This document shows, in pieces, positions 1-64,000 of a DNA stretch of 64,000 nt. Numbering within the stretch: the first letter of the stretch is position 1; every line of letters begins with the position of its first letter. Below the pieces are notes generated by a model. The model ran no database searches. It was not told the DNA's origin and saw only the letters and a program-made list of their open reading frames with translations. Source of the stretch: Bacteroidales bacterium. Its GTDB lineage: Bacteria > Bacteroidota > Bacteroidia > Bacteroidales > P3. The position numbers were made by a program, and so were the translations under genes. The stretch lies in the NCBI GenBank assembly GCA_017480245.1, contig JAFVBA010000004.1:64011-128010 (forward strand), given 5' to 3'.

Positions 1-56
1 ATAACTTTATACAATAATGCCTATAAGTTCGGTTTTATTATATTTTAATCACAATA

Positions 57-91
57 GACTGCCACTGTTTCAAATCATTGCAATGGCAGTC
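57..91 (+). terminator. Hairpin, putative terminator
   Basis: An 11-base arm at 57-67 (GACTGCCACTG) pairs with 81-91 (CAATGGCAGTC) around a 13-base loop, with one A/C mismatch. On the plus strand it is followed by a T-rich tract (92-109), so it could end a plus-strand unit entering from the left. It also lies about 70 bases past the stop of the leftmost minus-strand gene and could serve it, although the T-tract is poorer on that side. Nothing else is recognisable in 1-159. Confidence 0.5.
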
Positions 92-159
92 GTATCTTTA
101 ATATTTTTTAATCTTAACACAAAACCTTTTTACTGAATGTCTTCGTTTTGTGACTATAT

Positions 160-1113
160 CTACTTTCTATTAATTGCTTTTTTAGCGGCAAGAACTATGT
201 CTTCAGCCATCAGATGATAGTGTTTCATAAGTTCCATAGGCTTTCCGCTCTGTCCGAACTCGTCATCAATTCCCACAAATTCCATCGGAGCAGGATGATT
301 TCTGACAAGAAGTTGTGCAATAGCGTCTCCAAGTCCGCCGTTATACATATGCTCTTCGCAAGATACGGCGCAACCTGTCTTTTGTACGGAATTCAGTACA
401 GCCTTTCCGTCTAACGGTTTAATAGTATGAATATTTATTATCTCGGCATTAATACCCTCTGCTTCCAATTGTTTACATGCTTCAAGGGCTTGCCATACCA
501 AATGACCCGTTGCAAAAATAGATACGTCTTTTCCTTCATTCAAAGTAATGGCTTTGCCTATCTCAAAAGGCATATCCTCAGGTATGAAAACAGGAACCTT
601 AGGCCGTCCGTAGCGAAGATAAACCGGTCCGTTGTAACGTGCAGCCGCTAAAGTCGCTTGCTTAGTCTGGTTGAAATCACAAGGATTTATTACAACCATA
701 TTCGGCATCATTCGCATAAGTCCTATATCCTCCAAAATCTGGTGCGTAGCTCCGTCCTCGCCAAGAGTAATACCTGCGTGCGATCCTGCAATCTTTACAT
801 TGCAATCGGAATACGCTACGCTCTGTCTTATTTGGTCGTAAGTCCTTCCGGTAGAAAATGCCGCAAATGAACCAACGAATGCAACCTTTCCGCTTAATGC
901 CATACCCGAAGCAATACTTACCATATTACTTTCTGCAATACCTGTTTGGAAAAAGCGTTCAGGAAATTCCTTTGCAAATAAATCCATTCTGACACTCGGA
1001 GTTAAATCGGCACAAAGGGCAACTACGTTCTCGTTTTCCCGTCCTGCCTCTAAAAGTCCTTCAGCAAATCCGCTGCGTGTGTCTTTCTCTCCAAGGATTT
1101 TATATTCTTTCAT
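160..1113 (-). CDS. Transketolase, C-terminal subunit
   Basis: This 317-residue protein carries the pyrimidine-binding and C-terminal domains of transketolase, the thiamine-diphosphate enzyme that moves two-carbon ketol units in the non-oxidative pentose phosphate pathway (cytosol). The motif QTGIAESNMVSIASG (about 56-70) holds Glu61, the expected cofactor-activating glutamate, and GITLGEDGATHQ (near 114-125) is typical of the pyrimidine domain. The C-terminal domain follows from about residue 190. The N-terminal half is a separate gene at 2551-3396, so the enzyme is split as in many Bacteroidota, archaea and Firmicutes. Unusually, a VWA-domain gene lies between the halves, only 9 bases upstream of this start. 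A related 1-deoxyxylulose-5-phosphate synthase is unlikely, because that enzyme is not split this way. Confidence 0.93.
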   Translation of the reverse strand: MKEYKILGEKDTRSGFAEGLLEAGRENENVVALCADLTPSVRMDLFAKEFPERFFQTGIAESNMVSIASGMALSGKVAFVGSFAAFSTGRTYDQIRQSVAYSDCNVKIAGSHAGITLGEDGATHQILEDIGLMRMMPNMVVINPCDFNQTKQATLAAARYNGPVYLRYGRPKVPVFIPEDMPFEIGKAITLNEGKDVSIFATGHLVWQALEACKQLEAEGINAEIINIHTIKPLDGKAVLNSVQKTGCAVSCEEHMYNGGLGDAIAQLLVRNHPAPMEFVGIDDEFGQSGKPMELMKHYHLMAEDIVLAAKKAINRK

Positions 1114-1122
1114 TTTAATTCT

Positions 1123-2541
1123 TTATTTTGTTTTGACAACAAGTGATATGTTTGTCGTCTTGTTTGATTCTATTTTAAATTCCTGCGTAATCGTTTGCGC
1201 AGAATGTAATGAACTTTTACTCTTTGCCACAATCAAGTATTCACCGGGCAATAAATCCAAAGTCTCTTTCGCTGCTGCTTCCTCAATATCCTTAATCCAC
1301 TGCGTTTTTCCGTCTTTCACTACAAAGATACTGCCTGTTATGTCGCTTTTTTGCTTTTCTATTCTCGCAACTCCGGTTTCGGGTATCTCAATTGTGGTTG
1401 TTGAACTTTGCGATACTTCAACCGAATCAATGATAAGGCGAGGCAATGTCATAACTTCTAAATTGTACAAACCCGTAAGGTATTTCGTTTTCGTGTTAAG
1501 CGGTTGCACGTTGATAACTTCATTATTTGAAATTTTCTTTACTGCAATCGGATAAATTTTAGGCGAAAACGTTTTGGCGTTATTCACGTATTTAACGTAT
1601 AAAGTGCCTTGCGGAGTTGGTAAATTTAGAACGGAATGTCCGCCTGCCTCAAAAGAAACGTTTTTCTTCTCAACTGGCGGAATTGTCATTGCAACTACGT
1701 CATATTTTATCAAAGGATCTATCTGCAAAGTGTCGCTTTGTCCCGAGGAATTGAATGTATGAACGAATGAATACCGCAATTGACCGCTTTCATTGTCGTA
1801 AAACATAAGCGGAATATCGGTTTCGGTAATCTCTTGTTTGTTGTTAAGCAAATTAACCTGCACTGTGGTATTGTGAAGCGCCTGTTTGACAATCATATTC
1901 AAAGCCTTGGAAAAATCAATCTCCCCTTTGGCTTCGTAATATGTCCCGCAGGCATCATAATTCTTCTTCATACCCTTGCTGATTCCGATTATAAAGGGTT
2001 TAATGTACTTTCCGCTTTGTTGCATTGACTTAGAAATCTGGTTAATATCCCCATCGCATTTGTCAATGTTATCAACAATCATCACAACTATGTTACGGCT
2101 GGATTTATCTTTTGGAAAATCCTCCGCACTCTTCTCAAGAGATTTCGCAACAGCCGAAGTACCTTTCGGAATCAAGGCTTTGAGTTTGGCTTTTATGTTA
2201 TCATCGTTCAAACGGTAGAAAGGAACTAAAAGATGTGTGTCATCACAATCTGCCGAAGTGTAATCTTTCTCGTTTCCGAACACACGGAGTGCACATTCCA
2301 CGTTATCATATCCTGCAAGAGAGTCTATAATATTGGAAAGCAAGACCTGAGTAATTCTAATCTTGGTATCGCTCTGCCATTTTTCGTTCATATTGTGCGA
2401 ACAATCCACAACGAAAAGGATTCTTGTCTTTTCATTGTTTTGCTGTCGGTCAGCAGTCTGTTTATTAGTCTGCGCAAACAAACAAACAGGCAAAAACAAC
2501 AACAGAATTGCTGATTTGTATTTCGGAAAAGAGAATTTCAT
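1123..2541 (-). CDS. Exported VWA-domain protein between transketolase halves
   Basis: The 472-residue protein starts with a signal peptide (positively charged start, hydrophobic 10-22, ending LFAQ at 21-24). A von Willebrand factor A domain follows from about 39 to 225: strand ILFVVDCSHNM supplies a MIDAS-like D46-x-S48-x-N50, and PKGTSAVAKSLEKS and VMIVDNIDKCDGD match later VWA motifs. The rest (about 230-472) looks like tandem beta-sandwich modules ending in a carboxypeptidase-regulatory-like fold (TLDLLPGEYLIVAKSKSS). It probably acts in the periplasm or at the surface and binds a metal-dependent partner. It is wedged between the transketolase subunit genes with gaps of about 9 bases, so it is almost surely co-transcribed with them, but no link to pentose phosphate metabolism is evident. 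The function is unknown. Confidence 0.8.
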   Translation of the reverse strand: MKFSFPKYKSAILLLFLPVCLFAQTNKQTADRQQNNEKTRILFVVDCSHNMNEKWQSDTKIRITQVLLSNIIDSLAGYDNVECALRVFGNEKDYTSADCDDTHLLVPFYRLNDDNIKAKLKALIPKGTSAVAKSLEKSAEDFPKDKSSRNIVVMIVDNIDKCDGDINQISKSMQQSGKYIKPFIIGISKGMKKNYDACGTYYEAKGEIDFSKALNMIVKQALHNTTVQVNLLNNKQEITETDIPLMFYDNESGQLRYSFVHTFNSSGQSDTLQIDPLIKYDVVAMTIPPVEKKNVSFEAGGHSVLNLPTPQGTLYVKYVNNAKTFSPKIYPIAVKKISNNEVINVQPLNTKTKYLTGLYNLEVMTLPRLIIDSVEVSQSSTTTIEIPETGVARIEKQKSDITGSIFVVKDGKTQWIKDIEEAAAKETLDLLPGEYLIVAKSKSSLHSAQTITQEFKIESNKTTNISLVVKTK

Positions 2542-2550
2542 AGCTTATTA

Positions 2551-3396
2551 TTAATAATCGCCTAAAGTTTCTTTCAATTGCGAAAGAGCATTCTGCATTT
2601 GCTCGTCATTAGGTGCTTTTCCGTGCCAACCGTTGTTGTCTTCCATAAAATCAACACCCTTACCCATCTGGGTTTTCATAACAAGCATAACAGGTTTTCC
2701 CAGATGAGCGTGTTGTTTGCACTCTTCCAAAGTGTTAAGTAATGTTTGCATATCGTTACCGTCGCACTCCAAAACATCCCAACCGAAAGAAAGGAATTTT
2801 TGTTTCAAATTCACAACACCGCAAACGTCTTTGCATCTGCCGTCTATTTGGACGCCGTTATTATCTATTATACTTATCAAATTATCTACGCCGTTAGCAC
2901 CTGCAAACATAGCAGCCTCCCAAATCTGCCCTTCTTCCACTTCGCCGTCTCCGTGCAAAGAGAAAACAAGGTTGCTATCACCGTTAAGTTTCTTTGCTAA
3001 TGCAGCTCCTATTGCCACACTCATTCCCTGACCAAGCGAACCTGAAGCGGCACGGACGCCTGGCAAATTGCTGTGATACGAAGGGTGTCCCTGCAAACGC
3101 GAACCCAACTGACGCAATGTTGATAACTCTTTGATATCAAAGTAACCTCTTCTTGCCAATGCACTATACCATACAGGCGCTATATGACCTATGGAAAGGA
3201 AGAACATATCCTCTCCCCTGCCTTCGCGTGCGAATGTTTCAGGAGCGGCATTCATTGTATTGAAATAAAGAGCCGTGAATAAATCTGCACATCCCAAACT
3301 ACCGCCCGGGTGTCCTGACTGACAGGAATTAATCATACGCAAAACGTCTCTTCTTATCTGCGTAGCAATATCCTGTAATTCCGAAATATTTTTCAT
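2551..3396 (-). CDS. Transketolase, N-terminal subunit
   Basis: This 281-residue protein is the diphosphate-binding half of transketolase. The SGHPGGSLG motif (27-35) carries the conserved substrate/phosphate-contacting His29. HGDGEVEEGQIWEA with the downstream DNNGVQIDG forms the GDG...NN thiamine-diphosphate/magnesium motif. Length and motif order match N-terminal subunits of split transketolases. It is the first gene of a minus-strand trio (this gene, VWA protein, C-terminal subunit). Upstream, 3397-3654 contains a family A periodic array and no clear promoter. Confidence 0.93.
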   Translation of the reverse strand: MKNISELQDIATQIRRDVLRMINSCQSGHPGGSLGCADLFTALYFNTMNAAPETFAREGRGEDMFFLSIGHIAPVWYSALARRGYFDIKELSTLRQLGSRLQGHPSYHSNLPGVRAASGSLGQGMSVAIGAALAKKLNGDSNLVFSLHGDGEVEEGQIWEAAMFAGANGVDNLISIIDNNGVQIDGRCKDVCGVVNLKQKFLSFGWDVLECDGNDMQTLLNTLEECKQHAHLGKPVMLVMKTQMGKGVDFMEDNNGWHGKAPNDEQMQNALSQLKETLGDY

Positions 3397-3445
3397 TTAT
3401 TTTTTATTTTAATACCAAATTTTCACTGCTTTTTGTGATTTCGTT

Positions 3446-3614
3446 TCCGCTTTCTTTGAATTTCTCTCCGCCCTTTCGCATTTTAATTTCAAAAAAACTA
3501 TTTTTTTGACTCCAAAAAACTCTTTTTTCGGGTAGAAAAAACCCTTTTTTTGAAATTCTTTTCAGATAAGGCGGCAGAATCTTCAAATAAAGCGGAAACT
3601 TTTACACATAAGGC
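3446..3614. repeat. 22-bp periodic dyad array, family A copy 1
   Basis: Three dyads of the form A6-7-CTC/CTA/CCC-T6-7 are centred at 3499, 3521 and 3543, exactly 22 bp apart. They are flanked on the left by CCGCTTT (3447) and CCGCCCTTT (3468), and on the right by AAGGCGG (3568), AAGCGG (3590) and AAGGC (3610). The whole tract is roughly palindromic. It fills the gap between etfA (ending 3655) and the transketolase N-subunit start. Copies 2 and 3 lie near 21.9 and 52.8 kb. Confidence 0.85.
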
Positions 3615-3654
3615 AATCTTTTTATTTGATATTTATCATTGTTTTTCAAAAAAA

Positions 3655-4656
3655 TTATTTCATTTCTGCTTTTAATCTCTCTGTAAGCATAGGTACGATT
3701 TTATGTAAGTCGCCTACGATACCCAAATCGGCAACTTGCATAATCGGAGCGAATTTGTCTTTGTTTATTGCAACGATAAATTCACTTGATTCCATACCTG
3801 CAATATGCTGAATGGCACCTGAGATTCCGCAAGCCATATAAAGATTTGGTCTGACGGTCTTTCCTGTTTGTCCGACCTGACGTTCATGGTCTATAACGCC
3901 CGCATCAACCATTGCTCTTGAGGAAGAAACTTCGCCTTTCAACATTTCAGCCAAATTTTCCAACTTCTTAAATCCTTCTTTGTTGGCAACGCCACGGCCT
4001 CCTGAGATAAGAACTTTTGCTTCGGTGATATCAACTTTCGCTTCTTTCTTAACGGTTTCCAAAACCTTTACTTTGAATTTGTCTTTATTGAAGTTGATTT
4101 TCTCTTCTATAACTTCACCTTTGCGACTTTCATCCTTAGCCATTTTTTGCATAACTCCAGGGCGGACGGTACTCATCTGCGGACGGTGATTAGGGCAAAC
4201 AATCGTTGCCATTAAGTTTCCGCCGAATGCAGGACGCGTACTCCAAAGTTCTTTATCCTCCTCGTTAATTTCAAGTTTGGTACAATCGGCAGTAAGTCCT
4301 GTATTTACTCTTGCAGATACACGCGGCCCTAAATCCCTTCCTATTGTCGTTGAACCGATAAGCACGATTGACGGTTTTTTATCATTAATCAATTGTGCAA
4401 TTGCCTGAGTGTATGGCTCGGTTGTATAAACTGCCAAACTTTCATCTTCAACTAAAAGAACTTTATCAGCACCGTAAGCAATCAATTCCTGTGCTTGGGA
4501 CTTTATGTTATGACCTAAGAACAAAGCATGCACTTCCTGTCCCAAGTTATCAGCCAATTCTCTTGCTTTTCCCAAAAGTTCCAATCCTACATTTTGTATT
4601 TTGCCTTCTCTTTGCTCAACAAATACAAATATATTCTTATATTCTTCTTTATTCAT
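3655..4656 (-). CDS. etfA: Electron transfer flavoprotein alpha subunit (first set)
   Basis: EtfA holds the FAD of the EtfAB heterodimer, which carries electrons to or from acyl-CoA dehydrogenases in the cytosol. The 333 residues have the N-terminal ETF fold followed, from about 210, by the FAD-binding domain: SGGRGVANKEGF, SSSRAMVDAGVIDHERQ and the signature VGQTGKTVRPNLYMACG. Length is normal. It lies downstream of etfB (4760-5542) and an acyl-CoA dehydrogenase (5612-6751) on the same strand, an arrangement known from butyryl-CoA-forming electron-bifurcating complexes. The spacer to etfB holds a heptamer repeat (family D). A second, differently ordered set is at 43.1-46.7 kb. Confidence 0.95.
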   Translation of the reverse strand: MNKEEYKNIFVFVEQREGKIQNVGLELLGKARELADNLGQEVHALFLGHNIKSQAQELIAYGADKVLLVEDESLAVYTTEPYTQAIAQLINDKKPSIVLIGSTTIGRDLGPRVSARVNTGLTADCTKLEINEEDKELWSTRPAFGGNLMATIVCPNHRPQMSTVRPGVMQKMAKDESRKGEVIEEKINFNKDKFKVKVLETVKKEAKVDITEAKVLISGGRGVANKEGFKKLENLAEMLKGEVSSSRAMVDAGVIDHERQVGQTGKTVRPNLYMACGISGAIQHIAGMESSEFIVAINKDKFAPIMQVADLGIVGDLHKIVPMLTERLKAEMK

Positions 4657-4680
4657 CGCTATTTACTTTTTTAATGTAAC

Positions 4681-4757
4681 ATGTAGTATTTAGTATGTAA
4701 TATATGACTATGCCATAGTTACAAAATAATATGCTACATACTACATTCTACATACTA
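4681..4757. repeat. Heptamer TAG/CTA repeat, family D copy 1
   Basis: CTA triplets recur exactly every 7 bases at 4734, 4741, 4748 and 4755 (GCTACAT ACTACAT TCTACAT ACTA). The left side, from 4683, is the approximate reverse complement (TAGTATTTAGTATGTAA). The tract can fold as a long imperfect hairpin. It separates etfB from etfA in the same transcription direction. Confidence 0.8.
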
Positions 4758-4759
4758 AA

Positions 4760-5542
4760 TTAAATAATGTGCTTTTCTTTTAGTTTATTTACTATGATAT
4801 TTACGGCTTCTTCTGCCTCAACTTCAAATACCTCGCCCTTGGCTTTCAATCCCTTTGCAAAGGATTTCTTAACGTTTGTAGGCGATCCTTTCTTTCCTAA
4901 TCTGTCTTCCTCACATTTGATATTATCTACGCTCCACACTTCAATTTCTTTGTCAAAACACTCAACGATTCCCGAAACTGACATATAGCGTGGCTTATAT
5001 GATGAAGCCAATACTGATACTAAGCAAGGCAAATCAACTTGTACCGTCTGATAACCGTCTTCCAATTGCTTCTTTATTGTTAATGTTTTATTGCCGTCAA
5101 ACTTGCAGTCCTCAAGATAAGTAACCTGCGGAATGTCTAAGTGTTCTGCCAACTCAGGTCCTACTTGTGCGGTATCGCCGTCAATAGCCTGTCTTCCGGT
5201 TATTACAAAATCAAATCCTAATTCACGTAATGCACCTGCCAATGCGTAAGAAGTTGCAAGAGTATCAGCACCTCCTAATCTGCGGTCAGTTAAAAGTATT
5301 GCGCGGTCAGCACCCATTGCCAAGGATTCGCGAAGTATTGCCTCTGCCTGAGGTAATCCCATCGTGATAACGGTAACGTGTGCGCCGAATTCGTCTTTCA
5401 TTCTCAAGGCAAGTTCCAATCCGCCCTTATCATCAGGATTCATAATACTCGGAACGCCTTCTCTTATCAAAGTACCTGTCTTTGGGTCAATCTTTACTTC
5501 AGTTGTGTCAGGCACTTGCTTTATACAAACTACTATATTCAT
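4760..5542 (-). CDS. etfB: Electron transfer flavoprotein beta subunit (first set)
   Basis: EtfB is the AMP- or second-FAD-binding partner of EtfA. I place the start at the ATG ending at 5542 (MNIVVCIKQVPDTTEVKID), which is the family's normal N-terminus; an in-frame ATG 48 bases upstream would add an atypical 16-residue leader. The 260-residue product has the family motifs ADTLATSYALAGAL and FVITGRQAIDGDTAQVGPE (about 110-145), and ends in a lysine/glutamate-rich tail. It lies 69 bases downstream of an acyl-CoA dehydrogenase stop and upstream of etfA, so the three are probably one unit driven from the promoter near 6830. Confidence 0.95.
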   Translation of the reverse strand: MNIVVCIKQVPDTTEVKIDPKTGTLIREGVPSIMNPDDKGGLELALRMKDEFGAHVTVITMGLPQAEAILRESLAMGADRAILLTDRRLGGADTLATSYALAGALRELGFDFVITGRQAIDGDTAQVGPELAEHLDIPQVTYLEDCKFDGNKTLTIKKQLEDGYQTVQVDLPCLVSVLASSYKPRYMSVSGIVECFDKEIEVWSVDNIKCEEDRLGKKGSPTNVKKSFAKGLKAKGEVFEVEAEEAVNIIVNKLKEKHII

Positions 5543-5611
5543 TTTTATTATCTTCTTTATTAATTTAAAATTTTCTGCACGCCAGTGCAAATTGCCTGTC
5601 GGTGCTACCGA

Positions 5612-6751
5612 CTACTTTAATAGATTTGCTGCGATAACCATTCTTTGAACCTCTGACGTTCCTTCGTAAATCTCGGTAATCTTTGCATCTCTGAACATAC
5701 GCTCTACAGGATATTCTCTGGTGTATCCGTATCCGCCGTGGAACTGTATTGCTTTTGTTGTCATCTCCATTGCAGTCTCGGCAGCGAATAGTTTAGCCAT
5801 TGAAGCGTCTTTGCTATGAGGAAGACCTGCATCAATCTTTGCGGCAGCGCTGCGCACTAATAATCTTGCAGCATTGATTTTCGTTTCCAAATCTGCTAAT
5901 TGGAACTGAGTGTTTTGGAATTGTCCGATAGCTTTTCCGAATTGTTTTCTTTCCTTTACGTATTTTACGGTTTCGTCCATCGCACCTTGTGCTATTCCCA
6001 AGGCTTGTGAAGCTATTCCTAAGCGGCCTCCGTCCAATGTCATCATGGCTATTTTGAAGCCTTTGCCCTCTTTACCAAGTAAATTCTCCTTCGGAACTTC
6101 GCAATTCTCGAATATCAACTCACAAGTAGCCGAACCGCGGATACCAAGTTTCTTTTCTTTCTTTCCGATTGAGAATCCTTTGAAATCTCTTTCAACTATA
6201 AATGCGGAAATTCCTTTTGTTCCCAAACTCTTGTCAGTCATTGCGAAAACGACATATACATTTGCATAGGAAGCATTGGTAATAAATATTTTATTTCCGT
6301 TTAAAATCCATTTGTCGCCTGCATCTACGGCAGTGGTTTGTTGCATTGCGGCATCGGTACCTGCATTAGGTTCGGTAAGACCGAAAGCGCCTATCCATTC
6401 TCCTGAAGCCAATTTAGGCAAATACTTCATCTTCTGCTCTTCTGTACCGAACATCAAGATAGGTTCAGCACAAAGTGAAGTATGAGCCGAAACTACTACA
6501 CCTGTTGTTGCACAAACGCGGCTTAATTCCTCAACTGCCATTGAATACATCTGAGTTGTACCGCCTTGTCCGCCATATTGTTTCGGAATAGGAATACCTA
6601 AAAGACCTATTTTGCGCATTTTTTCTACCGTTTCCATTGGAAATCTTTCCTGCTCGTCAATTTCGGCAGCCAATGGCTTAACTTCATTTTCTGCAAACTC
6701 TCTTACCATTTGCAGAAACAGATTTTCTTGTTTTGTTAAGTTGAAATCCAT
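5612..6751 (-). CDS. Acyl-CoA dehydrogenase, butyryl-CoA type
   Basis: This 379-residue flavoprotein has the exact length of short-chain acyl-CoA dehydrogenases. AFGLTEPNAGTDAAMQQTT is the FAD/substrate signature, FITNASYANVYVVFAMTD continues the beta domain, and the C-terminal helices include ERKQFGKAIGQFQ, QFHGGYGYTREYP and ITEIYEGTSEVQR. The Glu of YEGTSE is the expected catalytic base. With the downstream etfB-etfA it probably reduces crotonyl-CoA to butyryl-CoA, possibly by flavin bifurcation. The direction and chain length are inference. A promoter with both boxes lies 66-97 bases upstream. Confidence 0.93.
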   Translation of the reverse strand: MDFNLTKQENLFLQMVREFAENEVKPLAAEIDEQERFPMETVEKMRKIGLLGIPIPKQYGGQGGTTQMYSMAVEELSRVCATTGVVVSAHTSLCAEPILMFGTEEQKMKYLPKLASGEWIGAFGLTEPNAGTDAAMQQTTAVDAGDKWILNGNKIFITNASYANVYVVFAMTDKSLGTKGISAFIVERDFKGFSIGKKEKKLGIRGSATCELIFENCEVPKENLLGKEGKGFKIAMMTLDGGRLGIASQALGIAQGAMDETVKYVKERKQFGKAIGQFQNTQFQLADLETKINAARLLVRSAAAKIDAGLPHSKDASMAKLFAAETAMEMTTKAIQFHGGYGYTREYPVERMFRDAKITEIYEGTSEVQRMVIAANLLK

Positions 6752-6816
6752 TACTTTATATTTTAGTTATTTAATTATTATATTTCTTTATCAAACCTAA
6801 TTATGCAATTAATTCA

Positions 6817-6848
6817 CAAAATTACGAAAATTCTGCCATACTAAGACA
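6817..6848 (-). promoter_or_regulatory. Promoter of acyl-CoA dehydrogenase-etfBA
   Basis: On the minus strand a TTG box (6848-6846) is followed after 21 bases by TAATTTTG (6824-6817), a perfect fit to the Bacteroidota -33/-7 consensus. The start of transcription would fall near 6810, leaving a leader of about 60 bases. Confidence 0.65.
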
Positions 6849-6984
6849 ATAAAATCAAATTATTTTTCAACAAACCGCACTTTTGAGAAAATTTACCAAA
6901 ATAAGTATTGATTTTATTTTTGAAAAACAACAAAAGGTTTCTGTAAAATCAACAGAAAAATTTGTAAGATGAAGAAAAATTTTT

Positions 6985-7126
6985 GCAATTTCAAAAAATA
7001 TTTCTGTTTGAACCGTCCGAAATTATATTTCAGACCGTCCAAAATAGTATTTTAGACGGTTCAAAATTTATTTTGGACGGTCCGAACAAAAATGTTTCTT
7101 GAAAGTGCAAAAATAAAATGCGTGAT
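6985..7126. repeat. 22-bp periodic dyad array, family B copy 1
   Basis: Four GACGGTC/GACCGTC-like 9-bp dyads (arms of four around one central base) are centred at 7014, 7036, 7058 and 7079. Weaker units continue the rhythm at about 6992 (TTTCAAAAAA), 7100 (TTTCTTGAAA) and 7121 (ATGCGTGAT). The left flank is nearly the reverse complement of the right flank, so the tract of about 140 bp is one imperfect inverted repeat. It lies between HU and the acyl-CoA dehydrogenase promoter. The remainder of 6752-7315 holds that promoter and the HU terminator; I see no gene. Confidence 0.88.
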
Positions 7127-7272
7127 TACAAAAATATTATCCAAAAAGATTAAATTTTCTTTTGATAAAAATTTACTAATCACAGTTTTTAATTTAGTTA
7201 AATCTTAATCGCTTACCGCAAGGTGTTTGAACAGTTCGCTAAATAATGATAAGGAAATAATGAAAATAAAAA

Positions 7273-7298
7273 AAGACGGTCGTTATATTGACCGTCTT
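7273..7298 (-). terminator. Terminator of the HU gene
   Basis: Perfect 9-bp arms (AAGACGGTC at 7273-7281, GACCGTCTT at 7290-7298) enclose an 8-base loop. On the minus strand the hairpin is followed by a run of seven T, 18 bases past the HU stop. The arm contains the same GACGGTC core as the family B arrays. Confidence 0.85.
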
Positions 7299-7315
7299 AA
7301 ATTTAGTTAAGAAAA

Positions 7316-7603
7316 TTATTTTTTCTTTTTAGCAGCTACATTTTCGCTAAGTTCTTTTCCTGCTTTGAATTTAACGACTTTTTTAGCCTTAACTTTAATT
7401 GTTTCACCAGTACGAGGATTTCTTGCTGTTCTTGCAGGTTTTTCTTGAACTGAAAGCGTACCAAAGCCCATCAATGTAACTCTTTCGCCTTTTATTAAGT
7501 AATCCTGTGCTGTTGCAACGAAAGCATCATAAGCTTTCATGGAATCAGTCTTTGTTAGACCGCTCATTTCAGACATTTTGTCTGCGAATTCTTTCTTTGT
7601 CAT
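7316..7603 (-). CDS. HU/IHF-family DNA-binding protein
   Basis: The 95-residue protein is a nucleoid-associated HU-type dimer that bends DNA. MTKKEFADKMSEMSGLTKTDS forms the helical dimerisation part. GFGTLSVQEKPARTARNPRTG (split here as GFGTLSV, RTARNPRTGE) is the beta-arm signature with the DNA-intercalating proline region. KAKKVVKFKAGKELSENV closes the fold, and a lysine-rich tail (AAKKKK) follows. It is monocistronic, with its own promoter (7637-7668) and a strong terminator. Whether it binds the periodic arrays found in this window is only a hypothesis. Confidence 0.95.
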   Translation of the reverse strand: MTKKEFADKMSEMSGLTKTDSMKAYDAFVATAQDYLIKGERVTLMGFGTLSVQEKPARTARNPRTGETIKVKAKKVVKFKAGKELSENVAAKKKK

Positions 7604-7636
7604 AACGTTTAATTGTTTTAAAATGTTTTACAATTG

Positions 7637-7668
7637 CAAATTTATAACTTTTTTTTCTTGTCTTACAA
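7637..7668 (-). promoter_or_regulatory. Promoter of the HU gene
   Basis: On the minus strand TTG (7668-7666) is followed after 21 bases by TAAATTTG (7644-7637) and then CAA. The spacing and boxes fit the Bacteroidota consensus, and the leader would be about 25-30 bases. Confidence 0.65.
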
Positions 7669-7696
7669 GTTTTTAGCAACTTTTTTTCAAAAAATT

Positions 7697-8656
7697 TTAT
7701 TTTTTCTTCAAAACTCTTTCCAGTCTCAAGCCCTTTATCAACTCAGAAGACGCCATTCTTTTCTTCCCATTAAGTTGTAAATCAACCAATTCCACTATTC
7801 CATCAAGACATTGCACCAAAATATGTTTTTTTTCTGCAATCCAAAAATCTCCGATGTCGTTTTGCATTGATTTATTGTATATTTTGACTTCAAAAACCTT
7901 GAATTCATAATCTTTTTTTGCCTCAAAATCGCAAAAAACAGCCTTTGCTGCAGGATAAGGAGACAATCCTCTGACGAAATTTCTTATATTTCCGCAGGTA
8001 TTTTCCCAATTTATATAGGTATCTTGCTTAAAAATCTTAGGGGCAGGCTTACTCGGAGCAGTCAAATCTTGTTTGATTGTAGAGAAATTGCCGTTTGCTA
8101 TCATATCAACGGTATCAGTTATAAGTTTTTTACCTTTTTGAGCCATAATATCATATAACTCTCCGACATTCATACTCTCAGTTATTTCTATCTCCTGTTG
8201 TAAAAGGATTTCTCCGCAATCAATCTTGTCGTTAAGCAAAAATGTTGTGATACCTGTTGATTTTTCTCCGTTGATTATTGCCCAATTTATCGGGGCTGCC
8301 CCTCTGTATTGCGGCAAAAAGGATGTGTGCAAATTGAATGTGCCATATTTCGGCATGGAATACACACTCTTTGGCATCATACGGAAAGCCACGACAATTT
8401 GTAGGTCTGCCTGTAGTTTTTTTAGGTCATTAAGGAAATTTTCATCCTTCATGCTCTCCGGCTGAAGAATATTCAATCCCAACTCCTGAGCTTTTACCTT
8501 CACTTCACAAGGGGTCAGTGTCTTACCTCTCCCCTGCGGTTTATCTACATTGGTAACTACGCCAACGACATTATAACCTGACTTAACCAAATGTTCTAAC
8601 TCTATGGCAGCAATCTCAGGCGTTCCGAAGAAAACTATTCTTAATTTATTATTCAT
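7697..8656 (-). CDS. fmt: Methionyl-tRNA formyltransferase
   Basis: Fmt adds a formyl group from 10-formyltetrahydrofolate to initiator Met-tRNA. The 319 residues match the family length. The N-terminal Rossmann part begins RIVFFGTPEIAAIELE. FNLHTSFLPQYRGAAPINW contains the catalytic Asn108 and His110, and NDKIDCGEI supplies the third residue, Asp146. The C-terminal OB-like tRNA-binding domain runs from about 205 (INWENTCGNIRNFVRGLSPYP). It is downstream of ribH (18-base gap), probably in one minus-strand unit with ribH and the genes above it. Confidence 0.95.
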   Translation of the reverse strand: MNNKLRIVFFGTPEIAAIELEHLVKSGYNVVGVVTNVDKPQGRGKTLTPCEVKVKAQELGLNILQPESMKDENFLNDLKKLQADLQIVVAFRMMPKSVYSMPKYGTFNLHTSFLPQYRGAAPINWAIINGEKSTGITTFLLNDKIDCGEILLQQEIEITESMNVGELYDIMAQKGKKLITDTVDMIANGNFSTIKQDLTAPSKPAPKIFKQDTYINWENTCGNIRNFVRGLSPYPAAKAVFCDFEAKKDYEFKVFEVKIYNKSMQNDIGDFWIAEKKHILVQCLDGIVELVDLQLNGKKRMASSELIKGLRLERVLKKK

Positions 8657-8674
8657 TGATATTGTTAGTACGTT

Positions 8675-9151
8675 TTAAAGAGCAGCCATTTTCAATGCAG
8701 TTATTGCGGCTTCAACTCCTTTATTGCCCAATCTGCCACCGCTTCTCTCTCTTGCCTGTTCAATATTGTTGGTCGTAAGTACGCCGAATATTACAGGGAT
8801 TTCCTCATCCAATGAAACTTTCATTATTCCGTTGGCAACGGCATCGGCAATAAAATCAAAATGACGTGTTTCGCCTTGGATAATACAACCCAAACAAATG
8901 ATGGCATCAAATTTCTTTCTGTCAATCAATGCTTTTGCTCCGAAAGGAAGTTCATACGCTCCAGGGACATGCTCTATCAATATATCTTTTTCGTCAGTTG
9001 CATGCTCCAATAACGTTTCCACTGCACCGTTTAGCAGATTGTTTGTAATCTCATCGTTCCAATCCGAAACGACTATACCTATTGAACATTTTTCTCCCGA
9101 GGGGACTTCATCTTTATTATAAGATGACAAATTTTTTAATTCACTTGACAT
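8675..9151 (-). CDS. ribH: 6,7-dimethyl-8-ribityllumazine synthase
   Basis: Lumazine synthase condenses 5-amino-6-ribitylaminouracil with 3,4-dihydroxy-2-butanone-4-phosphate, the penultimate riboflavin step; it usually forms icosahedral or pentameric shells. The 158 residues contain VVSDWNDEIT near the substrate pocket, VPGAYELPFGAKAL, and GCIIQGETRHFDFIADAV with the catalytic His. The length is typical. It sits between a peptidoglycan peptidase gene (25 bases upstream) and fmt; no other riboflavin genes and no FMN riboswitch are visible here. Confidence 0.95.
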   Translation of the reverse strand: MSSELKNLSSYNKDEVPSGEKCSIGIVVSDWNDEITNNLLNGAVETLLEHATDEKDILIEHVPGAYELPFGAKALIDRKKFDAIICLGCIIQGETRHFDFIADAVANGIMKVSLDEEIPVIFGVLTTNNIEQARERSGGRLGNKGVEAAITALKMAAL

Positions 9152-9176
9152 TTTATCTTCTGTTTTTAATTTAATG

Positions 9177-10352
9177 TTATCTTATTCTAATTCTTTCACC
9201 TGCCTTAAGGTTATTGTCTTTTAGGTTGTTAATATCCACAAGGTCGGTAATTTTTATATTAAACCGCTTACTGATACCCTCAAGAGTGTCTTCATCTTTC
9301 ACTTTGTAGTATCTCCACGTGCTTTTATCCTCATTATTAATTTTAGCAGGCTGATTCTTTTCCTCTTCTTTCTTTGCAATCATTTTATTCAACTCACGCT
9401 CGGATACATATTTCGTTCCGTCCAAAAGAGTATTGACTTTAGTAAGTTTAGACAGTCTTTCTTTCTTGTCCTGTGCCGTTTGGGAAGCGGAAATACCGAA
9501 ATACGATTTGTCAATACGGACAAGTTTGGTTTTTAAATCGTATTTCTTAATATCAACTATCCATTCAGGGTCAAAACATGCGTAAAGCAGACGGCATTCA
9601 AAGTGAAGATGGGGTCCTGTTGAATTTCCGGTAGAACCTCCCAGCCCAATAACATCTCCAGCCTTGACTTTCTGACCTGGTTTTACCTTAATGGCAGACA
9701 TATGTCCGTAAAGAGTTTCCAAATTATTGTAATGACGGATAAGAACCATATTTCCGTAGCCGCCGTTGTACTTGGCAATACGCACAACTCCGTCAAAAGC
9801 AGCGTAAATATTGTCTCCGGTGCGCAAAGCTATGTCAATACCAGTGTGAGGCCGTCCCCAACGCCAACCATATCCCGAAGTCTTGATTCCTTTGTAGGGA
9901 AAACAAAACGTATCTGTGCCGTCTTTGCCGCAAAGCCGCAATGTAACTTCGTCAGGTATGTCTTTAAGAGAAATTTTCTGAGATTTAACTCTTTCGGAAA
10001 ACCAACTGTTTTGATACAATGTAGTACTTGGTATTTCATTATCACTCCTTGTTGAATTTTTTTGCGAAGATACGCTATCTTTTTGCGGTGCAGTTAATTT
10101 CTTTTTAGGTTTTGAGTTTGCCTTTTCCGCTAATTTCTTTTCTTTTTGTTCATTTATTTCCTGCAATTTCGCTTTCTTTATACTGTCTTCCGCAGGCTTT
10201 ACGGTGTGAACGTAATATAATGAATCCGCAATGCGACGGTTACGAGTTCTTTTGTCCTCTTGGATAGATATTTTTTGATTTTGTGCCAACGAATTGCCAA
10301 TGCACAAAAACGAAATCAAAAAGAATAATATGTATTTTACAAAACGTTTCAA
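9177..10352 (-). CDS. M23 metallopeptidase with LysM domain
   Basis: This 391-residue exported protein probably cuts peptidoglycan cross-bridges or activates amidases in the periplasm. A signal peptide (1-24, ending NSLAQ) precedes a Lys/Glu-rich, probably coiled region (about 30-105). The M23 domain (about 155-260) has H169-x3-D173 (PHTGIDIA), the catalytic H217 (LYGHMS) and HLH at 248-250, so both zinc-binding motifs are complete and the enzyme should be active. A C-terminal LysM domain (about 345-391, YYKVKDEDTLEGISKRF) should bind glycan. The start overlaps the stop of the upstream membrane-protein gene by 4 bases, indicating translational coupling. Confidence 0.9.
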   Translation of the reverse strand: MKRFVKYILFFLISFLCIGNSLAQNQKISIQEDKRTRNRRIADSLYYVHTVKPAEDSIKKAKLQEINEQKEKKLAEKANSKPKKKLTAPQKDSVSSQKNSTRSDNEIPSTTLYQNSWFSERVKSQKISLKDIPDEVTLRLCGKDGTDTFCFPYKGIKTSGYGWRWGRPHTGIDIALRTGDNIYAAFDGVVRIAKYNGGYGNMVLIRHYNNLETLYGHMSAIKVKPGQKVKAGDVIGLGGSTGNSTGPHLHFECRLLYACFDPEWIVDIKKYDLKTKLVRIDKSYFGISASQTAQDKKERLSKLTKVNTLLDGTKYVSERELNKMIAKKEEEKNQPAKINNEDKSTWRYYKVKDEDTLEGISKRFNIKITDLVDINNLKDNNLKAGERIRIR

Positions 10353-11002
10353 ATTTCAATCAAAGTATAAAATCCAATTGTGAATGCAGAAACACAAAAT
10401 GCAATAACGGCGGTAATTAATCCGATAATTGTTTTCTTTATTGTTGATTTACCTGCAGCAATAAGCAATGACAATATCAAACCGAGTGCAATCAATACGG
10501 TACTTACTACAAAAAATAATGCAAAAGCAGAAGTCGGAGGCGTGAAAAACAATCCTGCTAAAACAAATAGCGCCATTATTCCTGCAGATGCTGAATAAAT
10601 ATCAATTTCTGAGAAATACGTTTCAATAATCATTAGTACCAAGGCCGTAAATGACGCAGAAAAACTTCCCAATAGCGCAATGGATACAGCAGAAGGCGTA
10701 TTTGTTCTGGTAATAAAGAAAGTTATGCAATTTAATATTAGTGTAAAAACAAGTAATTCGCGTATTGATATATTAGTTCTTATTTTCCTTACATTCCTTA
10801 TATATAATAAAGGTATCAATGCGCTGAATAATATAATGCCGAGTGATTTTAAAATAAAATATCCTGGATATACCGCAATGTATAGCCTACACAGCGGAAT
10901 CGTATAAGATAATAAAGCAAAAAGACAGAAAGGTAAGATCAGAGGATTACAAATCGCACTGAAAATATTTGAAAAAAACTTTTCCGCCCGTGATGGTTCC
11001 AT
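10349..11002 (-). CDS. Polytopic membrane protein, unknown function
   Basis: I do not recognise this 217-residue protein with confidence. It is almost entirely hydrophobic, with about six membrane segments (near 15-35, 45-68, 82-98, 108-128, 140-160 and 165-215). A small charged loop, YIRNVRKIRTN (68-78), follows the second. The late segment spacing is loosely reminiscent of PAP2-type phosphatases, but no catalytic His/Arg motif is visible. It lies 15 bases downstream of rpoN and overlaps the M23 peptidase gene by 4 bases, so it may work with cell-envelope functions. Confidence 0.7.
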   Translation of the reverse strand: MEPSRAEKFFSNIFSAICNPLILPFCLFALLSYTIPLCRLYIAVYPGYFILKSLGIILFSALIPLLYIRNVRKIRTNISIRELLVFTLILNCITFFITRTNTPSAVSIALLGSFSASFTALVLMIIETYFSEIDIYSASAGIMALFVLAGLFFTPPTSAFALFFVVSTVLIALGLILSLLIAAGKSTIKKTIIGLITAVIAFCVSAFTIGFYTLIEI

Positions 11003-11017
11003 GATAAATTCTCTGTT

Positions 11018-12418
11018 CTATGAAATAGTTTTACGCAAACGTGCAACAGGAATATGTAATACGTCCCTGTATTTAGCAACCGTTCTTCTGGCAAGTAGAT
11101 ATCCTTCTTCTTTTAGTAGTTCCGATATTTTATCATCTGAATAAGGTTTTTGTTTGTCTTCATTCTCTATAATCTTCAGTAGAGAATCTTTGATGGTATC
11201 GGAAGATATTTGATTGCCTTGCTCATCCTCAACAGCGTTTGAGAAAAAGCGTTTAATTTGGTAAAGACCGAAATGAGTCTGTGCGTATTTGTTGGACGCA
11301 AATCTTGATATTGTTGAAATATCACAGTCAGTCATCTGAGCAATATCCACTAAACGCATAGGTTTTAGCTTAGTTATGTCGCCGTCAAGGAAATAAGCGT
11401 AATTGAATTTAATTATTGCCGCCATAACTTTATTTAACGTTTCGTCCCTTCGTTGCAATGCCGTCATAAATTCATTTGCCGAAACGATACGTTCCCTAAT
11501 AAACGTGATGGCTTGTTCATTCACCTTTTTCTTTGCGTCTTTTTTCAAATCCTCAAGCATATTTATGTAATGCGGAGATAACTTCAGTGATTTGTTAAAG
11601 GTTCTTGTCAGTTGGAATTCAACTTTCCCTTCATTATTCCATATATAAAAATCCGGTGTTACATAAACATTTTCGTATATTCCCTCACTTCCAGAGAAAG
11701 GTTTGGGATTTAACTGCCGTATAATGCCCTCTGCTTTTTCCAATTCTTCTTTTGAACAAGACAATTTGGCAAGTAACTGCGTGTATTGCTTATTTTTGAA
11801 CATATCAAACAGATTTGCATCCAATATAATCTGTTTTGCCAAATCTATCTCCTCACCTTTGAGCTTTGTTCTTTTGATTTGCAACGACAAACACTCATTC
11901 AAATCTCTTGCTCCCACACCTGCAGGGTCAAAACTCTGAACTAAGCGAAGCATCTTCTCAACTTCATCTTGCGAAATCTCAATTGAATGAGAGAAAAAGA
12001 AGTCATCAACAATTGCATCTGTCGTTCTGGTAAGATAGCCGTTGTCATTGATGTTTCCGATTATCTCTTTACCGATTTCATATTCCGTTTCATCTACATC
12101 ACAAAGCCCTAACTGCTCCATAAGGTTCTCATACATTGAAGCCTCTTGTGAATTAAATGAACCGGGATCAACTTTAAAGCCTTCGGTTTTCTTTTCTGCG
12201 TTTTTTGTTCTGACTCTTCCGTTAGAGTCTGTCCGTATTTTCGGAATTTCTATTTGAATTTCCGTTTTCTCATCCTCTTCCAACAACGGATTTTTCTCAA
12301 TTTCTTCTTTTATTCTGTCTTCTATTTGCGACGAAGGTAGTTGCAGAAGTTTCATATACTGAATCTGCGAGGGTGCAAACTTTTGTTGCATCTTTGTTGT
12401 CAGAGAATTTGATACCAT
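11018..12418 (-). CDS. rpoN: RNA polymerase sigma-54 factor
   Basis: RpoN directs RNA polymerase to -24/-12 promoters and needs an AAA+ activator. The 466 residues contain region I (LTTKMQQKFAPSQIQYMKLL, glutamine/leucine-rich, interacting with activator), an acidic linker (about 45-90), the core-binding domain and the HTH region. The RpoN box is intact near the C-terminus (ARRTVAKYRD). The length is normal for Bacteroidota. No sigma-54 activator gene is present in this window. It follows asnS, separated by a perfect 24-bp inverted repeat. Confidence 0.95.
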   Translation of the reverse strand: MVSNSLTTKMQQKFAPSQIQYMKLLQLPSSQIEDRIKEEIEKNPLLEEDEKTEIQIEIPKIRTDSNGRVRTKNAEKKTEGFKVDPGSFNSQEASMYENLMEQLGLCDVDETEYEIGKEIIGNINDNGYLTRTTDAIVDDFFFSHSIEISQDEVEKMLRLVQSFDPAGVGARDLNECLSLQIKRTKLKGEEIDLAKQIILDANLFDMFKNKQYTQLLAKLSCSKEELEKAEGIIRQLNPKPFSGSEGIYENVYVTPDFYIWNNEGKVEFQLTRTFNKSLKLSPHYINMLEDLKKDAKKKVNEQAITFIRERIVSANEFMTALQRRDETLNKVMAAIIKFNYAYFLDGDITKLKPMRLVDIAQMTDCDISTISRFASNKYAQTHFGLYQIKRFFSNAVEDEQGNQISSDTIKDSLLKIIENEDKQKPYSDDKISELLKEEGYLLARRTVAKYRDVLHIPVARLRKTIS

Positions 12419-12430
12419 AATCTTATATAT

Positions 12431-12509
12431 TTAGTATGTAATATGGATTATGTAGCATATAGTGTGTAAAAAGAATATATATTACACACTATATGCTACA
12501 TAATCTATT
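12431..12509. repeat. Family D copy 2 with perfect 24-bp inverted repeat
   Basis: The 24 bases at 12446-12469 (starting GATTATGTAGCATATAG) are the exact reverse complement of 12482-12505, around a 12-base AT-rich loop. TAG triplets sit 7 bases apart (12453 and 12460), as in the other family D copies. It fills the gap between the asnS stop and the rpoN start. It would form a very stable RNA hairpin in an asnS-rpoN transcript and may attenuate read-through, although there is no clean T-tract after it. Confidence 0.88.
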
Positions 12510-12510
12510 A

Positions 12511-13917
12511 TTAAAATGTTGCATTCTTAGGAAAACGAGGGAAAGGTATAACATCACGGATATTACTCATACCCGTAACGAACAGAAGTAACCTTTCAAA
12601 TCCCAAACCAAAGCCACTGTGAGGACAAGAACCGAAACGACGAGTATCCAAATACCATTGGTAATGTTCCATATTCATATTAAGTTCTTGCATTCTCGTT
12701 GTAAGTTTGTTATAATCTGCCTCACGCTCGCTTCCTCCGATAATCTCGCCTATTTGAGGGAACAAAACGTCCATTCCTCTCACCGTCTTGCCGTCATCAT
12801 TCTGTTTCATATAGAAAGATTTGATTTCCTTAGGCCAATCTGTCAAGATAACGGGACGTTTGAAGTGTTTTTCAACCAAATATCTCTCATGCTCACTCTG
12901 AAGGTCCATTCCCCAAGATACAGGTACCTCAAACTTCTGTCCGCTTGCGGCAAGAATATCTATAGCCTGCGTATAAGGAAGACGGACAAAGGATTCTTTA
13001 AGCACACCTTCCAAACGCTCGAGAAGACTCTTGTCATACATATCGTTAAGGAAAGAAATATCGTCCTTACAATTGTCAAGAGCATAACGAACTAAGTATT
13101 TGATGAAATCTTCAGCCAAATCCATGTTATCATTTATATCATAGAATGCCATTTCCGGCTCAATCATCCAAAATTCTGCCAAATGGCGCGGCGTATTACT
13201 GTTTTCCGCTCTGAAGGTTGGACCGAAAGTATAAATCTTTCCTATAGATGTAGCACCTAATTCACCTTCCAACTGACCCGATACGGTTAAGAATGTACTC
13301 TGTCCGAAAAAGTCTTTGGTGTAATCGGTTTTACCCGCTTCGTTTTTAGGAGTGTTTTCAATGTCAAGGGTTGTTACCTGAAACATTTCGCCTGCCCCTT
13401 CGCAATCACTTGCAGTTATCAAAGGAGAGTGCCAATAGAAGAAACCTTTATCATTAAAATATTTATGGATTGCAAAAGCCATATTATGACGGATACGCAA
13501 CACTGCTCCGAATGTGTTTGTACGCGGACGCAAATGTGCAATCTCCCTTAAGAACTCCAAAGTGTGTCCTTTCTTTTGCAAAGGATAGGTTTCAACATCG
13601 GCAGAACCATAAACTTCTATTGTTTTTGCCTGAATTTCTACTAATTGCCCTTTACCCATTGACTCAACCAATTTACCAGTTACGCACAAACAAGAACCGG
13701 TTGTAATCATTTTCATTGTATCTTCACTGAAAGCGGCAATATCTGCAACAATCTGTATATTCTTTATAGTACTTCCGTCATTCAATGCAATAAAAGCCAC
13801 GCTCTTATTACCTCTTTTCGTTCTTACCCAACCTTTTACACAAACTTCTTTTTCAATTAACTCTTTTGCTTTCTCACAAAAAAGGTCTTTTATTTCAGTT
13901 CTTCTTATTGTTTCCAT
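12511..13917 (-). CDS. asnS: Asparaginyl-tRNA synthetase
   Basis: This class IIb synthetase (468 residues, usual length) charges tRNA-Asn. The N-terminal OB-fold anticodon-binding domain starts with [19 protein letters not shown]. Motif 2 of the catalytic core appears as [19 protein letters not shown], and motif 3 is [20 protein letters not shown] near the C-terminus. The Asn-type signature MIEPEMAF follows motif 2. Heptamer repeats lie on both sides of the gene. Confidence 0.96.
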
Positions 13918-13944
13918 TATTTATTTTATTATTTTCCGTAATCA

Positions 13945-13980
13945 ATATATGCTATATACTACATGCTAAATGCTACATAG
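13945..13980. repeat. Heptamer repeat, family D copy 3
   Basis: This short tract alternates GCTATATA, CTACAT, GCTAAAT and GCTACAT before TAGTATT, with CTA every 6-8 bases. Outer TACTA/TAGTA arms permit a small hairpin. It separates the mannose-1-phosphate guanylyltransferase stop from the asnS start on the minus strand. Confidence 0.65.
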
Positions 13981-13982
13981 TA

Positions 13983-15080
13983 TTAAAGATATTCTTTTCC
14001 CTTTTGAACTTCTACATCGGTCAAAAACTGCTTAACTCTCTGCTCTTCGTCTTTTTTACATATCAAAAGAACATTGCCAGAATCCACGATAATATAATCA
14101 TTCATTCCCTGAATAACCGCAAGTTTGTTGTCATCAACAGTAATTACGTTATTTTCGCAGGAATATGTCATTACGTTTTTGCCCGTTATGCTGTTGCCTT
14201 CGTTATCTTTGTTTCTGACTTCGTAAAGTGCTTTCCAAGTGCCGACATCGCTCCAACCGAAATCGGAAGGTATGACATAAACATTCGGAGCCTTCTCCAT
14301 CACGCCGTAATCTATTGATATGGATTGACAAGACGTGTAAGTTTCGTTTATAAACTCCAATTCCTTATCCGTAGCAAACAATTCCCTGCCTTGATTGAAC
14401 GCATTATAAACCTCAGGTAAGTATTCGTTCATTGCTTTGTTGATTGCATTTAACGACCAAACGAATATACCAGCATTCCATAAGAAATCGCCACTTTCAA
14501 TAAACTTCTCAGCCATTTCCCTGTTAGGTTTCTCGGTGAAAAGTTTGACTTTTTTGAAACCATTGTCGCTTTTCAAACCGTCAGTGCGGTCAAACTGAAT
14601 GTAACCGTACCCCGTATTAGGATAAGACGGCTTAATGCCGAGCGTTATCAATATGTCGTTATTTTGTGCAGCCTCCAAAGCCTGATTGATTATCTTAATA
14701 AAAACGTCTTCTTTCAAAATAAGATGGTCTGACGGCGCAACTATAATATTTGCCATCGGATTATCCTTCAATATTCTGAAATTGGCGTAAGCAATACACG
14801 GTGCAGTATTTCTTCTTGCAGGTTCGCAAATTATTCTGTCCTCTTTGATGCCGTGCAACTGCTCTGCAACCAAGTCTTTGTACATCTCACTGGTTACAAT
14901 ATATATATTATCTTTGGGACAAATCTTTTCAAAACGGTGATAAGTCATCTGAATCAAACTCTCTCCCACTCCCATAACATCAAGGAACTGTTTAGGTTTG
15001 TCAGTGCGGGACATAGGCCAAAATCTTGAGCCGATACCACCCGCCATTATCACACAATAATTGTTTTTGTTCAATTCCAT
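13983..15080 (-). CDS. Mannose-1-phosphate guanylyltransferase
   Basis: This enzyme makes GDP-mannose from mannose-1-phosphate and GTP, supplying glycan or lipopolysaccharide synthesis. The 365-residue protein opens with the nucleotidyltransferase signature VIMAGGIGSRFWPMSRTDKP, followed by KQFLD. Other family motifs are VAPSDHLI, FTEKPN, GDFLWNAGIFVW and the C-terminal FGWSDVGTWKALYE. It lacks the phosphomannose isomerase domain of bifunctional ManC enzymes (about 470 residues). It has its own promoter at 15116-15145. Confidence 0.92.
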   Translation of the reverse strand: MELNKNNYCVIMAGGIGSRFWPMSRTDKPKQFLDVMGVGESLIQMTYHRFEKICPKDNIYIVTSEMYKDLVAEQLHGIKEDRIICEPARRNTAPCIAYANFRILKDNPMANIIVAPSDHLILKEDVFIKIINQALEAAQNNDILITLGIKPSYPNTGYGYIQFDRTDGLKSDNGFKKVKLFTEKPNREMAEKFIESGDFLWNAGIFVWSLNAINKAMNEYLPEVYNAFNQGRELFATDKELEFINETYTSCQSISIDYGVMEKAPNVYVIPSDFGWSDVGTWKALYEVRNKDNEGNSITGKNVMTYSCENNVITVDDNKLAVIQGMNDYIIVDSGNVLLICKKDEEQRVKQFLTDVEVQKGKEYL

Positions 15081-15115
15081 TTCTTCAATAATGAATTAAT
15101 TGTTGAATTATTTTA

Positions 15116-15145
15116 CAAAATTAAAATATTTTTTTGTTTCGGCAA
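15116..15145 (-). promoter_or_regulatory. Promoter of mannose-1-phosphate guanylyltransferase
   Basis: On the minus strand TTG (15145-15143) is separated by 19 bases from TAATTTTG (15123-15116). Both boxes match the Bacteroidota consensus. A family B array lies immediately upstream. Confidence 0.65.
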
Positions 15146-15249
15146 AAATTTTTTATATAAAAATCCAAAATTTTCACAATTGCATCTATTATTTAGACAA
15201 TTAAACAAATTATTTGCTTATTTCATTTTTGTAACATCAAGAAAGATTT

Positions 15250-15440
15250 TTGCAAAGTGCGGAAAAATTTTTGTAATTTCAAAAAATATTTTTGTTTGGA
15301 CGGTTCAAAACTAACTTTCAGACCGTCTAAAATATAATTTTGAACCGTCTAAAAATATATTTCAGACGGTTTAAACAAAAATAATATGCGAGATTGCAAA
15401 ATTTTTATCGCTTATTCCAAAAATATTTTGAGTGATTACA
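15250..15440. repeat. 22-bp periodic dyad array, family B copy 2
   Basis: GACGGTC/GACCGTC-like dyads are centred at 15302, 15324, 15346 and 15368, exactly 22 bp apart. Weaker units extend the register to about 15258 (AAAGTGCGG), 15280 (TTTCAAAAAA), 15390 (ATGCGAGATT) and 15434 (GAGTGATTAC). The array fills most of 15081-15541, a gene-free gap that otherwise holds the promoter at 15116-15145. Confidence 0.88.
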
Positions 15441-15541
15441 AAAATAAAATCCAAAGACAATTTGGTATCTTCGGATTTTAAAAAAGTTTTTTAACTAATT
15501 ATTATGAGTATTTGCTATATAGCTTTCTTTATATCTCAATT

Positions 15542-16399
15542 CTATCTTTGCAACAATAGTTTTCCTCCTTTCTCGTGCAGTTTTCCGTCCATATCTTCAT
15601 ATTTCAAATAATAGACATAAACTCCCGTCGGCGCAAGTTGCCCTTTTACTGTTCCGTCCCAACCAATTGTTATGTCTTTTGTCGAAAATATTTCACGGCC
15701 GTAACGGGAATAAATATGCATTTCATAATTTCTTACTTCCTTGTAAGCAGGCTTGAAAGTATTTACCCTTTCGCTCGGACTGCTTGGCTGAAATGCATTA
15801 GGAACTTGCAATTCGTCCATTGTAATAGGTGGATTTTGCGGATTTTCTTCCGAAGATTTTACATCATTTTGAGGTTTTACATCAATTTTTTCATCATTTA
15901 CATCATTATTTTTTTGTGCGGACGTCTGCAATTGAGTATTTGCCATTTGTTTTGGCTCAACTGCAGGATTATTATTTGTATTTTGAACATTTACTTCAGT
16001 TTTTACCTCTGTAACATTCGGGGTAACTGTATTATTAGGGATTGTCTGTTCGGTGATTTCAATAACTTTTTCCGCAGCATCAGTAGTTGAAACAATCAAA
16101 TCCAGTTTCTGCACCGTTTGTTGCGGAGTTGTAATTTTTTCTTCGGTATTTATTCGGGTTATTTGCAGTGTCGGTACATTATTTTCCTTATTTATTGTCT
16201 TAGGAGCAAATATAACTGCAGCCACAACCCCGACTAAAATAACAACTCCTGTTACCACTGCCGTTTTAACGAAAGATATCTTCGGTTTATTAATTTGTTT
16301 TTCAATATTATCCCACAATTTTTCATTGGGTTGAGGATTATATTCCCTCATACGCTTAGAAAACTCCTCAAATATTCTGTCTTCTCTATCCATTCTCAT
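15542..16399 (-). CDS. Putative anti-sigma-like membrane protein with CHU_C domain
   Basis: The 285-residue protein has a short charged N-terminus (1-42), one membrane segment (about 44-65) and no signal peptide, followed by an Asn/Thr/Val/Gln-rich spacer (66-195). A C-terminal domain (199-285) resembles the CHU_C/gliding-associated C-terminal family: VPNAFQPS, MHIYSRYGREIFST, GWDGTVKGQLAPTGVYVYY and GGKLLLQR. The predicted topology puts the N-terminus inside and the CHU_C domain outside. It starts 15 bases after the ECF sigma gene ends, so it is probably that factor's membrane partner. No canonical anti-sigma or zinc motif is visible, so the role is inferred from context. The start could be two codons later. 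Confidence 0.75.
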   Translation of the reverse strand: MRMDREDRIFEEFSKRMREYNPQPNEKLWDNIEKQINKPKISFVKTAVVTGVVILVGVVAAVIFAPKTINKENNVPTLQITRINTEEKITTPQQTVQKLDLIVSTTDAAEKVIEITEQTIPNNTVTPNVTEVKTEVNVQNTNNNPAVEPKQMANTQLQTSAQKNNDVNDEKIDVKPQNDVKSSEENPQNPPITMDELQVPNAFQPSSPSERVNTFKPAYKEVRNYEMHIYSRYGREIFSTKDITIGWDGTVKGQLAPTGVYVYYLKYEDMDGKLHEKGGKLLLQR

Positions 16400-16414
16400 A
16401 TTCCTTTCCTTTAA

Positions 16415-16942
16415 TTATAAATTATAAAACATATCTACTACTTTCTTTTTTGCGCGGGAGAACATTGAACGGACGGTTGCCACTTCAAATTGAGTAAATT
16501 CCGCAATCTCTTCCCACGTTGCGCCGTCTATCGCATACATTACCAGTACTATTCTTTCTTTATCCTCCAACCGTTGCAAACAATTCAAAAGTTGTTCGTT
16601 TGAATACTCCTCTAAAATGTCATTTGCGTAGGTAGGTATATTGGAATCGTCTAATTCTACTTTAGAGAATTGAGTTTTTTTCCCTCTATAGTAGTTCCAT
16701 GCCTCTCTTTTGAACATAATAGTAAGCCAAGATATAAAACTGCCTTGATAAGAGTACTTTTCAAGACTGTTAAATGCCTTGACAAAAGCTTCTTGAAAGA
16801 TATCCTCTGCGTCTTCTTTGCATCTTGTGTTTCTAAGACATACGGCAAACAAATGTTGTGCATATTTGTCGTAAAGAATCTTCTGAAACTTCTTATCTTT
16901 CCTCTTACAACCTTCTATTATTTCCCTGTCGTCATATTCCAT
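16415..16942 (-). CDS. ECF-type RNA polymerase sigma factor
   Basis: The 175-residue protein has sigma region 2 (about 20-90; EDAEDIFQEAFVKAFNSLEKY and, after it, FISWLTIMFKREAWNYYRGKK) and region 4 (about 115-172; LEDKERIVLVMYAIDGATWEE, then VATVRSMFSRAKKKV), with no region 1 or 3. This is the group IV architecture that answers envelope or extracellular signals. It is followed directly by a membrane protein with an extracellular CHU_C domain, its likely regulator. The upstream 86 bases are A/T homopolymer-rich, with no clear promoter, which would suit autoregulation from an unrecognised site. Confidence 0.92.
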   Translation of the reverse strand: MEYDDREIIEGCKRKDKKFQKILYDKYAQHLFAVCLRNTRCKEDAEDIFQEAFVKAFNSLEKYSYQGSFISWLTIMFKREAWNYYRGKKTQFSKVELDDSNIPTYANDILEEYSNEQLLNCLQRLEDKERIVLVMYAIDGATWEEIAEFTQFEVATVRSMFSRAKKKVVDMFYNL

Positions 16943-17028
16943 TCCGACCGCTAAGACACATTTTTTGATATTTTTTTGCAGAAAAATGAAAAAAAATAAA
17001 AAAAAGTGAATTTTTTTTATTTTTTTTC

Positions 17029-17505
17029 TTAATCGGAAATATCCTTTTTAGGTATGATAACGTCCTTTGGCAGAAACATTTGAACGTCTTTGCCGAACAA
17101 AAGCATCTCTCTTACAAAAGATGAGCTGATTGTTGATTCTTGTTTGTCGGCAAGAAGAAAAACAGTTTCAATACTGCTGTCTAACATCGTGTTTATATCG
17201 GATATATTTTTCTCGTATTGAAAATCCGCCGTATCTCTCAATCCTCTTAAAATAAATTGCGCATTCTTTTTCTTGCAATAGTCAGTTGTCAGACAGTTAT
17301 AAGAATCTATTTCCACGTTTTTACAATCCTTGAAAGTGTCTTGCAACCATTGCAATCTCTGTTGAAGGGAAAACATTGTCTTTTTTGAAGTGTTCTCACC
17401 GATTGCAACAATTATTTTGTCAAACATCGGTAAGGCTTTCTTAACTATTGATTCGTGTCCCTTGGTTACAGGGTCAAACGAACCGGGGAATAATGCCGTT
17501 GTCAT
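17029..17505 (-). CDS. coaD: Phosphopantetheine adenylyltransferase
   Basis: CoaD transfers AMP to 4'-phosphopantetheine, the penultimate step of coenzyme A synthesis. I choose the ATG ending at 17505 (MTTALFPGSFDPVTKGHE), which places the T/HxGH nucleotidyltransferase motif TKGHE at its usual position; the longer frame starting at 17562 overlaps the preceding gene and adds 19 atypical residues. Product length is 158 residues, as in most CoaD. Other motifs are RGLRDTADFQYE and the SISSSFVRE-type phosphate loop (here STISSSFVREML). The stop of the upstream beta-barrel gene at 17507 is one base away, so the two are coupled. Confidence 0.93.
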   Translation of the reverse strand: MTTALFPGSFDPVTKGHESIVKKALPMFDKIIVAIGENTSKKTMFSLQQRLQWLQDTFKDCKNVEIDSYNCLTTDYCKKKNAQFILRGLRDTADFQYEKNISDINTMLDSSIETVFLLADKQESTISSSFVREMLLFGKDVQMFLPKDVIIPKKDISD

Positions 17506-17506
17506 A

Positions 17507-18244
17507 TTAGTACGCTCCTCTCCTGCGGTTTGGCTTTGTACGGTAATTATCGTACTCTTCATTAATCACATATACCAATTTGAAAGAAAGATAGTGGGAT
17601 TTGTAATCTCTTAACCACGTTTTATAATCCTCACTGTCGGAATAATACGAATTATTGAACTCAAAATCTTCACGAATCGGCAACAATGAATAGTGCCAAC
17701 GGATGTCAAACTTAAAATTTCTCCATATATTGAAACGAAAATCCGCAACAAAACTCAAATCATTCTTTTTGAAATCGTGATTATCCGTTACACTCGGACG
17801 CGATACATTAACGAATTTCCTTTCCGGCAACTTCCATGATTCGTTGCTGCTAATCAGTCTGCCGTATTGCAAACCTACGCCGAAGATTGCCCCAGCCCTT
17901 TTGTCAGCATAATGAATCATAAAAGGAATATCAATATAGTTTAAATTGCATTTATATTCGAACGGGTCGTAAAGGTTAGTGTTTTTAGCGCCACGTTGAT
18001 TAAAAAGAATCTCTGTTGATAATTGAAATCCCGTTTCTGTCTTCTCGGGAATAATCGGCATCATCACTCCGACACCTCCTACTAATCCCGTATGTTTAAA
18101 GCCATATACTTCATCGCCGTCAATTTGTGAAATAGTAAATCCTGCACTTACGTTAGCCTTAAACAGTTGCGCTTTGCTTTGAAGGGACAATAACAGAGCA
18201 AAACCGAATAATACCACCGTTATATTTCTTTTCGTTATTTTCAT
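17507..18244 (-). CDS. Outer-membrane beta-barrel protein, PorT-like
   Basis: A signal peptide (1-25, ending LQSKAQ) is followed by about 220 residues of alternating aromatic/hydrophobic strands (KANVSAGFTISQIDGDE, GLVGGVGVMMPI, FNLYDPF-like loops, FKFDIRWHYSLL, SHYLSFKLVYVI). These are typical of the Bacteroidota eight-stranded OMP_b-brl family that includes the T9SS component PorT. The 245-residue length matches PorT, and a T9SS cargo gene exists at 40-42.6 kb. However, identity with PorT itself is not proven from sequence reading. It is followed after one base by coaD. Confidence 0.75.
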   Translation of the reverse strand: MKITKRNITVVLFGFALLLSLQSKAQLFKANVSAGFTISQIDGDEVYGFKHTGLVGGVGVMMPIIPEKTETGFQLSTEILFNQRGAKNTNLYDPFEYKCNLNYIDIPFMIHYADKRAGAIFGVGLQYGRLISSNESWKLPERKFVNVSRPSVTDNHDFKKNDLSFVADFRFNIWRNFKFDIRWHYSLLPIREDFEFNNSYYSDSEDYKTWLRDYKSHYLSFKLVYVINEEYDNYRTKPNRRRGAY

Positions 18245-18289
18245 ATCACATATTATTTTTATAATGTATTAAACGCAAATAACGTTTTT

Positions 18290-19036
18290 TTATTTTGTAT
18301 TCATAACTCTTGACAACAGTTCTTTCTCTACCTTATCCCTGCAGGTAATACTTTGAAGCGCCCAAAGGATAAGCGTATCCAACCGTTTTTCTTCTGATAA
18401 ATGCCAATCAATATCCGAATTGCGCAGTTTGTTTGTAAGATAATGTAAAGTGATTGCGGCAGACACTGAAATATTAAAGCTTTCCGTGAAACCAAACATA
18501 GGAATCTTCATAAAGCAATCGGCATTGGCTATAGCCTCCTTAGAAATACCATCAACCTCACTGCCGAAAACTATCGCCGCTTTTTGAGTTATATCAATAT
18601 CTTGCAAATTAATGTCATTGTCATGCGGCATCGTGGCTATGATTTTATATCCTTCTGCCCTCAAATCATCAAAACAACGCTCTATATTTGATTTTGGATT
18701 TTTGTCATCGGACATTGGATTTGGAAGATTTGAATTTGCGGAATTGTATTTACGGATGTTCAACCATTTATTCGCACCCAATGAAATGTCATCAGTAACC
18801 GAGAATTTGTTGTTATTCTCCACTATCCTTACTTCCTGAATGCCTAAACAATCACAAGTTCTCAGTACAGCGGATGCGTTTTGTGCTTTATGTATATTCT
18901 CAATTACGGGAATAAATCTGTCAGTGCGTAAATCAATTACCGATTCCAATGTATTCTTTCTTTCTTCGGTTATAATATCATAAAGAAGCGAATAATATTT
19001 TTGCTTATTTATTATATCTAAATCTCTGTACGTCAT
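18290..19036 (-). CDS. SpoU/TrmH-family RNA 2'-O-methyltransferase
   Basis: The 248-residue protein has the SPOUT trefoil-knot motifs: FIPVIENIHKAQNASAVLRTC (motif 1, with the conserved Asn and Arg, about 46-66), AAIVFGSEVDGISKEAI (motif 2) and IPMFGFTESFNISVSAAITL (motif 3, forming the S-adenosylmethionine knot). The target is probably Gm18 of tRNA, as for TrmH, but an rRNA target cannot be excluded. It lies 12 bases downstream of a glycosyltransferase gene on the same strand. Confidence 0.88.
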   Translation of the reverse strand: MTYRDLDIINKQKYYSLLYDIITEERKNTLESVIDLRTDRFIPVIENIHKAQNASAVLRTCDCLGIQEVRIVENNNKFSVTDDISLGANKWLNIRKYNSANSNLPNPMSDDKNPKSNIERCFDDLRAEGYKIIATMPHDNDINLQDIDITQKAAIVFGSEVDGISKEAIANADCFMKIPMFGFTESFNISVSAAITLHYLTNKLRNSDIDWHLSEEKRLDTLILWALQSITCRDKVEKELLSRVMNTK

Positions 19037-19048
19037 ACTTAATTCAAA

Positions 19049-20212
19049 CTATAATCTATACAAATCCGACATCTTTTGCGCAATGTCATTATTTGCAAAT
19101 TTCTTTATATATTTCTTGCTTTCGTTTATTGCAATCAATCGTTTTTCTTCATCATTTAGCAGCGTATTTACCGCATTTGCCATCGCTTTTACGTCATTTG
19201 GTTCAACGTAATAGGAACTCTCTCCGCCCGCTTCTTCCAAACACGAACCTTTTGCCGCAATTACGGGCAGATTATTCGCAATTGCTTCAATTATAGGGAT
19301 ACCAAAACCCTCGTAATGCGAAGGATAGACAAACAATCGGGCAAGAGAGTAAATTGTTTTCAAGTCCTTGTTCGTTATTCCTTGGAAAAAATGTACCCGA
19401 CTGCGCAAATTATTTTGTTCAATATACTTTTCAATCTCTTTAATATAGGAAGTACTCTTGCCGATTACCACCAAATGAACGTCTTGTGGCACTTCATTCA
19501 ATGCTTTTACGCACAACAGGATATTCTTACGCCTTTCCACCGTACCTACATTAAGAATAAATTTATCGGGAAGCGATAAGCGTTTTTTTATCTCCGATTT
19601 CATTTCATCGGTTACCGAATTGTCAAAAATCTTATTATAACTCTGATAAATAACTTGTATTTTGTCTTCCGTAACAAGAGGTTTTGACGCCTTGATATTG
19701 CCAAAACGCAAAATATCACGCTTAGTACATTCGCTTATTGCAATAACCCTGTCCGCTTCTTGTAATGCTGAGAAAAATTTATGCTTATATATCTTAACGT
19801 CAATAGGATTGTAAAACTCATGGTGGGTAAAGAAAATCAAATCATGGATAGTTACTATACTTTTTACCCCACTTGCTTTAATGCCTTTCGGTAATTGTCC
19901 GCTAAGACCGTGAAACACCTTGACGTTATCACGAATCAAATCCTTAACAATGCCTTTCTCTCTCCACAAATCACGCAAAAGTTTTATATTTATGCCGTTC
20001 GGATAAACAAACTCAAGATTTTCATCCGTAACTATTTGATTTCTCAAATTATCTCTGCCTTTGTCGGGAGCATAAAGGCGGAAAGAAAACAGATTATCCG
20101 TATTTGCTTTTGCAAGGTCATTAATCAACGTACGGGAATACGAACCCAAACCGGTAGAATTACTTACCGCTCTTTTGGCATCAAATCCTACTGTTATCTT
20201 ACCGCCTTGCAT
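19049..20212 (-). CDS. Glycosyltransferase family 4
   Basis: The 387-residue GT-B-fold enzyme probably transfers a sugar from a nucleotide donor in surface-glycan synthesis. Its N-terminal half carries ISECTKRDILRFG. The C-terminal donor domain starts ILNVGTVERRKNILLCVKAL, includes VHFFQGITNKDLKTIYSLAR, and has the retaining E-x7-E motif in PSHYEGFGIPIIEAIANNLP (two glutamates eight residues apart). The acceptor is unknown. It lies downstream of ilvE, separated by an ilvE terminator. Confidence 0.88.
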   Translation of the reverse strand: MQGGKITVGFDAKRAVSNSTGLGSYSRTLINDLAKANTDNLFSFRLYAPDKGRDNLRNQIVTDENLEFVYPNGINIKLLRDLWREKGIVKDLIRDNVKVFHGLSGQLPKGIKASGVKSIVTIHDLIFFTHHEFYNPIDVKIYKHKFFSALQEADRVIAISECTKRDILRFGNIKASKPLVTEDKIQVIYQSYNKIFDNSVTDEMKSEIKKRLSLPDKFILNVGTVERRKNILLCVKALNEVPQDVHLVVIGKSTSYIKEIEKYIEQNNLRSRVHFFQGITNKDLKTIYSLARLFVYPSHYEGFGIPIIEAIANNLPVIAAKGSCLEEAGGESSYYVEPNDVKAMANAVNTLLNDEEKRLIAINESKKYIKKFANNDIAQKMSDLYRL

Positions 20213-20223
20213 AAAAACAAAAA

Positions 20224-20261
20224 GGCAGAAACTTCAATCCTTTTCAGATGAAATTTCCGCC
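20224..20261 (-). terminator. Terminator of ilvE
   Basis: Twelve-base arms (20224-20235 and 20250-20261) pair on the minus strand with two G-U wobbles. The same positions would be A/C mismatches on the plus strand, which fixes the direction. The hairpin is followed by TTTTTGTTTTT on the minus strand. Confidence 0.8.
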
Positions 20262-20288
20262 GAATATTAATTTATTCAAATCAATTGA

Positions 20289-21302
20289 TTAATCAACAAA
20301 AACATTCCAGCCATGCTTGTCTTCAATTGTGCCGTCCTGTATTCCTTTCAATGTTTCATAAAGTTTAGTTGAAACAGGACCAGGGTTTTCTCCCCATTTG
20401 TAAGTTTTTCCTGTCTCTCTATCTACTATTTCATTGATTGGAGAAACAACAGCAGCCGTTCCGCAAGCAGCAACTTCCTCAAACTCGGCTAATTCTTCCA
20501 CTGGAATTCTTCTTCTTTCCACTTTCATTCCCAAATCCTGCGCAATCTGGCACAAAGACATATTGGTAATGGACGGAAGTATAGAACTGCTTTCAGGAGT
20601 GCAGTATGTATTGTTCTTAATTCCAAAGAAATTAGCAGCACCTGCCTCATCGATAAACTCATGAGTAGCGGCGTTCAAATAAATACAGTTAGAATAGCCT
20701 TCTTTTACGGCTCTCTCACCTGAAACCAAAGAAGCTGCGTAGTTACCTCCCACTTTGTATTTACCTGTTCCGAACGGAGCGGCACGGTCATAGTCTTTAG
20801 CGATTTGGAACTTCACAGGTTTAAATCCTGATTTGAAATAAGGACCTACAGGACAAGCAAAAACCATGAAAAGATACTCTTTAGCAGGATGAACTCCCAC
20901 TTGAGCGCCCGTACCTACCAATATAGGACGTAAATACAAAGAAGCACCGCTTCCGTAAGGCGGAATGTATTTTTCATTCAACTTAACACATTTCTTACAT
21001 GCCTCTACGAATAATTCCTCAGGCGGTTCAGCCATCAAAACTCCCTTTGCGGAAGAAATCATACGCTTAGCGTTTTCGTAAGGACGGAACATACGAACCT
21101 TACCATCAACTCCGCGGAATGCTTTCATACCTTCGAAAGCAGCCTGTCCGTAATGCAAAACGGTAGCAGCCATATGCATAGTAATTTCTTCGGAAGAGGA
21201 AACTTCCAATTCGCCCCATTTACCGTCGCGGTAATAACAACGTACGTTGTAATCTGTTTTGTAGTAGCCGAAACCTAAACTACCCCAATCTATATTTTCC
21301 AT
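20289..21302 (-). CDS. ilvE: Branched-chain amino acid aminotransferase
   Basis: This fold-type IV PLP enzyme interconverts valine, leucine and isoleucine with their 2-oxo acids. The 337 residues include ATVLHYGQAAFEGMKAFRG, RPYENAKRM, GTGKYKVGGNYAASL (with the PLP-binding lysine in the GKYKVGGNY segment), EFIDEAGAANFF and AACGTAAVVSPI. All fit the long (type II) bacterial IlvE. It is monocistronic, with a promoter at 21355-21384 and its own terminator. Given the fermentative context it could act mainly in branched-chain degradation. Confidence 0.95.
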   Translation of the reverse strand: MENIDWGSLGFGYYKTDYNVRCYYRDGKWGELEVSSSEEITMHMAATVLHYGQAAFEGMKAFRGVDGKVRMFRPYENAKRMISSAKGVLMAEPPEELFVEACKKCVKLNEKYIPPYGSGASLYLRPILVGTGAQVGVHPAKEYLFMVFACPVGPYFKSGFKPVKFQIAKDYDRAAPFGTGKYKVGGNYAASLVSGERAVKEGYSNCIYLNAATHEFIDEAGAANFFGIKNNTYCTPESSSILPSITNMSLCQIAQDLGMKVERRRIPVEELAEFEEVAACGTAAVVSPINEIVDRETGKTYKWGENPGPVSTKLYETLKGIQDGTIEDKHGWNVFVD

Positions 21303-21354
21303 TATTTTATCGTTTTTATTAATTATTAAATTAAATTGTCTTCAAAAACTTTTG

Positions 21355-21384
21355 CAAACTTACAACATTTTCTTCAAACGGCAA
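21355..21384 (-). promoter_or_regulatory. Promoter of ilvE
   Basis: On the minus strand TTG (21384-21382) is followed after 19 bases by TAAGTTTG (21362-21355) and then CAAAA. Both boxes fit the Bacteroidota consensus, about 55 bases before the ATG. Confidence 0.65.
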
Positions 21385-21393
21385 AGCAAAACG

Positions 21394-21720
21394 CTATTTT
21401 TTCTTTTTCTTCTTCTCTTTCGGCATCGGAAGCGATTGATATGCCGTCTTAACCAATTCGCACAGATATTCGCGGTTATCAACCTCCTCTATATAAAAAC
21501 TATCCTTCGCTCCGTCGTATGGTGGCAGCGGTTTGACGGTCTTTAATATGCTTTCAACTTCCGCTGTCGGCTTGATAAATAATCTGTCATCCGCAATAAC
21601 GCCGACAAGTTTCTCTCTAAGATACAGACAATACTCGCCGAACATTTTTCTTGCCCTTACATCGCCCGCATCTGCCAATTGCTCTAAAATAAATGTCTTA
21701 AAACTTTCACTTGATGCCAT
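21394..21720 (-). CDS. TfoX N-terminal domain protein
   Basis: The 108-residue protein matches the stand-alone TfoX_N fold: DVRARKMFGEYCLYLREKLVG, IADDRLFIKPTAE and PPYDGAKDSFYIEEVDNREYL are characteristic. The C-terminal helical domain of competence regulator TfoX/Sxy is absent, so a role in competence should not be assumed; such short proteins are widespread and uncharacterised. A poly-lysine tail (KEKKKKKK) closes it. It has no close operon partner. Confidence 0.82.
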   Translation of the reverse strand: MASSESFKTFILEQLADAGDVRARKMFGEYCLYLREKLVGVIADDRLFIKPTAEVESILKTVKPLPPYDGAKDSFYIEEVDNREYLCELVKTAYQSLPMPKEKKKKKK

Positions 21721-21851
21721 AACCTTTTGTTTTTTCTGATAACGGAGAAAACACCTTTTTATTATAATAAGTTATAAAGTGCAATAAATTTAATGAATAG
21801 TTGATAAAATTCTATAAAAACTCAATTACTTATTGCCGAATATGAAGATTT

Positions 21852-22021
21852 TGCCGCCTACTTACTGTTTTTCGCCGCCCTTTCAAGAAAGAATTTGAAA
21901 AAAACTATTTTTTTGACTCAAAAAAACTCTTTTTTTTGGGTAAAAAAACTCTTTCTTTGAAATTCTTTCCGCAAGGGGCGGTGGGATAACGGCAAAGGGC
22001 GGTGAAATTTTCAAAAAAGGC
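21852..22021. repeat. 22-bp periodic dyad array, family A copy 2
   Basis: Dyads A7-CTA/CTC-T3-8 are centred at 21906, 21928 and 21950 (exactly 22 bp apart). GCCGCC units lie on the left at 21853 and 21874, and AAGG units on the right at 21973, 21995 and 22017 (again 22 bp). It sits between divergent genes, just upstream of the alcohol dehydrogenase promoter; nothing else is visible in 21721-22133. Confidence 0.88.
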
Positions 22022-22045
22022 AATGGTTTTGTGCGAAAATGGTAT

Positions 22046-22076
22046 TTTGACATTTGATAAAATTTTTCTACTTTTG
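22046..22076 (+). promoter_or_regulatory. Promoter of iron alcohol dehydrogenase
   Basis: TTTG (22046-22049) is followed after 19 bases by TACTTTTG (22069-22076) and then CAAA. The fit to the Bacteroidota consensus is full, with a leader of about 50 bases. Confidence 0.7.
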
Positions 22077-22133
22077 CAAATCTGAAACAGAAAATCAAAT
22101 TTGAATTAATAATCATCAAAAAACGATACGAAA

Positions 22134-23321
22134 ATGTTAGGAAATTTTAAATTCTCAAACCCAACCAAATTATATTTTGGTAAAGACAGTCTGAATTTTC
22201 TTAAAGACGAGTTGAAAAATTACGGTAAAACAGTTATGTTATCTTACGGCGGCGGCTCAATAAAGCGCAACGGTATCTACGATTCAGTTGTAAATATCCT
22301 TAAATCCGAAGGCAAAACAATAATTGAAGACGGCGGAGTGATGAGTAACCCTACCGTTGAAAAAATGTATGAAGGTGCTGCAAAGGTGAGGGATAACAAT
22401 GTGGATTTAATCCTTGCTGTCGGCGGAGGAAGTACGATTGATTATGCAAAAGGCATTGCTGCTTCGGCATATTGCGAAACTGACCCTTGGAAAACTTATT
22501 ACCTTGAGCAGAAATCTCCTGTTTGTAAAATAGTTCCCGTTGCGAGTATCTTGACTATGGTAGGTACGGGCAGCGAAATGAACGGCGGCAGCGTGATTAC
22601 CAATCACAAAGAAAATTTAAAGATAGGTAAAGTATTTGATGATAGATTGATGCCGCGCTTTACTATTCTTAATCCTGAATTTACTTATACTGTTCCGACG
22701 TATCAAATGGTTGCCGGCTTCTTTGACATAATGAGTCATTTGATGGAGCAATATTTTTCCAATTTTGACGATAATACTACCGATTATTTGGCAGAAGGAT
22801 TGATGCGTTCGTTGATTCATTCCTCACTTATCGCAGTTAAAGACCCTAAAGACTATGAAGCACGCAGTAATATCATGTGGACGGCTACTTGGGCGTTGAA
22901 TACTATGCTTAAGATGGGAAAACACGGCGATTGGATGGTACATATGATTGGCCAAGCCATAGGTGCTCATACCGATGCAACACACGGAATGACTTTGGCG
23001 GCAGTTTCTATTCCTTATTATAAATATATTCTTGACGGAATATGCAATAACGGTAACAAAGGCATAGAAAAATTCAAACGCTTCGCCGTTAATGTTTGGA
23101 ATGTGCGTGAAGAAGGCAAGGACGACAGACAATTGGCTTTGGAAGGCATAAATTGTTTGGAGAAATGGATGAAAGAAATCGGCGTTGTGATGAAAGCAAG
23201 TGAATTGGGCGTAAAAGAAGATATGCTTGAGGCTATTGCAGACAGCACTATCACTTATCCGACCGATTACCGCACGTTAAATCATAATGACGTGGTGGAA
23301 ATTTTGCGTCAAAGTCTGTAA
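22134..23321 (+). CDS. Iron-containing alcohol dehydrogenase, butanol type
   Basis: The 395-residue group III dehydrogenase reduces aldehydes to alcohols with NAD(P)H. The N-terminal nucleotide-binding part has TVMLSYGGGSIKRNG and LILAVGGGSTIDYAKG (GGGS loop). Metal ligands are expected in PTYQMVAGFFDIMSHLMEQYF (Asp and His, read here in two parts) and in the C-terminal GKHGDWMVHMIGQAIGAHTD and HGMTL histidines. It resembles BdhA/YqhD-type enzymes, consistent with disposal of butyraldehyde-level electrons, though substrate is inferred. It stands alone, convergent with a glucosaminidase gene. Confidence 0.9.
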   Translation: MLGNFKFSNPTKLYFGKDSLNFLKDELKNYGKTVMLSYGGGSIKRNGIYDSVVNILKSEGKTIIEDGGVMSNPTVEKMYEGAAKVRDNNVDLILAVGGGSTIDYAKGIAASAYCETDPWKTYYLEQKSPVCKIVPVASILTMVGTGSEMNGGSVITNHKENLKIGKVFDDRLMPRFTILNPEFTYTVPTYQMVAGFFDIMSHLMEQYFSNFDDNTTDYLAEGLMRSLIHSSLIAVKDPKDYEARSNIMWTATWALNTMLKMGKHGDWMVHMIGQAIGAHTDATHGMTLAAVSIPYYKYILDGICNNGNKGIEKFKRFAVNVWNVREEGKDDRQLALEGINCLEKWMKEIGVVMKASELGVKEDMLEAIADSTITYPTDYRTLNHNDVVEILRQSL

Positions 23322-23330
23322 CGCTGCGCT

Positions 23331-23412
23331 TATATAGTATTTAGAATGTAGTATGTAGCATATTAAAACGTAAAAATTAAATGCTACGTACTACATTCTA
23401 AATACTACATAT
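23331..23412 (+). terminator. Family D copy 4: 27-bp hairpin between convergent genes
   Basis: The 27-base arm at 23335-23361 (TAGTATTTAGAATGTAG...) pairs with 23381-23407 around a 19-base loop, with one T-G wobble. TAG/CTA triplets recur every 7 bases. It lies directly after the alcohol dehydrogenase stop and before the convergent glucosaminidase stop, so it may end transcripts, although there is no strong T-tract. It is also the longest hairpin of the heptamer family. Confidence 0.7.
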
Positions 23413-23425
23413 AAAATGTAGCATT

Positions 23426-24205
23426 TTATTCAAATTCTATTTCGAAATCTTGGCGTCGGACGTCTTTTTCGTCTATCATCTTCTGAATTTGTTCGTCTAA
23501 TTCACGGCGTTTGCGCTCCTGAGGTGTCTCATGACGGCGCTGATACCACTTAGTATTTCCGAAAATCCGCTCCATAAGTGATTTTTTGTGCTTAACAGGT
23601 TCTTTATCCTCCACCTTGACTACACTTGGTATTACTTCTTTGCCGTCAGGTCGGATTTCTTTATCCTCAATTGCCAAATTCTTAACCAAATAATAGGAAT
23701 CATCGGTTACATTCTGCAAATCATAAACCTCAATCACGTTGATAAGCAGTTCAGGATACTTGGGATTAGTGGCATATCCCGCTTGTTTCAACCCGTTCGC
23801 CCATCCTTTATAATCATTTACGTCCAAATCGAACAGAAATGCGTAACGCTTCCCTTTAGATAAGAATATGCTGTGGTCATTAAAGGATTCTTCGGCAGAA
23901 TCATACACACGGAAACAATCATTCTTACTGTCATCATCTTTATATGTCCGTTTGCCTTGCCAAGTTGTGTGGCACTTAATACCAAAGTGGTTGTTACTTT
24001 CTTTAGCCAAAGAACTACGGCCGCTACCCGACTCTATAATTCCCTGAGCTAAGGTAATACTTGCAGGAATCTTGTATTGCTTTTGGTTTTCTATTGCAAT
24101 ATTGCGGTATTTGGCAATATAATCTTCGGTAACTGTGTTTTTATTTTGTGCAATTGCGATAACGCTGCACGCAATGCCGATAAGCAAAAAACAAATTCTC
24201 TTCAT
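23426..24205 (-). CDS. Exported glucosaminidase-family peptidoglycan hydrolase
   Basis: The 259-residue protein has a signal peptide (1-19, ending VIAIAQ) and a glucosaminidase (FlgJ/LytF-type) domain at about 30-165. The motif SITLAQGIIESGSGRSSLA contains the expected catalytic Glu, and NNHFGIKC and YDSAEESFNDHSIFL follow in the family order. A lysine-rich C-terminal stretch (about 200-259, with KWYQRRHETPQERKRRELDE) looks helical and may contact the cell wall or DNA-free periplasmic partners. It should cleave between GlcNAc and MurNAc in the periplasm. Confidence 0.88.
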   Translation of the reverse strand: MKRICFLLIGIACSVIAIAQNKNTVTEDYIAKYRNIAIENQKQYKIPASITLAQGIIESGSGRSSLAKESNNHFGIKCHTTWQGKRTYKDDDSKNDCFRVYDSAEESFNDHSIFLSKGKRYAFLFDLDVNDYKGWANGLKQAGYATNPKYPELLINVIEVYDLQNVTDDSYYLVKNLAIEDKEIRPDGKEVIPSVVKVEDKEPVKHKKSLMERIFGNTKWYQRRHETPQERKRRELDEQIQKMIDEKDVRRQDFEIEFE

Positions 24206-24329
24206 AAAATTTTAGTATTTGAATTATTTTATTTAATTTTGCGAAATTAAAACAAAAATCGGCGTTTGGCTTAGATTTTGTTAAGAAAAAATTAAAAAAG
24301 ATTATAAAACAATTAAATTTTTTACTACA

Positions 24330-25709
24330 ATGAAAAGCAGAAATCTAATAATCACGGCGTTTTTAGTGGCAGCATTCTCCCTAATTTCGTTTTCGGCAAA
24401 AGCAAGTATGTATTCACGCCGTCAAGCGCGCAATACAATAGAACAAACTTCCTACATAATCAACCAAGCCTACGAAATAGCATCCTATTATTCGTTTTGG
24501 CAGACCAATAAAGTCTCAAGAGCGATGTATTATAACAATTACGCTCAGGATTTGTACTTTTACCGCAATTACCGCAGCGCAATACGTTATTCTTTACTTG
24601 CAAGAGAGTACGCATTGGACGTGATAGATAATTGCGATGACTATTGGGAATTCTTTTATTACACTTACTTCGGATGGAGCTTCCGTTACGGCTACAATTA
24701 CAGCTTTGCATACCGCTCAGGTTACATGGACGGATACTATGATGGCTATTACGCAAGATATTGTGCAAGACACGCACACGATTACCGCAAAGACCCGCAC
24801 CATAATCTGCACAGCGATTGGTATAGCGACCAAAGATATAACGAAGTCGTAACAAATCCGTCCCAACCTTTCGACAGAGGAAACACAGGCCGCACGGGAA
24901 CAACATCAAGCGGCAATTCAAACTCCTCAATAGGCAGAACAAATTACTCAAATGTCAATACGGAGAACTATTTTTCGCAAAACGAATTGGCAATGTTAAG
25001 AGATGTTCCGTCAGAATCAGTAATGGAGAATGATTTTAAAAGAAAAAATCCGACAGTTTCTTTTTCTGATGAGAATTTATCAAGCAATACCGAAATAATC
25101 AAGCGTAACACTACCAACGCATCAACATTTACTTCCAGAAGTTCCAATAAAGAGACAGTAACACGTACAACTGCAGCACGCCCTACTACAATTACTTTAC
25201 AGGACGGTCAAACCACTACGGGAAGAAGCGCAGACCTTAAAGATGTTCAACTAAAAACGGATATGGAATACGACCCTGAAAAAAGCAAAACTCCATTAAC
25301 CCGTCCGAATACGATAAACAACACAACGACAACAAGAACTTCAACACCGAACCGCAGTGTAAGCACGTCAAATTCTAATAATAACTCCACAACAACAAGA
25401 ACGGTAACTCCTAACCGCAATGTAAATAAAACAAATTCTAATTCCTCTACGGTGAATCGTAACACCAACACTAACAGAACAGTAAATACCACAACAAGAA
25501 CCACAACCACAAGACCGACAACGACAAACCGTACAACAACTACCAATACCCCGACAAGAACTACTAATACCAACCGTTCAACTACACCGCAGAGAAGCAC
25601 ATCTACCCCAACCAGAACAACCAATACTCAATCAAAATCCACTTCTTCGCCTTCCAGAGGGGTAAATTCTGACAGAAATAATTCTTCATCAAGAACTATA
25701 TCAAGATAA
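24330..25709 (+). CDS. Exported Thr/Asn/Arg/Ser-rich low-complexity protein
   Basis: I do not recognise this 459-residue protein. A signal peptide (1-26, ending FSAKAS) is followed by a Tyr/Arg/Ala-rich segment (about 28-160; RNTIEQTSYIINQAYEIASYY, GYMDGYYDGYYARYC). A long disordered part follows (about 175-459), dominated by Thr, Asn, Arg and Ser with many TTTR, TPNR and NTNR units. It has no Gly/Cys pattern and no sorting domain. It could be a surface or periplasmic matrix protein; the Arg/Thr bias predicts a strongly basic C-terminal region. Its composition is unlike all its neighbours. It is monocistronic. Confidence 0.7.
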   Translation: MKSRNLIITAFLVAAFSLISFSAKASMYSRRQARNTIEQTSYIINQAYEIASYYSFWQTNKVSRAMYYNNYAQDLYFYRNYRSAIRYSLLAREYALDVIDNCDDYWEFFYYTYFGWSFRYGYNYSFAYRSGYMDGYYDGYYARYCARHAHDYRKDPHHNLHSDWYSDQRYNEVVTNPSQPFDRGNTGRTGTTSSGNSNSSIGRTNYSNVNTENYFSQNELAMLRDVPSESVMENDFKRKNPTVSFSDENLSSNTEIIKRNTTNASTFTSRSSNKETVTRTTAARPTTITLQDGQTTTGRSADLKDVQLKTDMEYDPEKSKTPLTRPNTINNTTTTRTSTPNRSVSTSNSNNNSTTTRTVTPNRNVNKTNSNSSTVNRNTNTNRTVNTTTRTTTTRPTTTNRTTTTNTPTRTTNTNRSTTPQRSTSTPTRTTNTQSKSTSSPSRGVNSDRNNSSSRTISR

Positions 25710-25729
25710 AGAAAAAGCAATTTTGGTAA

Positions 25730-25759
25730 TTGAAGTCATAATTATTTGTTATAAATTTG
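25730..25759 (+). promoter_or_regulatory. Promoter of the AraC-family regulator
   Basis: TTG (25730-25732) is followed after 19 bases by TAAATTTG (25752-25759) and CAAC. The leader to the ATG is about 17 bases. Confidence 0.65.
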
Positions 25760-25782
25760 CAACAATTTATTAGCAGATAATT

Positions 25783-26700
25783 ATGACTTCAAATTTAATT
25801 ACACTTGATTCAATTGGGAATTACAACCAATTATTTGGCTATCCTACCATAAATAAAGACATTACGGTAATAGATTCTTGCACTTCAACAAAACGCAATA
25901 ACCATTACAAAGCACTTTATGACATCTACGCAATTTTTCTTAAGACAGGAGGAATGTGCAGTATGCTTTACGGACAGCAAAAATACGATTACAAAAAAGG
26001 AACTGCCGTTTGTTTCAACCCCGGTAAAGAGGTAATAGTTGATTATGATGATAACGCAATTCCGCCTTCTGCATTCGGACTGCTGTTTTCAAAAGACTTT
26101 ATAAAGAATACCGTAATTGAGAAAACTATATCAAAATATCATTTTTTAAGTTACTTTCCTAAAGAAGCTTTACATCTTAGCGATGAAGAATTTTCGCAAC
26201 TCAAAACATTGATGTATGAAATTCAAGGTTTGTTATCGCCTGACATTCCTTTGAATACTAAAAATAAAATACTTACTCTTATTAATAAAATACTCAAAGA
26301 CATTCACAATTATTACAACCGTCAATTCAACTCACGCAAACCTTATCATCACGAAATAGTATTGAAATTCCAAAAACTATTGGACGAATATTTCGCTACA
26401 AATAAGCCACTTACAGTCGGTTTGCCTTATGTAAGTTATTTTGCAGACCAAGTTTTTTTGTCCTCCGGTTATTTCGGTGATTTGATTAAGAAAGAAACGG
26501 GAATGAGTGCGCAACGCATTATTCAAAATAAACTTATTGAAAAAGCAAAAGATTATCTCGATGGCGACGATTTGACAATTACGGAAATAGCAGACCTTTT
26601 GGGATTTCAGTATCCACAACATTTTTCCCGTATGTTTAAAAACATAACAGGCTTGTCTCCAAAGAATTACAGGAGTTTAAAAGACAGTGAAATACAGTAG
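25783..26700 (+). CDS. AraC-family transcriptional regulator
   Basis: The 305-residue protein has an AraC-type double helix-turn-helix at its C-terminus (about 205-300): FLSSGYFGDLIKKETGMSAQ is the first HTH and LTITEIADLLGFQYPQHFSR, followed by MFKNITGLSPKNYR, is the second with the family signature. The N-terminal 190 residues form a cupin-like sensing part (GGMCSMLYGQQKYDYKKGTA, then VCFNPGKEV). It should be a cytosolic, ligand-responsive regulator. Divergent or adjacent targets are not obvious; a 7-bp inverted repeat (26852-26869) follows downstream near a putative small-RNA promoter and is a possible operator. Confidence 0.9.
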   Translation: MTSNLITLDSIGNYNQLFGYPTINKDITVIDSCTSTKRNNHYKALYDIYAIFLKTGGMCSMLYGQQKYDYKKGTAVCFNPGKEVIVDYDDNAIPPSAFGLLFSKDFIKNTVIEKTISKYHFLSYFPKEALHLSDEEFSQLKTLMYEIQGLLSPDIPLNTKNKILTLINKILKDIHNYYNRQFNSRKPYHHEIVLKFQKLLDEYFATNKPLTVGLPYVSYFADQVFLSSGYFGDLIKKETGMSAQRIIQNKLIEKAKDYLDGDDLTITEIADLLGFQYPQHFSRMFKNITGLSPKNYRSLKDSEIQ

Positions 26701-26710
26701 CATATCTTCA

Positions 26711-26795
26711 AAATAAAGTGCCGAATTAGTAAATTGTTTTCAGAAAAGAGTAAAATGTTTTTTGAAAACAATTTCGTGATTCGGCACTTTATTTT
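26711..26795. repeat. Periodic dyad array, family C copy 1
   Basis: Four units are centred at about 26720 (GTGCCG), 26742 (TTTTCAGAAAA), 26763 (TTTTTTGAAAA) and 26784 (CGGCAC), a 21-22 bp rhythm. Outer arms AAATAAAGTGCCG/CGGCACTTTATTT are exact complements. The core GAGTAAAATG in the middle is shared with copies 2-4. It follows the AraC gene and could also act as its terminator hairpin. Confidence 0.85.
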
Positions 26796-26851
26796 GGCAA
26801 ATGCAAAACAAGTGTCAGCATTTTTTCATATTATTGCAAAAAAATCAAAAT

Positions 26852-26869
26852 ATACTCATTTGTGAGTAT
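26852..26869. promoter_or_regulatory. 7-bp inverted repeat, possible operator
   Basis: ATACTCA (26852-26858) and TGAGTAT (26863-26869) form a perfect inverted repeat around TTTG. It overlaps the upstream edge of the putative promoter at 26869-26899, where a regulator could act. Which protein binds is unknown. Confidence 0.4.
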
Positions 26870-26899
26870 TGTACGGTTTTGCGAATGGTTGTAATTTTG
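26869..26899 (+). promoter_or_regulatory. Promoter of a putative small RNA
   Basis: TTG (26869-26871) is followed after 20 bases by TAATTTTG (26892-26899) and CAATG, a full Bacteroidota consensus match. No coding frame follows before 27063. Confidence 0.55.
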
Positions 26900-26905
26900 C
26901 AATGT

Positions 26906-27007
26906 AAAATGAAGAAAGAATATTTAGGTTAATAACTACAAGGAGATGTTCCTTTAATAATTGCGAGGGAGGGCACCGAGACGGGTTAGCACTCCTTTAT
27001 TTTTTGT
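26906..27007 (+). ncRNA. Putative small RNA with terminal hairpin
   Basis: Downstream of a consensus promoter lies about 100 bases without an ORF. It contains a small hairpin AAGGA-GATGT-TCCTT (26940-26954). A second, GC-rich hairpin spans 26968-26995 (GGAG..GC..ACC pairing with GGT..GC..CTCC) and is followed by TTTATTTTTT, the form of an intrinsic terminator. GC content here is higher than in other gaps. I cannot assign it to a known RNA family. It may instead be a leader remnant. Confidence 0.4.
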
Positions 27008-27037
27008 CCCCTTTTGCCATAATTCCGCCGAACAGAC

Positions 27038-27060
27038 TACTTAATCCGTTAAATTAAGTA
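27038..27060. terminator. Hairpin at the end of xseB
   Basis: Perfect 8-bp arms TACTTAAT (27038-27045) and ATTAAGTA (27053-27060) enclose a 7-base loop, 4 bases past the xseB stop on the minus strand. The stem is AT-rich and no T-tract follows, so termination is only possible. Confidence 0.4.
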
Positions 27061-27063
27061 ATA

Positions 27064-27276
27064 CTATTCTATATTTTGACTTTCAATATCTTGTATTAAC
27101 TTATTAACATCTGTTTCAATGGTGGTAAGTTTTTGTTTGCAGATATTGATTAACTCCGTTGCCTTCTTGATATTTTCGCTTAACTCATCAACCTGCATTT
27201 GTCCGTTTTCCATTTTGGAAACAATCTCCTTCAGTTCGCTATACGCCTGATTATAATTTTTTTGTGCGCTTTCCAT
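27064..27276 (-). CDS. xseB: Exodeoxyribonuclease VII small subunit
   Basis: The 70-residue protein is the coiled-coil small subunit of exonuclease VII, a single-strand-specific DNase. YNQAYSELKEIVSKMENGQM and the downstream VDELSENIKKATELINICKQK match the family in length and pattern. Several copies bind the C-terminal helix of XseA. It lies 14 bases downstream of xseA on the same strand. Confidence 0.9.
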   Translation of the reverse strand: MESAQKNYNQAYSELKEIVSKMENGQMQVDELSENIKKATELINICKQKLTTIETDVNKLIQDIESQNIE

Positions 27277-27290
27277 AGTTTTTCTTCTGT

Positions 27291-28493
27291 TTAAATTACC
27301 GTTGATTCTATTTTGCCGTCACTGGTAAGCGTTTCCAACCTATCGCCTTTTGATAACTGTTTGACGGATTGTACAATCTTGCCGTTAAATAAAGTAATAG
27401 TGTAACCTTTTTTCAATATATTTGACGGATTTATTGCACTGAGATATTTTTCTTCGCTCGATAGGTTGTTTTTTTCTTTTTCCAATATGTTTTTTGCACT
27501 TATCGTTATGATATTTCTTAAATATGACAGATTTTTATATTCTTCTTTTATAATAAGATATGAATATCTATTAATCTTTTGCTTTAACTCTATAAGGTTT
27601 TGGTCAAACGTTTCATATTTTTCCAAAATAAACTCGGCAAGTGCAGTAGGTGTGATGAAATTTTGCCACGCCACCATTTCCGCAACAGTTTCGTTGGTGG
27701 AATGACCTATACCTGTCAGAACGGGAAGCGGAAACGTTGAAATCTTTCTACATAATTCATAGTTGTTGTAACAAGTCAGTCCGATATCTCCCCCTCCGCC
27801 GCGGATAATAAGCACAGCGTCAAAATAGTTTTGTACTCTCTCAATAACATTAAGCGCTTCAATCATCTGAAATGAGGCATTATCACCTTGAAGTAATGAC
27901 GGAAATAAATGAATAAAGAACTTGTATCTATCTTTTTTAGTATCAATAGTTTGAATAAAGTCATTAAAACCTTTACTTGAAGGTACGCTTATCACAGCCA
28001 GCCTTTGCGGAAGATTAGGTAATGTTTTAGTTGAATTAAGAGCAAATATTTCCTCATTTTTAAGCCTTTCAATGCAAGCAATACGCTCATTTTCCAACTG
28101 ACCGAGCGTCATATCGGGGTCAATATCGGAAATAATCAAAGAAAGTCCGTATAAAGGATGGAAAGTAAGCCTCGCAAGACAGACAATACTTATTCCGTCT
28201 TTGAGATTTTCGCCTGTAATCCGCTGAAATTTATCATTTATTCTTTGGAAATCACTCCTCCAAATGATAGCTTTCGTTTGTGCAACAATGTTTTCGCCGT
28301 TTTTTTCCACCAATTCGGGATATGCATGACCGGAATATGGATAAAGATTTATTTTTGCCACTTCGCATTTCATCCAAAAGGGATAAGGAAACTCCCTTCT
28401 CACACTTTGGCTCAATGTTTCCAATACTTCAACTAACGAATGTATCTCTCTGTTATCTTGATTGCTCTGTTTAAATAAATCTTCTGCCGTCAT
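27291..28493 (-). CDS. xseA: Exodeoxyribonuclease VII large subunit
   Basis: The 400-residue catalytic subunit of exonuclease VII has an N-terminal OB-fold (about 20-115; FWMKCEVAKINLYPYSGHAY, TKAIIWRSDF) and the catalytic domain with family motifs LAVISVPSSKGFNDFIQTI, DAVLIIRGGGGDIGLTCYNN and LPVLTGIGHSTNETVAEMVA. A long helical segment (about 290-350) should bind XseB. The C-terminal tail has KGYTITLFNGKIVQS. It is slightly shorter than E. coli XseA (456 residues), normal for this phylum. A -7-like TAATTTTG (28529-28522) lies upstream but without a clear -33 box. Confidence 0.93.
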   Translation of the reverse strand: MTAEDLFKQSNQDNREIHSLVEVLETLSQSVRREFPYPFWMKCEVAKINLYPYSGHAYPELVEKNGENIVAQTKAIIWRSDFQRINDKFQRITGENLKDGISIVCLARLTFHPLYGLSLIISDIDPDMTLGQLENERIACIERLKNEEIFALNSTKTLPNLPQRLAVISVPSSKGFNDFIQTIDTKKDRYKFFIHLFPSLLQGDNASFQMIEALNVIERVQNYFDAVLIIRGGGGDIGLTCYNNYELCRKISTFPLPVLTGIGHSTNETVAEMVAWQNFITPTALAEFILEKYETFDQNLIELKQKINRYSYLIIKEEYKNLSYLRNIITISAKNILEKEKNNLSSEEKYLSAINPSNILKKGYTITLFNGKIVQSVKQLSKGDRLETLTSDGKIESTVI

Positions 28494-28592
28494 AGGTTTT
28501 CAAACTCTGTTTTTGCAGTTGCAAAATTACGAATAAATTTAATATTTTGCCCTCTTTCGCCGTTTTAGTGCCGTTATTTGCCAAAAAATTCT

Positions 28593-28600
28593 TATCTTTG
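28593..28600 (+). promoter_or_regulatory. Possible -7 box for kamA
   Basis: TATCTTTG followed by CAC fits the Bacteroidota -7 consensus 36 bases before the kamA ATG. A well-spaced TTG box is not seen, so support is partial. Confidence 0.4.
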
Positions 28601-28636
28601 CACTTTAAAACGGAAAATTATAAAATTAAATATACT

Positions 28637-29890
28637 ATGCAAGTAGATAGAAGGAAAGAATTGTTCCCTAATGTTACGGACGAACAATGGAATGACTGGC
28701 ATTGGCAAGTCAGAAACAGAATTGAAACTCTTGAGGAGTTGAAAAAATATGTCAATTTGACAGCAGAGGAAGAAGACGGCGTAAAAGCGGCTTTGAAAAC
28801 GTTAAGAATGGCAATTACTCCGTATTATCTTTCCCGTATAGACCCTAATAATCCTAACGACCCTGTACGTTTGCAGGCTATTCCGACAATTAAGGAAACC
28901 CATCAGGCTGCTGCGGATTTGTTAGACCCATTACACGAAGACGAAGACTCTCCTGTACCGGGTATTACGCACCGTTACCCGGACAGATGTTTGTTTTTAA
29001 TTACCGATATGTGTTCTATGTACTGCAGACACTGCACCCGCAGACGTTTTGCAGGACAAAATGATGCTAACGTGGCACAAGACCGTATTCAAGCGGGAAT
29101 CGATTACATTGCACGCACTCCTCAAATCCGTGATGTCTTACTTTCGGGCGGTGATTGCTTAATGGTCAGCGACGAATTCCTTGAAAGTATCATCAAACGC
29201 TTACGCGATATTCCTCATGTTGAAATCGTGCGTTTGGGTTCGCGTACTCCTGTCGTTTGCCCTATGCGTATTACCGACAATTTGTGTAATATGCTTAAGA
29301 AGTACCACCCTATTTGGTTGAATACGCACTTCAATCACCCGAATGAATGTACCGAAGAAGCAAAAGAGGCTTGCGCTAAATTGGCTAACGCAGGTATTCC
29401 TTTGGGTAACCAAAGCGTTTTGCTGAGAGGCGTTAATGATGACGTAAGAGTAATGCGCAAATTGGTACAAAAGCTTGTTAGTATGCGCGTTCGCCCATAT
29501 TATATTTACCAATGTGATTTGAGTATGGGATTGGAACATTTCCGTACAACCGTATCAAAAGGTATTGAGATAATGGAAGGATTGAGAGGACATACTTCGG
29601 GATATGCCGTTCCTACATTCGTAGTTGATGCCCCTGGTGGCGGAGGAAAAACTCCTGTTATGCCTCAATACATTATTTCTCAGGCACCTGGCAAGGTTGT
29701 TTTGCGTAATTACGAAGGCGTTATCACAACATACACCGAGCCTATGGATTATACGCCGGGTGAATGCGATGTTGATTTCCTTAAGGGCGAAGAAATCGAA
29801 CAGGAAGGCGTACTTTCATTGCTTGAAAACAAAAGAATGGCAATGGAACCAAAAGATTTGGAACGCCACGAAAGAAATAAAAACCGTTAA
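28637..29890 (+). CDS. kamA: Lysine 2,3-aminomutase
   Basis: KamA is a radical-SAM, PLP-dependent enzyme that turns L-lysine into L-beta-lysine, the first step of lysine fermentation to butyrate and acetate. I start at the ATG at 28637 (MQVDRRKELFPNVTDEQW), the conserved N-terminus, rather than 90 bases upstream; the product has 417 residues. The radical-SAM cluster is CSMYCRHC (CxxxCxxC) in LITDMCSMYCRHCTRRRFAG. VLLSGGDCLMVS is the SAM-binding GGD-type motif, and FVVDAPGGGGKTPVMP contains the PLP-lysine segment. KamB and KamC genes follow, which supports a catabolic role rather than osmolyte synthesis. Confidence 0.94.
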   Translation: MQVDRRKELFPNVTDEQWNDWHWQVRNRIETLEELKKYVNLTAEEEDGVKAALKTLRMAITPYYLSRIDPNNPNDPVRLQAIPTIKETHQAAADLLDPLHEDEDSPVPGITHRYPDRCLFLITDMCSMYCRHCTRRRFAGQNDANVAQDRIQAGIDYIARTPQIRDVLLSGGDCLMVSDEFLESIIKRLRDIPHVEIVRLGSRTPVVCPMRITDNLCNMLKKYHPIWLNTHFNHPNECTEEAKEACAKLANAGIPLGNQSVLLRGVNDDVRVMRKLVQKLVSMRVRPYYIYQCDLSMGLEHFRTTVSKGIEIMEGLRGHTSGYAVPTFVVDAPGGGGKTPVMPQYIISQAPGKVVLRNYEGVITTYTEPMDYTPGECDVDFLKGEEIEQEGVLSLLENKRMAMEPKDLERHERNKNR

Positions 29891-29929
29891 TCGATAAATA
29901 AATTTCGTGAAATGCTGACACTATAAAAT

Positions 29930-30012
29930 AAGACGGCGTTTCACGAAATTATTTTTTGAAAACATTTTACTCTTTTCAGAAAAGAATTTATTGTTTCGGC
30001 ACTTTATTTTAA
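29930..30012. repeat. Periodic dyad array, family C copy 2
   Basis: Units are centred at about 29935 (GACGGC), 29957 (TTTTTTGAAAA), 29978 (TTTTCAGAAAA) and 30000 (CGGCAC), 21-22 bp apart. The core CATTTTACTC is the reverse complement of that in copy 1, so the inner part is inverted relative to it. It lies between kamA and kamB in the same direction, preceded by a related tract TTTCGTGAAATG (29904-29915). Confidence 0.82.
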
Positions 30013-30028
30013 GCGTTTGTTATAAGAT

Positions 30029-31054
30029 ATGCCGTTTATCTCAAATCTATTGAATTACAAGAGTATATCTTTTGTCGGTATGGATAAAAACGCCGGCAAG
30101 ACGGAGGCATTGAATTTTGTAATCAAACGTCTGAACGATTATAAGAAGAAAATCTCCGTTACTTCCATAGGTATAGACGGCGAAACGTTAGACCAAGTTA
30201 CCGAAACCTCAAAACCGCGCGTGTTTTTATATCCCGAATCCCTTTTTATCACATCCGAGCAACTTTATCCGAAAAAAGAAATCGTTTCCATGGTGGAAGA
30301 CATCTCCCATTACGGAACATCATTGGGCAGATTGATAACTTCGCGTGCCAAAACCTTCGGTAATGTTATGCTTTCGGGACCTACGGACAGCAAGAGATTG
30401 AAAGAGTTGATTGATAATATGGTTCAGTGCAGCGATATGTGTTTGATTGATGGTGCTTTGTCAAGAAAATCTTTTGCTTCGCCCTCTATTACCGATGCTA
30501 TGATACTTTCAACGGGTGCGGTCGTATCTGCATCGATTGATAAGGTCGTTCAAAAAACTCTTTTTATGTATGAAATGACCAAACTACCTGAATATGACGG
30601 TGAATTGAAAGAACAATTGCTTAATATCACGAAAGGAGTTTATGCAATCACGAAAGAAAGCGAAGTAATTGACTTAAAAATTCCGTCAATGTTGATGTTG
30701 CAAAAATACAAAGACGTAATATTCTCGCAATCTAAGACTTTGTTTATCCCGGGTATGATAACCGACAAACTTTTGGAGTTAATAGCAACGCAAAAAGACA
30801 AATCGCAAGTCGTACTTATAACAAAAGATTTCACACATGTATTTTCTAATGAACTGAATACTTACAATTTTTTACGCAGCGGCGGAAAGATTCTCTGTTT
30901 ATATAAAACTAATCTGCTGGCAATAACAGTCAATCCCGTAGCACCGCAAGGTTATAAATTAGACAGCGATACCCTTGTTGGCAAATTGCGGGAGAAAATT
31001 CCTTTACCTATATATAATATAAGGGATGTTGCACCCGATGGAATTTTTCATTAA
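30029..31054 (+). CDS. kamB: Lysine 5,6-aminomutase reactivase subunit KamB
   Basis: The 341-residue protein begins with a Walker A-like motif (FVGMDKNAGKTEALN, Gly17-x4-GKT at 23-25). It matches in length and position the KamB proteins of lysine-fermentation clusters, which work with the MutS-like KamC to restore lysine 5,6-aminomutase that has lost its adenosylcobalamin activity. Other features are SGPTDSKRLKELIDNM, an LIDGALSRKSFASPSITDA segment and a C-terminal DVAPDGIFH. The assignment rests on gene order kamA-kamB-kamC and the P-loop; biochemical proof is from other organisms. Its partner kamDE genes are not nearby. Confidence 0.75.
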   Translation: MPFISNLLNYKSISFVGMDKNAGKTEALNFVIKRLNDYKKKISVTSIGIDGETLDQVTETSKPRVFLYPESLFITSEQLYPKKEIVSMVEDISHYGTSLGRLITSRAKTFGNVMLSGPTDSKRLKELIDNMVQCSDMCLIDGALSRKSFASPSITDAMILSTGAVVSASIDKVVQKTLFMYEMTKLPEYDGELKEQLLNITKGVYAITKESEVIDLKIPSMLMLQKYKDVIFSQSKTLFIPGMITDKLLELIATQKDKSQVVLITKDFTHVFSNELNTYNFLRSGGKILCLYKTNLLAITVNPVAPQGYKLDSDTLVGKLREKIPLPIYNIRDVAPDGIFH

Positions 31055-31104
31055 CGGATTGTTTCTTTATTTATTTTTAGTGAATTTTATTGCAAATAAA
31101 AACT

Positions 31105-32472
31105 ATGAATTTCAAACAAGCAATAAACGAAAACGCACAACTCAAAGCCATTTATGAACATCTGATTATCAAAACGGCAATGGGTCGGGATTATTTGTTT
31201 AATCTTGAGTTTTCTACGGACAAAGATTTTTTGGAAAAGCAATATAAATTGACTCAGAAGTGTCAAAAATTTATTCAATCCATAAAAGATAATGACAAAA
31301 TGTTACTTGAGTGTGTCCTTTACGACATTCATAATATTGTCGGGTCAATTAATTTGCTTGAAAGGAAAGAAAATTTGGACGATATCGGACTTTTTGAAAT
31401 TAAAGCCTTCTGTTTGTCGTGCGGACAGTTGAATTCAATGCTGCAAAATCTGAACTGCAAAGAATTTGTTTTGGATTCGTTTGACGATATTGTAACCTTG
31501 TTAGACCCTGAAGGCACAAGGACACGCCAATTCTACATTTATAACGCCTATAATTCGGATATTTCAAGACTAAGAACTGAATTTGAAAAATTAAAGCAAG
31601 CAGACAGCCCTTTAACAGCAAAAATCTATAATGAAATTCTTGATATTGAGAATAATGTACGTGAGAAAATTTGCACGCAATTACGTCCTGAAACAGCGAG
31701 ATTAAAAAAGGCGGTAGCACAGATAGCACTTTTGGACGTAAGTATAGCAAAGGCTGAGTTGAATATTGAAATGAATTTGATAAAACCTGAATTGAATGCA
31801 GATTTTATTGAATATACAAAAATGTTTAACCCAATCATCAAAGAAAGTCTTAACAAGAAAGGCAAGAATTTCCAATCCATTGACATCAAATGTACAAAGC
31901 AGACGATGTTAATCACAGGTGCTAACATGGCAGGCAAAACGGTTGTCTTGAAAACTCTTGCCCTTAACCAATTGTTAGCACAGTTCGGATTCTTTGTTGC
32001 ATCTGAGAAAGCAAATATATGTTTGACCGAAGGCGTATTGCAATCCATCGGCGACAATCAGGACGAAAACCAAGGTCTTTCTTCTTTCGCTTCCGAGATT
32101 ATTACACTTAACAACATTATCAAACAAGTCAAGACAGGCAAACGTTACTTGGTTCTTGCCGATGAACTTGCCAGAACAACCAATCCTATTGAGGGCGTAA
32201 AATTACTAAACGGCTTTATCTCTACTGTCAATCTGGGCAACTCAATATCTGTTGTTACCACGCACTATTCAAACATCACCGCACCGTGTCTGCATTTCAG
32301 AGTAAAGGGATTTATCAATAACAACCTTAAGCCGCCGATTTCCATCACTAATTTGTCGGATAATATTGACTATTCCTTAATTGAGGACACTACCAACACG
32401 ACTCCGACCGAGGCATTGAACCTTTGCCGGCTTTTAGCCATAGATGAAGATTGGCTTAACCGATGTGAATAA
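31105..32472 (+). CDS. kamC: MutS-like ATPase KamC (aminomutase reactivase)
   Basis: I start at the ATG at 31105 (MNFKQAINENAQLKAIYEH); an upstream in-frame TTG at 31090 is less likely. The 455-residue protein has only the MutS clamp/lever-like helical part and the ATPase domain: Walker A TGANMAGKTVVLKTLALNQ, signature GDNQDENQGLSSFASEI, and Walker B YLVLADELARTTNP, with the switch His in SVVTTHYSNI. It lacks the MutS mismatch-binding and connector domains and is far shorter than MutS (about 850 residues), so mismatch repair is unlikely. Position after kamA-kamB points to KamC. Confidence 0.78.
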   Translation: MNFKQAINENAQLKAIYEHLIIKTAMGRDYLFNLEFSTDKDFLEKQYKLTQKCQKFIQSIKDNDKMLLECVLYDIHNIVGSINLLERKENLDDIGLFEIKAFCLSCGQLNSMLQNLNCKEFVLDSFDDIVTLLDPEGTRTRQFYIYNAYNSDISRLRTEFEKLKQADSPLTAKIYNEILDIENNVREKICTQLRPETARLKKAVAQIALLDVSIAKAELNIEMNLIKPELNADFIEYTKMFNPIIKESLNKKGKNFQSIDIKCTKQTMLITGANMAGKTVVLKTLALNQLLAQFGFFVASEKANICLTEGVLQSIGDNQDENQGLSSFASEIITLNNIIKQVKTGKRYLVLADELARTTNPIEGVKLLNGFISTVNLGNSISVVTTHYSNITAPCLHFRVKGFINNNLKPPISITNLSDNIDYSLIEDTTNTTPTEALNLCRLLAIDEDWLNRCE

Positions 32473-32474
32473 AT

Positions 32475-32533
32475 TAAAGTGCGACATTATTTTATTAAAG
32501 TGGGACATTATTTCAAAGAAATGGGACATTAAT
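32475..32533. repeat. Three GACATTA repeats with 21-bp period
   Basis: GACATTA occurs at 32483, 32504 and 32525, exactly 21 bases apart, each preceded by AAAGTGC/G-G or AAATGG. The tract fills the 63-base gap between kamC and the O-methyltransferase gene. The 21-base unit equals seven codons, so all six frames show a seven-residue periodicity that is not coding. Confidence 0.85.
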
Positions 32534-32535
32534 TT

Positions 32536-33201
32536 ATGGAAAACAAACAAGAAAAACAGATTCACCCGTTTATTGATAAAAGAGTGGAAGATTATTGCGC
32601 TAATCACCACTCCAACCACAGCGAGATATTACAAGAATTAGACCGTCAGACACATCTTAAATTTGTTAAGCCACATATGGTCAGCAGTGCGTGGCAAGGT
32701 GAGTTTTTGATGCTTATTTGCAAGATGTTAAAGCCTAAACGTATTTTGGAAATAGGAACTTTTTCGGGTTATGCCACAACTTGTTTTGCTCTTGCCACAG
32801 ATGATGATTGTAAGATTGATACTATTGAAGCCCTTAGGGAATATGAACCGTTTTTAGTTAAGAATTTCACTGCCAATAAGGTAATTGACAAGATTAATTT
32901 GCATTTCGGGCAAGGTTTGGAGGTAATTCCTACGCTTAAAAACAAATATGATTTGATTTTTTTGGATGCTGAGAAAATCCATTACCCGAATTACTATCCT
33001 CTGTTGGTAGAAAAATTAAATAAGGGGGGCATTTTGATTGCCGACAATATACTTTGGTACGGTAAGGTGGCACTTGACAATTGTAATGACAATGATACTC
33101 AGGCAATAAGGCTCTTTAATGACTTAATATCCCAAGATGAACGGATGGAAAGCCTCATTATACCAATAAGGGACGGACTGGTTGTATCCAGACGTCGATA
33201 A
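32536..33201 (+). CDS. SAM-dependent O-methyltransferase (caffeoyl-CoA type family)
   Basis: The 221-residue protein belongs to the Methyltransf_3 family. ILEIGTFSGYATTCFA (about 72-87) is the SAM-binding motif I, TIEALREYEP motif II, DLIFLDAEKIHYPNYYP carries the metal-binding Asp, and GGILIADNILWYGKV the following Asp-Asn. SLIIPIRDGLVVSRRR forms the C-terminal strand. The substrate is unknown; bacterial members methylate catechol-like compounds. Its last 26 codons overlap a convergent gene (33124-33654). Confidence 0.88.
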   Translation: MENKQEKQIHPFIDKRVEDYCANHHSNHSEILQELDRQTHLKFVKPHMVSSAWQGEFLMLICKMLKPKRILEIGTFSGYATTCFALATDDDCKIDTIEALREYEPFLVKNFTANKVIDKINLHFGQGLEVIPTLKNKYDLIFLDAEKIHYPNYYPLLVEKLNKGGILIADNILWYGKVALDNCNDNDTQAIRLFNDLISQDERMESLIIPIRDGLVVSRRR

Positions 33202-33654
33202 CTGACGGGCAAAAGAGAAAGAAATCTCAAAAAACGAATTTTCCGAAAAATTATATTTCAAATCCAAATCTGCACCTACCATATTATATATACCGTTGTA
33301 GAAAACATCGCCTGCAACAGTCAAATTCTTGTTTGCTTGATAGGAAACACCCATATACATCGCCCCTGCGTTTTTATTTCTCGGCGCAAAATCTTTCAGT
33401 TCTTTGGAAGTATTAATATTAAATACGTTTGCACCCAAATAAAGTGTCGTTTGGCTGTTTAGTTGTTTGGAATAATCCGCTCCGAATGTATTAATGAAAA
33501 AATTATTGCAGAAATAATCCTGACCGAATGTAGTAGAAGCGTGCAGGGTTATATGTTCCGACAGCGTATCTTGCGTATTTACGCTATTGTTTCTCTGTGC
33601 CGATAAAGTAAATACGCTAAGCAGTGCCGCTAATATAAGAATTGATTTTTTCAT
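33124..33654 (-). CDS. Small outer-membrane beta-barrel-like protein
   Basis: The 176-residue protein has a signal peptide (1-19, LLSVFTLSAQ) and amphipathic beta strands separated by turns (ITLHASTTFGQDYF, QTTLYLGANVFNIN, AGAMYMGVSYQANKNLTVAG, FFEISFSFARQ). It should fold as a small barrel in the outer membrane. The apparent last strand ends near 151; the final 25 residues (LSTSGYNQSVPYWYNEAFHP...) are encoded entirely within the overlap with the O-methyltransferase gene and do not look like barrel sequence. It lies 19 bases downstream of another barrel gene. Function unknown. Confidence 0.65.
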   Translation of the reverse strand: MKKSILILAALLSVFTLSAQRNNSVNTQDTLSEHITLHASTTFGQDYFCNNFFINTFGADYSKQLNSQTTLYLGANVFNINTSKELKDFAPRNKNAGAMYMGVSYQANKNLTVAGDVFYNGIYNMVGADLDLKYNFSENSFFEISFSFARQLSTSGYNQSVPYWYNEAFHPFILGY

Positions 33655-33673
33655 TACGCAATCGGGTTTATTG

Positions 33674-34660
33674 TTATAACTTCAAACCGTGTTTAAACTT
33701 ATCAAAGAAAAAAGAAACAGAAAACATCAAAACATGATGACGCGGAGAAGTCATTTTTTCCATAGAAAAGTAGTCAAAAGATGTGCGGTAAGGAGTTCCG
33801 TCTTCGTTATAATAAAGTCCATATTTAGAATTGTCGGCAGTTGTTACGTTTTCTCTCTCTGCTTTTGCAACATAACGGTTGGAAAAATCGTAATCATAAT
33901 TGTAAAGATAAGTAAGGGAATATTGATAGTTAATCATAAACTGAAACCATTTATATTCAAATCCCAAACCTAACTGAATACCGCCGTCAATCTTGTAAGT
34001 ACCATCTGAAAAGAACGTATCGTCATCGTCTGCCCAATAAACATTGGCTCCATGTACGGTATGGTCGCAACCTATTAAGTTATAAACTCCTAATTCTTCG
34101 TCAATATAAGGTTTTTGCAATGCATCGTGGAATTGTCTTGGGTCTGCACCTTCTCCGTAGTGGTCAAAGAAAGTCGTCATTCCATTAACACCGACACCAA
34201 GGAACAATCCGCCGGAAACAATCAAGTCAAAACTCTGCACAGGATACTTGTACATAAGTTCTATTGGCAATTGAATGTAATGAGCTGCGCAATTAATATC
34301 AACTTCCTGCGATTTAAGTTCATAACCCTTGGTTGTATAAATAAAAGATGCCTGAACATACCAACGGTCTTGCAATTTCAACTGAGCTGTTAAGCCTGCA
34401 TTAAACCCTATTTTGCTTCTGGTATCGGTAAATCCGATATAATTTTTATTCATATCAAAATATGCCAAACCGTTCCATATATCCAAACCTTCGGCACTTG
34501 TCAAATCGCTTATATTCAGTCCTCCCCTAATACCCAAACGGATTTTGTTTCTATGGTCATCAGGACGGCGGATAGCATTTTCCAAATATCTCTGAGCATT
34601 TGCACTGCCTATCAAAGTGAAGGCAAATAACATTGCAACAATATATCTTTTACAATTCAT
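33674..34660 (-). CDS. Outer-membrane beta-barrel protein
   Basis: The 328-residue protein starts with a signal peptide (1-22, LIGSANAQ) and continues as a PorT-like barrel: RLGIRGGLNISDLTSAEG, KIGFNAGLTAQLKLQDRWYV, QASFIYTTKGYEL, IQLPIELMYKYPVQSFDLIV and a C-terminal HHVLMFSVSFFFDKF strand. A long Asp-rich loop (about 170-225; GADPRQFHDALQ, WADDDDTFFSDGT) may bind divalent ions or face outward. It is probably co-transcribed with the smaller barrel gene downstream. Ligand and role are unknown. Confidence 0.78.
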   Translation of the reverse strand: MNCKRYIVAMLFAFTLIGSANAQRYLENAIRRPDDHRNKIRLGIRGGLNISDLTSAEGLDIWNGLAYFDMNKNYIGFTDTRSKIGFNAGLTAQLKLQDRWYVQASFIYTTKGYELKSQEVDINCAAHYIQLPIELMYKYPVQSFDLIVSGGLFLGVGVNGMTTFFDHYGEGADPRQFHDALQKPYIDEELGVYNLIGCDHTVHGANVYWADDDDTFFSDGTYKIDGGIQLGLGFEYKWFQFMINYQYSLTYLYNYDYDFSNRYVAKAERENVTTADNSKYGLYYNEDGTPYRTSFDYFSMEKMTSPRHHVLMFSVSFFFDKFKHGLKL

Positions 34661-34679
34661 AATGTCTAAAATTAATTTG

Positions 34680-34712
34680 CAAATATAACAATAAATTCCG
34701 TTATAAAACCAA
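34680..34712 (-). promoter_or_regulatory. Possible promoter of the beta-barrel pair
   Basis: On the minus strand TTG (34712-34710) is followed after 22 bases by TATATTTG (34687-34680) and then CAAA. The spacing is at the long end of the consensus; the leader would be only about 13-20 bases. Confidence 0.45.
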
Positions 34713-34726
34713 AAAATCCTAATTTT

Positions 34727-35209
34727 TTAACGTCTTGCTACGATTTTCAGATGTTTGAATTTCTCAAGTTCATCATTTGTTAAAGACAAATCCATTTTTA
34801 CTTTAATTTCTGTCGGTCTGTTCAAAACAATAAGCAACAGCGCCAAAACACTGAATAATATCGGCGTAAGATTATGCATATATATCATTGCCGCAATGGG
34901 AATCATTGTCAGAAAATCATAATATTGCAAAGTTTTTTGATAAACGGTTTTGTATGTTTGCAATTTCTCGGGCAAATCTGCGGTTTTCAGTTTTTTCAAT
35001 TGTCTTTTCTTATACATATTAGTATATATCAAAACAATAATCATACAAAACATAATAACGCCAAGCCCAATCATATCGGCTTTTGGGTTTTCCGCCACGG
35101 CATCTTTCGCAAAGAAATAACCAAGGAGCGCAACCATCACCGTGAAAACAACTCCCAAGAAAAGAAATGCTTTCCAAACTCTGTTAAGTATCTGTAAATA
35201 TTTTTCCAT
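34727..35209 (-). CDS. Small membrane protein, unknown function
   Basis: I do not recognise this 160-residue protein. It has four predicted membrane segments (about 12-32, 42-62, 94-110 and 112-130), a basic loop between the second and third (YKKRQLKKLKTADLPEKLQ) and a C-terminal soluble tail (KMDLSLTNDELEKFKHLKIV). No catalytic motif is visible. It stands alone on the minus strand, divergent from rho. A TAATTTTG box lies at 35236-35229. Confidence 0.7.
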   Translation of the reverse strand: MEKYLQILNRVWKAFLFLGVVFTVMVALLGYFFAKDAVAENPKADMIGLGVIMFCMIIVLIYTNMYKKRQLKKLKTADLPEKLQTYKTVYQKTLQYYDFLTMIPIAAMIYMHNLTPILFSVLALLLIVLNRPTEIKVKMDLSLTNDELEKFKHLKIVARR

Positions 35210-35228
35210 ATCATTATTTATTAGACTG

Positions 35229-35236
35229 CAAAATTA
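35229..35236 (-). promoter_or_regulatory. Possible -7 box for the small membrane protein gene
   Basis: TAATTTTG on the minus strand, followed by CAGTC, lies about 20 bases before the start codon. The nearest TTG (35263-35261) is 24 bases upstream, longer than usual. Confidence 0.35.
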
Positions 35237-35310
35237 AGTAATTTTTTTGATTCGTTAAAACAATTTTGCAATTAGTGATAATATTTTTGAAATCTGTACA
35301 AATAATTTTG

Positions 35311-35432
35311 CAAATTCCCAATTTATTTTTGTCAAGACCGTTCAAAACATAATTTCAGACGGTCTAAAATACTATTTTGAACGGTTCAAAATTATGTTTT
35401 GGACGGTTCAAACAAAAATGTTTTTTGAATTT
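35311..35432. repeat. 22-bp periodic dyad array, family B copy 3
   Basis: GACCGTTC/GACGGTC/GAACGGTTC/GACGGTTC dyads are centred at 35339, 35361, 35383 and 35405, exactly 22 bp apart. Outer units are AAATTCCCAATTT near 35316 and TTTTTTGAAT near 35427. It lies in the divergent gap 35210-35671 between the small membrane protein gene and the rho promoter. The rest of the gap holds the two promoters and an AT-rich rho leader of about 115 bases. Confidence 0.88.
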
Positions 35433-35516
35433 GCAAAAATTATTCTTCCTTTTACAAAATTCTTTTCGCTTGCCGCGGAAATTTTGAGGCATTTTATTAA
35501 AATTTTCTGCAATTTT

Positions 35517-35549
35517 TTGCTCTTTATTTAAAATAATGTTGTAATTTTG
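35517..35549 (+). promoter_or_regulatory. Promoter of rho
   Basis: TTG (35517-35519) is followed after 22 bases by TAATTTTG (35542-35549) and CC. The predicted leader is about 115 bases, long enough for Rho autoregulation, which is known in other bacteria but not shown here. Confidence 0.55.
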
Positions 35550-35671
35550 CCAAAAGTTTTTCTAACAATATGCATTCATTTCGCTTTGAAACGCAGATAC
35601 AATTCCCGAAAAACAATATTATTTATAATGAATAATAATCACACAAAAGTATAATATAATTATAATGTATT

Positions 35672-37477
35672 ATGTACAATAAAGCACAACTGGAACAGTT
35701 ATCACTTCCTGAGTTAAAGGCTATTGCAAAACAAATGGACATACCTAAAACCGCCCGTTTGACAGATACGCAAGAGTTAATCTACAAAATTTTGGATTTT
35801 CAGGCCAACAATCCTCAACAAGAGCCTGTTCAAACTACGCAAGAACCGACAGTTCAACCCAAAAGGCGTGGTCGTCCTCCTAAAAATCCGAAACCAGCAG
35901 AGCAAGTGCCTCAACCTCAGGCTCCAATTAATGAACCAAAACAGGAAACTCCGACAAAACGCCCGCGTACTCATATAAAACCAAAACCAATTGCGGGTTC
36001 AAACGTTCCGAGTAGCAACCAAAACGGCGTAGGCAGTCCGACAGAAACTCTTTCTCAAGCCAAACAGCAGATAGTTAAAGATTTGAATGTTGCTAAACTG
36101 CCGGATATGCCGAAGATTGACGAATTGGATTTACCGGAGTTCCAACCTAAGAAACCAATTACCAATAATATTTCAATAAATAAACCTATATTTGCACCTA
36201 AACCGCAAAATACTGCCCCGAGGGTACAGAATAATTTTGCAAACACACCTAATACAAACACCAATCCTAATAACAACAATACAAACGCCTTCCCTCCTGC
36301 CGCAAAACCTGCACCTGCTGCGGTGAAAGAGGAAGTTAAACCAGTTTTTATGTCAGACGTTGAAGGTTTAGTGGAAGCTGAGGGAGTTTTGGAACTAATG
36401 CCTGACGGATATGGCTTTTTGCGTTCAAGCGATTACAACTATTTGAATTCGCCTGATGATATTTATATATCAATGTCGCAAACTAAGTTCTTTGCATTGA
36501 AAACAGGAGATACAGTTCATGGTATGATTCGCCCGCCGAAAGACGGTGAGAAATATTTTCCTATGGTCAATATAATGAGTATTAACGGCAGAAAACCTGA
36601 ATCAATCCGCGACCGTATTCCATTTGAATATCTGACACCTTTGTTCCCAGAAGAAAAATTTAAACTTACAGGTCATCACGGCGAAAACCTATCTACGCGT
36701 ATTATAGACTTATTTACTCCAATCGGAAAGGGACAGCGTGCTATGATTGTCGCTCCACCGAAAACTGGTAAGACTACTTTATTAAAGGATGTGGCAAATG
36801 CTATCGCTGCCAACCACCCTGAAGTTTATCTTATCGTGCTTTTGATAGATGAAAGACCTGAAGAGGTTACCGATATGCAACGTACGGTTAATGCCGAGGT
36901 GATTGCATCTACTTTTGACGAACCTGCAGAGCGCCATGTGAAGATTGCCAATATTGTTTTGGAAAAAGCAAAACGTATGGTGGAATGCGGACACGATGTT
37001 GTCATAGTTTTGGACAGTATTACAAGACTTGCACGTGCTTATAATACAGTTGCTCCTGCCAGCGGTAAGGTTTTGTCAGGCGGTGTTGAGGCTAATGCAC
37101 TTCAAAAGCCAAAACGTTTCTTCGGCGCTGCACGTAATATTGAAAACGGCGGAAGTTTGACTATCATTGCTACTGCTCTGATTGAAACGGGGTCAAAAAT
37201 GGACGAGGTTATCTTTGAAGAATTCAAAGGAACGGGAAATATGGAGTTGCAATTGGACAGAAAATTGTCTAACAAACGTATTTACCCTGCCGTTGATTTG
37301 GTTGCTTCTTCCACAAGACGCGATGATTTGCTTCTTTCCGACAATGTTTTGAACAGAATGTTGATTCTTCGTAACTATATCGCAGATATGAATCCTAACG
37401 AGGCAATGGATTTGATTAAAAACAGAATGTCTGTTACCAGAAGCAACGAAGAATTTTTGCTTAATATGAACGGATAA
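35672..37477 (+). CDS. rho: Transcription termination factor Rho with long disordered insert
   Basis: Rho is the hexameric RNA helicase that ends transcription. The 601 residues comprise the N-terminal helical domain (1-42; [20 protein letters not shown]), a disordered Pro/Asn/Gln/Lys-rich insert (about 46-228, with GRPPKNPKP and [10 protein letters not shown]), the cold-shock-like RNA-binding domain (about 233-300; [20 protein letters not shown]) and the ATPase domain with Walker [12 protein letters not shown] (about 361-371), the Q-loop and R-loop region. E. coli Rho has 419 residues; the excess is the insert, known in Bacteroidota Rho, where it promotes condensate formation. glyS follows. 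Confidence 0.95.
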
Positions 37478-37483
37478 ATTTTT

Positions 37484-37522
37484 ATGTAGTATGTAGAATG
37501 TAGTATGTAATATAGATATTCT
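37484..37522. repeat. Heptamer repeat, family D copy 5
   Basis: TAG triplets lie exactly 7 bases apart at 37487, 37494 and 37501 (TAGTATG TAGAATG TAGTATG), continued by TAATATAG. The tract lies 7 bases past the rho stop, before glyS. A complementary arm is mostly missing, unlike copies 1, 2 and 4. Confidence 0.78.
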
Positions 37523-37555
37523 GCATAGTGCATATAACATAATATATTAAATAAA

Positions 37556-39064
37556 ATGAGTAGTGAAGATATATTTAAAAAGATAGTTTCGCACGCAAAG
37601 GAATACGGATTTATATTTCCTTCCAGCGAATTGTATGACGGATTGGGCGCAGTGTATGATTACGGCCCTAACGGCGTAGAATTGAAAAACAATATCAAAC
37701 AATATTGGTGGCGTTCTATGACTCAGATGCACGAAAACATTGTCGGAGTTGATAGTGCTATATTTATGCATCCTAAGATTTGGAAAGCCAGCGGTCATGT
37801 GGATGCTTTCAACGACCCATTGATAGATAACAAAGACAGCAAGAAACGTTATCGTGCCGATGTGTTGATTGAAGACCATATTGCTAAGATTGAAGAAAAG
37901 ATTAACAAAGAAATAGCCAAAGCAAAGAAACGTTTCGGCGATAGTTTCAACGAAGAACAGTTCCTGGCAACAAGTGAGCGTGTCAAAGGCTACAAACAGG
38001 AGATGGAAACGATACATCAAAGGTTTGCAGACCTAATGAACGCAAACGATTTAGCGGGATTAAAGGCTTTAATTGAGGAATTGGGAATAGTTTGTCCTAT
38101 ATCGGGAACAAGAAATTGGACAGATGTAAGACAATTCAACCTAATGTTCGCAACGAAGATGGGTTCTGTTTCAGACGATAGCGACACTATCTATTTAAGA
38201 CCTGAAACTGCACAAGGTATTTTCGTTAATTATTTGAACGTTCAGAAGACTAACCGAATGAAAATCCCATTCGGTATCGCTCAAATCGGAAAAGCGTTCC
38301 GTAATGAGATAGTTGCACGTCAGTTTATCTTCAGAATGAGAGAATTTGAGCAGATGGAGATGGAGTTTTTCTGCCGTCCGGGAACTGAAATGGACTGGTT
38401 CAACTATTGGAAAGAGGAAAGAATGAATTGGCATTTGGCTTTGGGAATACCAAAAGAGAAATACCGTTACCACGACCACGAAAAACTTGCCCATTATGCT
38501 AACGCAGCAACGGATATAGAGTTTGAATTCCCGTTTGGTTTCAAAGAATTGGAAGGAATCCACTCAAGAACTGACTTTGATTTGAAACGCCATCAAGAAT
38601 TCAGCGGAAAGAAAATCCAATACTTTGATTCCGAAATAAATGAATCCTATACACCGTATTGCGTTGAGACTTCCATAGGATTAGACCGTACATTCTTGGC
38701 TGTATTCTCTCATGCATACAAAGAAGAAACGCTTTCTGACGGACAAACACGTACCGTACTTAACCTACCTAAGCAATTAGCACCGTATAAAGTAAGTGTG
38801 CTTCCGTTAGTTAATAAAGACGGTTTGCCGGAAATGGCTCGTGGAATAATGAATGACCTAAAATTCTCAATGCGTACTCACTACGAAGAGAAAGATACTA
38901 TCGGCAAACGTTACAGACGCCAAGATGCGATAGGCACTCCTTATTGTATCACAGTGGATAATGATTCGCTTAAAGATAACAGCGTAACTATCCGTCTAAG
39001 AGACACAATGGAGCAAGAGAGAGTAAGCGTTGATAACATCAAATCATTTATCGCAGCACACTAA
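37556..39064 (+). CDS. glyS: Glycyl-tRNA synthetase (dimeric type)
   Basis: The 502-residue protein is the single-chain, class IIa glycyl-tRNA synthetase. Motif 1 is near SSELYDGLGAVYDYGPNGVE, motif 2 in GIAQIGKAFRNEIVARQFIF, ending RMREFEQMEMEFF, and motif 3 in CVETSIGLDRTFLAVFSHAY. A helical insertion follows motif 1 (about 95-160). The C-terminal anticodon-binding domain begins near KQLAPYKVSVLPLVNK. It lies 79 bases downstream of rho and may share its transcript. Confidence 0.95.
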   Translation: MSSEDIFKKIVSHAKEYGFIFPSSELYDGLGAVYDYGPNGVELKNNIKQYWWRSMTQMHENIVGVDSAIFMHPKIWKASGHVDAFNDPLIDNKDSKKRYRADVLIEDHIAKIEEKINKEIAKAKKRFGDSFNEEQFLATSERVKGYKQEMETIHQRFADLMNANDLAGLKALIEELGIVCPISGTRNWTDVRQFNLMFATKMGSVSDDSDTIYLRPETAQGIFVNYLNVQKTNRMKIPFGIAQIGKAFRNEIVARQFIFRMREFEQMEMEFFCRPGTEMDWFNYWKEERMNWHLALGIPKEKYRYHDHEKLAHYANAATDIEFEFPFGFKELEGIHSRTDFDLKRHQEFSGKKIQYFDSEINESYTPYCVETSIGLDRTFLAVFSHAYKEETLSDGQTRTVLNLPKQLAPYKVSVLPLVNKDGLPEMARGIMNDLKFSMRTHYEEKDTIGKRYRRQDAIGTPYCITVDNDSLKDNSVTIRLRDTMEQERVSVDNIKSFIAAH

Positions 39065-39098
39065 AGGCAGAGAATTTTACATATATATAATAATGTAA

Positions 39099-39140
39099 AA
39101 ATAAAGTGCGTGATTAATCAAATAATCACGCATTTTATTT
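39099..39140 (+). terminator. Terminator between glyS and truA
   Basis: An 18-bp stem (39099-39116 with 39123-39140), interrupted only by one G-T wobble, encloses a 6-base loop. The wobble is valid on the plus strand, so it mainly serves glyS; the 3' arm ends in TTTTATTT. A third related unit (TAATCACACACTTTATTTT) follows at 39144, 21 bases after the second, giving it the same rhythm as the dyad arrays. Confidence 0.75.
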
Positions 39141-39187
39141 AACTAATCACACACTTTATTTTAAGGGATTCGTATTTGTATTTTTTC

Positions 39188-39961
39188 TTATTGCCAATCG
39201 AATAGTTTTTTCGGGAATATCTTAGGGTCATATTCTATCTCCTCTAAGAAAAGTCCCTGCGCCTGAGCCGAACGTGCCGCATGACCTCGGCTTTGATATT
39301 CAATTATCTTTGCAAATCCATCAACTGTTATATTTCCTTTGCCGACTTCTACCAAAGTTCCTACTGTTGCTCTTACCATATTACGCAAAAATCTGTTAGC
39401 TCTTATAGTAAAGACAAGCATATCCCCTTTTCTTTCCCAATGAGCGTAAAACACGCGGCAGATATTAGTAAGCGTCTGCGTGTTTGCTTTACTCAACGAA
39501 GTGAAATCATCATATTGATACATCATTCTGGCAGCCGTATTCATTTTTTTCAAATCTAACGGTTGCGGAATGTACCAAGAGAAATCGGCATTGAAAGGAT
39601 TTTTTACTGTAGATACATAATAACGGTATGTTCTGCTTAAAGCATCAAAACGGGCGTTAAATTCTTCGGGAACTTTTATAATATGATTGATTCTAATATC
39701 ATAAGGAAGATACGCATTTATCTTCCAGATTAACCAATCTATCTTATCGGCTGTCAAATTTACGGAATCAAAATAAGCAACATAGTTTTTGGCATGAACA
39801 CCTGTGTCCGTACGTCCGCAACCTAAGATTAAAATATTTTCTTGTAAGACATCCGAAAAATATTTGCAAAGCGTACCTTGAACTGTCAGCGTTCCGTCTT
39901 CCTGACGTTGCCATCCGTGATAATTTTTCCCGTTATATTGTAAAACAAGTCCCCAACGCAT
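39188..39961 (-). CDS. truA: tRNA pseudouridine(38-40) synthase
   Basis: TruA isomerises uridines 38-40 in the tRNA anticodon arm. I start at the ATG ending at 39961 (MRWGLVLQYNGKNYHGWQRQ), which begins with the conserved first strand and places the gene downstream of a good promoter; the longer frame would run through that promoter. The product has 257 residues. LGCGRTDTGVHAKNYVAYFD holds the catalytic Asp, and FTIRANRFLRNMVRATVGTL is the C-terminal signature. Confidence 0.94.
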   Translation of the reverse strand: MRWGLVLQYNGKNYHGWQRQEDGTLTVQGTLCKYFSDVLQENILILGCGRTDTGVHAKNYVAYFDSVNLTADKIDWLIWKINAYLPYDIRINHIIKVPEEFNARFDALSRTYRYYVSTVKNPFNADFSWYIPQPLDLKKMNTAARMMYQYDDFTSLSKANTQTLTNICRVFYAHWERKGDMLVFTIRANRFLRNMVRATVGTLVEVGKGNITVDGFAKIIEYQSRGHAARSAQAQGLFLEEIEYDPKIFPKKLFDWQ

Positions 39962-39981
39962 AATTATATTATTTGATTTTG

Positions 39982-40011
39982 CAAAATTACGACTTATTTC
40001 GGACATAACAA
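39982..40011 (-). promoter_or_regulatory. Promoter of truA
   Basis: On the minus strand TTG (40011-40009) is followed after 19 bases by TAATTTTG (39989-39982) and CAAAATC. Both boxes fit; the leader is about 15-20 bases, which supports the chosen truA start. Confidence 0.65.
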
Positions 40012-40016
40012 AAAAA

Positions 40017-40040
40017 GGCCGGAGCATTTCAACTCCGCCC
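40017..40040 (-). terminator. Terminator of the T9SS cargo gene
   Basis: On the minus strand GGCGGAG pairs with CTCCGGCC (one bulged base) and is followed by TTTTTTTG. It starts 37 bases past the stop of the gene at 40077-42554 and precedes the truA promoter. Confidence 0.75.
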
Positions 40041-40076
40041 TACATATTGAACAAATAAAAACTTAAAGTAATAGCA

Positions 40077-42554
40077 TTACTTTATTACTATCTTTTCCGT
40101 CTTTTCTCCGTCAGCAGATTTAGCTTTGACAATATAAATTCCGCTTTGTGTATTTAAAGTCAAAGAGTGTGTATCGGAATTTGCAGCTTTATTATAAACA
40201 ACTTGTCCCAAAGAATTAATAATTTGTACATTCTTTAGATTCTTTGCCGATACGGAGATAAAGTTATCTGCATTGGTAATTGTTATATCTGCATTGTTTG
40301 GTTTTACATCTGAAATAGAAGCATTCTTTTTGGCGAACCTTATAACAAATCTTCCGTCGTTCTCGCCTTCCGTTGCAGTGAAATAGAATGATTCTCCGTT
40401 TGTAAGCAATGTTTCCGTACCATCTTCTTTATTAATTATGGAAACATCCATTCCATCAGGTACATTGCTAACGAATAACTCTGCAGCACTGACTTTTTTT
40501 GCATAGAAATTTATCGGACATTCGTACGGCAGAGATTTAAATTGATTTATAAGAATTTCTCTGTTATCTACAACAAAATAAGGTTCAACTAAATCTTCTG
40601 CATACGGTGATTTCATTATATAAGAATCTGTTAAGTCATATCCATCAACAGAACCTTTATTTACTTTTGCGAATGATTGTTTATTAGTTCCGTTAGCAAA
40701 TACATTGAATATTATATTACTGTTTTCTTCTTTATCTTCTTGCGTGAAAACGAACTTTTCAGGTGGTAAAATCAAATATTCTGTTTCGTCTGTATCGTTT
40801 TGAGTGTCGTCTTTTGTCGCCAATGTTGATTTTTTCGTCTTTCTCGTTAAAGAACCGCTTATTTGACCTTTATCTGACGGAATCATAAATCCTTCACCTG
40901 CATTAACAGTAAAAGAACCGCTAACTGGTAAAGCATGCCATCCTCCATCTCTAAATACATATACATTGTCATTATTCTTTCCTGTTATGTTGCTTACAAG
41001 AATATTTACTGGAACATTTGTATTAAACGGATTTGCCAATGCAAACCATTTTGTAGCAGTATAACTTCCTGAAGTGTTTTCTTTTCCTTCGTTTTTCATT
41101 GTAGTTATAGCTACGCTGTTAGCCGTATTTTCCAATGCCATCGGCAATGTTTGCAATCCTTCGTACTCAAGTTGAGTAGTGCCAATAGTTACATTAGTTC
41201 CATCAGAAATTTTAGGATTCATTTTATAGTCATTCTTAAAAGGCCAAACCATATACCCTTCGTAAATATTCACATCTGAAGAAGCTAACAAATAATCTTC
41301 ATCGCTGTAATATTTCCAATCGTTGCCATGTTCGCCGTTTGAATAATCAAAGGTTATTACAGCCATATCTACATTTTGATTATTGTTATTAAATACACTT
41401 GCTTTGGTATTCAATCCTGAAACAAAATTCCATCTTCCTGCATATAATGAATATGCAGATATTTTTAAACTTTCATCATTTTTACCTTTATCTGCTATAA
41501 GATTATTTTTTGCTTGTTCGTCATTCATTGTATTAACTTTTTCAACAAGAGAAGGGTTTGCAGAGGCAGCTTTTTCACTAAGCAACCCTACAACAGCATT
41601 GGCATTATAGTCTGCGGCTATCTGACAATTGGACACAGAACAATCATCAACATCACTTGAACACTGACCAATTATCTCTCCAACAATACCACCTACCGCA
41701 GTACCTTGTCCAGACTCATCATCATTTGTCGTTGCATTTATTTTAGAATTAGATACACTGCAACCATCAACATTACTACATTGCAAAATGCCAACAACAA
41801 AAGCACTACCCCATGATATCGTTTCTAAGTTTGCTTCTGTATGATTGCTAACATTTATTTTTACTTCAGCATTTTTGATAGTAATATTCTTTATTATTGA
41901 AGACGATTTATTGTCTTGGGAAGGTCTAACATAACCAAACAGCCCACCTCCAACATTTGTCGCAGTGTTAGAGGTTTTTCTTATAGTTATATATTGAGTA
42001 ATTTTTAGATTATTAATAATTTTATTATTACCATTAAAAGTCCCGACAAAACCTCTATCGCCCGTCAAATCTATTTCCCATTTGTCTTTAGCCTTATCAT
42101 ATTTGCTTATAGTATAACCAATTGGCACAAAATTATCCAACGCTGTCTTTATATTTGGATTATCTTCATTCAAAACAGCAGTAGCTAAATCTATATCATC
42201 ATCTAATACGATTTCCTTTCCTTGAAAATTTTTATAATACTCCTTTAAAACTTTATTCTCATTAACTATATAGGAAATAAAAATCAAATCTGCAACACTA
42301 TTAACATGATATTTACCGCCTGAATATTCTAAAGAACCATTTATTGTAAAAGATTTTGACACACCTTCGCTTTCTAAAATTCCAATATTCACTGAAGGTT
42401 TATAGGTTCCTGAATACTTCAATGTTTTATCACTTTCAAATCCTGGACTTACTGTTATGCTGTCTTGTCCGAAAGAATTAAATATTGTTAAGAAATTTAG
42501 GGCAATAAACAATAACCCACCCCAAAGAACTTTTTTTCTTCTTATTGTCATCAT
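40077..42554 (-). CDS. Large exported protein with type IX secretion sorting domain
   Basis: The 825-residue protein has a signal peptide (1-30, ending IFNSFGQ) and a C-terminal T9SS type A sorting domain (about 755-825; ISVSAKNLKNVQIINSLGQ, followed by VVYNKAANSDTH and GIYIVKAKSADGEKTEKIVIK in pieces). That marks it as surface-exposed or secreted cargo. The middle part has GLUG-like repeats (GGLFGYVRP, NLKITQYITI, GGIVGEIIGQ, VVGLLSEKAAS) around 150-350, as in adhesin-like proteins, and a later beta-rich part (about 380-740; WFALANPFNTNVPVNIL, GGWHALPVSGSFTVNAGEGF). No catalytic motif is seen. It is probably an adhesin or matrix protein. Confidence 0.82.
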   Translation of the reverse strand: MMTIRRKKVLWGGLLFIALNFLTIFNSFGQDSITVSPGFESDKTLKYSGTYKPSVNIGILESEGVSKSFTINGSLEYSGGKYHVNSVADLIFISYIVNENKVLKEYYKNFQGKEIVLDDDIDLATAVLNEDNPNIKTALDNFVPIGYTISKYDKAKDKWEIDLTGDRGFVGTFNGNNKIINNLKITQYITIRKTSNTATNVGGGLFGYVRPSQDNKSSSIIKNITIKNAEVKINVSNHTEANLETISWGSAFVVGILQCSNVDGCSVSNSKINATTNDDESGQGTAVGGIVGEIIGQCSSDVDDCSVSNCQIAADYNANAVVGLLSEKAASANPSLVEKVNTMNDEQAKNNLIADKGKNDESLKISAYSLYAGRWNFVSGLNTKASVFNNNNQNVDMAVITFDYSNGEHGNDWKYYSDEDYLLASSDVNIYEGYMVWPFKNDYKMNPKISDGTNVTIGTTQLEYEGLQTLPMALENTANSVAITTMKNEGKENTSGSYTATKWFALANPFNTNVPVNILVSNITGKNNDNVYVFRDGGWHALPVSGSFTVNAGEGFMIPSDKGQISGSLTRKTKKSTLATKDDTQNDTDETEYLILPPEKFVFTQEDKEENSNIIFNVFANGTNKQSFAKVNKGSVDGYDLTDSYIMKSPYAEDLVEPYFVVDNREILINQFKSLPYECPINFYAKKVSAAELFVSNVPDGMDVSIINKEDGTETLLTNGESFYFTATEGENDGRFVIRFAKKNASISDVKPNNADITITNADNFISVSAKNLKNVQIINSLGQVVYNKAANSDTHSLTLNTQSGIYIVKAKSADGEKTEKIVIK

Positions 42555-42601
42555 CGTCTTTAATGTTTTTTTTAATGGTTAGTTAATTAATTTTTAGACT
42601 G

Positions 42602-42634
42602 CAAAGGTAATATAATTTTCTTATATGGAAACAA
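42602..42634 (-). promoter_or_regulatory. Promoter of the T9SS cargo gene
   Basis: On the minus strand TTG (42634-42632) is followed after 22 bases by TACCTTTG (42609-42602) and CAGTC. The leader is about 40 bases. Confidence 0.5.
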
Positions 42635-42700
42635 AAATCGTCTATATTTTTTATTTTTTTTCGCAGATTTTATCTCCGAAAACAGCAGATTGTTTGAAAA

Positions 42701-42945
42701 AAGTCTCCTATTTTTCAAACAAAAGTCCCGCTTTTTCATATCAAATGCCGCAATCTCCGTCTTCAGTGCCGACAAATTTTTATTCAATCCTTGACTTCAG
42801 AATAAAAAAGTGGCACTTCTACGGTATAAAAATGACACTTGGAGGATATAAAAATGTCGATTCTCTGTTCAGAATGTAAGCACTGAACAAAAATTTGTCG
42901 GCACTGAAATATTTTTATAGTGCTTTGGAATAAAATCTTGACACC
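42701..42945. repeat. Periodic array enclosing a 147-bp element with 25-bp terminal inverted repeats
   Basis: Short GC-containing motifs recur in an AT-rich background at about 42703 (GTCTCC), 42725 (GTCCCG), 42747 (GCCGC), 42768 (GCCGAC), 42811 (TGGCACTT), 42833 (TGACACTT), 42855 (TGTCGATT), 42897 (GTCGGCAC), 42919 (AGTGCTTT) and 42940 (GACACC), mostly multiples of 22 bp apart. Inside, 42762-42786 and 42884-42908 are 25-bp inverted repeats with one mismatch. It fills most of the divergent gap 42555-43105. No ORF is inside. Confidence 0.75.
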
Positions 42946-43046
42946 TTAGCATAATAAACCTATACCTTATATTATATATAGGAGTGAAAAAAATGCAAAA
43001 ACGGCGAAAAATTTTTCTAAATCGTCGCCGAATTAAATTTTTGTTA

Positions 43047-43054
43047 TATCTTTG
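43047..43054 (+). promoter_or_regulatory. Possible -7 box for the second etf operon
   Basis: TATCTTTG followed by CAGCC fits the -7 consensus, 52 bases before the second etfB start. A TTG box at the right distance is not seen. Confidence 0.4.
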
Positions 43055-43105
43055 CAGCCTCAAAAGTATTTTAAATATATTTTTAGAAACTAAAACGAAA
43101 ATATA

Positions 43106-43909
43106 ATGAGTTTGAAAATAGTTGTATTGGCAAAACAAGTTCCTGATACAAGGAATGTCGGTAAAGATGCCATGACTGCGGAAGGTACGGTTAATAGACA
43201 AGCACTTGACGCAATATTTAATCCCGAAGATTTGAATGCTTTGGAAATGGCTTTGGAAATCAAAGACAGAATAAAAGATACTCAGGTTACCGTTGTTACA
43301 ATGGGACCCGACAGAGCGGCAGAAATCGTCCGTGATGCCATGTTCAGAGGTGCAGACGGCGGAATTGTGTTGTCTGACAGGAAACTTGCAGGCTCTGATA
43401 CGTTGGCTACATCTTATGCAATCTCACAGGCAATAAAGAAGTTGGGACATGTGGATATTGTTTTCGGCGGACGTCAGGCTATTGACGGAGATACGGCTCA
43501 GGTTGGACCGCAAACAGCCGAAAAATTGGAAATTCCGCAAATTACATACGCAGAAGAATTAGTAGACTTGACAGATAAAGACATTACTATCAAAAGAAGA
43601 CTTGAGCGCGGCGTAGAAACGGTTAAGTGTTCCTATCCTGTGTTAATTACAGTGCATTCTTCGGCTAAAAAAGCAAGATTTTACAATGCTAAACGCTTAA
43701 TGGCATACAAGAATGCGCAGATTCAAGTTTTTTCTGCTGCAGATGTAGATGCTCAGGACGAGAGATTGGGTCTTAACGGCTCACCTACAAAGGTTAAGAA
43801 GATTGACAGTGTTGTTCTTACGCACAAAGATAACGTTACTTTGACACCGACGAACGATAACATTGACAATCTGGTTAAAGAATTGATAAATACACATATT
43901 ATTGGATAG
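43106..43909 (+). CDS. etfB: Electron transfer flavoprotein beta subunit (second set)
   Basis: The 267-residue protein is a second EtfB, with LKIVVLAKQVPDTRNVGKDA at the N-terminus, GSDTLATSYAISQAI and VFGGRQAIDGDTAQVGPQ. It differs clearly from the copy at 4760-5542 in its N-terminal insertion (DAMTAEGTVNRQALDAIFNP) and C-terminal part, so the two are old paralogues rather than a recent duplication. etfA follows after 3 bases and a longer acyl-CoA dehydrogenase follows that. The order etfB-etfA-dehydrogenase is opposite to the first set. Confidence 0.94.
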   Translation: MSLKIVVLAKQVPDTRNVGKDAMTAEGTVNRQALDAIFNPEDLNALEMALEIKDRIKDTQVTVVTMGPDRAAEIVRDAMFRGADGGIVLSDRKLAGSDTLATSYAISQAIKKLGHVDIVFGGRQAIDGDTAQVGPQTAEKLEIPQITYAEELVDLTDKDITIKRRLERGVETVKCSYPVLITVHSSAKKARFYNAKRLMAYKNAQIQVFSAADVDAQDERLGLNGSPTKVKKIDSVVLTHKDNVTLTPTNDNIDNLVKELINTHIIG

Positions 43910-43912
43910 ACT

Positions 43913-44935
43913 ATGGATAATATATTTGTATATTGTGAGATTACGGAGGAAAATTATATTGCCGACGTCTCATTGGAATTGATTTCAAAGGCAAGAAAAT
44001 TGGCTGATGAGTTAAAAGTAAAAGTTGAAGCCATAGTTTGCGGACACGAAGTCAAAGATTTGGAAAGCACTTTGTATCCTTACGGAGTTGATGTTATCAA
44101 TTATGCGGAAGATTCAAGATTATTCCCATACCAAACATTACCTCATTTCAGTATTGTTACCAAACTTATAGAGGAAAAGAAACCTCAGATTTGTTTGTTC
44201 GGAGCTACTTCTGTCGGAAGGGATTTAGCACCGCGTGTTGCTTCATATTTGCGTTGCGGTTTGACGGCAGATTGTACTTCTTTGGAGATAGGACAATACG
44301 AAGACAAGAAAAACAACCAGGTTATAGACAATCTTTTGTATCAAATCCGTCCTGCTTTCGGCGGAAACATAATTGCAACTATTGTCAATCCGAATACCCG
44401 TCCTCAAATGGCAACTGTCAGAGAGGGCGTGATGAAAAAAGAAATCTACGACAAGAATTACAGCGGAGAATTCTCAAGAATACCTGTTAAGAATTACGTT
44501 AAAGAAAGTGATTTCTGTATTGAAATTATTTCACGCGAGATAGAAGCACAGAAAGTCAATATCAAAGGCGCTCAAATCATAGTTTGCGGCGGTTACGGTA
44601 TGAACAGACCTAACGGATTTGCACTTTTGAAACAACTTGCCGAAACTTTAGGCGGTGAAGTGGGAGCTACACGTGCCGCAGTGGATGGTGGTTTGGCTGA
44701 ACACGAAAGACAAATCGGTCAAACGGGAGTTACCGTCCGTCCTAAATTATATATCGGTTGCGGAGTGAGCGGTGCCGTTCAGCACAGGGCTGGTATGGAC
44801 CAAAGTTCCAAGATTATAAGTATCAACACCGACCCTAACGCTCCTTTGAATGCAATTGCCGACTATACAATAATAGGTGATGCATTCGAAGTGGTGCCTA
44901 AATTAATTGAGTATTATAAAAAGAACAGTAAATAA
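43913..44935 (+). CDS. etfA: Electron transfer flavoprotein alpha subunit (second set)
   Basis: The 340-residue FAD-carrying subunit of the second EtfAB pair. The C-terminal FAD domain shows CGGYGMNRPNGFALLKQLAE, GATRAAVDGGLAEHERQIGQ, followed by TGVTVRPKLYIGCG and SGAVQHRAGM. The gap to etfB is three bases, indicating coupling. Its partner dehydrogenase starts 21 bases downstream. The electron acceptor cannot be told from sequence. Confidence 0.94.
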   Translation: MDNIFVYCEITEENYIADVSLELISKARKLADELKVKVEAIVCGHEVKDLESTLYPYGVDVINYAEDSRLFPYQTLPHFSIVTKLIEEKKPQICLFGATSVGRDLAPRVASYLRCGLTADCTSLEIGQYEDKKNNQVIDNLLYQIRPAFGGNIIATIVNPNTRPQMATVREGVMKKEIYDKNYSGEFSRIPVKNYVKESDFCIEIISREIEAQKVNIKGAQIIVCGGYGMNRPNGFALLKQLAETLGGEVGATRAAVDGGLAEHERQIGQTGVTVRPKLYIGCGVSGAVQHRAGMDQSSKIISINTDPNAPLNAIADYTIIGDAFEVVPKLIEYYKKNSK

Positions 44936-44956
44936 TCCATTAAAGAAAATAAAGTT

Positions 44957-46672
44957 ATGGCTAATTTTTTCGATGACAACAAAGCGTTAAGTTTTCAGTT
45001 AGATAATCCTTTAATGGACGAAATTATAAAACTTAAAGAAAGAAATTTCAGAGATTACGGCAATATTGATTACGCTCCTAAGGATGTTGAGGATGCTAAA
45101 GATTCATACAACAAAGTTCTTTCCTTGATAGGAGAAATCAGCGGCGAAGTTTTGGACGTTAATGCCGAAAGTGTGGATTTGCAAGGCGTAAGAATAGAAG
45201 ACAATGCTATAATCTATGCAGACGGAACAAAAGTTAATCACCAGGCTTTGACAGATGCAGGCGTTTATGGTCTGTCTTTGCCACGTCAATACGGTGGTTT
45301 GAATTTTTCTTACGTACCTTACGTTATGGCAGCCGAAATTGTATCACGCGGAGACTGTGGTTTTGCAAACATTTGGGGATTGCAGGATTGCGCCGAGACA
45401 ATTTACGAATTCGGAGACGAAGAGCAAAAAAATACTTACTTACCTTTAGTTAATAAAGGCTATACTTTCTCTATGGACTTGACAGAACCGGATGCCGGAA
45501 GCGACCTTCAGTCCGTAAGATTGAAAGCTACGTTTGACGAAAAGCAGAATTGCTGGCTTTTGAACGGAGTTAAACGTTTTATTACCAACGGTGATGCCGA
45601 CATCAAGTTAGTTCTTGCCCGCAGTGAGGAAGGAACGACAGACGGAAGAGGACTTTCCTATTTTATTCACGACAGAAGAGACGGAGGAGTTACTATCCGC
45701 CGTACTGAAAACAAATTAGGTATCCACGGCTCCCCTACCGGCGAACTTGTTTTCACAGATGCCAAGGCTTATTTGGTTGGAGAAAGAAAATTAGGTTTGA
45801 TTAAATATACTATGTCTTTGATGAACGGAGCACGTTTGGGCGTAGGAGCTCAATCCGTAGGTTTGTCAGAGGCTGCTTACCGCCAGGCATTGCAATATGC
45901 TAAGGAAAGAGAACAATTCGGTAAGCCAATCATCAATTTCTTCCAAGTAAAAGAAATGCTTGCTATGATGCGTGCAAAGACAGATGCAACCAGAGCGTTG
46001 TTATACGAGACTGCACGTTGTGTAGATATGTATAAAATCTACGAAGACATAGCAAAAGAAAGAAAACTTGAGGCAGAAGAACGTCAAACATTGAAAAAAT
46101 ACTCACGTTTGGCAGATATGCTTACTCCGATGTTAAAATTATTTTCTTCCGAATACGCAAACCAAAACACTTACGACTGCATACAAGTTTATGGTGGCTC
46201 CGGATTTATGAAAGATTACCCTTGCGAAAGATATTACCGTGATGCACGAATCTTAACTATATATGAAGGAACATCGCAGTTGCAAGTCGTTGCTGCAATA
46301 CGCGGAGTTGTTCAGGGAGGTTACCTTGCACGTATCAAAGAATACGAAGCGATGGAAGTAAAACCTGAATTTGCAGAAATGAGAAAGACTCTTGTTGCTT
46401 TAAGAGAGGATTTTGAAAAATGTGTTGAGAAGATTAACGCTTTCGGTTCAACAAGTGAGGCTCACGAATTCAATTCACGCCGTTTGGTTGAGATAGCAGG
46501 TTATCTTCTTATGGCACATCTACTTATAATTGACGCAAACAGAAACGATATGTTCTTATCTTCTGCCAAACTGTTCGTAAAACACGCTCAAGAGAAGATA
46601 AACGAACGAAAATCTTTCATAGATAATTTCTGCGAAGAGGATTTGCAGGCTTACAAAAACCTAAGCGAATAA
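44957..46672 (+). CDS. Acyl-CoA dehydrogenase, long form with C-terminal extension
   Basis: The 571-residue flavoprotein has the acyl-CoA dehydrogenase core at about 85-440: GLSLPRQYGGLNFSYVPYVM, MDLTEPDAGSDLQSVRLKAT, GIHGSPTGELVFTDAKAYLV, and YEGTSQLQVVAAIRG with the expected catalytic Glu. It also has an 80-residue N-terminal segment and a helical C-terminal extension (about 450-571), as in the AcdA/long 'ACAD C-terminal' proteins near 600 residues. It is the last gene of the etfB-etfA-dehydrogenase operon. The long form suggests a substrate different from the 379-residue enzyme at 5.6 kb, possibly a branched, aromatic or longer acyl-CoA. Confidence 0.9.
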   Translation: MANFFDDNKALSFQLDNPLMDEIIKLKERNFRDYGNIDYAPKDVEDAKDSYNKVLSLIGEISGEVLDVNAESVDLQGVRIEDNAIIYADGTKVNHQALTDAGVYGLSLPRQYGGLNFSYVPYVMAAEIVSRGDCGFANIWGLQDCAETIYEFGDEEQKNTYLPLVNKGYTFSMDLTEPDAGSDLQSVRLKATFDEKQNCWLLNGVKRFITNGDADIKLVLARSEEGTTDGRGLSYFIHDRRDGGVTIRRTENKLGIHGSPTGELVFTDAKAYLVGERKLGLIKYTMSLMNGARLGVGAQSVGLSEAAYRQALQYAKEREQFGKPIINFFQVKEMLAMMRAKTDATRALLYETARCVDMYKIYEDIAKERKLEAEERQTLKKYSRLADMLTPMLKLFSSEYANQNTYDCIQVYGGSGFMKDYPCERYYRDARILTIYEGTSQLQVVAAIRGVVQGGYLARIKEYEAMEVKPEFAEMRKTLVALREDFEKCVEKINAFGSTSEAHEFNSRRLVEIAGYLLMAHLLIIDANRNDMFLSSAKLFVKHAQEKINERKSFIDNFCEEDLQAYKNLSE

Positions 46673-46695
46673 ATTATTGTAACACATCATATTAA

Positions 46696-46777
46696 CAAAG
46701 TGGCGTTTTACGAAATTCTTTTCTGAAAACATTTTACTCTTTTCAAAAAAGAATTTATTGAAATGCCACTTTATTTT
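46696..46777. repeat. Periodic dyad array, family C copy 3
   Basis: Units are centred at about 46702 (GTGGCG), 46724 (TTTTCTGAAAA), 46745 (TTTTCAAAAAA) and 46766 (TGCCAC), 21-22 bp apart, with outer AAAGTGGC/GCCACTTT arms. The core CATTTTACTC is in the same orientation as in copy 2. It lies in the gap 46673-47030 between the acyl-CoA dehydrogenase and the sigma factor promoter; no gene is seen there. Confidence 0.85.
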
Positions 46778-46976
46778 AATGAAATCAAATCGGCAATTTC
46801 GTTTTTCTCAAATGCCTGTATCTTTCTAATAACTTAGGCTTTTCAATTAGGAACTAAATTTATTCACTTTTGATTTGCACAATAAAACTAATAACTTAGT
46901 CGTTATATTACTTGAATTTAGAAAATTTTTGTCAAGTAATTAACATTTGACGGTTGAAAACTTTGCAACGGATTGT

Positions 46977-47007
46977 TTGCGTACTCTGACGAGAATTTCT
47001 AATTTTG
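46977..47007 (+). promoter_or_regulatory. Promoter of the primary sigma factor gene
   Basis: TTG (46977-46979) is followed after 20 bases by TAATTTTG (47000-47007) and CAACA. Both boxes match the consensus; the leader is about 15-20 bases, which supports the ATG at 47031 rather than the longer upstream frame. Confidence 0.7.
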
Positions 47008-47030
47008 CAACAACAAAACAATTAAATTTT

Positions 47031-47897
47031 ATGCGACAACTTAAGATAACAAAATCTATCACCAATAGGAACGATAATGCGTTATATCAGTATCTTCAGG
47101 ACATAAGTAAAGAACCGCTTATCACAGCTGACGAAGAGGTTTTACTTGCTCAAAGAATTAAATCCGGAGATAAAAAAGCACTAATAAAACTTGTCAATAG
47201 CAATTTACGTTTTGTTGTCTCTGTTGCTAAACAATACCAAAATCAAGGCTTACCTTTGTCAGATTTAATCAACGAAGGAAATTTAGGATTGATAAAAGCC
47301 GCCGAAAGATTCGATGAAACACGCGGTTTTAAGTTTATTTCTTTCGCTGTTTGGTGGATTAGACAAAGTATATTGCAAGCTATAGCCGAACAAAGCAGAC
47401 TTGTAAGAATTCCTTTGCATCAAGTCGGTATGCTTAACAAGATAAAAAAAGAGCGTGCGAGATTGGAACAACTCTATGAAAGACCTCCGTCGGAAGAAGA
47501 GGTAGCTGCTGCTTTAGGAGTGCCTAAAGAAAAGCTTATGGAAACCATCTTGGCCGGTACGAATACTCTTAGCGTTGATGCTCCTTTATTACAGGACGAA
47601 GAAATGACGATGATTGACACTATTGAGCAGGACAGCGTTGATGATACCGATTCTATCGTAATGCAAGAGTCTCTTACTAATGATATTGCAGATGTTTTAT
47701 CCACACTTCCTAAGATTGAGAAGGAAGTTTTATATCAATATTTCGGTCTTGGGCAAAGCAGAAGTTTGACTTTGGACGAAATAGCGGAGAGAAATAATAT
47801 TACAAAAGAAAGAGTCCGTAAAATAAAAGAAAGAGCTTTGACAAGACTAAGAAAAACAGAGAAAACGAAAAAACTTACTAAGTATTTATGCCAGTAA
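47031..47897 (+). CDS. rpoD: Primary RNA polymerase sigma factor
   Basis: The 288-residue protein is the short housekeeping sigma factor of Bacteroidota, lacking region 1.1. I start at 47031 (MRQLKITKSITNRNDNALYQ); the longer frame begins upstream of the promoter. Region 1.2 includes EPLITADEEVLLAQRIKSGD, region 2 has LVNSNLRFVVSVAKQYQNQG and FKFISFAVWWIRQSILQAIA, region 3 has RIPLHQVGMLNKIKKERARL, and region 4 has LDEIAERNNITKERVRKIKE. It recognises the TTG/TAnnTTTG promoters used throughout this window. Its stop overlaps the dnaX start by 10 bases. Confidence 0.93.
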   Translation: MRQLKITKSITNRNDNALYQYLQDISKEPLITADEEVLLAQRIKSGDKKALIKLVNSNLRFVVSVAKQYQNQGLPLSDLINEGNLGLIKAAERFDETRGFKFISFAVWWIRQSILQAIAEQSRLVRIPLHQVGMLNKIKKERARLEQLYERPPSEEEVAAALGVPKEKLMETILAGTNTLSVDAPLLQDEEMTMIDTIEQDSVDDTDSIVMQESLTNDIADVLSTLPKIEKEVLYQYFGLGQSRSLTLDEIAERNNITKERVRKIKERALTRLRKTEKTKKLTKYLCQ

Positions 47898-49099
47898 ATT
47901 CAACCTATATTGTATCAGCGAGAAAATACCGTCCGGCAACTTTTGAAAGTGTTGTCGGGCAAAGGCATATTACTTCAACTCTTCAAAATGCCATTGCATC
48001 GAATCAACTGGCTCAGGCATTTTTGTTCTGTGGCCCGAGAGGCGTAGGCAAAACTACTTGCGCACGTATTCTTGCCAAGACAATCAATTGCACAAACATA
48101 ACACCGAATATTGAAGCCTGCAATCAATGTGAGAGTTGTACTTCGTTTAATAACAATGCCTCGTTGAACATTATAGAACTGGATGCGGCAAGTAATAACT
48201 CTGTCGAAGACATTAGGGAATTGGTTCAACAGATTAACTTTCCGCCGATGAACGGAAAGTACAAGGTTTATATAATTGACGAGGTACATATGCTATCTAC
48301 GGCAGCGTTTAATGCGTTTCTAAAAACCTTGGAAGAGCCTCCTAAATATGCGAAGTTTATTCTTGCAACCACTGAAAAACATAAGATACTCCCGACGATA
48401 TTATCAAGATGTCAGATTTTTGATTTCCACCGTATCACCGTAAAAGATATATCCGACCACTTGGAATATATTTGTAAGCAAGAAAATGTACAATTTGAGA
48501 AAGAGGCTTTGGATATTATTGCTGAGAAAGCGGACGGTGGTTTAAGGGATGCGCTGAGTATGTTTGATTTGATGGTATCTTTTACCAGCGGAAACTTAAC
48601 TTACAAAGACGTTGTTGAATCTTTGAATATCCTTGACTACGATTATTTTTTCAAATTCGTAGATTATATGCTCAACAAGGATATTTCCTCTTCTCTGTTG
48701 CTGTTTGACGAAGTTTTATCCAAAGGATTTCAAGGTGATATCTTTATTGACGGCCTTAGCAACCATATCCGCAACCTTTTAGTGAGCAAAGACCCTCAGA
48801 CTGTCAAACTTCTGAATGTTCCTTTGAAGATTCAACAAAGATATTTAACACAATGTCAAAACACTCCGATGTTGTTTTTGCTTAATGCGCTGAATTACGC
48901 CAATACTTCCGCAATGGAATATAAAAGTTCGGGAAATAAACGGCTGTGTGTGGAGCTAATGTTGATGAAAATGTGCAATATAATGAGTAAAATTGCACCG
49001 AAACAGCAGCCAAAGCCAAATCCGCAACAACAAATTCCGAACTCACAACCGCAAATTCAACAGCCAGCACAACCAACGGCTAAAAAAAAAACTCCGTAA
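47888..49099 (+). CDS. dnaX: DNA polymerase III gamma (DnaX, short form)
   Basis: DnaX is the clamp-loader ATPase. The frame from 47888 gives 403 residues: FLFCGPRGVGKTTCARILAK (Walker A), a zinc-binding CNQCESCTSF motif, YIIDEVHMLSTAAFNAFLKT (Walker B and sensor region), FILATTEKHKILPTILSRCQ (SRC arginine finger), then domain III and a Gln/Pro-rich linker. It stops at 49097, just after a run of ten A (49082-49091), as KKKTP. A shift of -1 on the A-run opens the frame that encodes the C-terminal tau-type domain (49084-49704). The full product would have 605 residues, typical of Bacteroidota DnaX. The ATG overlaps the sigma factor stop. Confidence 0.92.
   Translation: MPVNSTYIVSARKYRPATFESVVGQRHITSTLQNAIASNQLAQAFLFCGPRGVGKTTCARILAKTINCTNITPNIEACNQCESCTSFNNNASLNIIELDAASNNSVEDIRELVQQINFPPMNGKYKVYIIDEVHMLSTAAFNAFLKTLEEPPKYAKFILATTEKHKILPTILSRCQIFDFHRITVKDISDHLEYICKQENVQFEKEALDIIAEKADGGLRDALSMFDLMVSFTSGNLTYKDVVESLNILDYDYFFKFVDYMLNKDISSSLLLFDEVLSKGFQGDIFIDGLSNHIRNLLVSKDPQTVKLLNVPLKIQQRYLTQCQNTPMLFLLNALNYANTSAMEYKSSGNKRLCVELMLMKMCNIMSKIAPKQQPKPNPQQQIPNSQPQIQQPAQPTAKKKTP
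49082..49091 (+). promoter_or_regulatory. A10 slippery run in dnaX
   Basis: Ten consecutive A form overlapping A-AAA-AAA heptamers in the reading frame (GCT-AAA-AAA-AAA-ACT). A ribosomal -1 shift, or RNA polymerase adding one A, joins the gamma frame to the tau frame. The zero-frame stop follows six bases later. No strong stimulatory stem-loop is evident downstream, which leans toward transcriptional slippage if the shift is real. A sequencing error in the homopolymer is the alternative. Confidence 0.6.
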
Positions 49100-49704
49100 C
49101 TGAAACTTCTCTACCCGAAAAGCCGGCAGACCCTTCTGAATATCAATCTCCTTTTGCTATAAACGCACTTAATGCCAACAGACTTAAAAAAGAAAATGAG
49201 AAGCCCGAGAAAGCAGTTACATTTTCTATGGATGAAGTCCGTAAGAGCATAAAAATGTTTATTGAAGATATTAGTAATCAAATTGAAGACAAGGATTATT
49301 CAGCAGAAACCTCCTATCAAGACGGTAATACAGAATATCAAGACGAAGACACGGCAGAAGAAAACAATGATTTGAAAATAGACAAAAATCAATTCCTGAT
49401 TAATCTCACTCTTGCCTTATCCAAAGCAGAGATAAAGCCATATAAGGATACTTCTTTCTTAGCTCAGATGTTTGTTGATACACAAGAAAAGAAAGATATT
49501 ATAGATTCTATAAGGAAGAAGCTGACTCAGTTTATTATGAGAAGAACTCATTACCCTCACATGAAATTGGAAGTAATTGCCTTGAATCCTGACGAGAGGA
49601 AAATCACGGCTACAACTCCTGTTGAGCGGTTTAGGGTTCTTATGAAGACAGCTCCTGCTATTAATTTATTGAAAGAGAATTTTAAATGCGAAATAAAATA
49701 TTAG
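49084..49704 (+). CDS. DnaX tau-type C-terminal region (frame -1 relative to gamma)
   Basis: This frame is open from just after a TAA at 49081 to 49704, and continues DnaX after the A10 run with KKNSVTETSLPEKPADP... . The C-terminal part (NQFLINLTLALSKAEIKPYK, TQFIMRRTHYPHMKLEVIAL and FRVLMKTAPAINLLKENF) is the conserved end of Bacteroidota DnaX. An isolated ORF starting at the internal ATG 49228 is unlikely to be an independent gene: it has no promoter and its sequence is the missing tail of DnaX. Confidence 0.8.
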   Translation, partial: KKNSVTETSLPEKPADPSEYQSPFAINALNANRLKKENEKPEKAVTFSMDEVRKSIKMFIEDISNQIEDKDYSAETSYQDGNTEYQDEDTAEENNDLKIDKNQFLINLTLALSKAEIKPYKDTSFLAQMFVDTQEKKDIIDSIRKKLTQFIMRRTHYPHMKLEVIALNPDERKITATTPVERFRVLMKTAPAINLLKENFKCEIKY

Positions 49705-49705
49705 G

Positions 49706-49727
49706 AAAATCCAAAATAACGGATTTT
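49706..49727 (+). terminator. Terminator after dnaX
   Basis: AAAATCC (49706-49712) and GGATTTT (49721-49727) pair perfectly around 8 bases and are followed by TATTC; it starts one base after the tau-frame stop. Its position right behind the tau stop, not the gamma stop, supports the longer product. Confidence 0.6.
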
Positions 49728-49759
49728 TATTCAGTAACATTTTAAAACAACAAACAACT

Positions 49760-50647
49760 ATGAAAAAAGCATACGTATTCCCGGGTCAGGGAGCCCAATT
49801 TATAGGAATGGGTAAAGACCTTTACGAAAGCAACAGCGAATGCAAAGCAATGTTTGAAAAAGCTAATGAAATACTTGGCTTTAATATTACAGAGATTATG
49901 TTTAACGGAACGGAAGATGACCTAAAGCAAACAAAGGTTACACAACCTGCCGTATTCTTGCACTCAGTTATTTTGGCAAATGCTCTTGGTGAGAGTTTCA
50001 AACCTGATATGGTGGCAGGACATTCACTTGGTGAGTTTTCCGCTTTGGTTGCAAGTAAAGCAATGCGCTTTGAAGATGGATTGAAATTGGTATCTATCCG
50101 TGCAAATGCAATGCAGAAAGCCTGCGAAGCCAATCCGAGTACAATGGCTGCTATTATCGGCTTGGAGGATGCGGTAATAGAGGAAGTATGTGCTTCAATT
50201 ACTGATGAGGTTGTAGTTCCTGCCAATTACAATAACCCAGGCCAGTTAGTTATTTCAGGTTCTATGGCAGGAATAGAGAAAGCCTGCGCAATGTTAAAAG
50301 AAAAAGGGGCTAAAAGAGCGCTTCCTTTGAAAGTGGGCGGTGCATTCCATTCACCGTTGATGGAAAGCGCAAGAGTAGAATTGGCAAAAGGAATAGAAGA
50401 AGCAGAAATCTCCGCTCCAGTTTGCCCAATCTATCAAGACGTTAATGCATTGCCGATGACGGATGCCAAACTTATCAAAGAGAATCTAATAAAGCAATTG
50501 ACTTCTCCTGTAAAATGGACGCAGATTGTTAAAAATATGATTGCAGACGGCGCAACCACGTTTATAGAAGTCGGTCCTGGTACAGCACTTCAAGGAATGA
50601 TTAAAAAAGTTTCCGCAGAAGTTGAGTTAATGTCAGCAAGTATCTAA
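49760..50647 (+). CDS. fabD: Malonyl-CoA:ACP transacylase
   Basis: FabD loads malonyl groups on acyl carrier protein for fatty acid synthesis. The 295-residue protein starts AYVFPGQGAQFIGMGKDLYE and has the catalytic serine in MVAGHSLGEFSALVA (GHSLG), the malonyl-selecting Arg in KLVSIRANAMQKA, and the catalytic His in KVGGAFHSPLMESA. Length is normal. It stands alone, between the dnaX terminator and its own terminator. Confidence 0.95.
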   Translation: MKKAYVFPGQGAQFIGMGKDLYESNSECKAMFEKANEILGFNITEIMFNGTEDDLKQTKVTQPAVFLHSVILANALGESFKPDMVAGHSLGEFSALVASKAMRFEDGLKLVSIRANAMQKACEANPSTMAAIIGLEDAVIEEVCASITDEVVVPANYNNPGQLVISGSMAGIEKACAMLKEKGAKRALPLKVGGAFHSPLMESARVELAKGIEEAEISAPVCPIYQDVNALPMTDAKLIKENLIKQLTSPVKWTQIVKNMIADGATTFIEVGPGTALQGMIKKVSAEVELMSASI

Positions 50648-50664
50648 GCGTCAATATAATTCAA

Positions 50665-50698
50665 AAGACTTATAAGTCAATTTAGGCTTATAAGTCTT
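50665..50698 (+). terminator. Terminator of fabD
   Basis: Perfect 12-bp arms (AAGACTTATAAG at 50665-50676, CTTATAAGTCTT at 50687-50698) enclose a 10-base loop and are followed by ATTTTTT, 18 bases after the stop. Confidence 0.85.
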
Positions 50699-50718
50699 AT
50701 TTTTTATAAACTAGTATA

Positions 50719-51450
50719 ATGAAAAAAATAGTTATCATCGGTGCTTCTTCGGGTATGGGGCAAAGATGTGCTGAGATTTTTGCACAAAAAGGTTATAAAG
50801 TTGCAATTGCCGCCCGCAGAGTTGAAAATCTCAAAAATCTTAAGGAAAAATACCCCGATAATATCGTATATCTGCCTATTGACATCACAAAAGAAGATGC
50901 TCCCGACAGATTTAAAGAACTTATTAAGCAAAACGGCGGAATGGATATTTATTTTCATGCCTCGGGTATCGGATTTCATAACGAAGAATTGGATTTTGAA
51001 AAAGAAATTTCCACACTTGAAGTCAATGCATTGGGATTTACCCGTATGATTATCACCGCTTTTAACTATTTTAAGGAAAATAAAATCCACGGACACATAA
51101 CTTGCATTACTTCCATTGCAGGAACGAAAGGTCTTGGGGCTGCTGCGGCTTATTCTTCCACCAAATGTTTTCAAAATACTTATATTGAATGTCTTGACCA
51201 ACTGTCCCGAATGAATAAGTTGGGAATTACTTTTACAGATATCCGCCCAGGATTTGTCAAAACGGCACTTTTGGACAGCAACAGGAATTATCCTTTGCTT
51301 ATGGACGCAGATAAAGTCAGCAAAACAATTGTTAAAGCCATTGAAAACAAAAAACGCAAAAAAGTTATCAATAACCTTTATGCGTTAATCACATTCTTTT
51401 GGTCGCTTATCCCCTCTTGCCTTTGGGTAAGGCTGAAAATCCGGAATTAA
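50719..51450 (+). CDS. Short-chain dehydrogenase/reductase
   Basis: The 243-residue SDR oxidoreductase has the cofactor loop VIIGASSGMGQRCAEIFAQ (TGxxxGxG variant), AIAARR after beta-2 (favouring NADPH), the catalytic Ser-Tyr-Lys set in CITSIAGTKGLGAAAAYSST plus K, and DIRPGFVKTALLD. The C-terminal hydrophobic stretch (LYALITFFWSLIPSCLWVRL) suggests membrane association. The substrate is unknown. Its stop codon shares the bases TTAA with that of the convergent porin gene. Confidence 0.85.
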   Translation: MKKIVIIGASSGMGQRCAEIFAQKGYKVAIAARRVENLKNLKEKYPDNIVYLPIDITKEDAPDRFKELIKQNGGMDIYFHASGIGFHNEELDFEKEISTLEVNALGFTRMIITAFNYFKENKIHGHITCITSIAGTKGLGAAAAYSSTKCFQNTYIECLDQLSRMNKLGITFTDIRPGFVKTALLDSNRNYPLLMDADKVSKTIVKAIENKKRKKVINNLYALITFFWSLIPSCLWVRLKIRN

Positions 51451-52652
51451 AACTCATATTGCAGACGCATTATAAGATGATTGTCTTTGCGGTCGTAGGA
51501 ATATGACGGCATTTTGTCGCTTTTTTCGTTCAAATTCACGTTAAACATTGTTGTAAAGCGCAATCCCTTGGTTATATTCCACTGACAACCTATTCCGAAT
51601 GTCTGATAGGTAATGTCCGTTGAGGAAAGATAGAATTTTTTGTCCGCCTCGGTATTCGGATTCATCAAAGTATATTTCAAAAGCAACCTAAAAGGAGACT
51701 GCCATAGGTCTTGGAAATAATAAATGTAGCCCCCGAAAAACTCTCTTTCTATATTAAAAGGATTAGTTGGGTCATATTCGTTATTATCGGGCGAGCGGAA
51801 AGAATTCACTTGCGAAGGTTGAGTACCTAACACCCATTCCGTCTTTATTTCAGATGAGCCCATTGAAGTAGGGAACTTTATCTGGGCATCCACTCCGTAA
51901 TAAAATCTCGTATTTTTGGTATTTGCTTTCTTATTATACGACCACAGGGAATCGTTTATATAATTAAACCAAACATTACTTGCATTATTCACTTTGCCAT
52001 AATAAACTGACGTACCCACTGCGGCATACACGTTATTAACTTGCGTTGAATATTTCAACCGTCCGACAAAATTCATTTTACCGTCAGGAACTCTGTTGAT
52101 ATTATTGCCGCTAACGAAACCAAAATCAAATCTCAATCCGTTGAAACGCGAATCTTTCGGAGCAATAAGCGATAATTTCAACCCCAAATCCCTATCCAAA
52201 AAGAAAATATTACGCAACAAATCGCAATGTTCCAAAACCTCTTGCTTAGGAGTGGAATACGGCGTTTCCTCTCCGAACCAAATCGTTTGCAAACCTGCAT
52301 TGATTTCAATCCAATCGGCAGGTTTTATGTTTATCATCGCTGCTTTCGGCACTATGCCTCCGTCATTCAAATCCAATTCAAACACTCCTTGGGTTATTCC
52401 CTCGCTGTACGCCAATCTTATGCCGCCGCGCCTAACTCCGTAACGGATAAAATAATCTTTATCCTCCCCGTCCCTGTCAGGATTGTAGAATTGATTAGAA
52501 CCCGTGTTGCTTTTGCCTTGATATTGCAACCATTCAAAATCCGTTTGTATAAATCCGCCGATTTGCAACTTATCTTTAAAACTCTCTTGCGCCTTTGCAG
52601 TAAAATTCAATAACATCGCAAAAGCCAACAATGTAAAAATCTTTCTTTTCAT
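51447..52652 (-). CDS. Outer-membrane porin, OprO/OprP-like
   Basis: The 401-residue protein has a signal peptide (1-21, FTAKAQ) and a 16-strand porin pattern: LQIGGFIQTDFEWLQYQG, YGVRRGGIRLAYSEGITQGV, FELDLNDGGI, AMINIKPADWIEINAGLQTI and a C-terminal LIMRLQYEF ending in Phe, as expected for BAM recognition. WFGEETPYSTPKQEVLEHCD matches the phosphate-selective porin O/P family (porin_O_P). Ion preference cannot be read from the sequence. It has its own promoter at 52678-52707. Confidence 0.85.
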   Translation of the reverse strand: MKRKIFTLLAFAMLLNFTAKAQESFKDKLQIGGFIQTDFEWLQYQGKSNTGSNQFYNPDRDGEDKDYFIRYGVRRGGIRLAYSEGITQGVFELDLNDGGIVPKAAMINIKPADWIEINAGLQTIWFGEETPYSTPKQEVLEHCDLLRNIFFLDRDLGLKLSLIAPKDSRFNGLRFDFGFVSGNNINRVPDGKMNFVGRLKYSTQVNNVYAAVGTSVYYGKVNNASNVWFNYINDSLWSYNKKANTKNTRFYYGVDAQIKFPTSMGSSEIKTEWVLGTQPSQVNSFRSPDNNEYDPTNPFNIEREFFGGYIYYFQDLWQSPFRLLLKYTLMNPNTEADKKFYLSSTDITYQTFGIGCQWNITKGLRFTTMFNVNLNEKSDKMPSYSYDRKDNHLIMRLQYEF

Positions 52653-52677
52653 TATGATGTCTCAAATTTTAAAGGTG

Positions 52678-52707
52678 CAAATTTACAAATTTTTCTCTAT
52701 CTGACAA
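52678..52707 (-). promoter_or_regulatory. Promoter of the porin gene
   Basis: On the minus strand TTG (52707-52705) is followed after 19 bases by TAAATTTG (52685-52678) and CACC. The leader is about 20 bases. Confidence 0.65.
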
Positions 52708-52726
52708 ATGCCCTTTTGGATAATAT

Positions 52727-52898
52727 CGCCGCCTTTGTGTTGTTTTCCGCCGCCCTTTGCGGAAATAATTTGAAAAAAACTCTTTTTTTGATCTAAAAAA
52801 ACTGTTTTTTTGAGAAGAAAAAACTCTTTTTTTTAAATTATTTCCGCAAGGGGCGGCGCAATATTGCGCAAGGGCGGCAGAAAACAACCTAAGGGCAG
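52727..52898. repeat. 22-bp periodic dyad array, family A copy 3
   Basis: Dyads A6-7-CTC/CTG-T7-8 are centred at 52781, 52803 and 52825 (exactly 22 bp). CGCCGCC-TTT units lie at 52727 and 52748, TTTGCGGAAA at 52760, TTTCCGCAAG at 52845, and AAGG units at 52848, 52870 and 52891. This is the most complete copy, near-palindromic over 170 bp. It lies in the divergent gap 52653-53103 between the porin and acyl-CoA synthetase promoters; nothing else is seen there. Confidence 0.9.
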
Positions 52899-53045
52899 TG
52901 AAAAATAGAGAGGATTTTGTATTAAAATAAATAAAATCAAAAAGAATTTGTCTAAACGAAAAAATGATTAGTGAAAATATCGCAAAAGTTAAGGAATTTG
53001 TAACATTTTTTCGCCGCTTAGGGTCTGTAATATCAAAAAATGTTC

Positions 53046-53053
53046 TAATTTTG
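53046..53053 (+). promoter_or_regulatory. Possible -7 box for acyl-CoA synthetase
   Basis: TAATTTTG followed by CAAGC fits the -7 consensus 51 bases before the ATG. No well-placed TTG was found. Confidence 0.4.
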
Positions 53054-53103
53054 CAAGCCTATAATGTTACTAAATGCGGTTTCGCACTGCTAAATAAATA
53101 ATA

Positions 53104-54765
53104 ATGGAAAATAAAAGCTTTATTGCAGATATTGAACAGAGTATTATAAACCATTGGGGACGGCCTGCCCTTAGCGATTACAAATCAGGTCCTATTACAT
53201 TCTCACAAGTCGGAGAGAGAATAGCAAGATTGCATATTCTTTTTGAACAATGCGGCATCAAACAAGGCGACCATATCGCTCTTTGCGGAAGAAACTGCGC
53301 TGCATGGGCTATTTCTTATTTTGCCGTGCTATCTTACGGAGCCGTTGCCGTACCTTTGCTTCACGAATTCAAAGCACAACAGGTTGAACACTTGGTTAAT
53401 CATTCGGATTGCAAACTTGTAATTCTCGGAGACGTGGTTTGGGAAGGTGTAGATGCAGATAATCTGCCAGATGTCAATGCTGTCATTGTTATGCAGGGAT
53501 TTCAATTAGTTCATTGCAAAGATGATAAATACAAACAGGCTTTTGACAATCTTAACAAGTTATTTAAAAAGAAATATCCGCAGGGATTCAGTGTTAAAAA
53601 CGTAAAATACCGCCGCGAAAACCCCGATGACTTAGCTCTTATCAACTATACTTCCGGTACGACCTCTGCTTCCAAAGGTGTTATGATACCTTACCGAGCT
53701 TTAATCGGCAATCAAATCTTTGCCGACAGAGTTCTGCCCCATCTTAACCAGTACAGTAATTCTATTTGTATGCTTCCTATGGCTCACATGTACGGAATGG
53801 CTTTTGAATTGATAACTGAATTCCGTAAAGGCACACATATTCATTTCCTTACACGTGTTCCTTCTCCTAAAATCGTGGCAGAAGCTTTTGCAGAGGTAAA
53901 ACCTGACATTATTATCTCCGTTCCTTTGATTATAGAGAAGATTTACAAAACCAAATTGAAACCTATCTTAGATAAAAGGCTGACAAAGACTCTTTTGCGC
54001 ACGCCTTATATTGACAAGATGTTACTTTCGCGTATTCAAAAGGAATTGCATACTGCTTTCGGGGAGAATTTCTATGAGGTTATCATAGGAGGAGCTGCTC
54101 TTAACTTGGAAGTGGAAGCGTTTTTGAAAAAAGTAGGTTTCCGTTATACAATCGGTTACGGTATGACTGAATGCGCACCGATTATTTGCTATTCCGATTG
54201 GAAAGATACCAAAGTAGGTTCTTGCGGAAAGGCTGTTGAAGAAATGGAAGTGAAGATTGATTCTCCTGACCCTCAGAATATACCGGGTGAAATCTTGACA
54301 CGTGGCATAAACTTAATGCTCGGCTATTACAAAAACGAAGAAGAAACCTCCAAAATAATTATTGATGGTTGGTTGCACACGGGAGATTTGGCTGTGATGG
54401 ATAAAGACGGTTATGTTTTCATCAAAGGAAGAAAGAAAAATATGATTCTTTCGGCTAACGGGCAGAATATCTACCCTGAGGAGATAGAAGACAAACTCAA
54501 CTCAATGGAATACGTCAATGAGGCGTTGGTTATAGAAAGAGAAGGCAAGATAACGGCTCTTATTAATTTAGATCTTGACAAACTTGACAGAGATAAAATT
54601 GACAGAAACAAATTTGACGAAATTTTGGAGCAAATACGTAAAGACACTAACGCAGAATTACCTGCTTACGAGCAGATTGCCCAAATTTTCATTCAAGCCG
54701 AAGAATTTGAGAAGACTCCTAAACGCTCCATCAAACGATATATGTACTCTCACAAAATGCTTTAA
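53104..54765 (+). CDS. AMP-forming acyl-CoA synthetase
   Basis: The 553-residue ANL-superfamily enzyme activates a fatty acid with ATP and coenzyme A. The phosphate loop is NYTSGTTSASKGVMIPYRAL. MLPMAHMYGMAFELITEF, YTIGYGMTECAPII (adenine/motif) and GWLHTGDLAVMDKDGYVFIK (hinge and Asp) follow, with the C-terminal lysine in KTPKRSIKRYMY. It fits the long-chain FadD-like group of Bacteroidota. It stands alone between divergent and convergent neighbours. Confidence 0.9.
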   Translation: MENKSFIADIEQSIINHWGRPALSDYKSGPITFSQVGERIARLHILFEQCGIKQGDHIALCGRNCAAWAISYFAVLSYGAVAVPLLHEFKAQQVEHLVNHSDCKLVILGDVVWEGVDADNLPDVNAVIVMQGFQLVHCKDDKYKQAFDNLNKLFKKKYPQGFSVKNVKYRRENPDDLALINYTSGTTSASKGVMIPYRALIGNQIFADRVLPHLNQYSNSICMLPMAHMYGMAFELITEFRKGTHIHFLTRVPSPKIVAEAFAEVKPDIIISVPLIIEKIYKTKLKPILDKRLTKTLLRTPYIDKMLLSRIQKELHTAFGENFYEVIIGGAALNLEVEAFLKKVGFRYTIGYGMTECAPIICYSDWKDTKVGSCGKAVEEMEVKIDSPDPQNIPGEILTRGINLMLGYYKNEEETSKIIIDGWLHTGDLAVMDKDGYVFIKGRKKNMILSANGQNIYPEEIEDKLNSMEYVNEALVIEREGKITALINLDLDKLDRDKIDRNKFDEILEQIRKDTNAELPAYEQIAQIFIQAEEFEKTPKRSIKRYMYSHKML

Positions 54766-54807
54766 AAATTTAATTAGCCAATACGGAAAATTGAAATTTG
54801 AATATAT

Positions 54808-54853
54808 AAAAATAAGACGGTATTCTTTTGAATTGAAATACCGTCTTATTTTT
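54808..54853. terminator. Bidirectional terminator
   Basis: A perfect 17-bp stem (54808-54824 with 54837-54853) with a 12-base loop lies between convergent stops at 54765 and 54863. Flanking A and T runs give T-tracts in both directions. The stem includes AAGACGGTATT, close to the GACGGT core of family B. Confidence 0.9.
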
Positions 54854-54862
54854 TTCTTCCCG

Positions 54863-56620
54863 TTATTTGCCTTTGAGGATTGACTTGTAAAGTTTTTTGT
54901 CTTTCAATACTTTTACTGCTTGTGCAATGGTTTCGTCATTTTGTTGCACCGCTTTATAATAATACCGTATTCCGTAAAAGTATCTTGCTATCGTGCCTTT
55001 CAGATTGGCTTCAATATATTTATTAGATGAGGCAATGTATTCTTTTTGTTTGATATCCTCCTGCTTAGCCTTCTTTATAATCTCCTCTGTCATACTTTCG
55101 GCGGACATAATCTCCTTGGCGTAATCCTCGTACGAAGTATAAGAATTGTATTTAACGGAATCCTTTTGCAATTCTTTCATATAATTTAACACAATCTCAT
55201 TAACCCACTGCGGTTTTACGCTCTGAGGATTCACACCTTGCTTTTTGGCATAATCTTCAAACTCTTTCATTAAACCAAGTGAAGACCAAGCGCTGTCAAA
55301 TGCCTCATAAGTAGGAAATTTTTTCAAAAACTCTTCCCTATTAGTCTCTACAAAGTTCAAAGAGAACTCGTTAAACAGATTTTTACTGCGCAAATTGATG
55401 TAATAATCGGAAGCGCGCGTAGTATCCAACGGAACAAAAATGTCAGGCATAACACCGCCGCCGCCATATACCGTTCTGCCATTATCTGTCTTGAATTTCA
55501 AATTTTCATCGAACTTAATACTGTCCTTATTCACCAATTCCTTATGTTCGCTTCGTCTTTTAAAATCCTGGTAATAATCTTCCACTCCGTTATCGTATGG
55601 TTTTTGAATGCAACGTCCCGACGGAATATAATATCTTGCGGTCGTAAAACGTATTTGTGAGCCGTCAGTCATATTAAACGGACGCTGAACCAAACCTTTT
55701 CCGAATGTACGTCTGCCAATTATAACTCCTCTGTCCCAATCCTGCACTGCGCCAGAAGTAATCTCCGCAGCTGAGGCTGTATATTCGTCAGTCAGGATAA
55801 CCAATTCGCCTTTCTCCCAAACGCCTTTCTTTGATGATTTCAATTCTTCACGCGGCGATTTCTCGCCTTCAGTATATACTATAAGTTTATCCTTACTCAA
55901 GAATTCATCTACTATCTTCTGTGCAGCCTCAAGGTAACCTCCGCCGTTGGAACGTAAATCAAAGATAAGTTTTTTCATTCCCTGGCTTTTCAAATCCTCA
56001 ACCGCTTTTTGAAATTCCTCATCCGAACTGCTCGCATAACGCCTTAGGGAGATATATCCTATTTCCTCGTCAATCATAAACCAAGTGTCTATACTGTTTA
56101 TAGGAATCTTATCCCTAACGAGATTAAACACTATCTCACCTCTGCCACTGCGTAAAACAGTTATCCTCACTTTTGTTCCTTTTTTCCCTCTCAAATGTTT
56201 AAATATCCAATCTTGATTGATGCTGTCCCCTGTCGCTGCCGTATCATCAACTTTTATTATTTTATCTCCGGGTAACATTCCGACCTTTTCACTCGGACCG
56301 TCGGCAATTACGTCAATCACGTGAATGGTATCATCTTTCAATTGAAAGGTTACCCCAATTCCGATAATGTTTCCTTGCAACGGTTCATTAACTGCCTGAA
56401 CGTCTTTAGCAGCTATGTATGCTGAATGCGGGTCAAGCTCCTTTAACATAGCGATTATACCTTTCTCGGTAATGGATGGCAAATTCAATGTATCAACATA
56501 GAAATTGTCCATCATATACATCAATTGTACTATCTTCTTTGTGGTTTTTGTATCGTCTTTTTGTGCAAAAGATACAACGCTTAGCAACAATACTGCCGTC
56601 AATACTAAATTTCTTTTCAT
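54863..56620 (-). CDS. Exported S41-family C-terminal processing peptidase
   Basis: The 585-residue protease has a signal peptide (1-19, VVSFAQ), a helical segment with ELDPHSAYIAAKDV, a PDZ domain (about 85-165; GIGVTFQLKDDTIHVIDVIA, PSEKVGMLPGDKIIKVDD) and the S41 core: RSNGGGYLEAAQKIVDEFLS, the nucleophile serine in DEYTASAAEITSGAVQD, and the catalytic lysine in GRRTFGKGLVQRP. The active site is therefore complete. The C-terminal 180 residues are helical, longer than in minimal CtpA. It should act in the periplasm on protein C-termini. Confidence 0.92.
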   Translation of the reverse strand: MKRNLVLTAVLLLSVVSFAQKDDTKTTKKIVQLMYMMDNFYVDTLNLPSITEKGIIAMLKELDPHSAYIAAKDVQAVNEPLQGNIIGIGVTFQLKDDTIHVIDVIADGPSEKVGMLPGDKIIKVDDTAATGDSINQDWIFKHLRGKKGTKVRITVLRSGRGEIVFNLVRDKIPINSIDTWFMIDEEIGYISLRRYASSSDEEFQKAVEDLKSQGMKKLIFDLRSNGGGYLEAAQKIVDEFLSKDKLIVYTEGEKSPREELKSSKKGVWEKGELVILTDEYTASAAEITSGAVQDWDRGVIIGRRTFGKGLVQRPFNMTDGSQIRFTTARYYIPSGRCIQKPYDNGVEDYYQDFKRRSEHKELVNKDSIKFDENLKFKTDNGRTVYGGGGVMPDIFVPLDTTRASDYYINLRSKNLFNEFSLNFVETNREEFLKKFPTYEAFDSAWSSLGLMKEFEDYAKKQGVNPQSVKPQWVNEIVLNYMKELQKDSVKYNSYTSYEDYAKEIMSAESMTEEIIKKAKQEDIKQKEYIASSNKYIEANLKGTIARYFYGIRYYYKAVQQNDETIAQAVKVLKDKKLYKSILKGK

Positions 56621-56674
56621 CTTATCAAATTTTACCTTTTTATTAATAAAAATCTCCTAAACAACGTAAAAATA

Positions 56675-56706
56675 TTTTGCCGTATTGTCTTTTTTTTCTA
56701 AATTTG
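56675..56706 (+). promoter_or_regulatory. Promoter of lepB
   Basis: TTTTG (56675-56679) is followed after 19 bases by TAAATTTG (56699-56706) and CACTT. Full consensus match; leader about 30 bases. Confidence 0.68.
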
Positions 56707-56744
56707 CACTTTAATTTGTAATTTTTTTAATAAAAAAGACTGAA

Positions 56745-58478
56745 ATGGATACTTATTTGCTGATACTTGCAATTCAAACCGTATTGGTTTTCATAGGATT
56801 GTGGAAAATATTTTCAAAAGCCGGTTACAAAGGATGGCTGTCACTTGTTCCTTTTTATAATATTTGGATAGCGACAAAGATAATTGACAAAAAATTTTGG
56901 TGGTTTATCTATATGTTGATACCGTTTATCAACGTGTTTGTGGTAATCCTTATCTTTATTGAGTTTGCTAAATGTTTTAATCACCGAGGGCTTGGATTCC
57001 AAATACTTGTTGCGCTGTTCCCGTGGGTAATGCTTCCGCTGATGGGCTTCAACAAGGACGTATATACCAATCCTAAGGACGCACCTGAGTATAAGGTTTC
57101 GGCGGCAAGGGACTGGGCTGACGCAATTATATTTGCCGTTATTGCCGCAACTATAATAAGAAGCATGTTTTTTGAAGCCTACAAAATCCCTTCGTCATCT
57201 ATGGAAAAGAGTTTGCTTGTCGGCGATTTCTTATTCGTAAGCAAGATGGCGTATGGTCCCCGTGTACCGATGACTCCGCTTTCCGTTCCGCTAACTCACC
57301 ACACTGTGCCGTTGATTAACACAAAATCTTACGTTGAATGGATAAAACTGCCTTACCATCGCCTACCTGGTTTCGGTAAAATCAAAAGAGGAGACGCTGT
57401 TGTGTTCAATTTCCCTGACGGCGACACACTTTCAACCGCTTATCAGAGCAATCAAAGTTATTATTCCTTAGTTCGTGAATACGGAAGAGAGAATGTATGG
57501 AACAATAAGGGAAGATTCGGCGATATTATCGCACGTCCGGTTGATAAAAGGGAGAATTTCATTAAGCGTTGCATAGGTTTGCCTGGTGAAACACTAAAGA
57601 TAGAAGACGCAATTGTGTATATAAACGGACAAAAACTGCAATCGCCGAAAGATTTTCAACTTACGTATTACGTTAAAATAAAAGACGGATATTTCTTTAA
57701 CGAAAACGAATTGTTGAATATAGGAGTAAGCAAAGAGGATATGCAATTGATGGGATTTTATTGCTATATGAATTTGACAAAAGGGCAAATCCGCACTCTG
57801 AATGACAATAGATTTATACTAAATATAGAACCATTGAACGTAAATTCAGGAGATTATTCCCTTATTGTTGATGATAATACACCGTTGTACTGTCAGATTT
57901 TATTCCATCCTGAAACGCAGGACGTAAAATCTCTTTTGATGCAGGCAGGAGTTGATACCAATGCAATAAATTCACTTAAGAACTACCCTACTTTGCCGTT
58001 AAGCAGCGAGATTATCGGAAAAATCAAACAGATGGAGTATATTGAGGGCATAGAACCTGTAATTGCAATGAAGGGATTTAAAAACAGAGATTTGTATCCT
58101 TACAATGAGGCATACAATTGGAATATTGATAACTACGGCAGCGTAAAAATTCCGTCAAAAGGAATGAAAATCGCACTGAATGACGAAAACGAGATGTTCT
58201 ATGGTCGTTGCATAAGAATTTTTGAAGGAAACACGCTTGAAAAACAAGGTAACAAATGGCTGTTGAACGGAAAAGAAGCAACGGAATATACATTCAAGAT
58301 GGATTATTATTGGATGATGGGCGACAATAGACACAACAGCGCAGATTCACGTTATTGGGGATTCGTACCTGAAGACCACATTGTCGGCAAAGCGTCATTT
58401 GTTTGGTTATCACTGAATAAAGACCAAAAGGGATTGAAAAAGGTGCGCTGGAAGAAACTTTTCAGAAAGGTTAAATAG
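56745..58478 (+). CDS. lepB: Signal peptidase I, long Bacteroidota form
   Basis: LepB removes signal peptides from exported proteins. The 577-residue protein begins with a membrane region of about three helices (1-110; ILAIQTVLVFIGLWKIF, WWFIYMLIPFINVFVVILIF) and then a further anchor (about 124-142). The catalytic Ser is in YKIPSSSMEKSLLVGDF (about residue 150) and the catalytic Lys in FIKRCIGLPGETL (about 272). GDNRHNSADSRYWGFVPEDH is the C-terminal SPase box. A large periplasmic insertion (about 285-490) separates them, making it far longer than E. coli LepB (324). The next gene, a response regulator, starts 19 bases downstream. Confidence 0.93.
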   Translation: MDTYLLILAIQTVLVFIGLWKIFSKAGYKGWLSLVPFYNIWIATKIIDKKFWWFIYMLIPFINVFVVILIFIEFAKCFNHRGLGFQILVALFPWVMLPLMGFNKDVYTNPKDAPEYKVSAARDWADAIIFAVIAATIIRSMFFEAYKIPSSSMEKSLLVGDFLFVSKMAYGPRVPMTPLSVPLTHHTVPLINTKSYVEWIKLPYHRLPGFGKIKRGDAVVFNFPDGDTLSTAYQSNQSYYSLVREYGRENVWNNKGRFGDIIARPVDKRENFIKRCIGLPGETLKIEDAIVYINGQKLQSPKDFQLTYYVKIKDGYFFNENELLNIGVSKEDMQLMGFYCYMNLTKGQIRTLNDNRFILNIEPLNVNSGDYSLIVDDNTPLYCQILFHPETQDVKSLLMQAGVDTNAINSLKNYPTLPLSSEIIGKIKQMEYIEGIEPVIAMKGFKNRDLYPYNEAYNWNIDNYGSVKIPSKGMKIALNDENEMFYGRCIRIFEGNTLEKQGNKWLLNGKEATEYTFKMDYYWMMGDNRHNSADSRYWGFVPEDHIVGKASFVWLSLNKDQKGLKKVRWKKLFRKVK

Positions 58479-58497
58479 CAAAAAATTTCATTCGTTT

Positions 58498-59202
58498 ATG
58501 AAAAAGACAAGAAAAGGTAATATTTTACTGTTATCAAGTGATGAAACATTGCAGAGAGTTCTGTATTTATACTTCTCAAGAAAGTATTATAATGTGTTTT
58601 GTCCGCAAAATGCCAAAGAGTTGGAGCAAGTCAAGAAAAACAATGCCATAAGTTTTGCAATACTTGATGATGACAGTAAAATTGATTCAAACATAAGTTT
58701 ATGTAATTCTCTTTTAGAATTTGACAATGAAATAGTTATCTACTTTATTTGCCAAAATACTGAAACAAAACATAAAGTAGAGACTGCAAATCCATTGTTC
58801 TTCACTATATTAAAGCCGTTTGCAATGAGAAATCTTCTTAGCAAGATGACTTCTACGGCAAATAAACTAAAAGATGAAGAAAACAAAATAACTACATTTA
58901 ATATAGGCAATTACAAATTTAACTTGAGAACATCAACTCTTACATTCAAAGGAGAGGAACCTAATATAGAACAACACTTAACGAAAAAAGAATGTCAAAT
59001 TCTTCAGATTCTCGCTCAAAATACAAGAAAAATGGTATCAAAACACCGATTGCTTATGAATATTTGGAAAAAAGACACCTACCAAACCTCAAGAAGTATG
59101 GATGTTTATATGACCCGTCTGCGTCATTACTTATCTTCAGACACTAATATCTCCATAGAAAACACTCATTCCTTAGGTTACTGCCTAAATGTTAAGGAGT
59201 AA
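58498..59202 (+). CDS. OmpR-type response regulator
   Basis: The 234-residue protein has an N-terminal receiver-like domain (1-118) and a C-terminal winged helix (about 140-232; LTKKECQILQILAQNTRKMV, WKKDTYQTSRSMDVYMTRLR, ENTHSLGYCL). In the receiver, ILLLSSDE replaces the usual double-acid motif with a single Asp-Glu, the phosphoacceptor region reads AILDDDSK, and LKPF keeps the conserved Lys. The Thr/Ser switch position seems to be Cys (YFICQN). Phosphorylation is therefore possible but weakened. It follows lepB in the same direction; no histidine kinase is adjacent. Confidence 0.85.
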   Translation: MKKTRKGNILLLSSDETLQRVLYLYFSRKYYNVFCPQNAKELEQVKKNNAISFAILDDDSKIDSNISLCNSLLEFDNEIVIYFICQNTETKHKVETANPLFFTILKPFAMRNLLSKMTSTANKLKDEENKITTFNIGNYKFNLRTSTLTFKGEEPNIEQHLTKKECQILQILAQNTRKMVSKHRLLMNIWKKDTYQTSRSMDVYMTRLRHYLSSDTNISIENTHSLGYCLNVKE

Positions 59203-59233
59203 TAAACAGAAATAAAGATTTTGTGCTTACAAT

Positions 59234-61177
59234 CTACAAGTTACGTAGATTTTTCAGTAATATATCCGCATCCGTTTTGATATTCCAATTGTTAGCATAC
59301 ATCAAATTCAAACGGTGTGCTGTCTGTTTGTCAAGATTCTCGCTTTTAAGATTTTCACTTACGGAAAAAACGCCTTGTTTCAACTTCGGTAACTCCCCTA
59401 TTTTGATGTCATTGTTGTTATATCCTACAAAAGTCCGTTTAGATAAGAGAACAAAAACATCATCTTTCAATGCAACGAAATGTTTTTTGCAAAATACTAT
59501 AACCAATGGGAAAAATAGCAGAATAATAAGCGATAAAGACAAGTCAAACAGCCGTTTCTTTCTTTTGTTATCCTCTGAAGATATATTATTTACACTCATC
59601 ACATAAATATCTGTCGGAGTGTTTATCGTATTGCTGCCTATTATGAAATCCGTAACCTCAGGCGCTATGGTGAATCGCACATTGTTTTCGGACAAATCCG
59701 CCATCAATGAAATTATCTTACTTTGTGGCAACGATTTACTGCAAAAGATTACTTCATTTACGTGATAAATTCTTATAATATCCTCAATCTGCGAAATATT
59801 ACCTAAAAAATAATCTCTGTCTTCGTCATTTTCGCCGCTTACAAGACCGATAAATTCAGGTTTTAGGTCGGTTGAACGCAACAAATCGGTAACGCGTTTG
59901 GTTTCCTGCTTATCTCCTACTATTATATATGAAGATGAGTTTTCGTTTATCGCCCAATGCCCAGTTTTGATGTAATGCAAAAGGTACCTTTCGGCAAAAA
60001 GAATAAAGAAAGTGAGTATTGAACCCATTATAACCATTGCACGCGAATATCTTAAGGCTGCAGGCATAAGGGAATAGACAACCAAAATGGCTATCATTCC
60101 GAAAAATACTCCCGAAATCAATTTATTCGGTCGGAATTTGCCGTAACCTCCGAACAAATACACGCAAAACAACAGTATTATTATATATATAGGTATTGCG
60201 ACCAAGACATAGTGCGGCGGATAGTAATCGGGCGTTCCCCAATAGTATGTTGCCCAAAATCTCTCCAACAAACAAAATCCTGCATACACAAGTAAGAAAT
60301 CCAACACGGGAAGTGCCGCTTTTTTGAAGATACGTGAGAAAAATGACAACGCTGCCCGTCCCCATATTGCGAATTTTATGATTAGCGAGAAGACTTTTGT
60401 CTGTTTTGACGATAGATGTTTTTTGGCGAATATGTCCATTGCGTTATAGAAAGTATAGACATAATTCAACGAACCCTTCTTCGTGCTTTCTCCTTTATAG
60501 TGAATGATAGAAGTATCTGCGAAATAATAGTTTTTATATCCCCCCTGAGTAATGCGGTATGACAAATCAATGTCCTCGCCGTACATAAAAAACGTCTCAT
60601 CCAACAATCCGACTTTATCAAGTGCCTTTTTGCGCATCAACATAAAGGCACCAGCTAAAATATCCACCTCATTAGTTTGTTCGTATGACAGATGCCCCAT
60701 ATAATATCCGCAATACTTCTTGCTGTGAGGGAAAATCTTAGTCAGACCTGCCATCTTGCAAAAACAAACCCACGGAGTAGGAAAACCTCTTTTGCTTTCC
60801 TTAAGAATTTTTCCCTGTCCGTCAATCATTTTTACGCCCAAACCACCGGCATCAGGGTGTTTGTCCATAAAATTCAGACACTTTACGAAAGTATCTTCCT
60901 CTACTACGGTATCAGGATTTAACAACAGGACATATTCACCGCAAGATAAACGAATGGCTTGGTTATTGGCTTTGGCAAAACCTACATTGTCTTTGTTTTC
61001 AATAAGTTTTACTTCGGGGAATTTGGTTTTGAGCATATTGACAGAGCCATCTACCGAATTGTTATCCACAACGAAAATTTCGGCATCAATATTCTTTACA
61101 GCCTTACGGACACTTAAAAGACAATGTTCCAAAAAGTGCTCAACATTATAATTAACTATTACGACAGACAGTTGCAT
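59234..61177 (-). CDS. Glycosyltransferase family 2 fused to truncated sugar-phosphate-transferase-like domain
   Basis: The 647-residue membrane protein has a GT2 domain at 1-230 (LSVVIVNYNVEHFLEHCLLS, VGFAKANNQAIRLS, the metal motif in LLLNPDTVVEE, FMYGEDIDLSYRI). Membrane helices follow (about 275-410). A CoA-binding-like Rossmann part comes next (about 420-545; SSYIIVGDKQETKRVTDLLR, EVIFCSKSLPQSKIISLMAD), as found in the N-terminal half of polyprenyl-phosphate sugar transferases. It ends with KRLFDLSLSLIILLFFPLVI, the usual start of the catalytic domain, but only about 80 residues follow, without its catalytic motifs. It probably makes surface polysaccharide. Confidence 0.82.
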   Translation of the reverse strand: MQLSVVIVNYNVEHFLEHCLLSVRKAVKNIDAEIFVVDNNSVDGSVNMLKTKFPEVKLIENKDNVGFAKANNQAIRLSCGEYVLLLNPDTVVEEDTFVKCLNFMDKHPDAGGLGVKMIDGQGKILKESKRGFPTPWVCFCKMAGLTKIFPHSKKYCGYYMGHLSYEQTNEVDILAGAFMLMRKKALDKVGLLDETFFMYGEDIDLSYRITQGGYKNYYFADTSIIHYKGESTKKGSLNYVYTFYNAMDIFAKKHLSSKQTKVFSLIIKFAIWGRAALSFFSRIFKKAALPVLDFLLVYAGFCLLERFWATYYWGTPDYYPPHYVLVAIPIYIIILLFCVYLFGGYGKFRPNKLISGVFFGMIAILVVYSLMPAALRYSRAMVIMGSILTFFILFAERYLLHYIKTGHWAINENSSSYIIVGDKQETKRVTDLLRSTDLKPEFIGLVSGENDEDRDYFLGNISQIEDIIRIYHVNEVIFCSKSLPQSKIISLMADLSENNVRFTIAPEVTDFIIGSNTINTPTDIYVMSVNNISSEDNKRKKRLFDLSLSLIILLFFPLVIVFCKKHFVALKDDVFVLLSKRTFVGYNNNDIKIGELPKLKQGVFSVSENLKSENLDKQTAHRLNLMYANNWNIKTDADILLKNLRNL

Positions 61178-61206
61178 TATGCTCCGTTTTTCTCAATTTG
61201 AATTTG

Positions 61207-61214
61207 CAAAGATA
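61207..61214 (-). promoter_or_regulatory. Possible -7 box for the GT2 fusion gene
   Basis: TATCTTTG on the minus strand followed by CAAATTC lies about 30 bases before the start codon. No TTG is found at the right distance, where a family C array begins instead. Confidence 0.4.
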
Positions 61215-61223
61215 CAAAAAAAT

Positions 61224-61309
61224 GAAATAAAGTGCCGTTTCGCTGAATTCTTTTTTGAAAAGAGTAAAATGTTTTTTGAAAACAATTTCGTAAAACGGCA
61301 CTTTATTTT
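61224..61309. repeat. Periodic dyad array, family C copy 4
   Basis: Units are centred at about 61234 (GTGCCG), 61256 (TTTTTTGAAAA), 61277 (TTTTTTGAAAA) and 61298 (CGGCAC), 21-22 bp apart, with complementary outer arms AAATAAAGTGCCG/CGGCACTTTATTT. The core GAGTAAAATG has the orientation of copy 1. It lies between divergent -7 boxes (61207 and 61321) and occupies the place of both -33 regions. Confidence 0.88.
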
Positions 61310-61320
61310 CGTTATTTTTG

Positions 61321-61328
61321 TAACTTTG
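61321..61328 (+). promoter_or_regulatory. Possible -7 box for the TerB/DnaJ gene
   Basis: TAACTTTG followed by CAAATTC lies 30 bases before the ATG at 61358. The -33 region would fall in the right end of the family C array. Confidence 0.45.
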
Positions 61329-61357
61329 CAAATTCATTGAAAAAACAAAATATTTTT

Positions 61358-62140
61358 ATGGGTGCTAAATGGATTGGGGCGTTAATCGGCTTTTTTGTAT
61401 CGGGAGGCAGACTTTTCTGGGCGTTGATTGGTTTTATTATCGGTTCATCGATAGATAGCAGAAAGGCTGTCGGTAGTTCCACGAACGAGAAAAAACGTAT
61501 TTATTTCATTGATAATCTCCTTGTTTTATTTGCTTTTGTTATGAAAGCAGACGGTAGGGTTACCAAGACGGAAGTTTATTATGTCAGAGCGTTTTTAGAG
61601 AAAAATTTCGGCACTGACGAAGCCAACAAAAAGATGTTGGAACTTCGTGATTTGTTGAAAGATGAAACGCTTAACTTAAGTAGTACTTGCAATAGTATAA
61701 ACCGCCAACTTAACTACTCACAAAAACTTGAACTTTTGCATTTTCTGTTCAGTATTTCCTCTGCCGATGCTGAAATTTCTAAACAAGAACTTAACTTAAT
61801 CCACACAATAGCCTCGTATTTACGTATTTCCGCCTGGGATTTCGGCACAATACAAGCCATGTACTTCAATTCGCAATCCTCGGGCTACAATTACCAAAAT
61901 TCTTACGGTTCTTCACGGCAAACAACTCAGGCACAAATTGATAATGCTTACACAATACTTCAGGTAAATAAGGACGCAAGTAACGAAGAAATAAAAAAAT
62001 CTTACAGAAAACTTGTTGTAAAATACCATCCTGACAAGGTGGCGTCTTTAGGTGAGGAGATACAAAAACAAGCAAACGAAAAATTCCAGCAAATCAACGC
62101 TGCATACGAACTAATTAAAAAAGAAAGGAATTTTAACTAA
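61358..62140 (+). CDS. Membrane-anchored TerB/DnaJ-domain protein (DjlA-like)
   Basis: I start at the ATG at 61358 (MGAKWIGALIGFFVSGGRLF), since the upstream in-frame TTG adds an atypical leader. The 260-residue protein has a glycine-rich N-terminal membrane segment (about 4-29), a TerB-like helical domain (about 45-160) with acidic metal-type motifs KADGRVTKTE and SADAEISKQE, and a C-terminal J domain (about 190-258; AYTILQVNKDASNEEIKKSY, then KYHPDK with the HPD motif intact). This order is that of DjlA, a membrane co-chaperone for DnaK. The stop overlaps the next start (TAATG). Confidence 0.88.
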   Translation: MGAKWIGALIGFFVSGGRLFWALIGFIIGSSIDSRKAVGSSTNEKKRIYFIDNLLVLFAFVMKADGRVTKTEVYYVRAFLEKNFGTDEANKKMLELRDLLKDETLNLSSTCNSINRQLNYSQKLELLHFLFSISSADAEISKQELNLIHTIASYLRISAWDFGTIQAMYFNSQSSGYNYQNSYGSSRQTTQAQIDNAYTILQVNKDASNEEIKKSYRKLVVKYHPDKVASLGEEIQKQANEKFQQINAAYELIKKERNFN

Positions 62141-64000
62141 TGTTTACCGAATATTCTTTGTGGTTTCTGCCACTTATATTACTTGCTGCATTCGGCTTTG
62201 CATACTTTGTTTATTTCTTTAAGCAAAAGAATAAAACGGCATTCACTGACAAGCAAAAATATCTGCTCTTTGCTTTAAGGTTTTTAGGAGTTTTCTTGAT
62301 TTTATTCCTATTGATTTCACCGGTTAAGCGAATAAAAAACAAGACAATAGAAAAACCTGTTGTAGTTTTACTTCAGGATAATTCTTCTTCGCTGTCCGCC
62401 GTAAAACAATCGGATTATTACAAAACGAAATACATAGAAAATTTGGATAAATTAAGTAACAACCTGTCCAAAGACTATAATATTGTGCGCTTATTACTCG
62501 GCAGTTCAACCGTTCAACTAAAAGACGAAGTAAAGTTTAAAGATACTTTGAAATTCAACGATTTCGCTACCGATATTTCGCAAGCTATGGAGTTTATTAA
62601 TGAAAACTTTTCTTCGGAAAACCTTTCCGCCGTGATGTTAGCCTCTGACGGTATTGCAACTCAAGGAAGAAATTTCTTGAATCTTGCAGATAATTTTTCC
62701 TGTCCCGTTTATACGGTTGCAATGGGCGATACTACCGTAAGGAAAGACGTATTGATTTCTGACATTCAATATAATAAGATAGCCTTTATTGATACCGACT
62801 ACCCTATTGAAGTAACCGTCAGAGCAGATAAAGCACTTGGTGAAACCTCTTCGCTTTTTATGGTTAAAGACGGCAAAACCACGCAGATAAAATCATTTTC
62901 CGTTGATAACAATGACTATTCCGTTACGGCGGAATTGAAAGCCACGAGCAAGAAAGCAGGAATAGAAAAGATAAGTTTCTATGTCAGTGAGATTAACGGC
63001 GAAAGTAACAAAGCAAATAACCGTAAGGATATTTTTATTGAAGTATTGGATGCGAAAAAGAAAGTTCTTATTACTTCAAATGCCCCACACCCCGATATTT
63101 CTGCAATAAAAACAGCACTGGGCAGCAACCAAAATTACACGATTGACGTAAATATTGCAGGCAATAACCCTAAAAATCCTGCGGATTATGATTTGGTTAT
63201 TTTGCATTCTCTTCCCGACAATTCGGCATCGTATAACACCATTAAGAATTTGCTTGACAAGGGAGTCAATCTGCTTTTCATTGTCGGACAATCAACAAAC
63301 ATTCAATTGTTTAACGCTCTGAAGACAGGCATTCAAATAAACACTCTTTCCTCATCAACTAACAATGTTTTGGCATCCTATAACCCGTCATTTTCTTTAT
63401 TTACCGCTACGGAGGATTTAACAAATATTCTTAAGGATTTGCCTCCTATGATGTCAAATACAGCAAAATATAGTGTCAATAGCAATATCCAAACGCTTTT
63501 GTATCAAAAAATCGGTGCGGTATCAACAACCTATCCGTTGATTGCGTTTAATAATGATGCAAATTCTAAAATCGGGTTCATTTTAGGTGAAAACATCTGG
63601 CGTTGGAGACTTCAAAACTATTTGATTAACCAAACGACCGAGCAGATTGACGGTTTGATTTCCAAGACTTCGCAATTACTTTCCACAAAAACGGACAAAA
63701 ACCGCTTCCGTGTTGAACATAAGGACGTCTATCAACAAAATGAGAACGTTATTTTCACTGCTCAGTTCTATAACGAGAGTTTTGAGTTAATCAATACGCC
63801 CGAAATAACCCTTAATATCCAATCACAGAATAATAACTCCACATACACTTTCGGTAAGAACAACAATGCTTACTATCTTAACTTGTCTTCTTTGCCTGAG
63901 GGCGAATATTCTTTCACTGCAAAGACTACATATAATAATAAGGAGTACAAACAAAGCGGCAGATTTGCGGTTTCTTCGGTCAATATGGAATTAACAAACC
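62140..64000 (+). CDS. Membrane-anchored VWA-like protein, 3' end beyond window
   Basis: The frame opens at the ATG at 62140, overlapping the preceding stop, and is open to the end of the window (more than 620 residues). Two N-terminal membrane segments (about 8-27 and 42-61) are followed by a VWA-like domain beginning VVVLLQDNSSSLSAV (MIDAS D80-x-S82-x-S84), with MLASDGIATQGRN further on. A beta-sandwich region and a class-I-amidotransferase-like fold (about 300-400; YDLVILHSLPDN, GVNLLFIVGQSTNI) follow. It resembles large membrane VWA proteins of Bacteroidota of unknown function. It is translationally coupled to the TerB/DnaJ gene. Confidence 0.82.
   Translation, partial: MFTEYSLWFLPLILLAAFGFAYFVYFFKQKNKTAFTDKQKYLLFALRFLGVFLILFLLISPVKRIKNKTIEKPVVVLLQDNSSSLSAVKQSDYYKTKYIENLDKLSNNLSKDYNIVRLLLGSSTVQLKDEVKFKDTLKFNDFATDISQAMEFINENFSSENLSAVMLASDGIATQGRNFLNLADNFSCPVYTVAMGDTTVRKDVLISDIQYNKIAFIDTDYPIEVTVRADKALGETSSLFMVKDGKTTQIKSFSVDNNDYSVTAELKATSKKAGIEKISFYVSEINGESNKANNRKDIFIEVLDAKKKVLITSNAPHPDISAIKTALGSNQNYTIDVNIAGNNPKNPADYDLVILHSLPDNSASYNTIKNLLDKGVNLLFIVGQSTNIQLFNALKTGIQINTLSSSTNNVLASYNPSFSLFTATEDLTNILKDLPPMMSNTAKYSVNSNIQTLLYQKIGAVSTTYPLIAFNNDANSKIGFILGENIWRWRLQNYLINQTTEQIDGLISKTSQLLSTKTDKNRFRVEHKDVYQQNENVIFTAQFYNESFELINTPEITLNIQSQNNNSTYTFGKNNNAYYLNLSSLPEGEYSFTAKTTYNNKEYKQSGRFAVSSVNMELTN

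Follow-up and report, generated by a model that had tools for sequence, protein, structure and literature searches.

The 64,000-nucleotide stretch of DNA from a gut bacterium of the Bacteroidales analyzed here (the window) carries intergenic arrays of short inverted repeats (dyads) that, from sequence comparisons, are quite likely operator arrays for HU-HIG proteins (Pfam PF18291). This applies to families A and B and, beyond the window, to E, F, G and other families, and each family would serve its own HU-HIG member. A sequence-only reading of the window had taken A, B, a third family (C) and two single arrays as one kind of element. We found that they split into a 22-bp class linked to HU-HIG genes and a 21-bp class that has the same build and rhythm without the HU-HIG link.

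The arrays named in that reading were located again in the window (Table 1). Among short dyads (arm 6) in the intergenic gaps of the window, inter-dyad distances peaked at 12, 21-23, 33 and 44 bp; 14 dyad pairs were found at 22.0 bp and 15 at 22.5 bp, compared with 0.2 and 0.1 in shuffles, and removing the named arrays left no pair at 22.0 bp and one at 22.5 bp. Periods were scanned against a first-order Markov null in the window plus 20 more 20-kb stretches of the source genome, G000 (181 gaps, 46 kb). The 21/22-bp peak, which had been predicted to extend genome-wide, persisted beyond the window, with a period of 21 bp in 37/181 gaps and of 22 bp in 32/181 (shuffles ~0.6). The doubled periods of 42 and 44 bp were seen in 14/181 and 18/181 gaps, and lesser periods were 7 bp (10 gaps), 14 bp (4) and 23 bp (8), with 0-3 for the remainder. 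The same peak was present through the rest of the order Bacteroidales, and limited sampling of other orders and classes and of E. coli detected none. The proposed rhythm is therefore real, but it consists of two pitches rather than one, 22 bp for A and B and 21 bp for C and the 32.48-kb array. Of the two single arrays described earlier, the one at 32.48 kb is there at 21 bp, but the one at 42.8 kb is weak. Additional unrelated array families were found in the source genome, and one 23-bp family occurs there outside the window. An Rfam search of the window returned no matches at the gathering score.

Table 1. Arrays in the window (positions are those of the whole stretch; a dot marks no strand).
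Feature	Position	Strand	Description
A1	3426..3618 (outer limits approximate)	.	Three A-tract/T-tract dyads, 22 bp, 3489-3553, GCC arms
B1	6954..7195	.	Family B: TTTTTG arms, four GACSGTC dyads, inverted arms
B2	15221..15476	.	Family B array
A2	21848..22010 (outer limits approximate)	.	Family A array in divergent gap
Family C element	26711..26795	+	21-bp class, 85 bp, convergent gap
Family C element, diverged copy	29926..30010	-	21-bp class
32.48-kb array	32473..32542	.	21-bp array, GTGGGACATTATTTTATTAAA type
B3	35258..35466	.	Family B array, divergent gap upstream of rho
Further 21-bp array	39094..39161	.	TAATCACGCA / TTTATTT type; absent from the sequence-only reading
42.8-kb array	42792..42925	.	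Weak, 22-bp, partial dyads; marginal match to a G013 HU-HIG-upstream array
Family C element	46693..46777	-	21-bp class
A3	52716..52900 (outer limits approximate)	.	Family A array in divergent gap
Family C element	61225..61309	+	21-bp class, divergent gap

The 22-bp class (A, B) has a plan of 3-4 central dyads between directional arm motifs. Centers were 22 bp apart in 58/60 intervals of family A and 50/57 intervals of family B (20-23 allowed), and the GCYY motifs of the A arms were also phased, lying 21 or 42 bp apart in 153/175 offsets (twelve commonest values). Among 76 B units selected by the core ACSGT, all 76 had T at -7 and purines at -4 and -3. In both families motif and pitch are kept and the spacers are not conserved. 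The idea that spacing rather than sequence is conserved thus holds between families, but not within a family, where the motif is strongly kept. A-tract curvature was considered as a factor common to the arrays and was dropped because arrays without A-tracts retain the pitch. In gaps of at least 120 bp, arrays were present in 25/67 co-directional, 18/33 divergent and 12/27 convergent cases. The earlier statement that none lies inside a gene held for B (0/19), but 1/29 A and 5/30 C copies overlap a mechanically called ORF.

HU-HIG is a known family of the HU/IHF superfamily of DNA-bending proteins, here paired with putative cognate arrays. Two partner proteins tested scored above the Pfam cut-off of 26.2 (95.8 bits for C9:35355, a protein of 138 aa, and 83.1 bits for C12:88680), and the nearest solved structure to an HU-HIG partner by sequence was IHF beta (E 0.0025). 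In the source genome, a 22-23 bp array lies directly upstream of 7/11 HU-HIG genes examined; the array centers differ, and two of the seven, F and F2, have common arms. The four genes lacking an upstream array are C22:93816, C9:18919, C9:20095, which has no gap ahead of it, and C29:129799, which has an array downstream instead. The HU-HIG search gave 124 matches, 89 of them down to E 6.7e-13, of which 81 were placed in a protein tree, all over the Pfam cut-off and 17 with upstream gaps <100 bp. In this tree, all four B-clade proteins (G000, G004, G013; support 100/100) have B arrays upstream, 3/3 proteins of the E clade have E arrays upstream, and a common motif or common arms were found for the pairs of A (G001, G013), G and F proteins and for another three pairs of sisters. 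For family A, an array beside the cognate gene is present in two related species. Motifs differed between the sister proteins G007_C51/G013_C13, G013_C14/G007_C133 and G013_C11_139086/G012_C4_73984, and one clade had no array at score 14 in 17/19 rows.

Arrays were found upstream of 39/64 HU-HIG genes in the genus compared with 104/259 upstream gaps (p 0.003), an enrichment that is modest because arrays are common everywhere. Elsewhere in the order, where 26 non-own matches had loci and 22 of these had gaps of at least 100 bp, arrays occupied 12/22 HU-HIG upstream gaps versus 39/399 upstream gaps in general (p 7e-7). Strong HU-HIG matches were found in only 8/60 genomes of the order, so HU-HIG cannot explain all of its 21/22-bp arrays. 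For 22/23-bp arrays, 31/32 resembled an HU-HIG-upstream array (25/26, 2/2 and 4/4 in G000, G001 and G013); these 31 include one HU-HIG-upstream array itself and the marginal 42.8-kb match, and for 18 the best match was in a related genome. The best match of A1 among the HU-HIG-upstream arrays was G001:C18:71697, of the A clade. Palindromicity within the units of 38 HU-HIG arrays was weakly raised, at 6.82 pairs versus 5.71 for shuffled units, 24% of which reached that mean.

The match between motif and clade predicts that B arrays are present only where a B-clade gene is found. This held across the 14 genus genomes: B arrays occurred genome-wide in exactly the 3/14 that yielded a B-clade gene (pattern matches per strand: G000 53, G004 66, G013 57) and in none of the other 11. 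G001 has no B pattern, although it is the nearest relative of G000 by ProRS. A arrays, for which the query was 52730-52880 from the middle of A3, were found only in G000, G001 and G013 among the 14 genomes, and E arrays in G000, G001, G013 and weakly G004; the dispersed A and B copies number in the tens per genome. The 42 genome-by-family cells comprised 8 with gene and arrays, 0 with the gene alone, 2 with arrays alone and 32 with neither (Fisher 3.8e-7, for cells that are not independent). The exceptions were a few E arrays in G004, where no E-clade gene was found, and the A arrays of G000, where no A-clade gene was found in an assembly that is 69.55% complete. Clade assignment covered the matches other than G002:C152:97615, which has a stop codon, and 35 weaker matches, plain HU among them. 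By BLAST, none of seven later HU-HIG matches belonged to clade A, B or E, and 4/6 of those with a gap of at least 100 bp had an array at score 14 (outside the Fisher test).

In the mechanism we propose, the HU-HIG protein itself would bind the dyads, its dimers following one another every two helical turns along a single DNA face, and the outer arm motifs would extend the protein-DNA complex. The A and B arrays are probably autoregulatory at their own gene and promoter- or nucleoid-organizing elsewhere. With less certainty than binding, an array at an HU-HIG gene would give that gene autoregulation, and the dispersed arrays might act at promoters or as nucleoid-organizing points.

One alternative, which we consider unlikely, is that some other regulator binds the arrays and controls HU-HIG, the HU-HIG gene being one target among many. 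Arrays do precede many genes, as seen in the 104/259 upstream gaps, which come from the own and genus samples. However, the motif is common to closely related HU-HIG proteins, and dispersed B arrays are missing where no B-clade gene was found. The products encoded beside the B-clade genes, one radical-SAM/TRAM and one SIR2 protein, are not DNA-binding regulators, and around the E-clade genes, which are 96-98% identical, the other neighbors within ~1.5 kb are mostly not shared.

Slightly less likely again is that the arrays are MITE/REP-type mobile elements, similar to BrickBuilt, spread by a transposase in trans. Their many intergenic copies and inverted ends would fit, as would the 39 other scored C copies that are 85-91% identical to the query 61225..61309 and a gap that is filled in one species while its counterpart elsewhere is empty. 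At the homologous gaps compared, relatives carried either arrays of another family at an unchanged pitch or none at all; in G001 the place of B3 is taken by an A-type array, and in G002 and G006 that gap is free of arrays. The spacing, which the sequence-only reading had expected to be retained in close relatives, was kept wherever an array was kept, but arrays come and go. Against mobility, the A and B spacers vary while motif and pitch stay, A arms are no more alike within one element (0.631) than between elements (0.627), and array ends are variable. A search of the source genome (assembly 69.55% complete) for the Y1 tyrosine transposase (PF01797) gave 0 matches. On inspection of a listing of C flanks, no target-site duplications were apparent.

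The arrays might also be RNA hairpins, serving as bidirectional terminators or RNA stabilizers, a reading that we regard as improbable and that, like the mobile-element one, fits poorly for A and B. Folding was better than in shuffles, at z -4 or beyond, for 9/12 window arrays (z -10.3 for C1), the others being C2 and the 32.48-kb and 42.8-kb arrays. Yet agreement between B half-sites (0.42) was below the shuffled value (0.52), the A arms lacked mirror covariation, and no pairing covariation was detected in family A or B. Of 19 B arrays, none is in a convergent gap and 10 are in divergent gaps, where a terminator is needless, and A, B and E together had 22/51 in divergent gaps, which terminators avoid. 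Nor would a hairpin link arrays to the gene of a DNA-binding protein. That the rhythm is a by-product of slippage or of phased A-tracts (curved DNA), with no dedicated binder, is highly improbable, since, despite A/T tracts every 10-11 bp in A and B and the occurrence of 7- and 14-bp arrays, the pitch is kept in arrays without A-tracts (L080, L083, L313), motif positions are fixed while spacers change, and genes and arrays co-occur.

For the 21-bp class (C, 32.48 kb), comparison with the HU-HIG-upstream arrays gave no clear link, and no binder was found. The 32473..32542 array matched none of them, and its orthologous gap carries other 21-bp arrays in G001, G002 and G006. Some points favor a hairpin for C: 8/30 copies are in convergent gaps (5/30 in divergent), some are near stop codons, and three pairs give weak hints of covariation (p 0.04-0.12). 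Family C may have a terminator role. The earlier suggestion of a DNA-level role, with a protein dimer, perhaps of a nucleoid protein, on one face, is supported for A and B through the HU-HIG genes and the absence of pairing covariation.

If the operator reading is true for A, B and their like, DNA targets would be assigned to a protein family for which the entries listed in a literature search gave none, and much of one class of intergenic repeats would be accounted for. Proteins of the HU superfamily would here be specific, diversifying regulators or architects; that HU proteins mostly bind DNA non-specifically weighs against the operator reading. A broader reading, which we find plausible and hold tentatively, is that Bacteroidales possess a multi-member set of fast-evolving, private HU-HIG/array pairs that are gained and lost as units and even transferred (E). 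A given gap would be refitted with another pair from one neighboring species to the next, and each paralog would read a 22-bp multi-dyad array family of its own, both at the promoter of its gene and at numerous intergenic positions. Such turnover would amount to a self-renewing, sequence-specific layer that structures the chromosome or insulates genes, with constant geometry and a changing code. Since sequence suffices to predict such pairs, direct tests can be made of binding, of autoregulation, and of how pairs are lost or transferred.

Several known systems resemble these arrays in part. Porphyromonas gingivalis belongs to the same order as the source bacterium. Passages of the published account describe its BrickBuilt MITE as one intergenic, multi-copy family of 23-nt tandem units (~two helical turns) without spacers, having a leader and a tail with inverted ends and no transposase of its own (PMC4596501). 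Both are intergenic and multi-copy with near-two-turn units, but those passages give BrickBuilt neither a dyad plan nor a partner protein, whereas here there are many families, 21/22-bp dyads and a cognate HU-HIG gene. In place of a 23-nt spacerless unit, A and B have a pitch of 22 and C of 21; inverted arms are present in the arrays. REP/BIME elements with RAYT transposases are likewise palindromic, intergenic and of high copy, but the elements here form arrays at 21-22 bp, have arms, and have HU-HIG as the cognate gene. Compared with CRISPR, which has identical repeats, unique spacers and cas genes, the units here are 21-22 bp and few per array, and the spacers vary. For HU-HIG, a role against genome invaders was reportedly proposed in a 2017 Cell Cycle paper. 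ParB/parS, MatP/matS and iteron arrays each join a DNA-binding protein to cognate sites that are dispersed or arrayed and that often adjoin its own gene, a similar working principle in another protein superfamily. Unlike these systems, the arrays described here would form several paralogous protein-array pairs per genome, which differ between related species.

The intergenic dyad arrays named in the sequence-only reading, copies of families A, B and C together with single arrays at 32.48 kb and 42.7/42.8 kb, are present in the window. The 21-22 bp spacing claimed for them also holds: with arm 6, the intergenic dyads of the window show distance peaks of 12, 21-23, 33 and 44 bp that greatly exceed those of shuffles, and of the 21-23 peak 0-1 pairs per distance are left once the named arrays are removed. 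A scan against shuffled controls confirmed that the 21-22 peak persists beyond the window in the source genome (G000), a draft of 1.75 Mb that is 69.55% complete and has 37% G+C. Across 181 gaps, from the window and 20 systematically placed 20-kb stretches, we observed period 21 in 37, 22 in 32, 23 in 8, 42 in 14 and 44 in 18. Period 7 was found in 10 of these gaps, 14 in 4 and the remainder in 0 to 3, with about 0.6 per period in shuffles. Part of this sample is made up of more A, B and C copies: of 64 gaps with arrays, simple motifs place 32 in these families and leave the other 32 unassigned, a few of them being C variants.

At a common threshold, periods 21 and 22 were each found in 31/181 gaps of the source genome, in 27/123 and 9/123 gaps of the same genus, and in 27/460 and 13/460 gaps at named loci of the order. 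Arrays of either period were found in 0/73 gaps from other orders of the class (ten 20-kb stretches), 0/82 from other classes of the phylum (ten stretches) and 0/64 from E. coli K-12 (three 50-kb stretches). All Bacteroidota samples outside the source genome were centred on one gene, encoding prolyl-tRNA synthetase (ProRS); by this protein, the nearest named neighbours are rumen/gut Bacteroidales MAGs (L069, roe deer rumen, 96% identity). Array sequence changes between genomes, and some arrays are without A-tracts. Because periods 7, 14, 8 and 11 are frequent as well among the order-level gaps, it is in the genus of the source genome that the 21/22 peak stands out most sharply. A 7/14-bp repeat family separate from the 21/22-bp arrays recurs in the window and is also found in the rho-proS gap of the related genome G001, and a very regular intergenic 41-bp tandem array was noted in Parabacteroides sp. 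An277 (see table).

Each family A array (30 in the sampled loci) is built on three A-tract/T-tract dyads at a 22-bp step in 58/60 intervals, with arms of GCYY motifs spaced 21 and 42 bp on both flanks. Family B has four GACSGTC-type dyads in 17/19 arrays, 22 bp apart in 50/57 intervals and flanked by TTTTTG arms. In both families many motif positions are invariant or strictly purine/pyrimidine, and the spacers are variable. Family C elements measure 85 bp and contain two dyads spaced 21 bp; we read 35 distinct copies and scored 40 of 146 first-look candidates. Additional families are E (GCCACTTGCGG arms), F, G, one 23-bp family and others at 21 bp. C elements at six loci (L010, L018, L024, L030, L031 and L038) have a GCCTGTGCGGCTCGC-type motif shortly outside, on either side, so C may also have outer arms. 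In the related genome G013, C-type TTTTCTGAAAA dyads flank 22-bp arrays, which points to a possible kinship between C and array arms.

A role as RNA fits the A and B arrays poorly. For B, the half-sites of a unit agree less than expected by chance (0.42 vs 0.52 shuffled), and complementarity of mirror units within an array is not in excess (6.06 of 9, against 6.88 for non-mirror units). For A, similarity between the two arms of an element does not exceed that between arms taken from different elements (0.631 vs 0.627, p 0.275). Strong folding, seen in 9/12 window arrays, is expected from a row of dyads. A terminator role is possible for family C, given weak signs of covariation at three stem pairs (p 0.04 to 0.12) and the location of 8/30 copies in convergent gaps.

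We searched for HU-HIG proteins (PF18291, HU/IHF superfamily) because they form an HU branch expanded in Bacteroidota. Matches, a count that includes plain HU, were present in 14/14 genus genomes, 2 to 30 in each. Arrays of 21-23 bp were found upstream of 39/64 HU-HIG genes (gap of at least 100 bp), compared with 104/259 upstream gaps generally (p 0.003). This excess within the genus is modest; motif identity is the stronger evidence. In a tree of 81 proteins, B arrays lie upstream of 4/4 B-clade genes (source genome, G004 and two identical G013 copies), and E arrays upstream of 3/3 E-clade genes, the G013 array being recognised by eye (period score 12). The A, G and F pairs and three more sister pairs have motif or arms in common; in three other sister pairs with arrays, the motif is not in common.

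Against an approximate null (four shuffles and an added margin), arrays of 22/23-bp pitch resembled an HU-HIG-upstream array in 25/26 cases in our own sample, 2/2 in G001 and 4/4 in G013; these include one array that itself lies upstream of the HU-HIG gene, and the 42.8-kb match is marginal. The best match of A arrays is the HU-HIG array of G001. Arrays of 21-bp pitch mostly do not resemble those upstream of HU-HIG genes: in our own sample 12 were unmatched and the 4 that matched are B arrays picked up through their arms, and in relatives the matches (G006 0/6, G001 1/7, G002 2/7, G013 1/1) are all weak. Strong arrays of period 32, 30 and 34 also adjoin HU-HIG genes of G013 and G012, in the downstream gap at L270 and the upstream gaps at L296 and L297; these may be CRISPR arrays or belong to a different class. 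Across the order, 8/60 genomes, own genome counted, have HU-HIG matches with an E value of 1e-12 or lower, and thus HU-HIG cannot explain every 21/22-bp array of the order. Among such genes in the other genomes (gap of at least 100 bp), 12/22 have an array upstream vs 39/399 order-sample upstream gaps (p 7e-7); the array at L313, to name one, repeats a GCTGTCAGCTGACAGC-type dyad four times at 22 bp.

If HU-HIG proteins read the arrays, arrays are expected in genomes with the cognate gene. The B pattern has 53, 66 and 57 matches per strand in G000, G004 and G013 and 0 in the 11 other genus genomes (at most 1 for the reversed control), and a B-clade gene was found in exactly these three. Neither a B array nor a B-clade gene was found in G001, the closest relative by ProRS (98%). 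A arrays are present in G000, G001 and G013, and the A-clade gene in G001 and G013; it was not found in G000, an incomplete assembly. E arrays and an E-clade gene occur together in G000, G001 and G013; G004 has four E-array matches, and no E-clade gene was found there. Gene presence was scored from the 81 tree proteins and seven more compared by BLAST, none of which belongs to the A, B or E clades. The nearest of the seven (G009:C134:17459; 49% identity to E-clade proteins, own 22-bp array) is about as distant from the E clade as G000:C20:15077, which lies outside it. Of the genome-by-family cells, which share ancestry, 8 have gene and arrays, 0 gene only, 2 arrays only and 32 neither (Fisher 3.8e-7). 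In G013, contigs C4 and C7 give duplicate matches that run in parallel with a constant offset, which suggests that these contigs were duplicated in assembly (9% contamination).

The E-clade genes are 96-98% identical and their other neighbours within ~1.5 kb mostly differ between places, so the E gene and its array seem to travel as a unit; the exceptions are a 105-aa stretch common to L267 and L303 and, common to L253 and L303, a 60-aa ORF that adjoins the gene and lies across the array region. The near-identical genes in G000 and G001 have neighbours other than the YhcG/DUF1016 gene found in G013, a sign of horizontal transfer. B-clade gene neighbours (a radical-SAM/TRAM protein and a SIR2 protein) are conserved.

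Features with their coordinates
Feature	Location	Remarks
Canonical HU gene (PF00216)	window 7316-7603	directly beside B1 array; also matches HU-HIG, 34.3 bits
E-clade HU-HIG gene and array	L267:1537-3057 (G013:C9)	next to YhcG/DUF1016 nuclease gene
7/14-bp repeat family (TATGTAG / CTACATA)	window 4669-4767, 12427-12515, 13941-13987, 23330-23433, 37482-37554	often two inverted blocks
22-bp arrays flanked by C-type dyads	G013 L195:13652-13760, 18804-18930	
41-bp tandem array, Parabacteroides sp. An277	L119:15555-15823	score 168

The gap upstream of rho holds a B array in G000 and an A-type array in G001; no array was found there in G002 or G006, nor in G013, where the flanks differ. The 32.48-kb gap has different 21-bp arrays in G001, G002 and G006. 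By gap type, 24 A, B and E arrays are co-directional, 22 divergent and 5 convergent, with 1 flagged within an ORF; B arrays are convergent in 0/19 cases. Relative to gaps of at least 250 bp, divergent gaps are in excess (p 0.02) and the shortage of convergent ones does not reach significance (p 0.13), making a promoter-side role of the dispersed arrays likely but not proved. We propose that one HU-HIG dimer would bind each dyad, the 22-bp step of about two turns placing adjacent dimers on one DNA face, and that the outer arms could take further HU-HIG subunits or a paralog. An array at its own HU-HIG gene would allow autoregulation, and arrays may also have a nucleoid function.

HU clades were reportedly the subject of a 2017 paper. 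We found no published account of such arrays or of HU-HIG targets in the titles and abstract openings of a mostly open-access literature. We know of no system in which several paralogous proteins each have their own dispersed array family at constant pitch. The principle by which the HU-HIG/array pairs would work, arrayed operators read by a DNA-binding protein, is itself known. The nearest described repeat is BrickBuilt of P. gingivalis, an intergenic element of 23-nt tandem units with a leader and a tail (PMC4596501).
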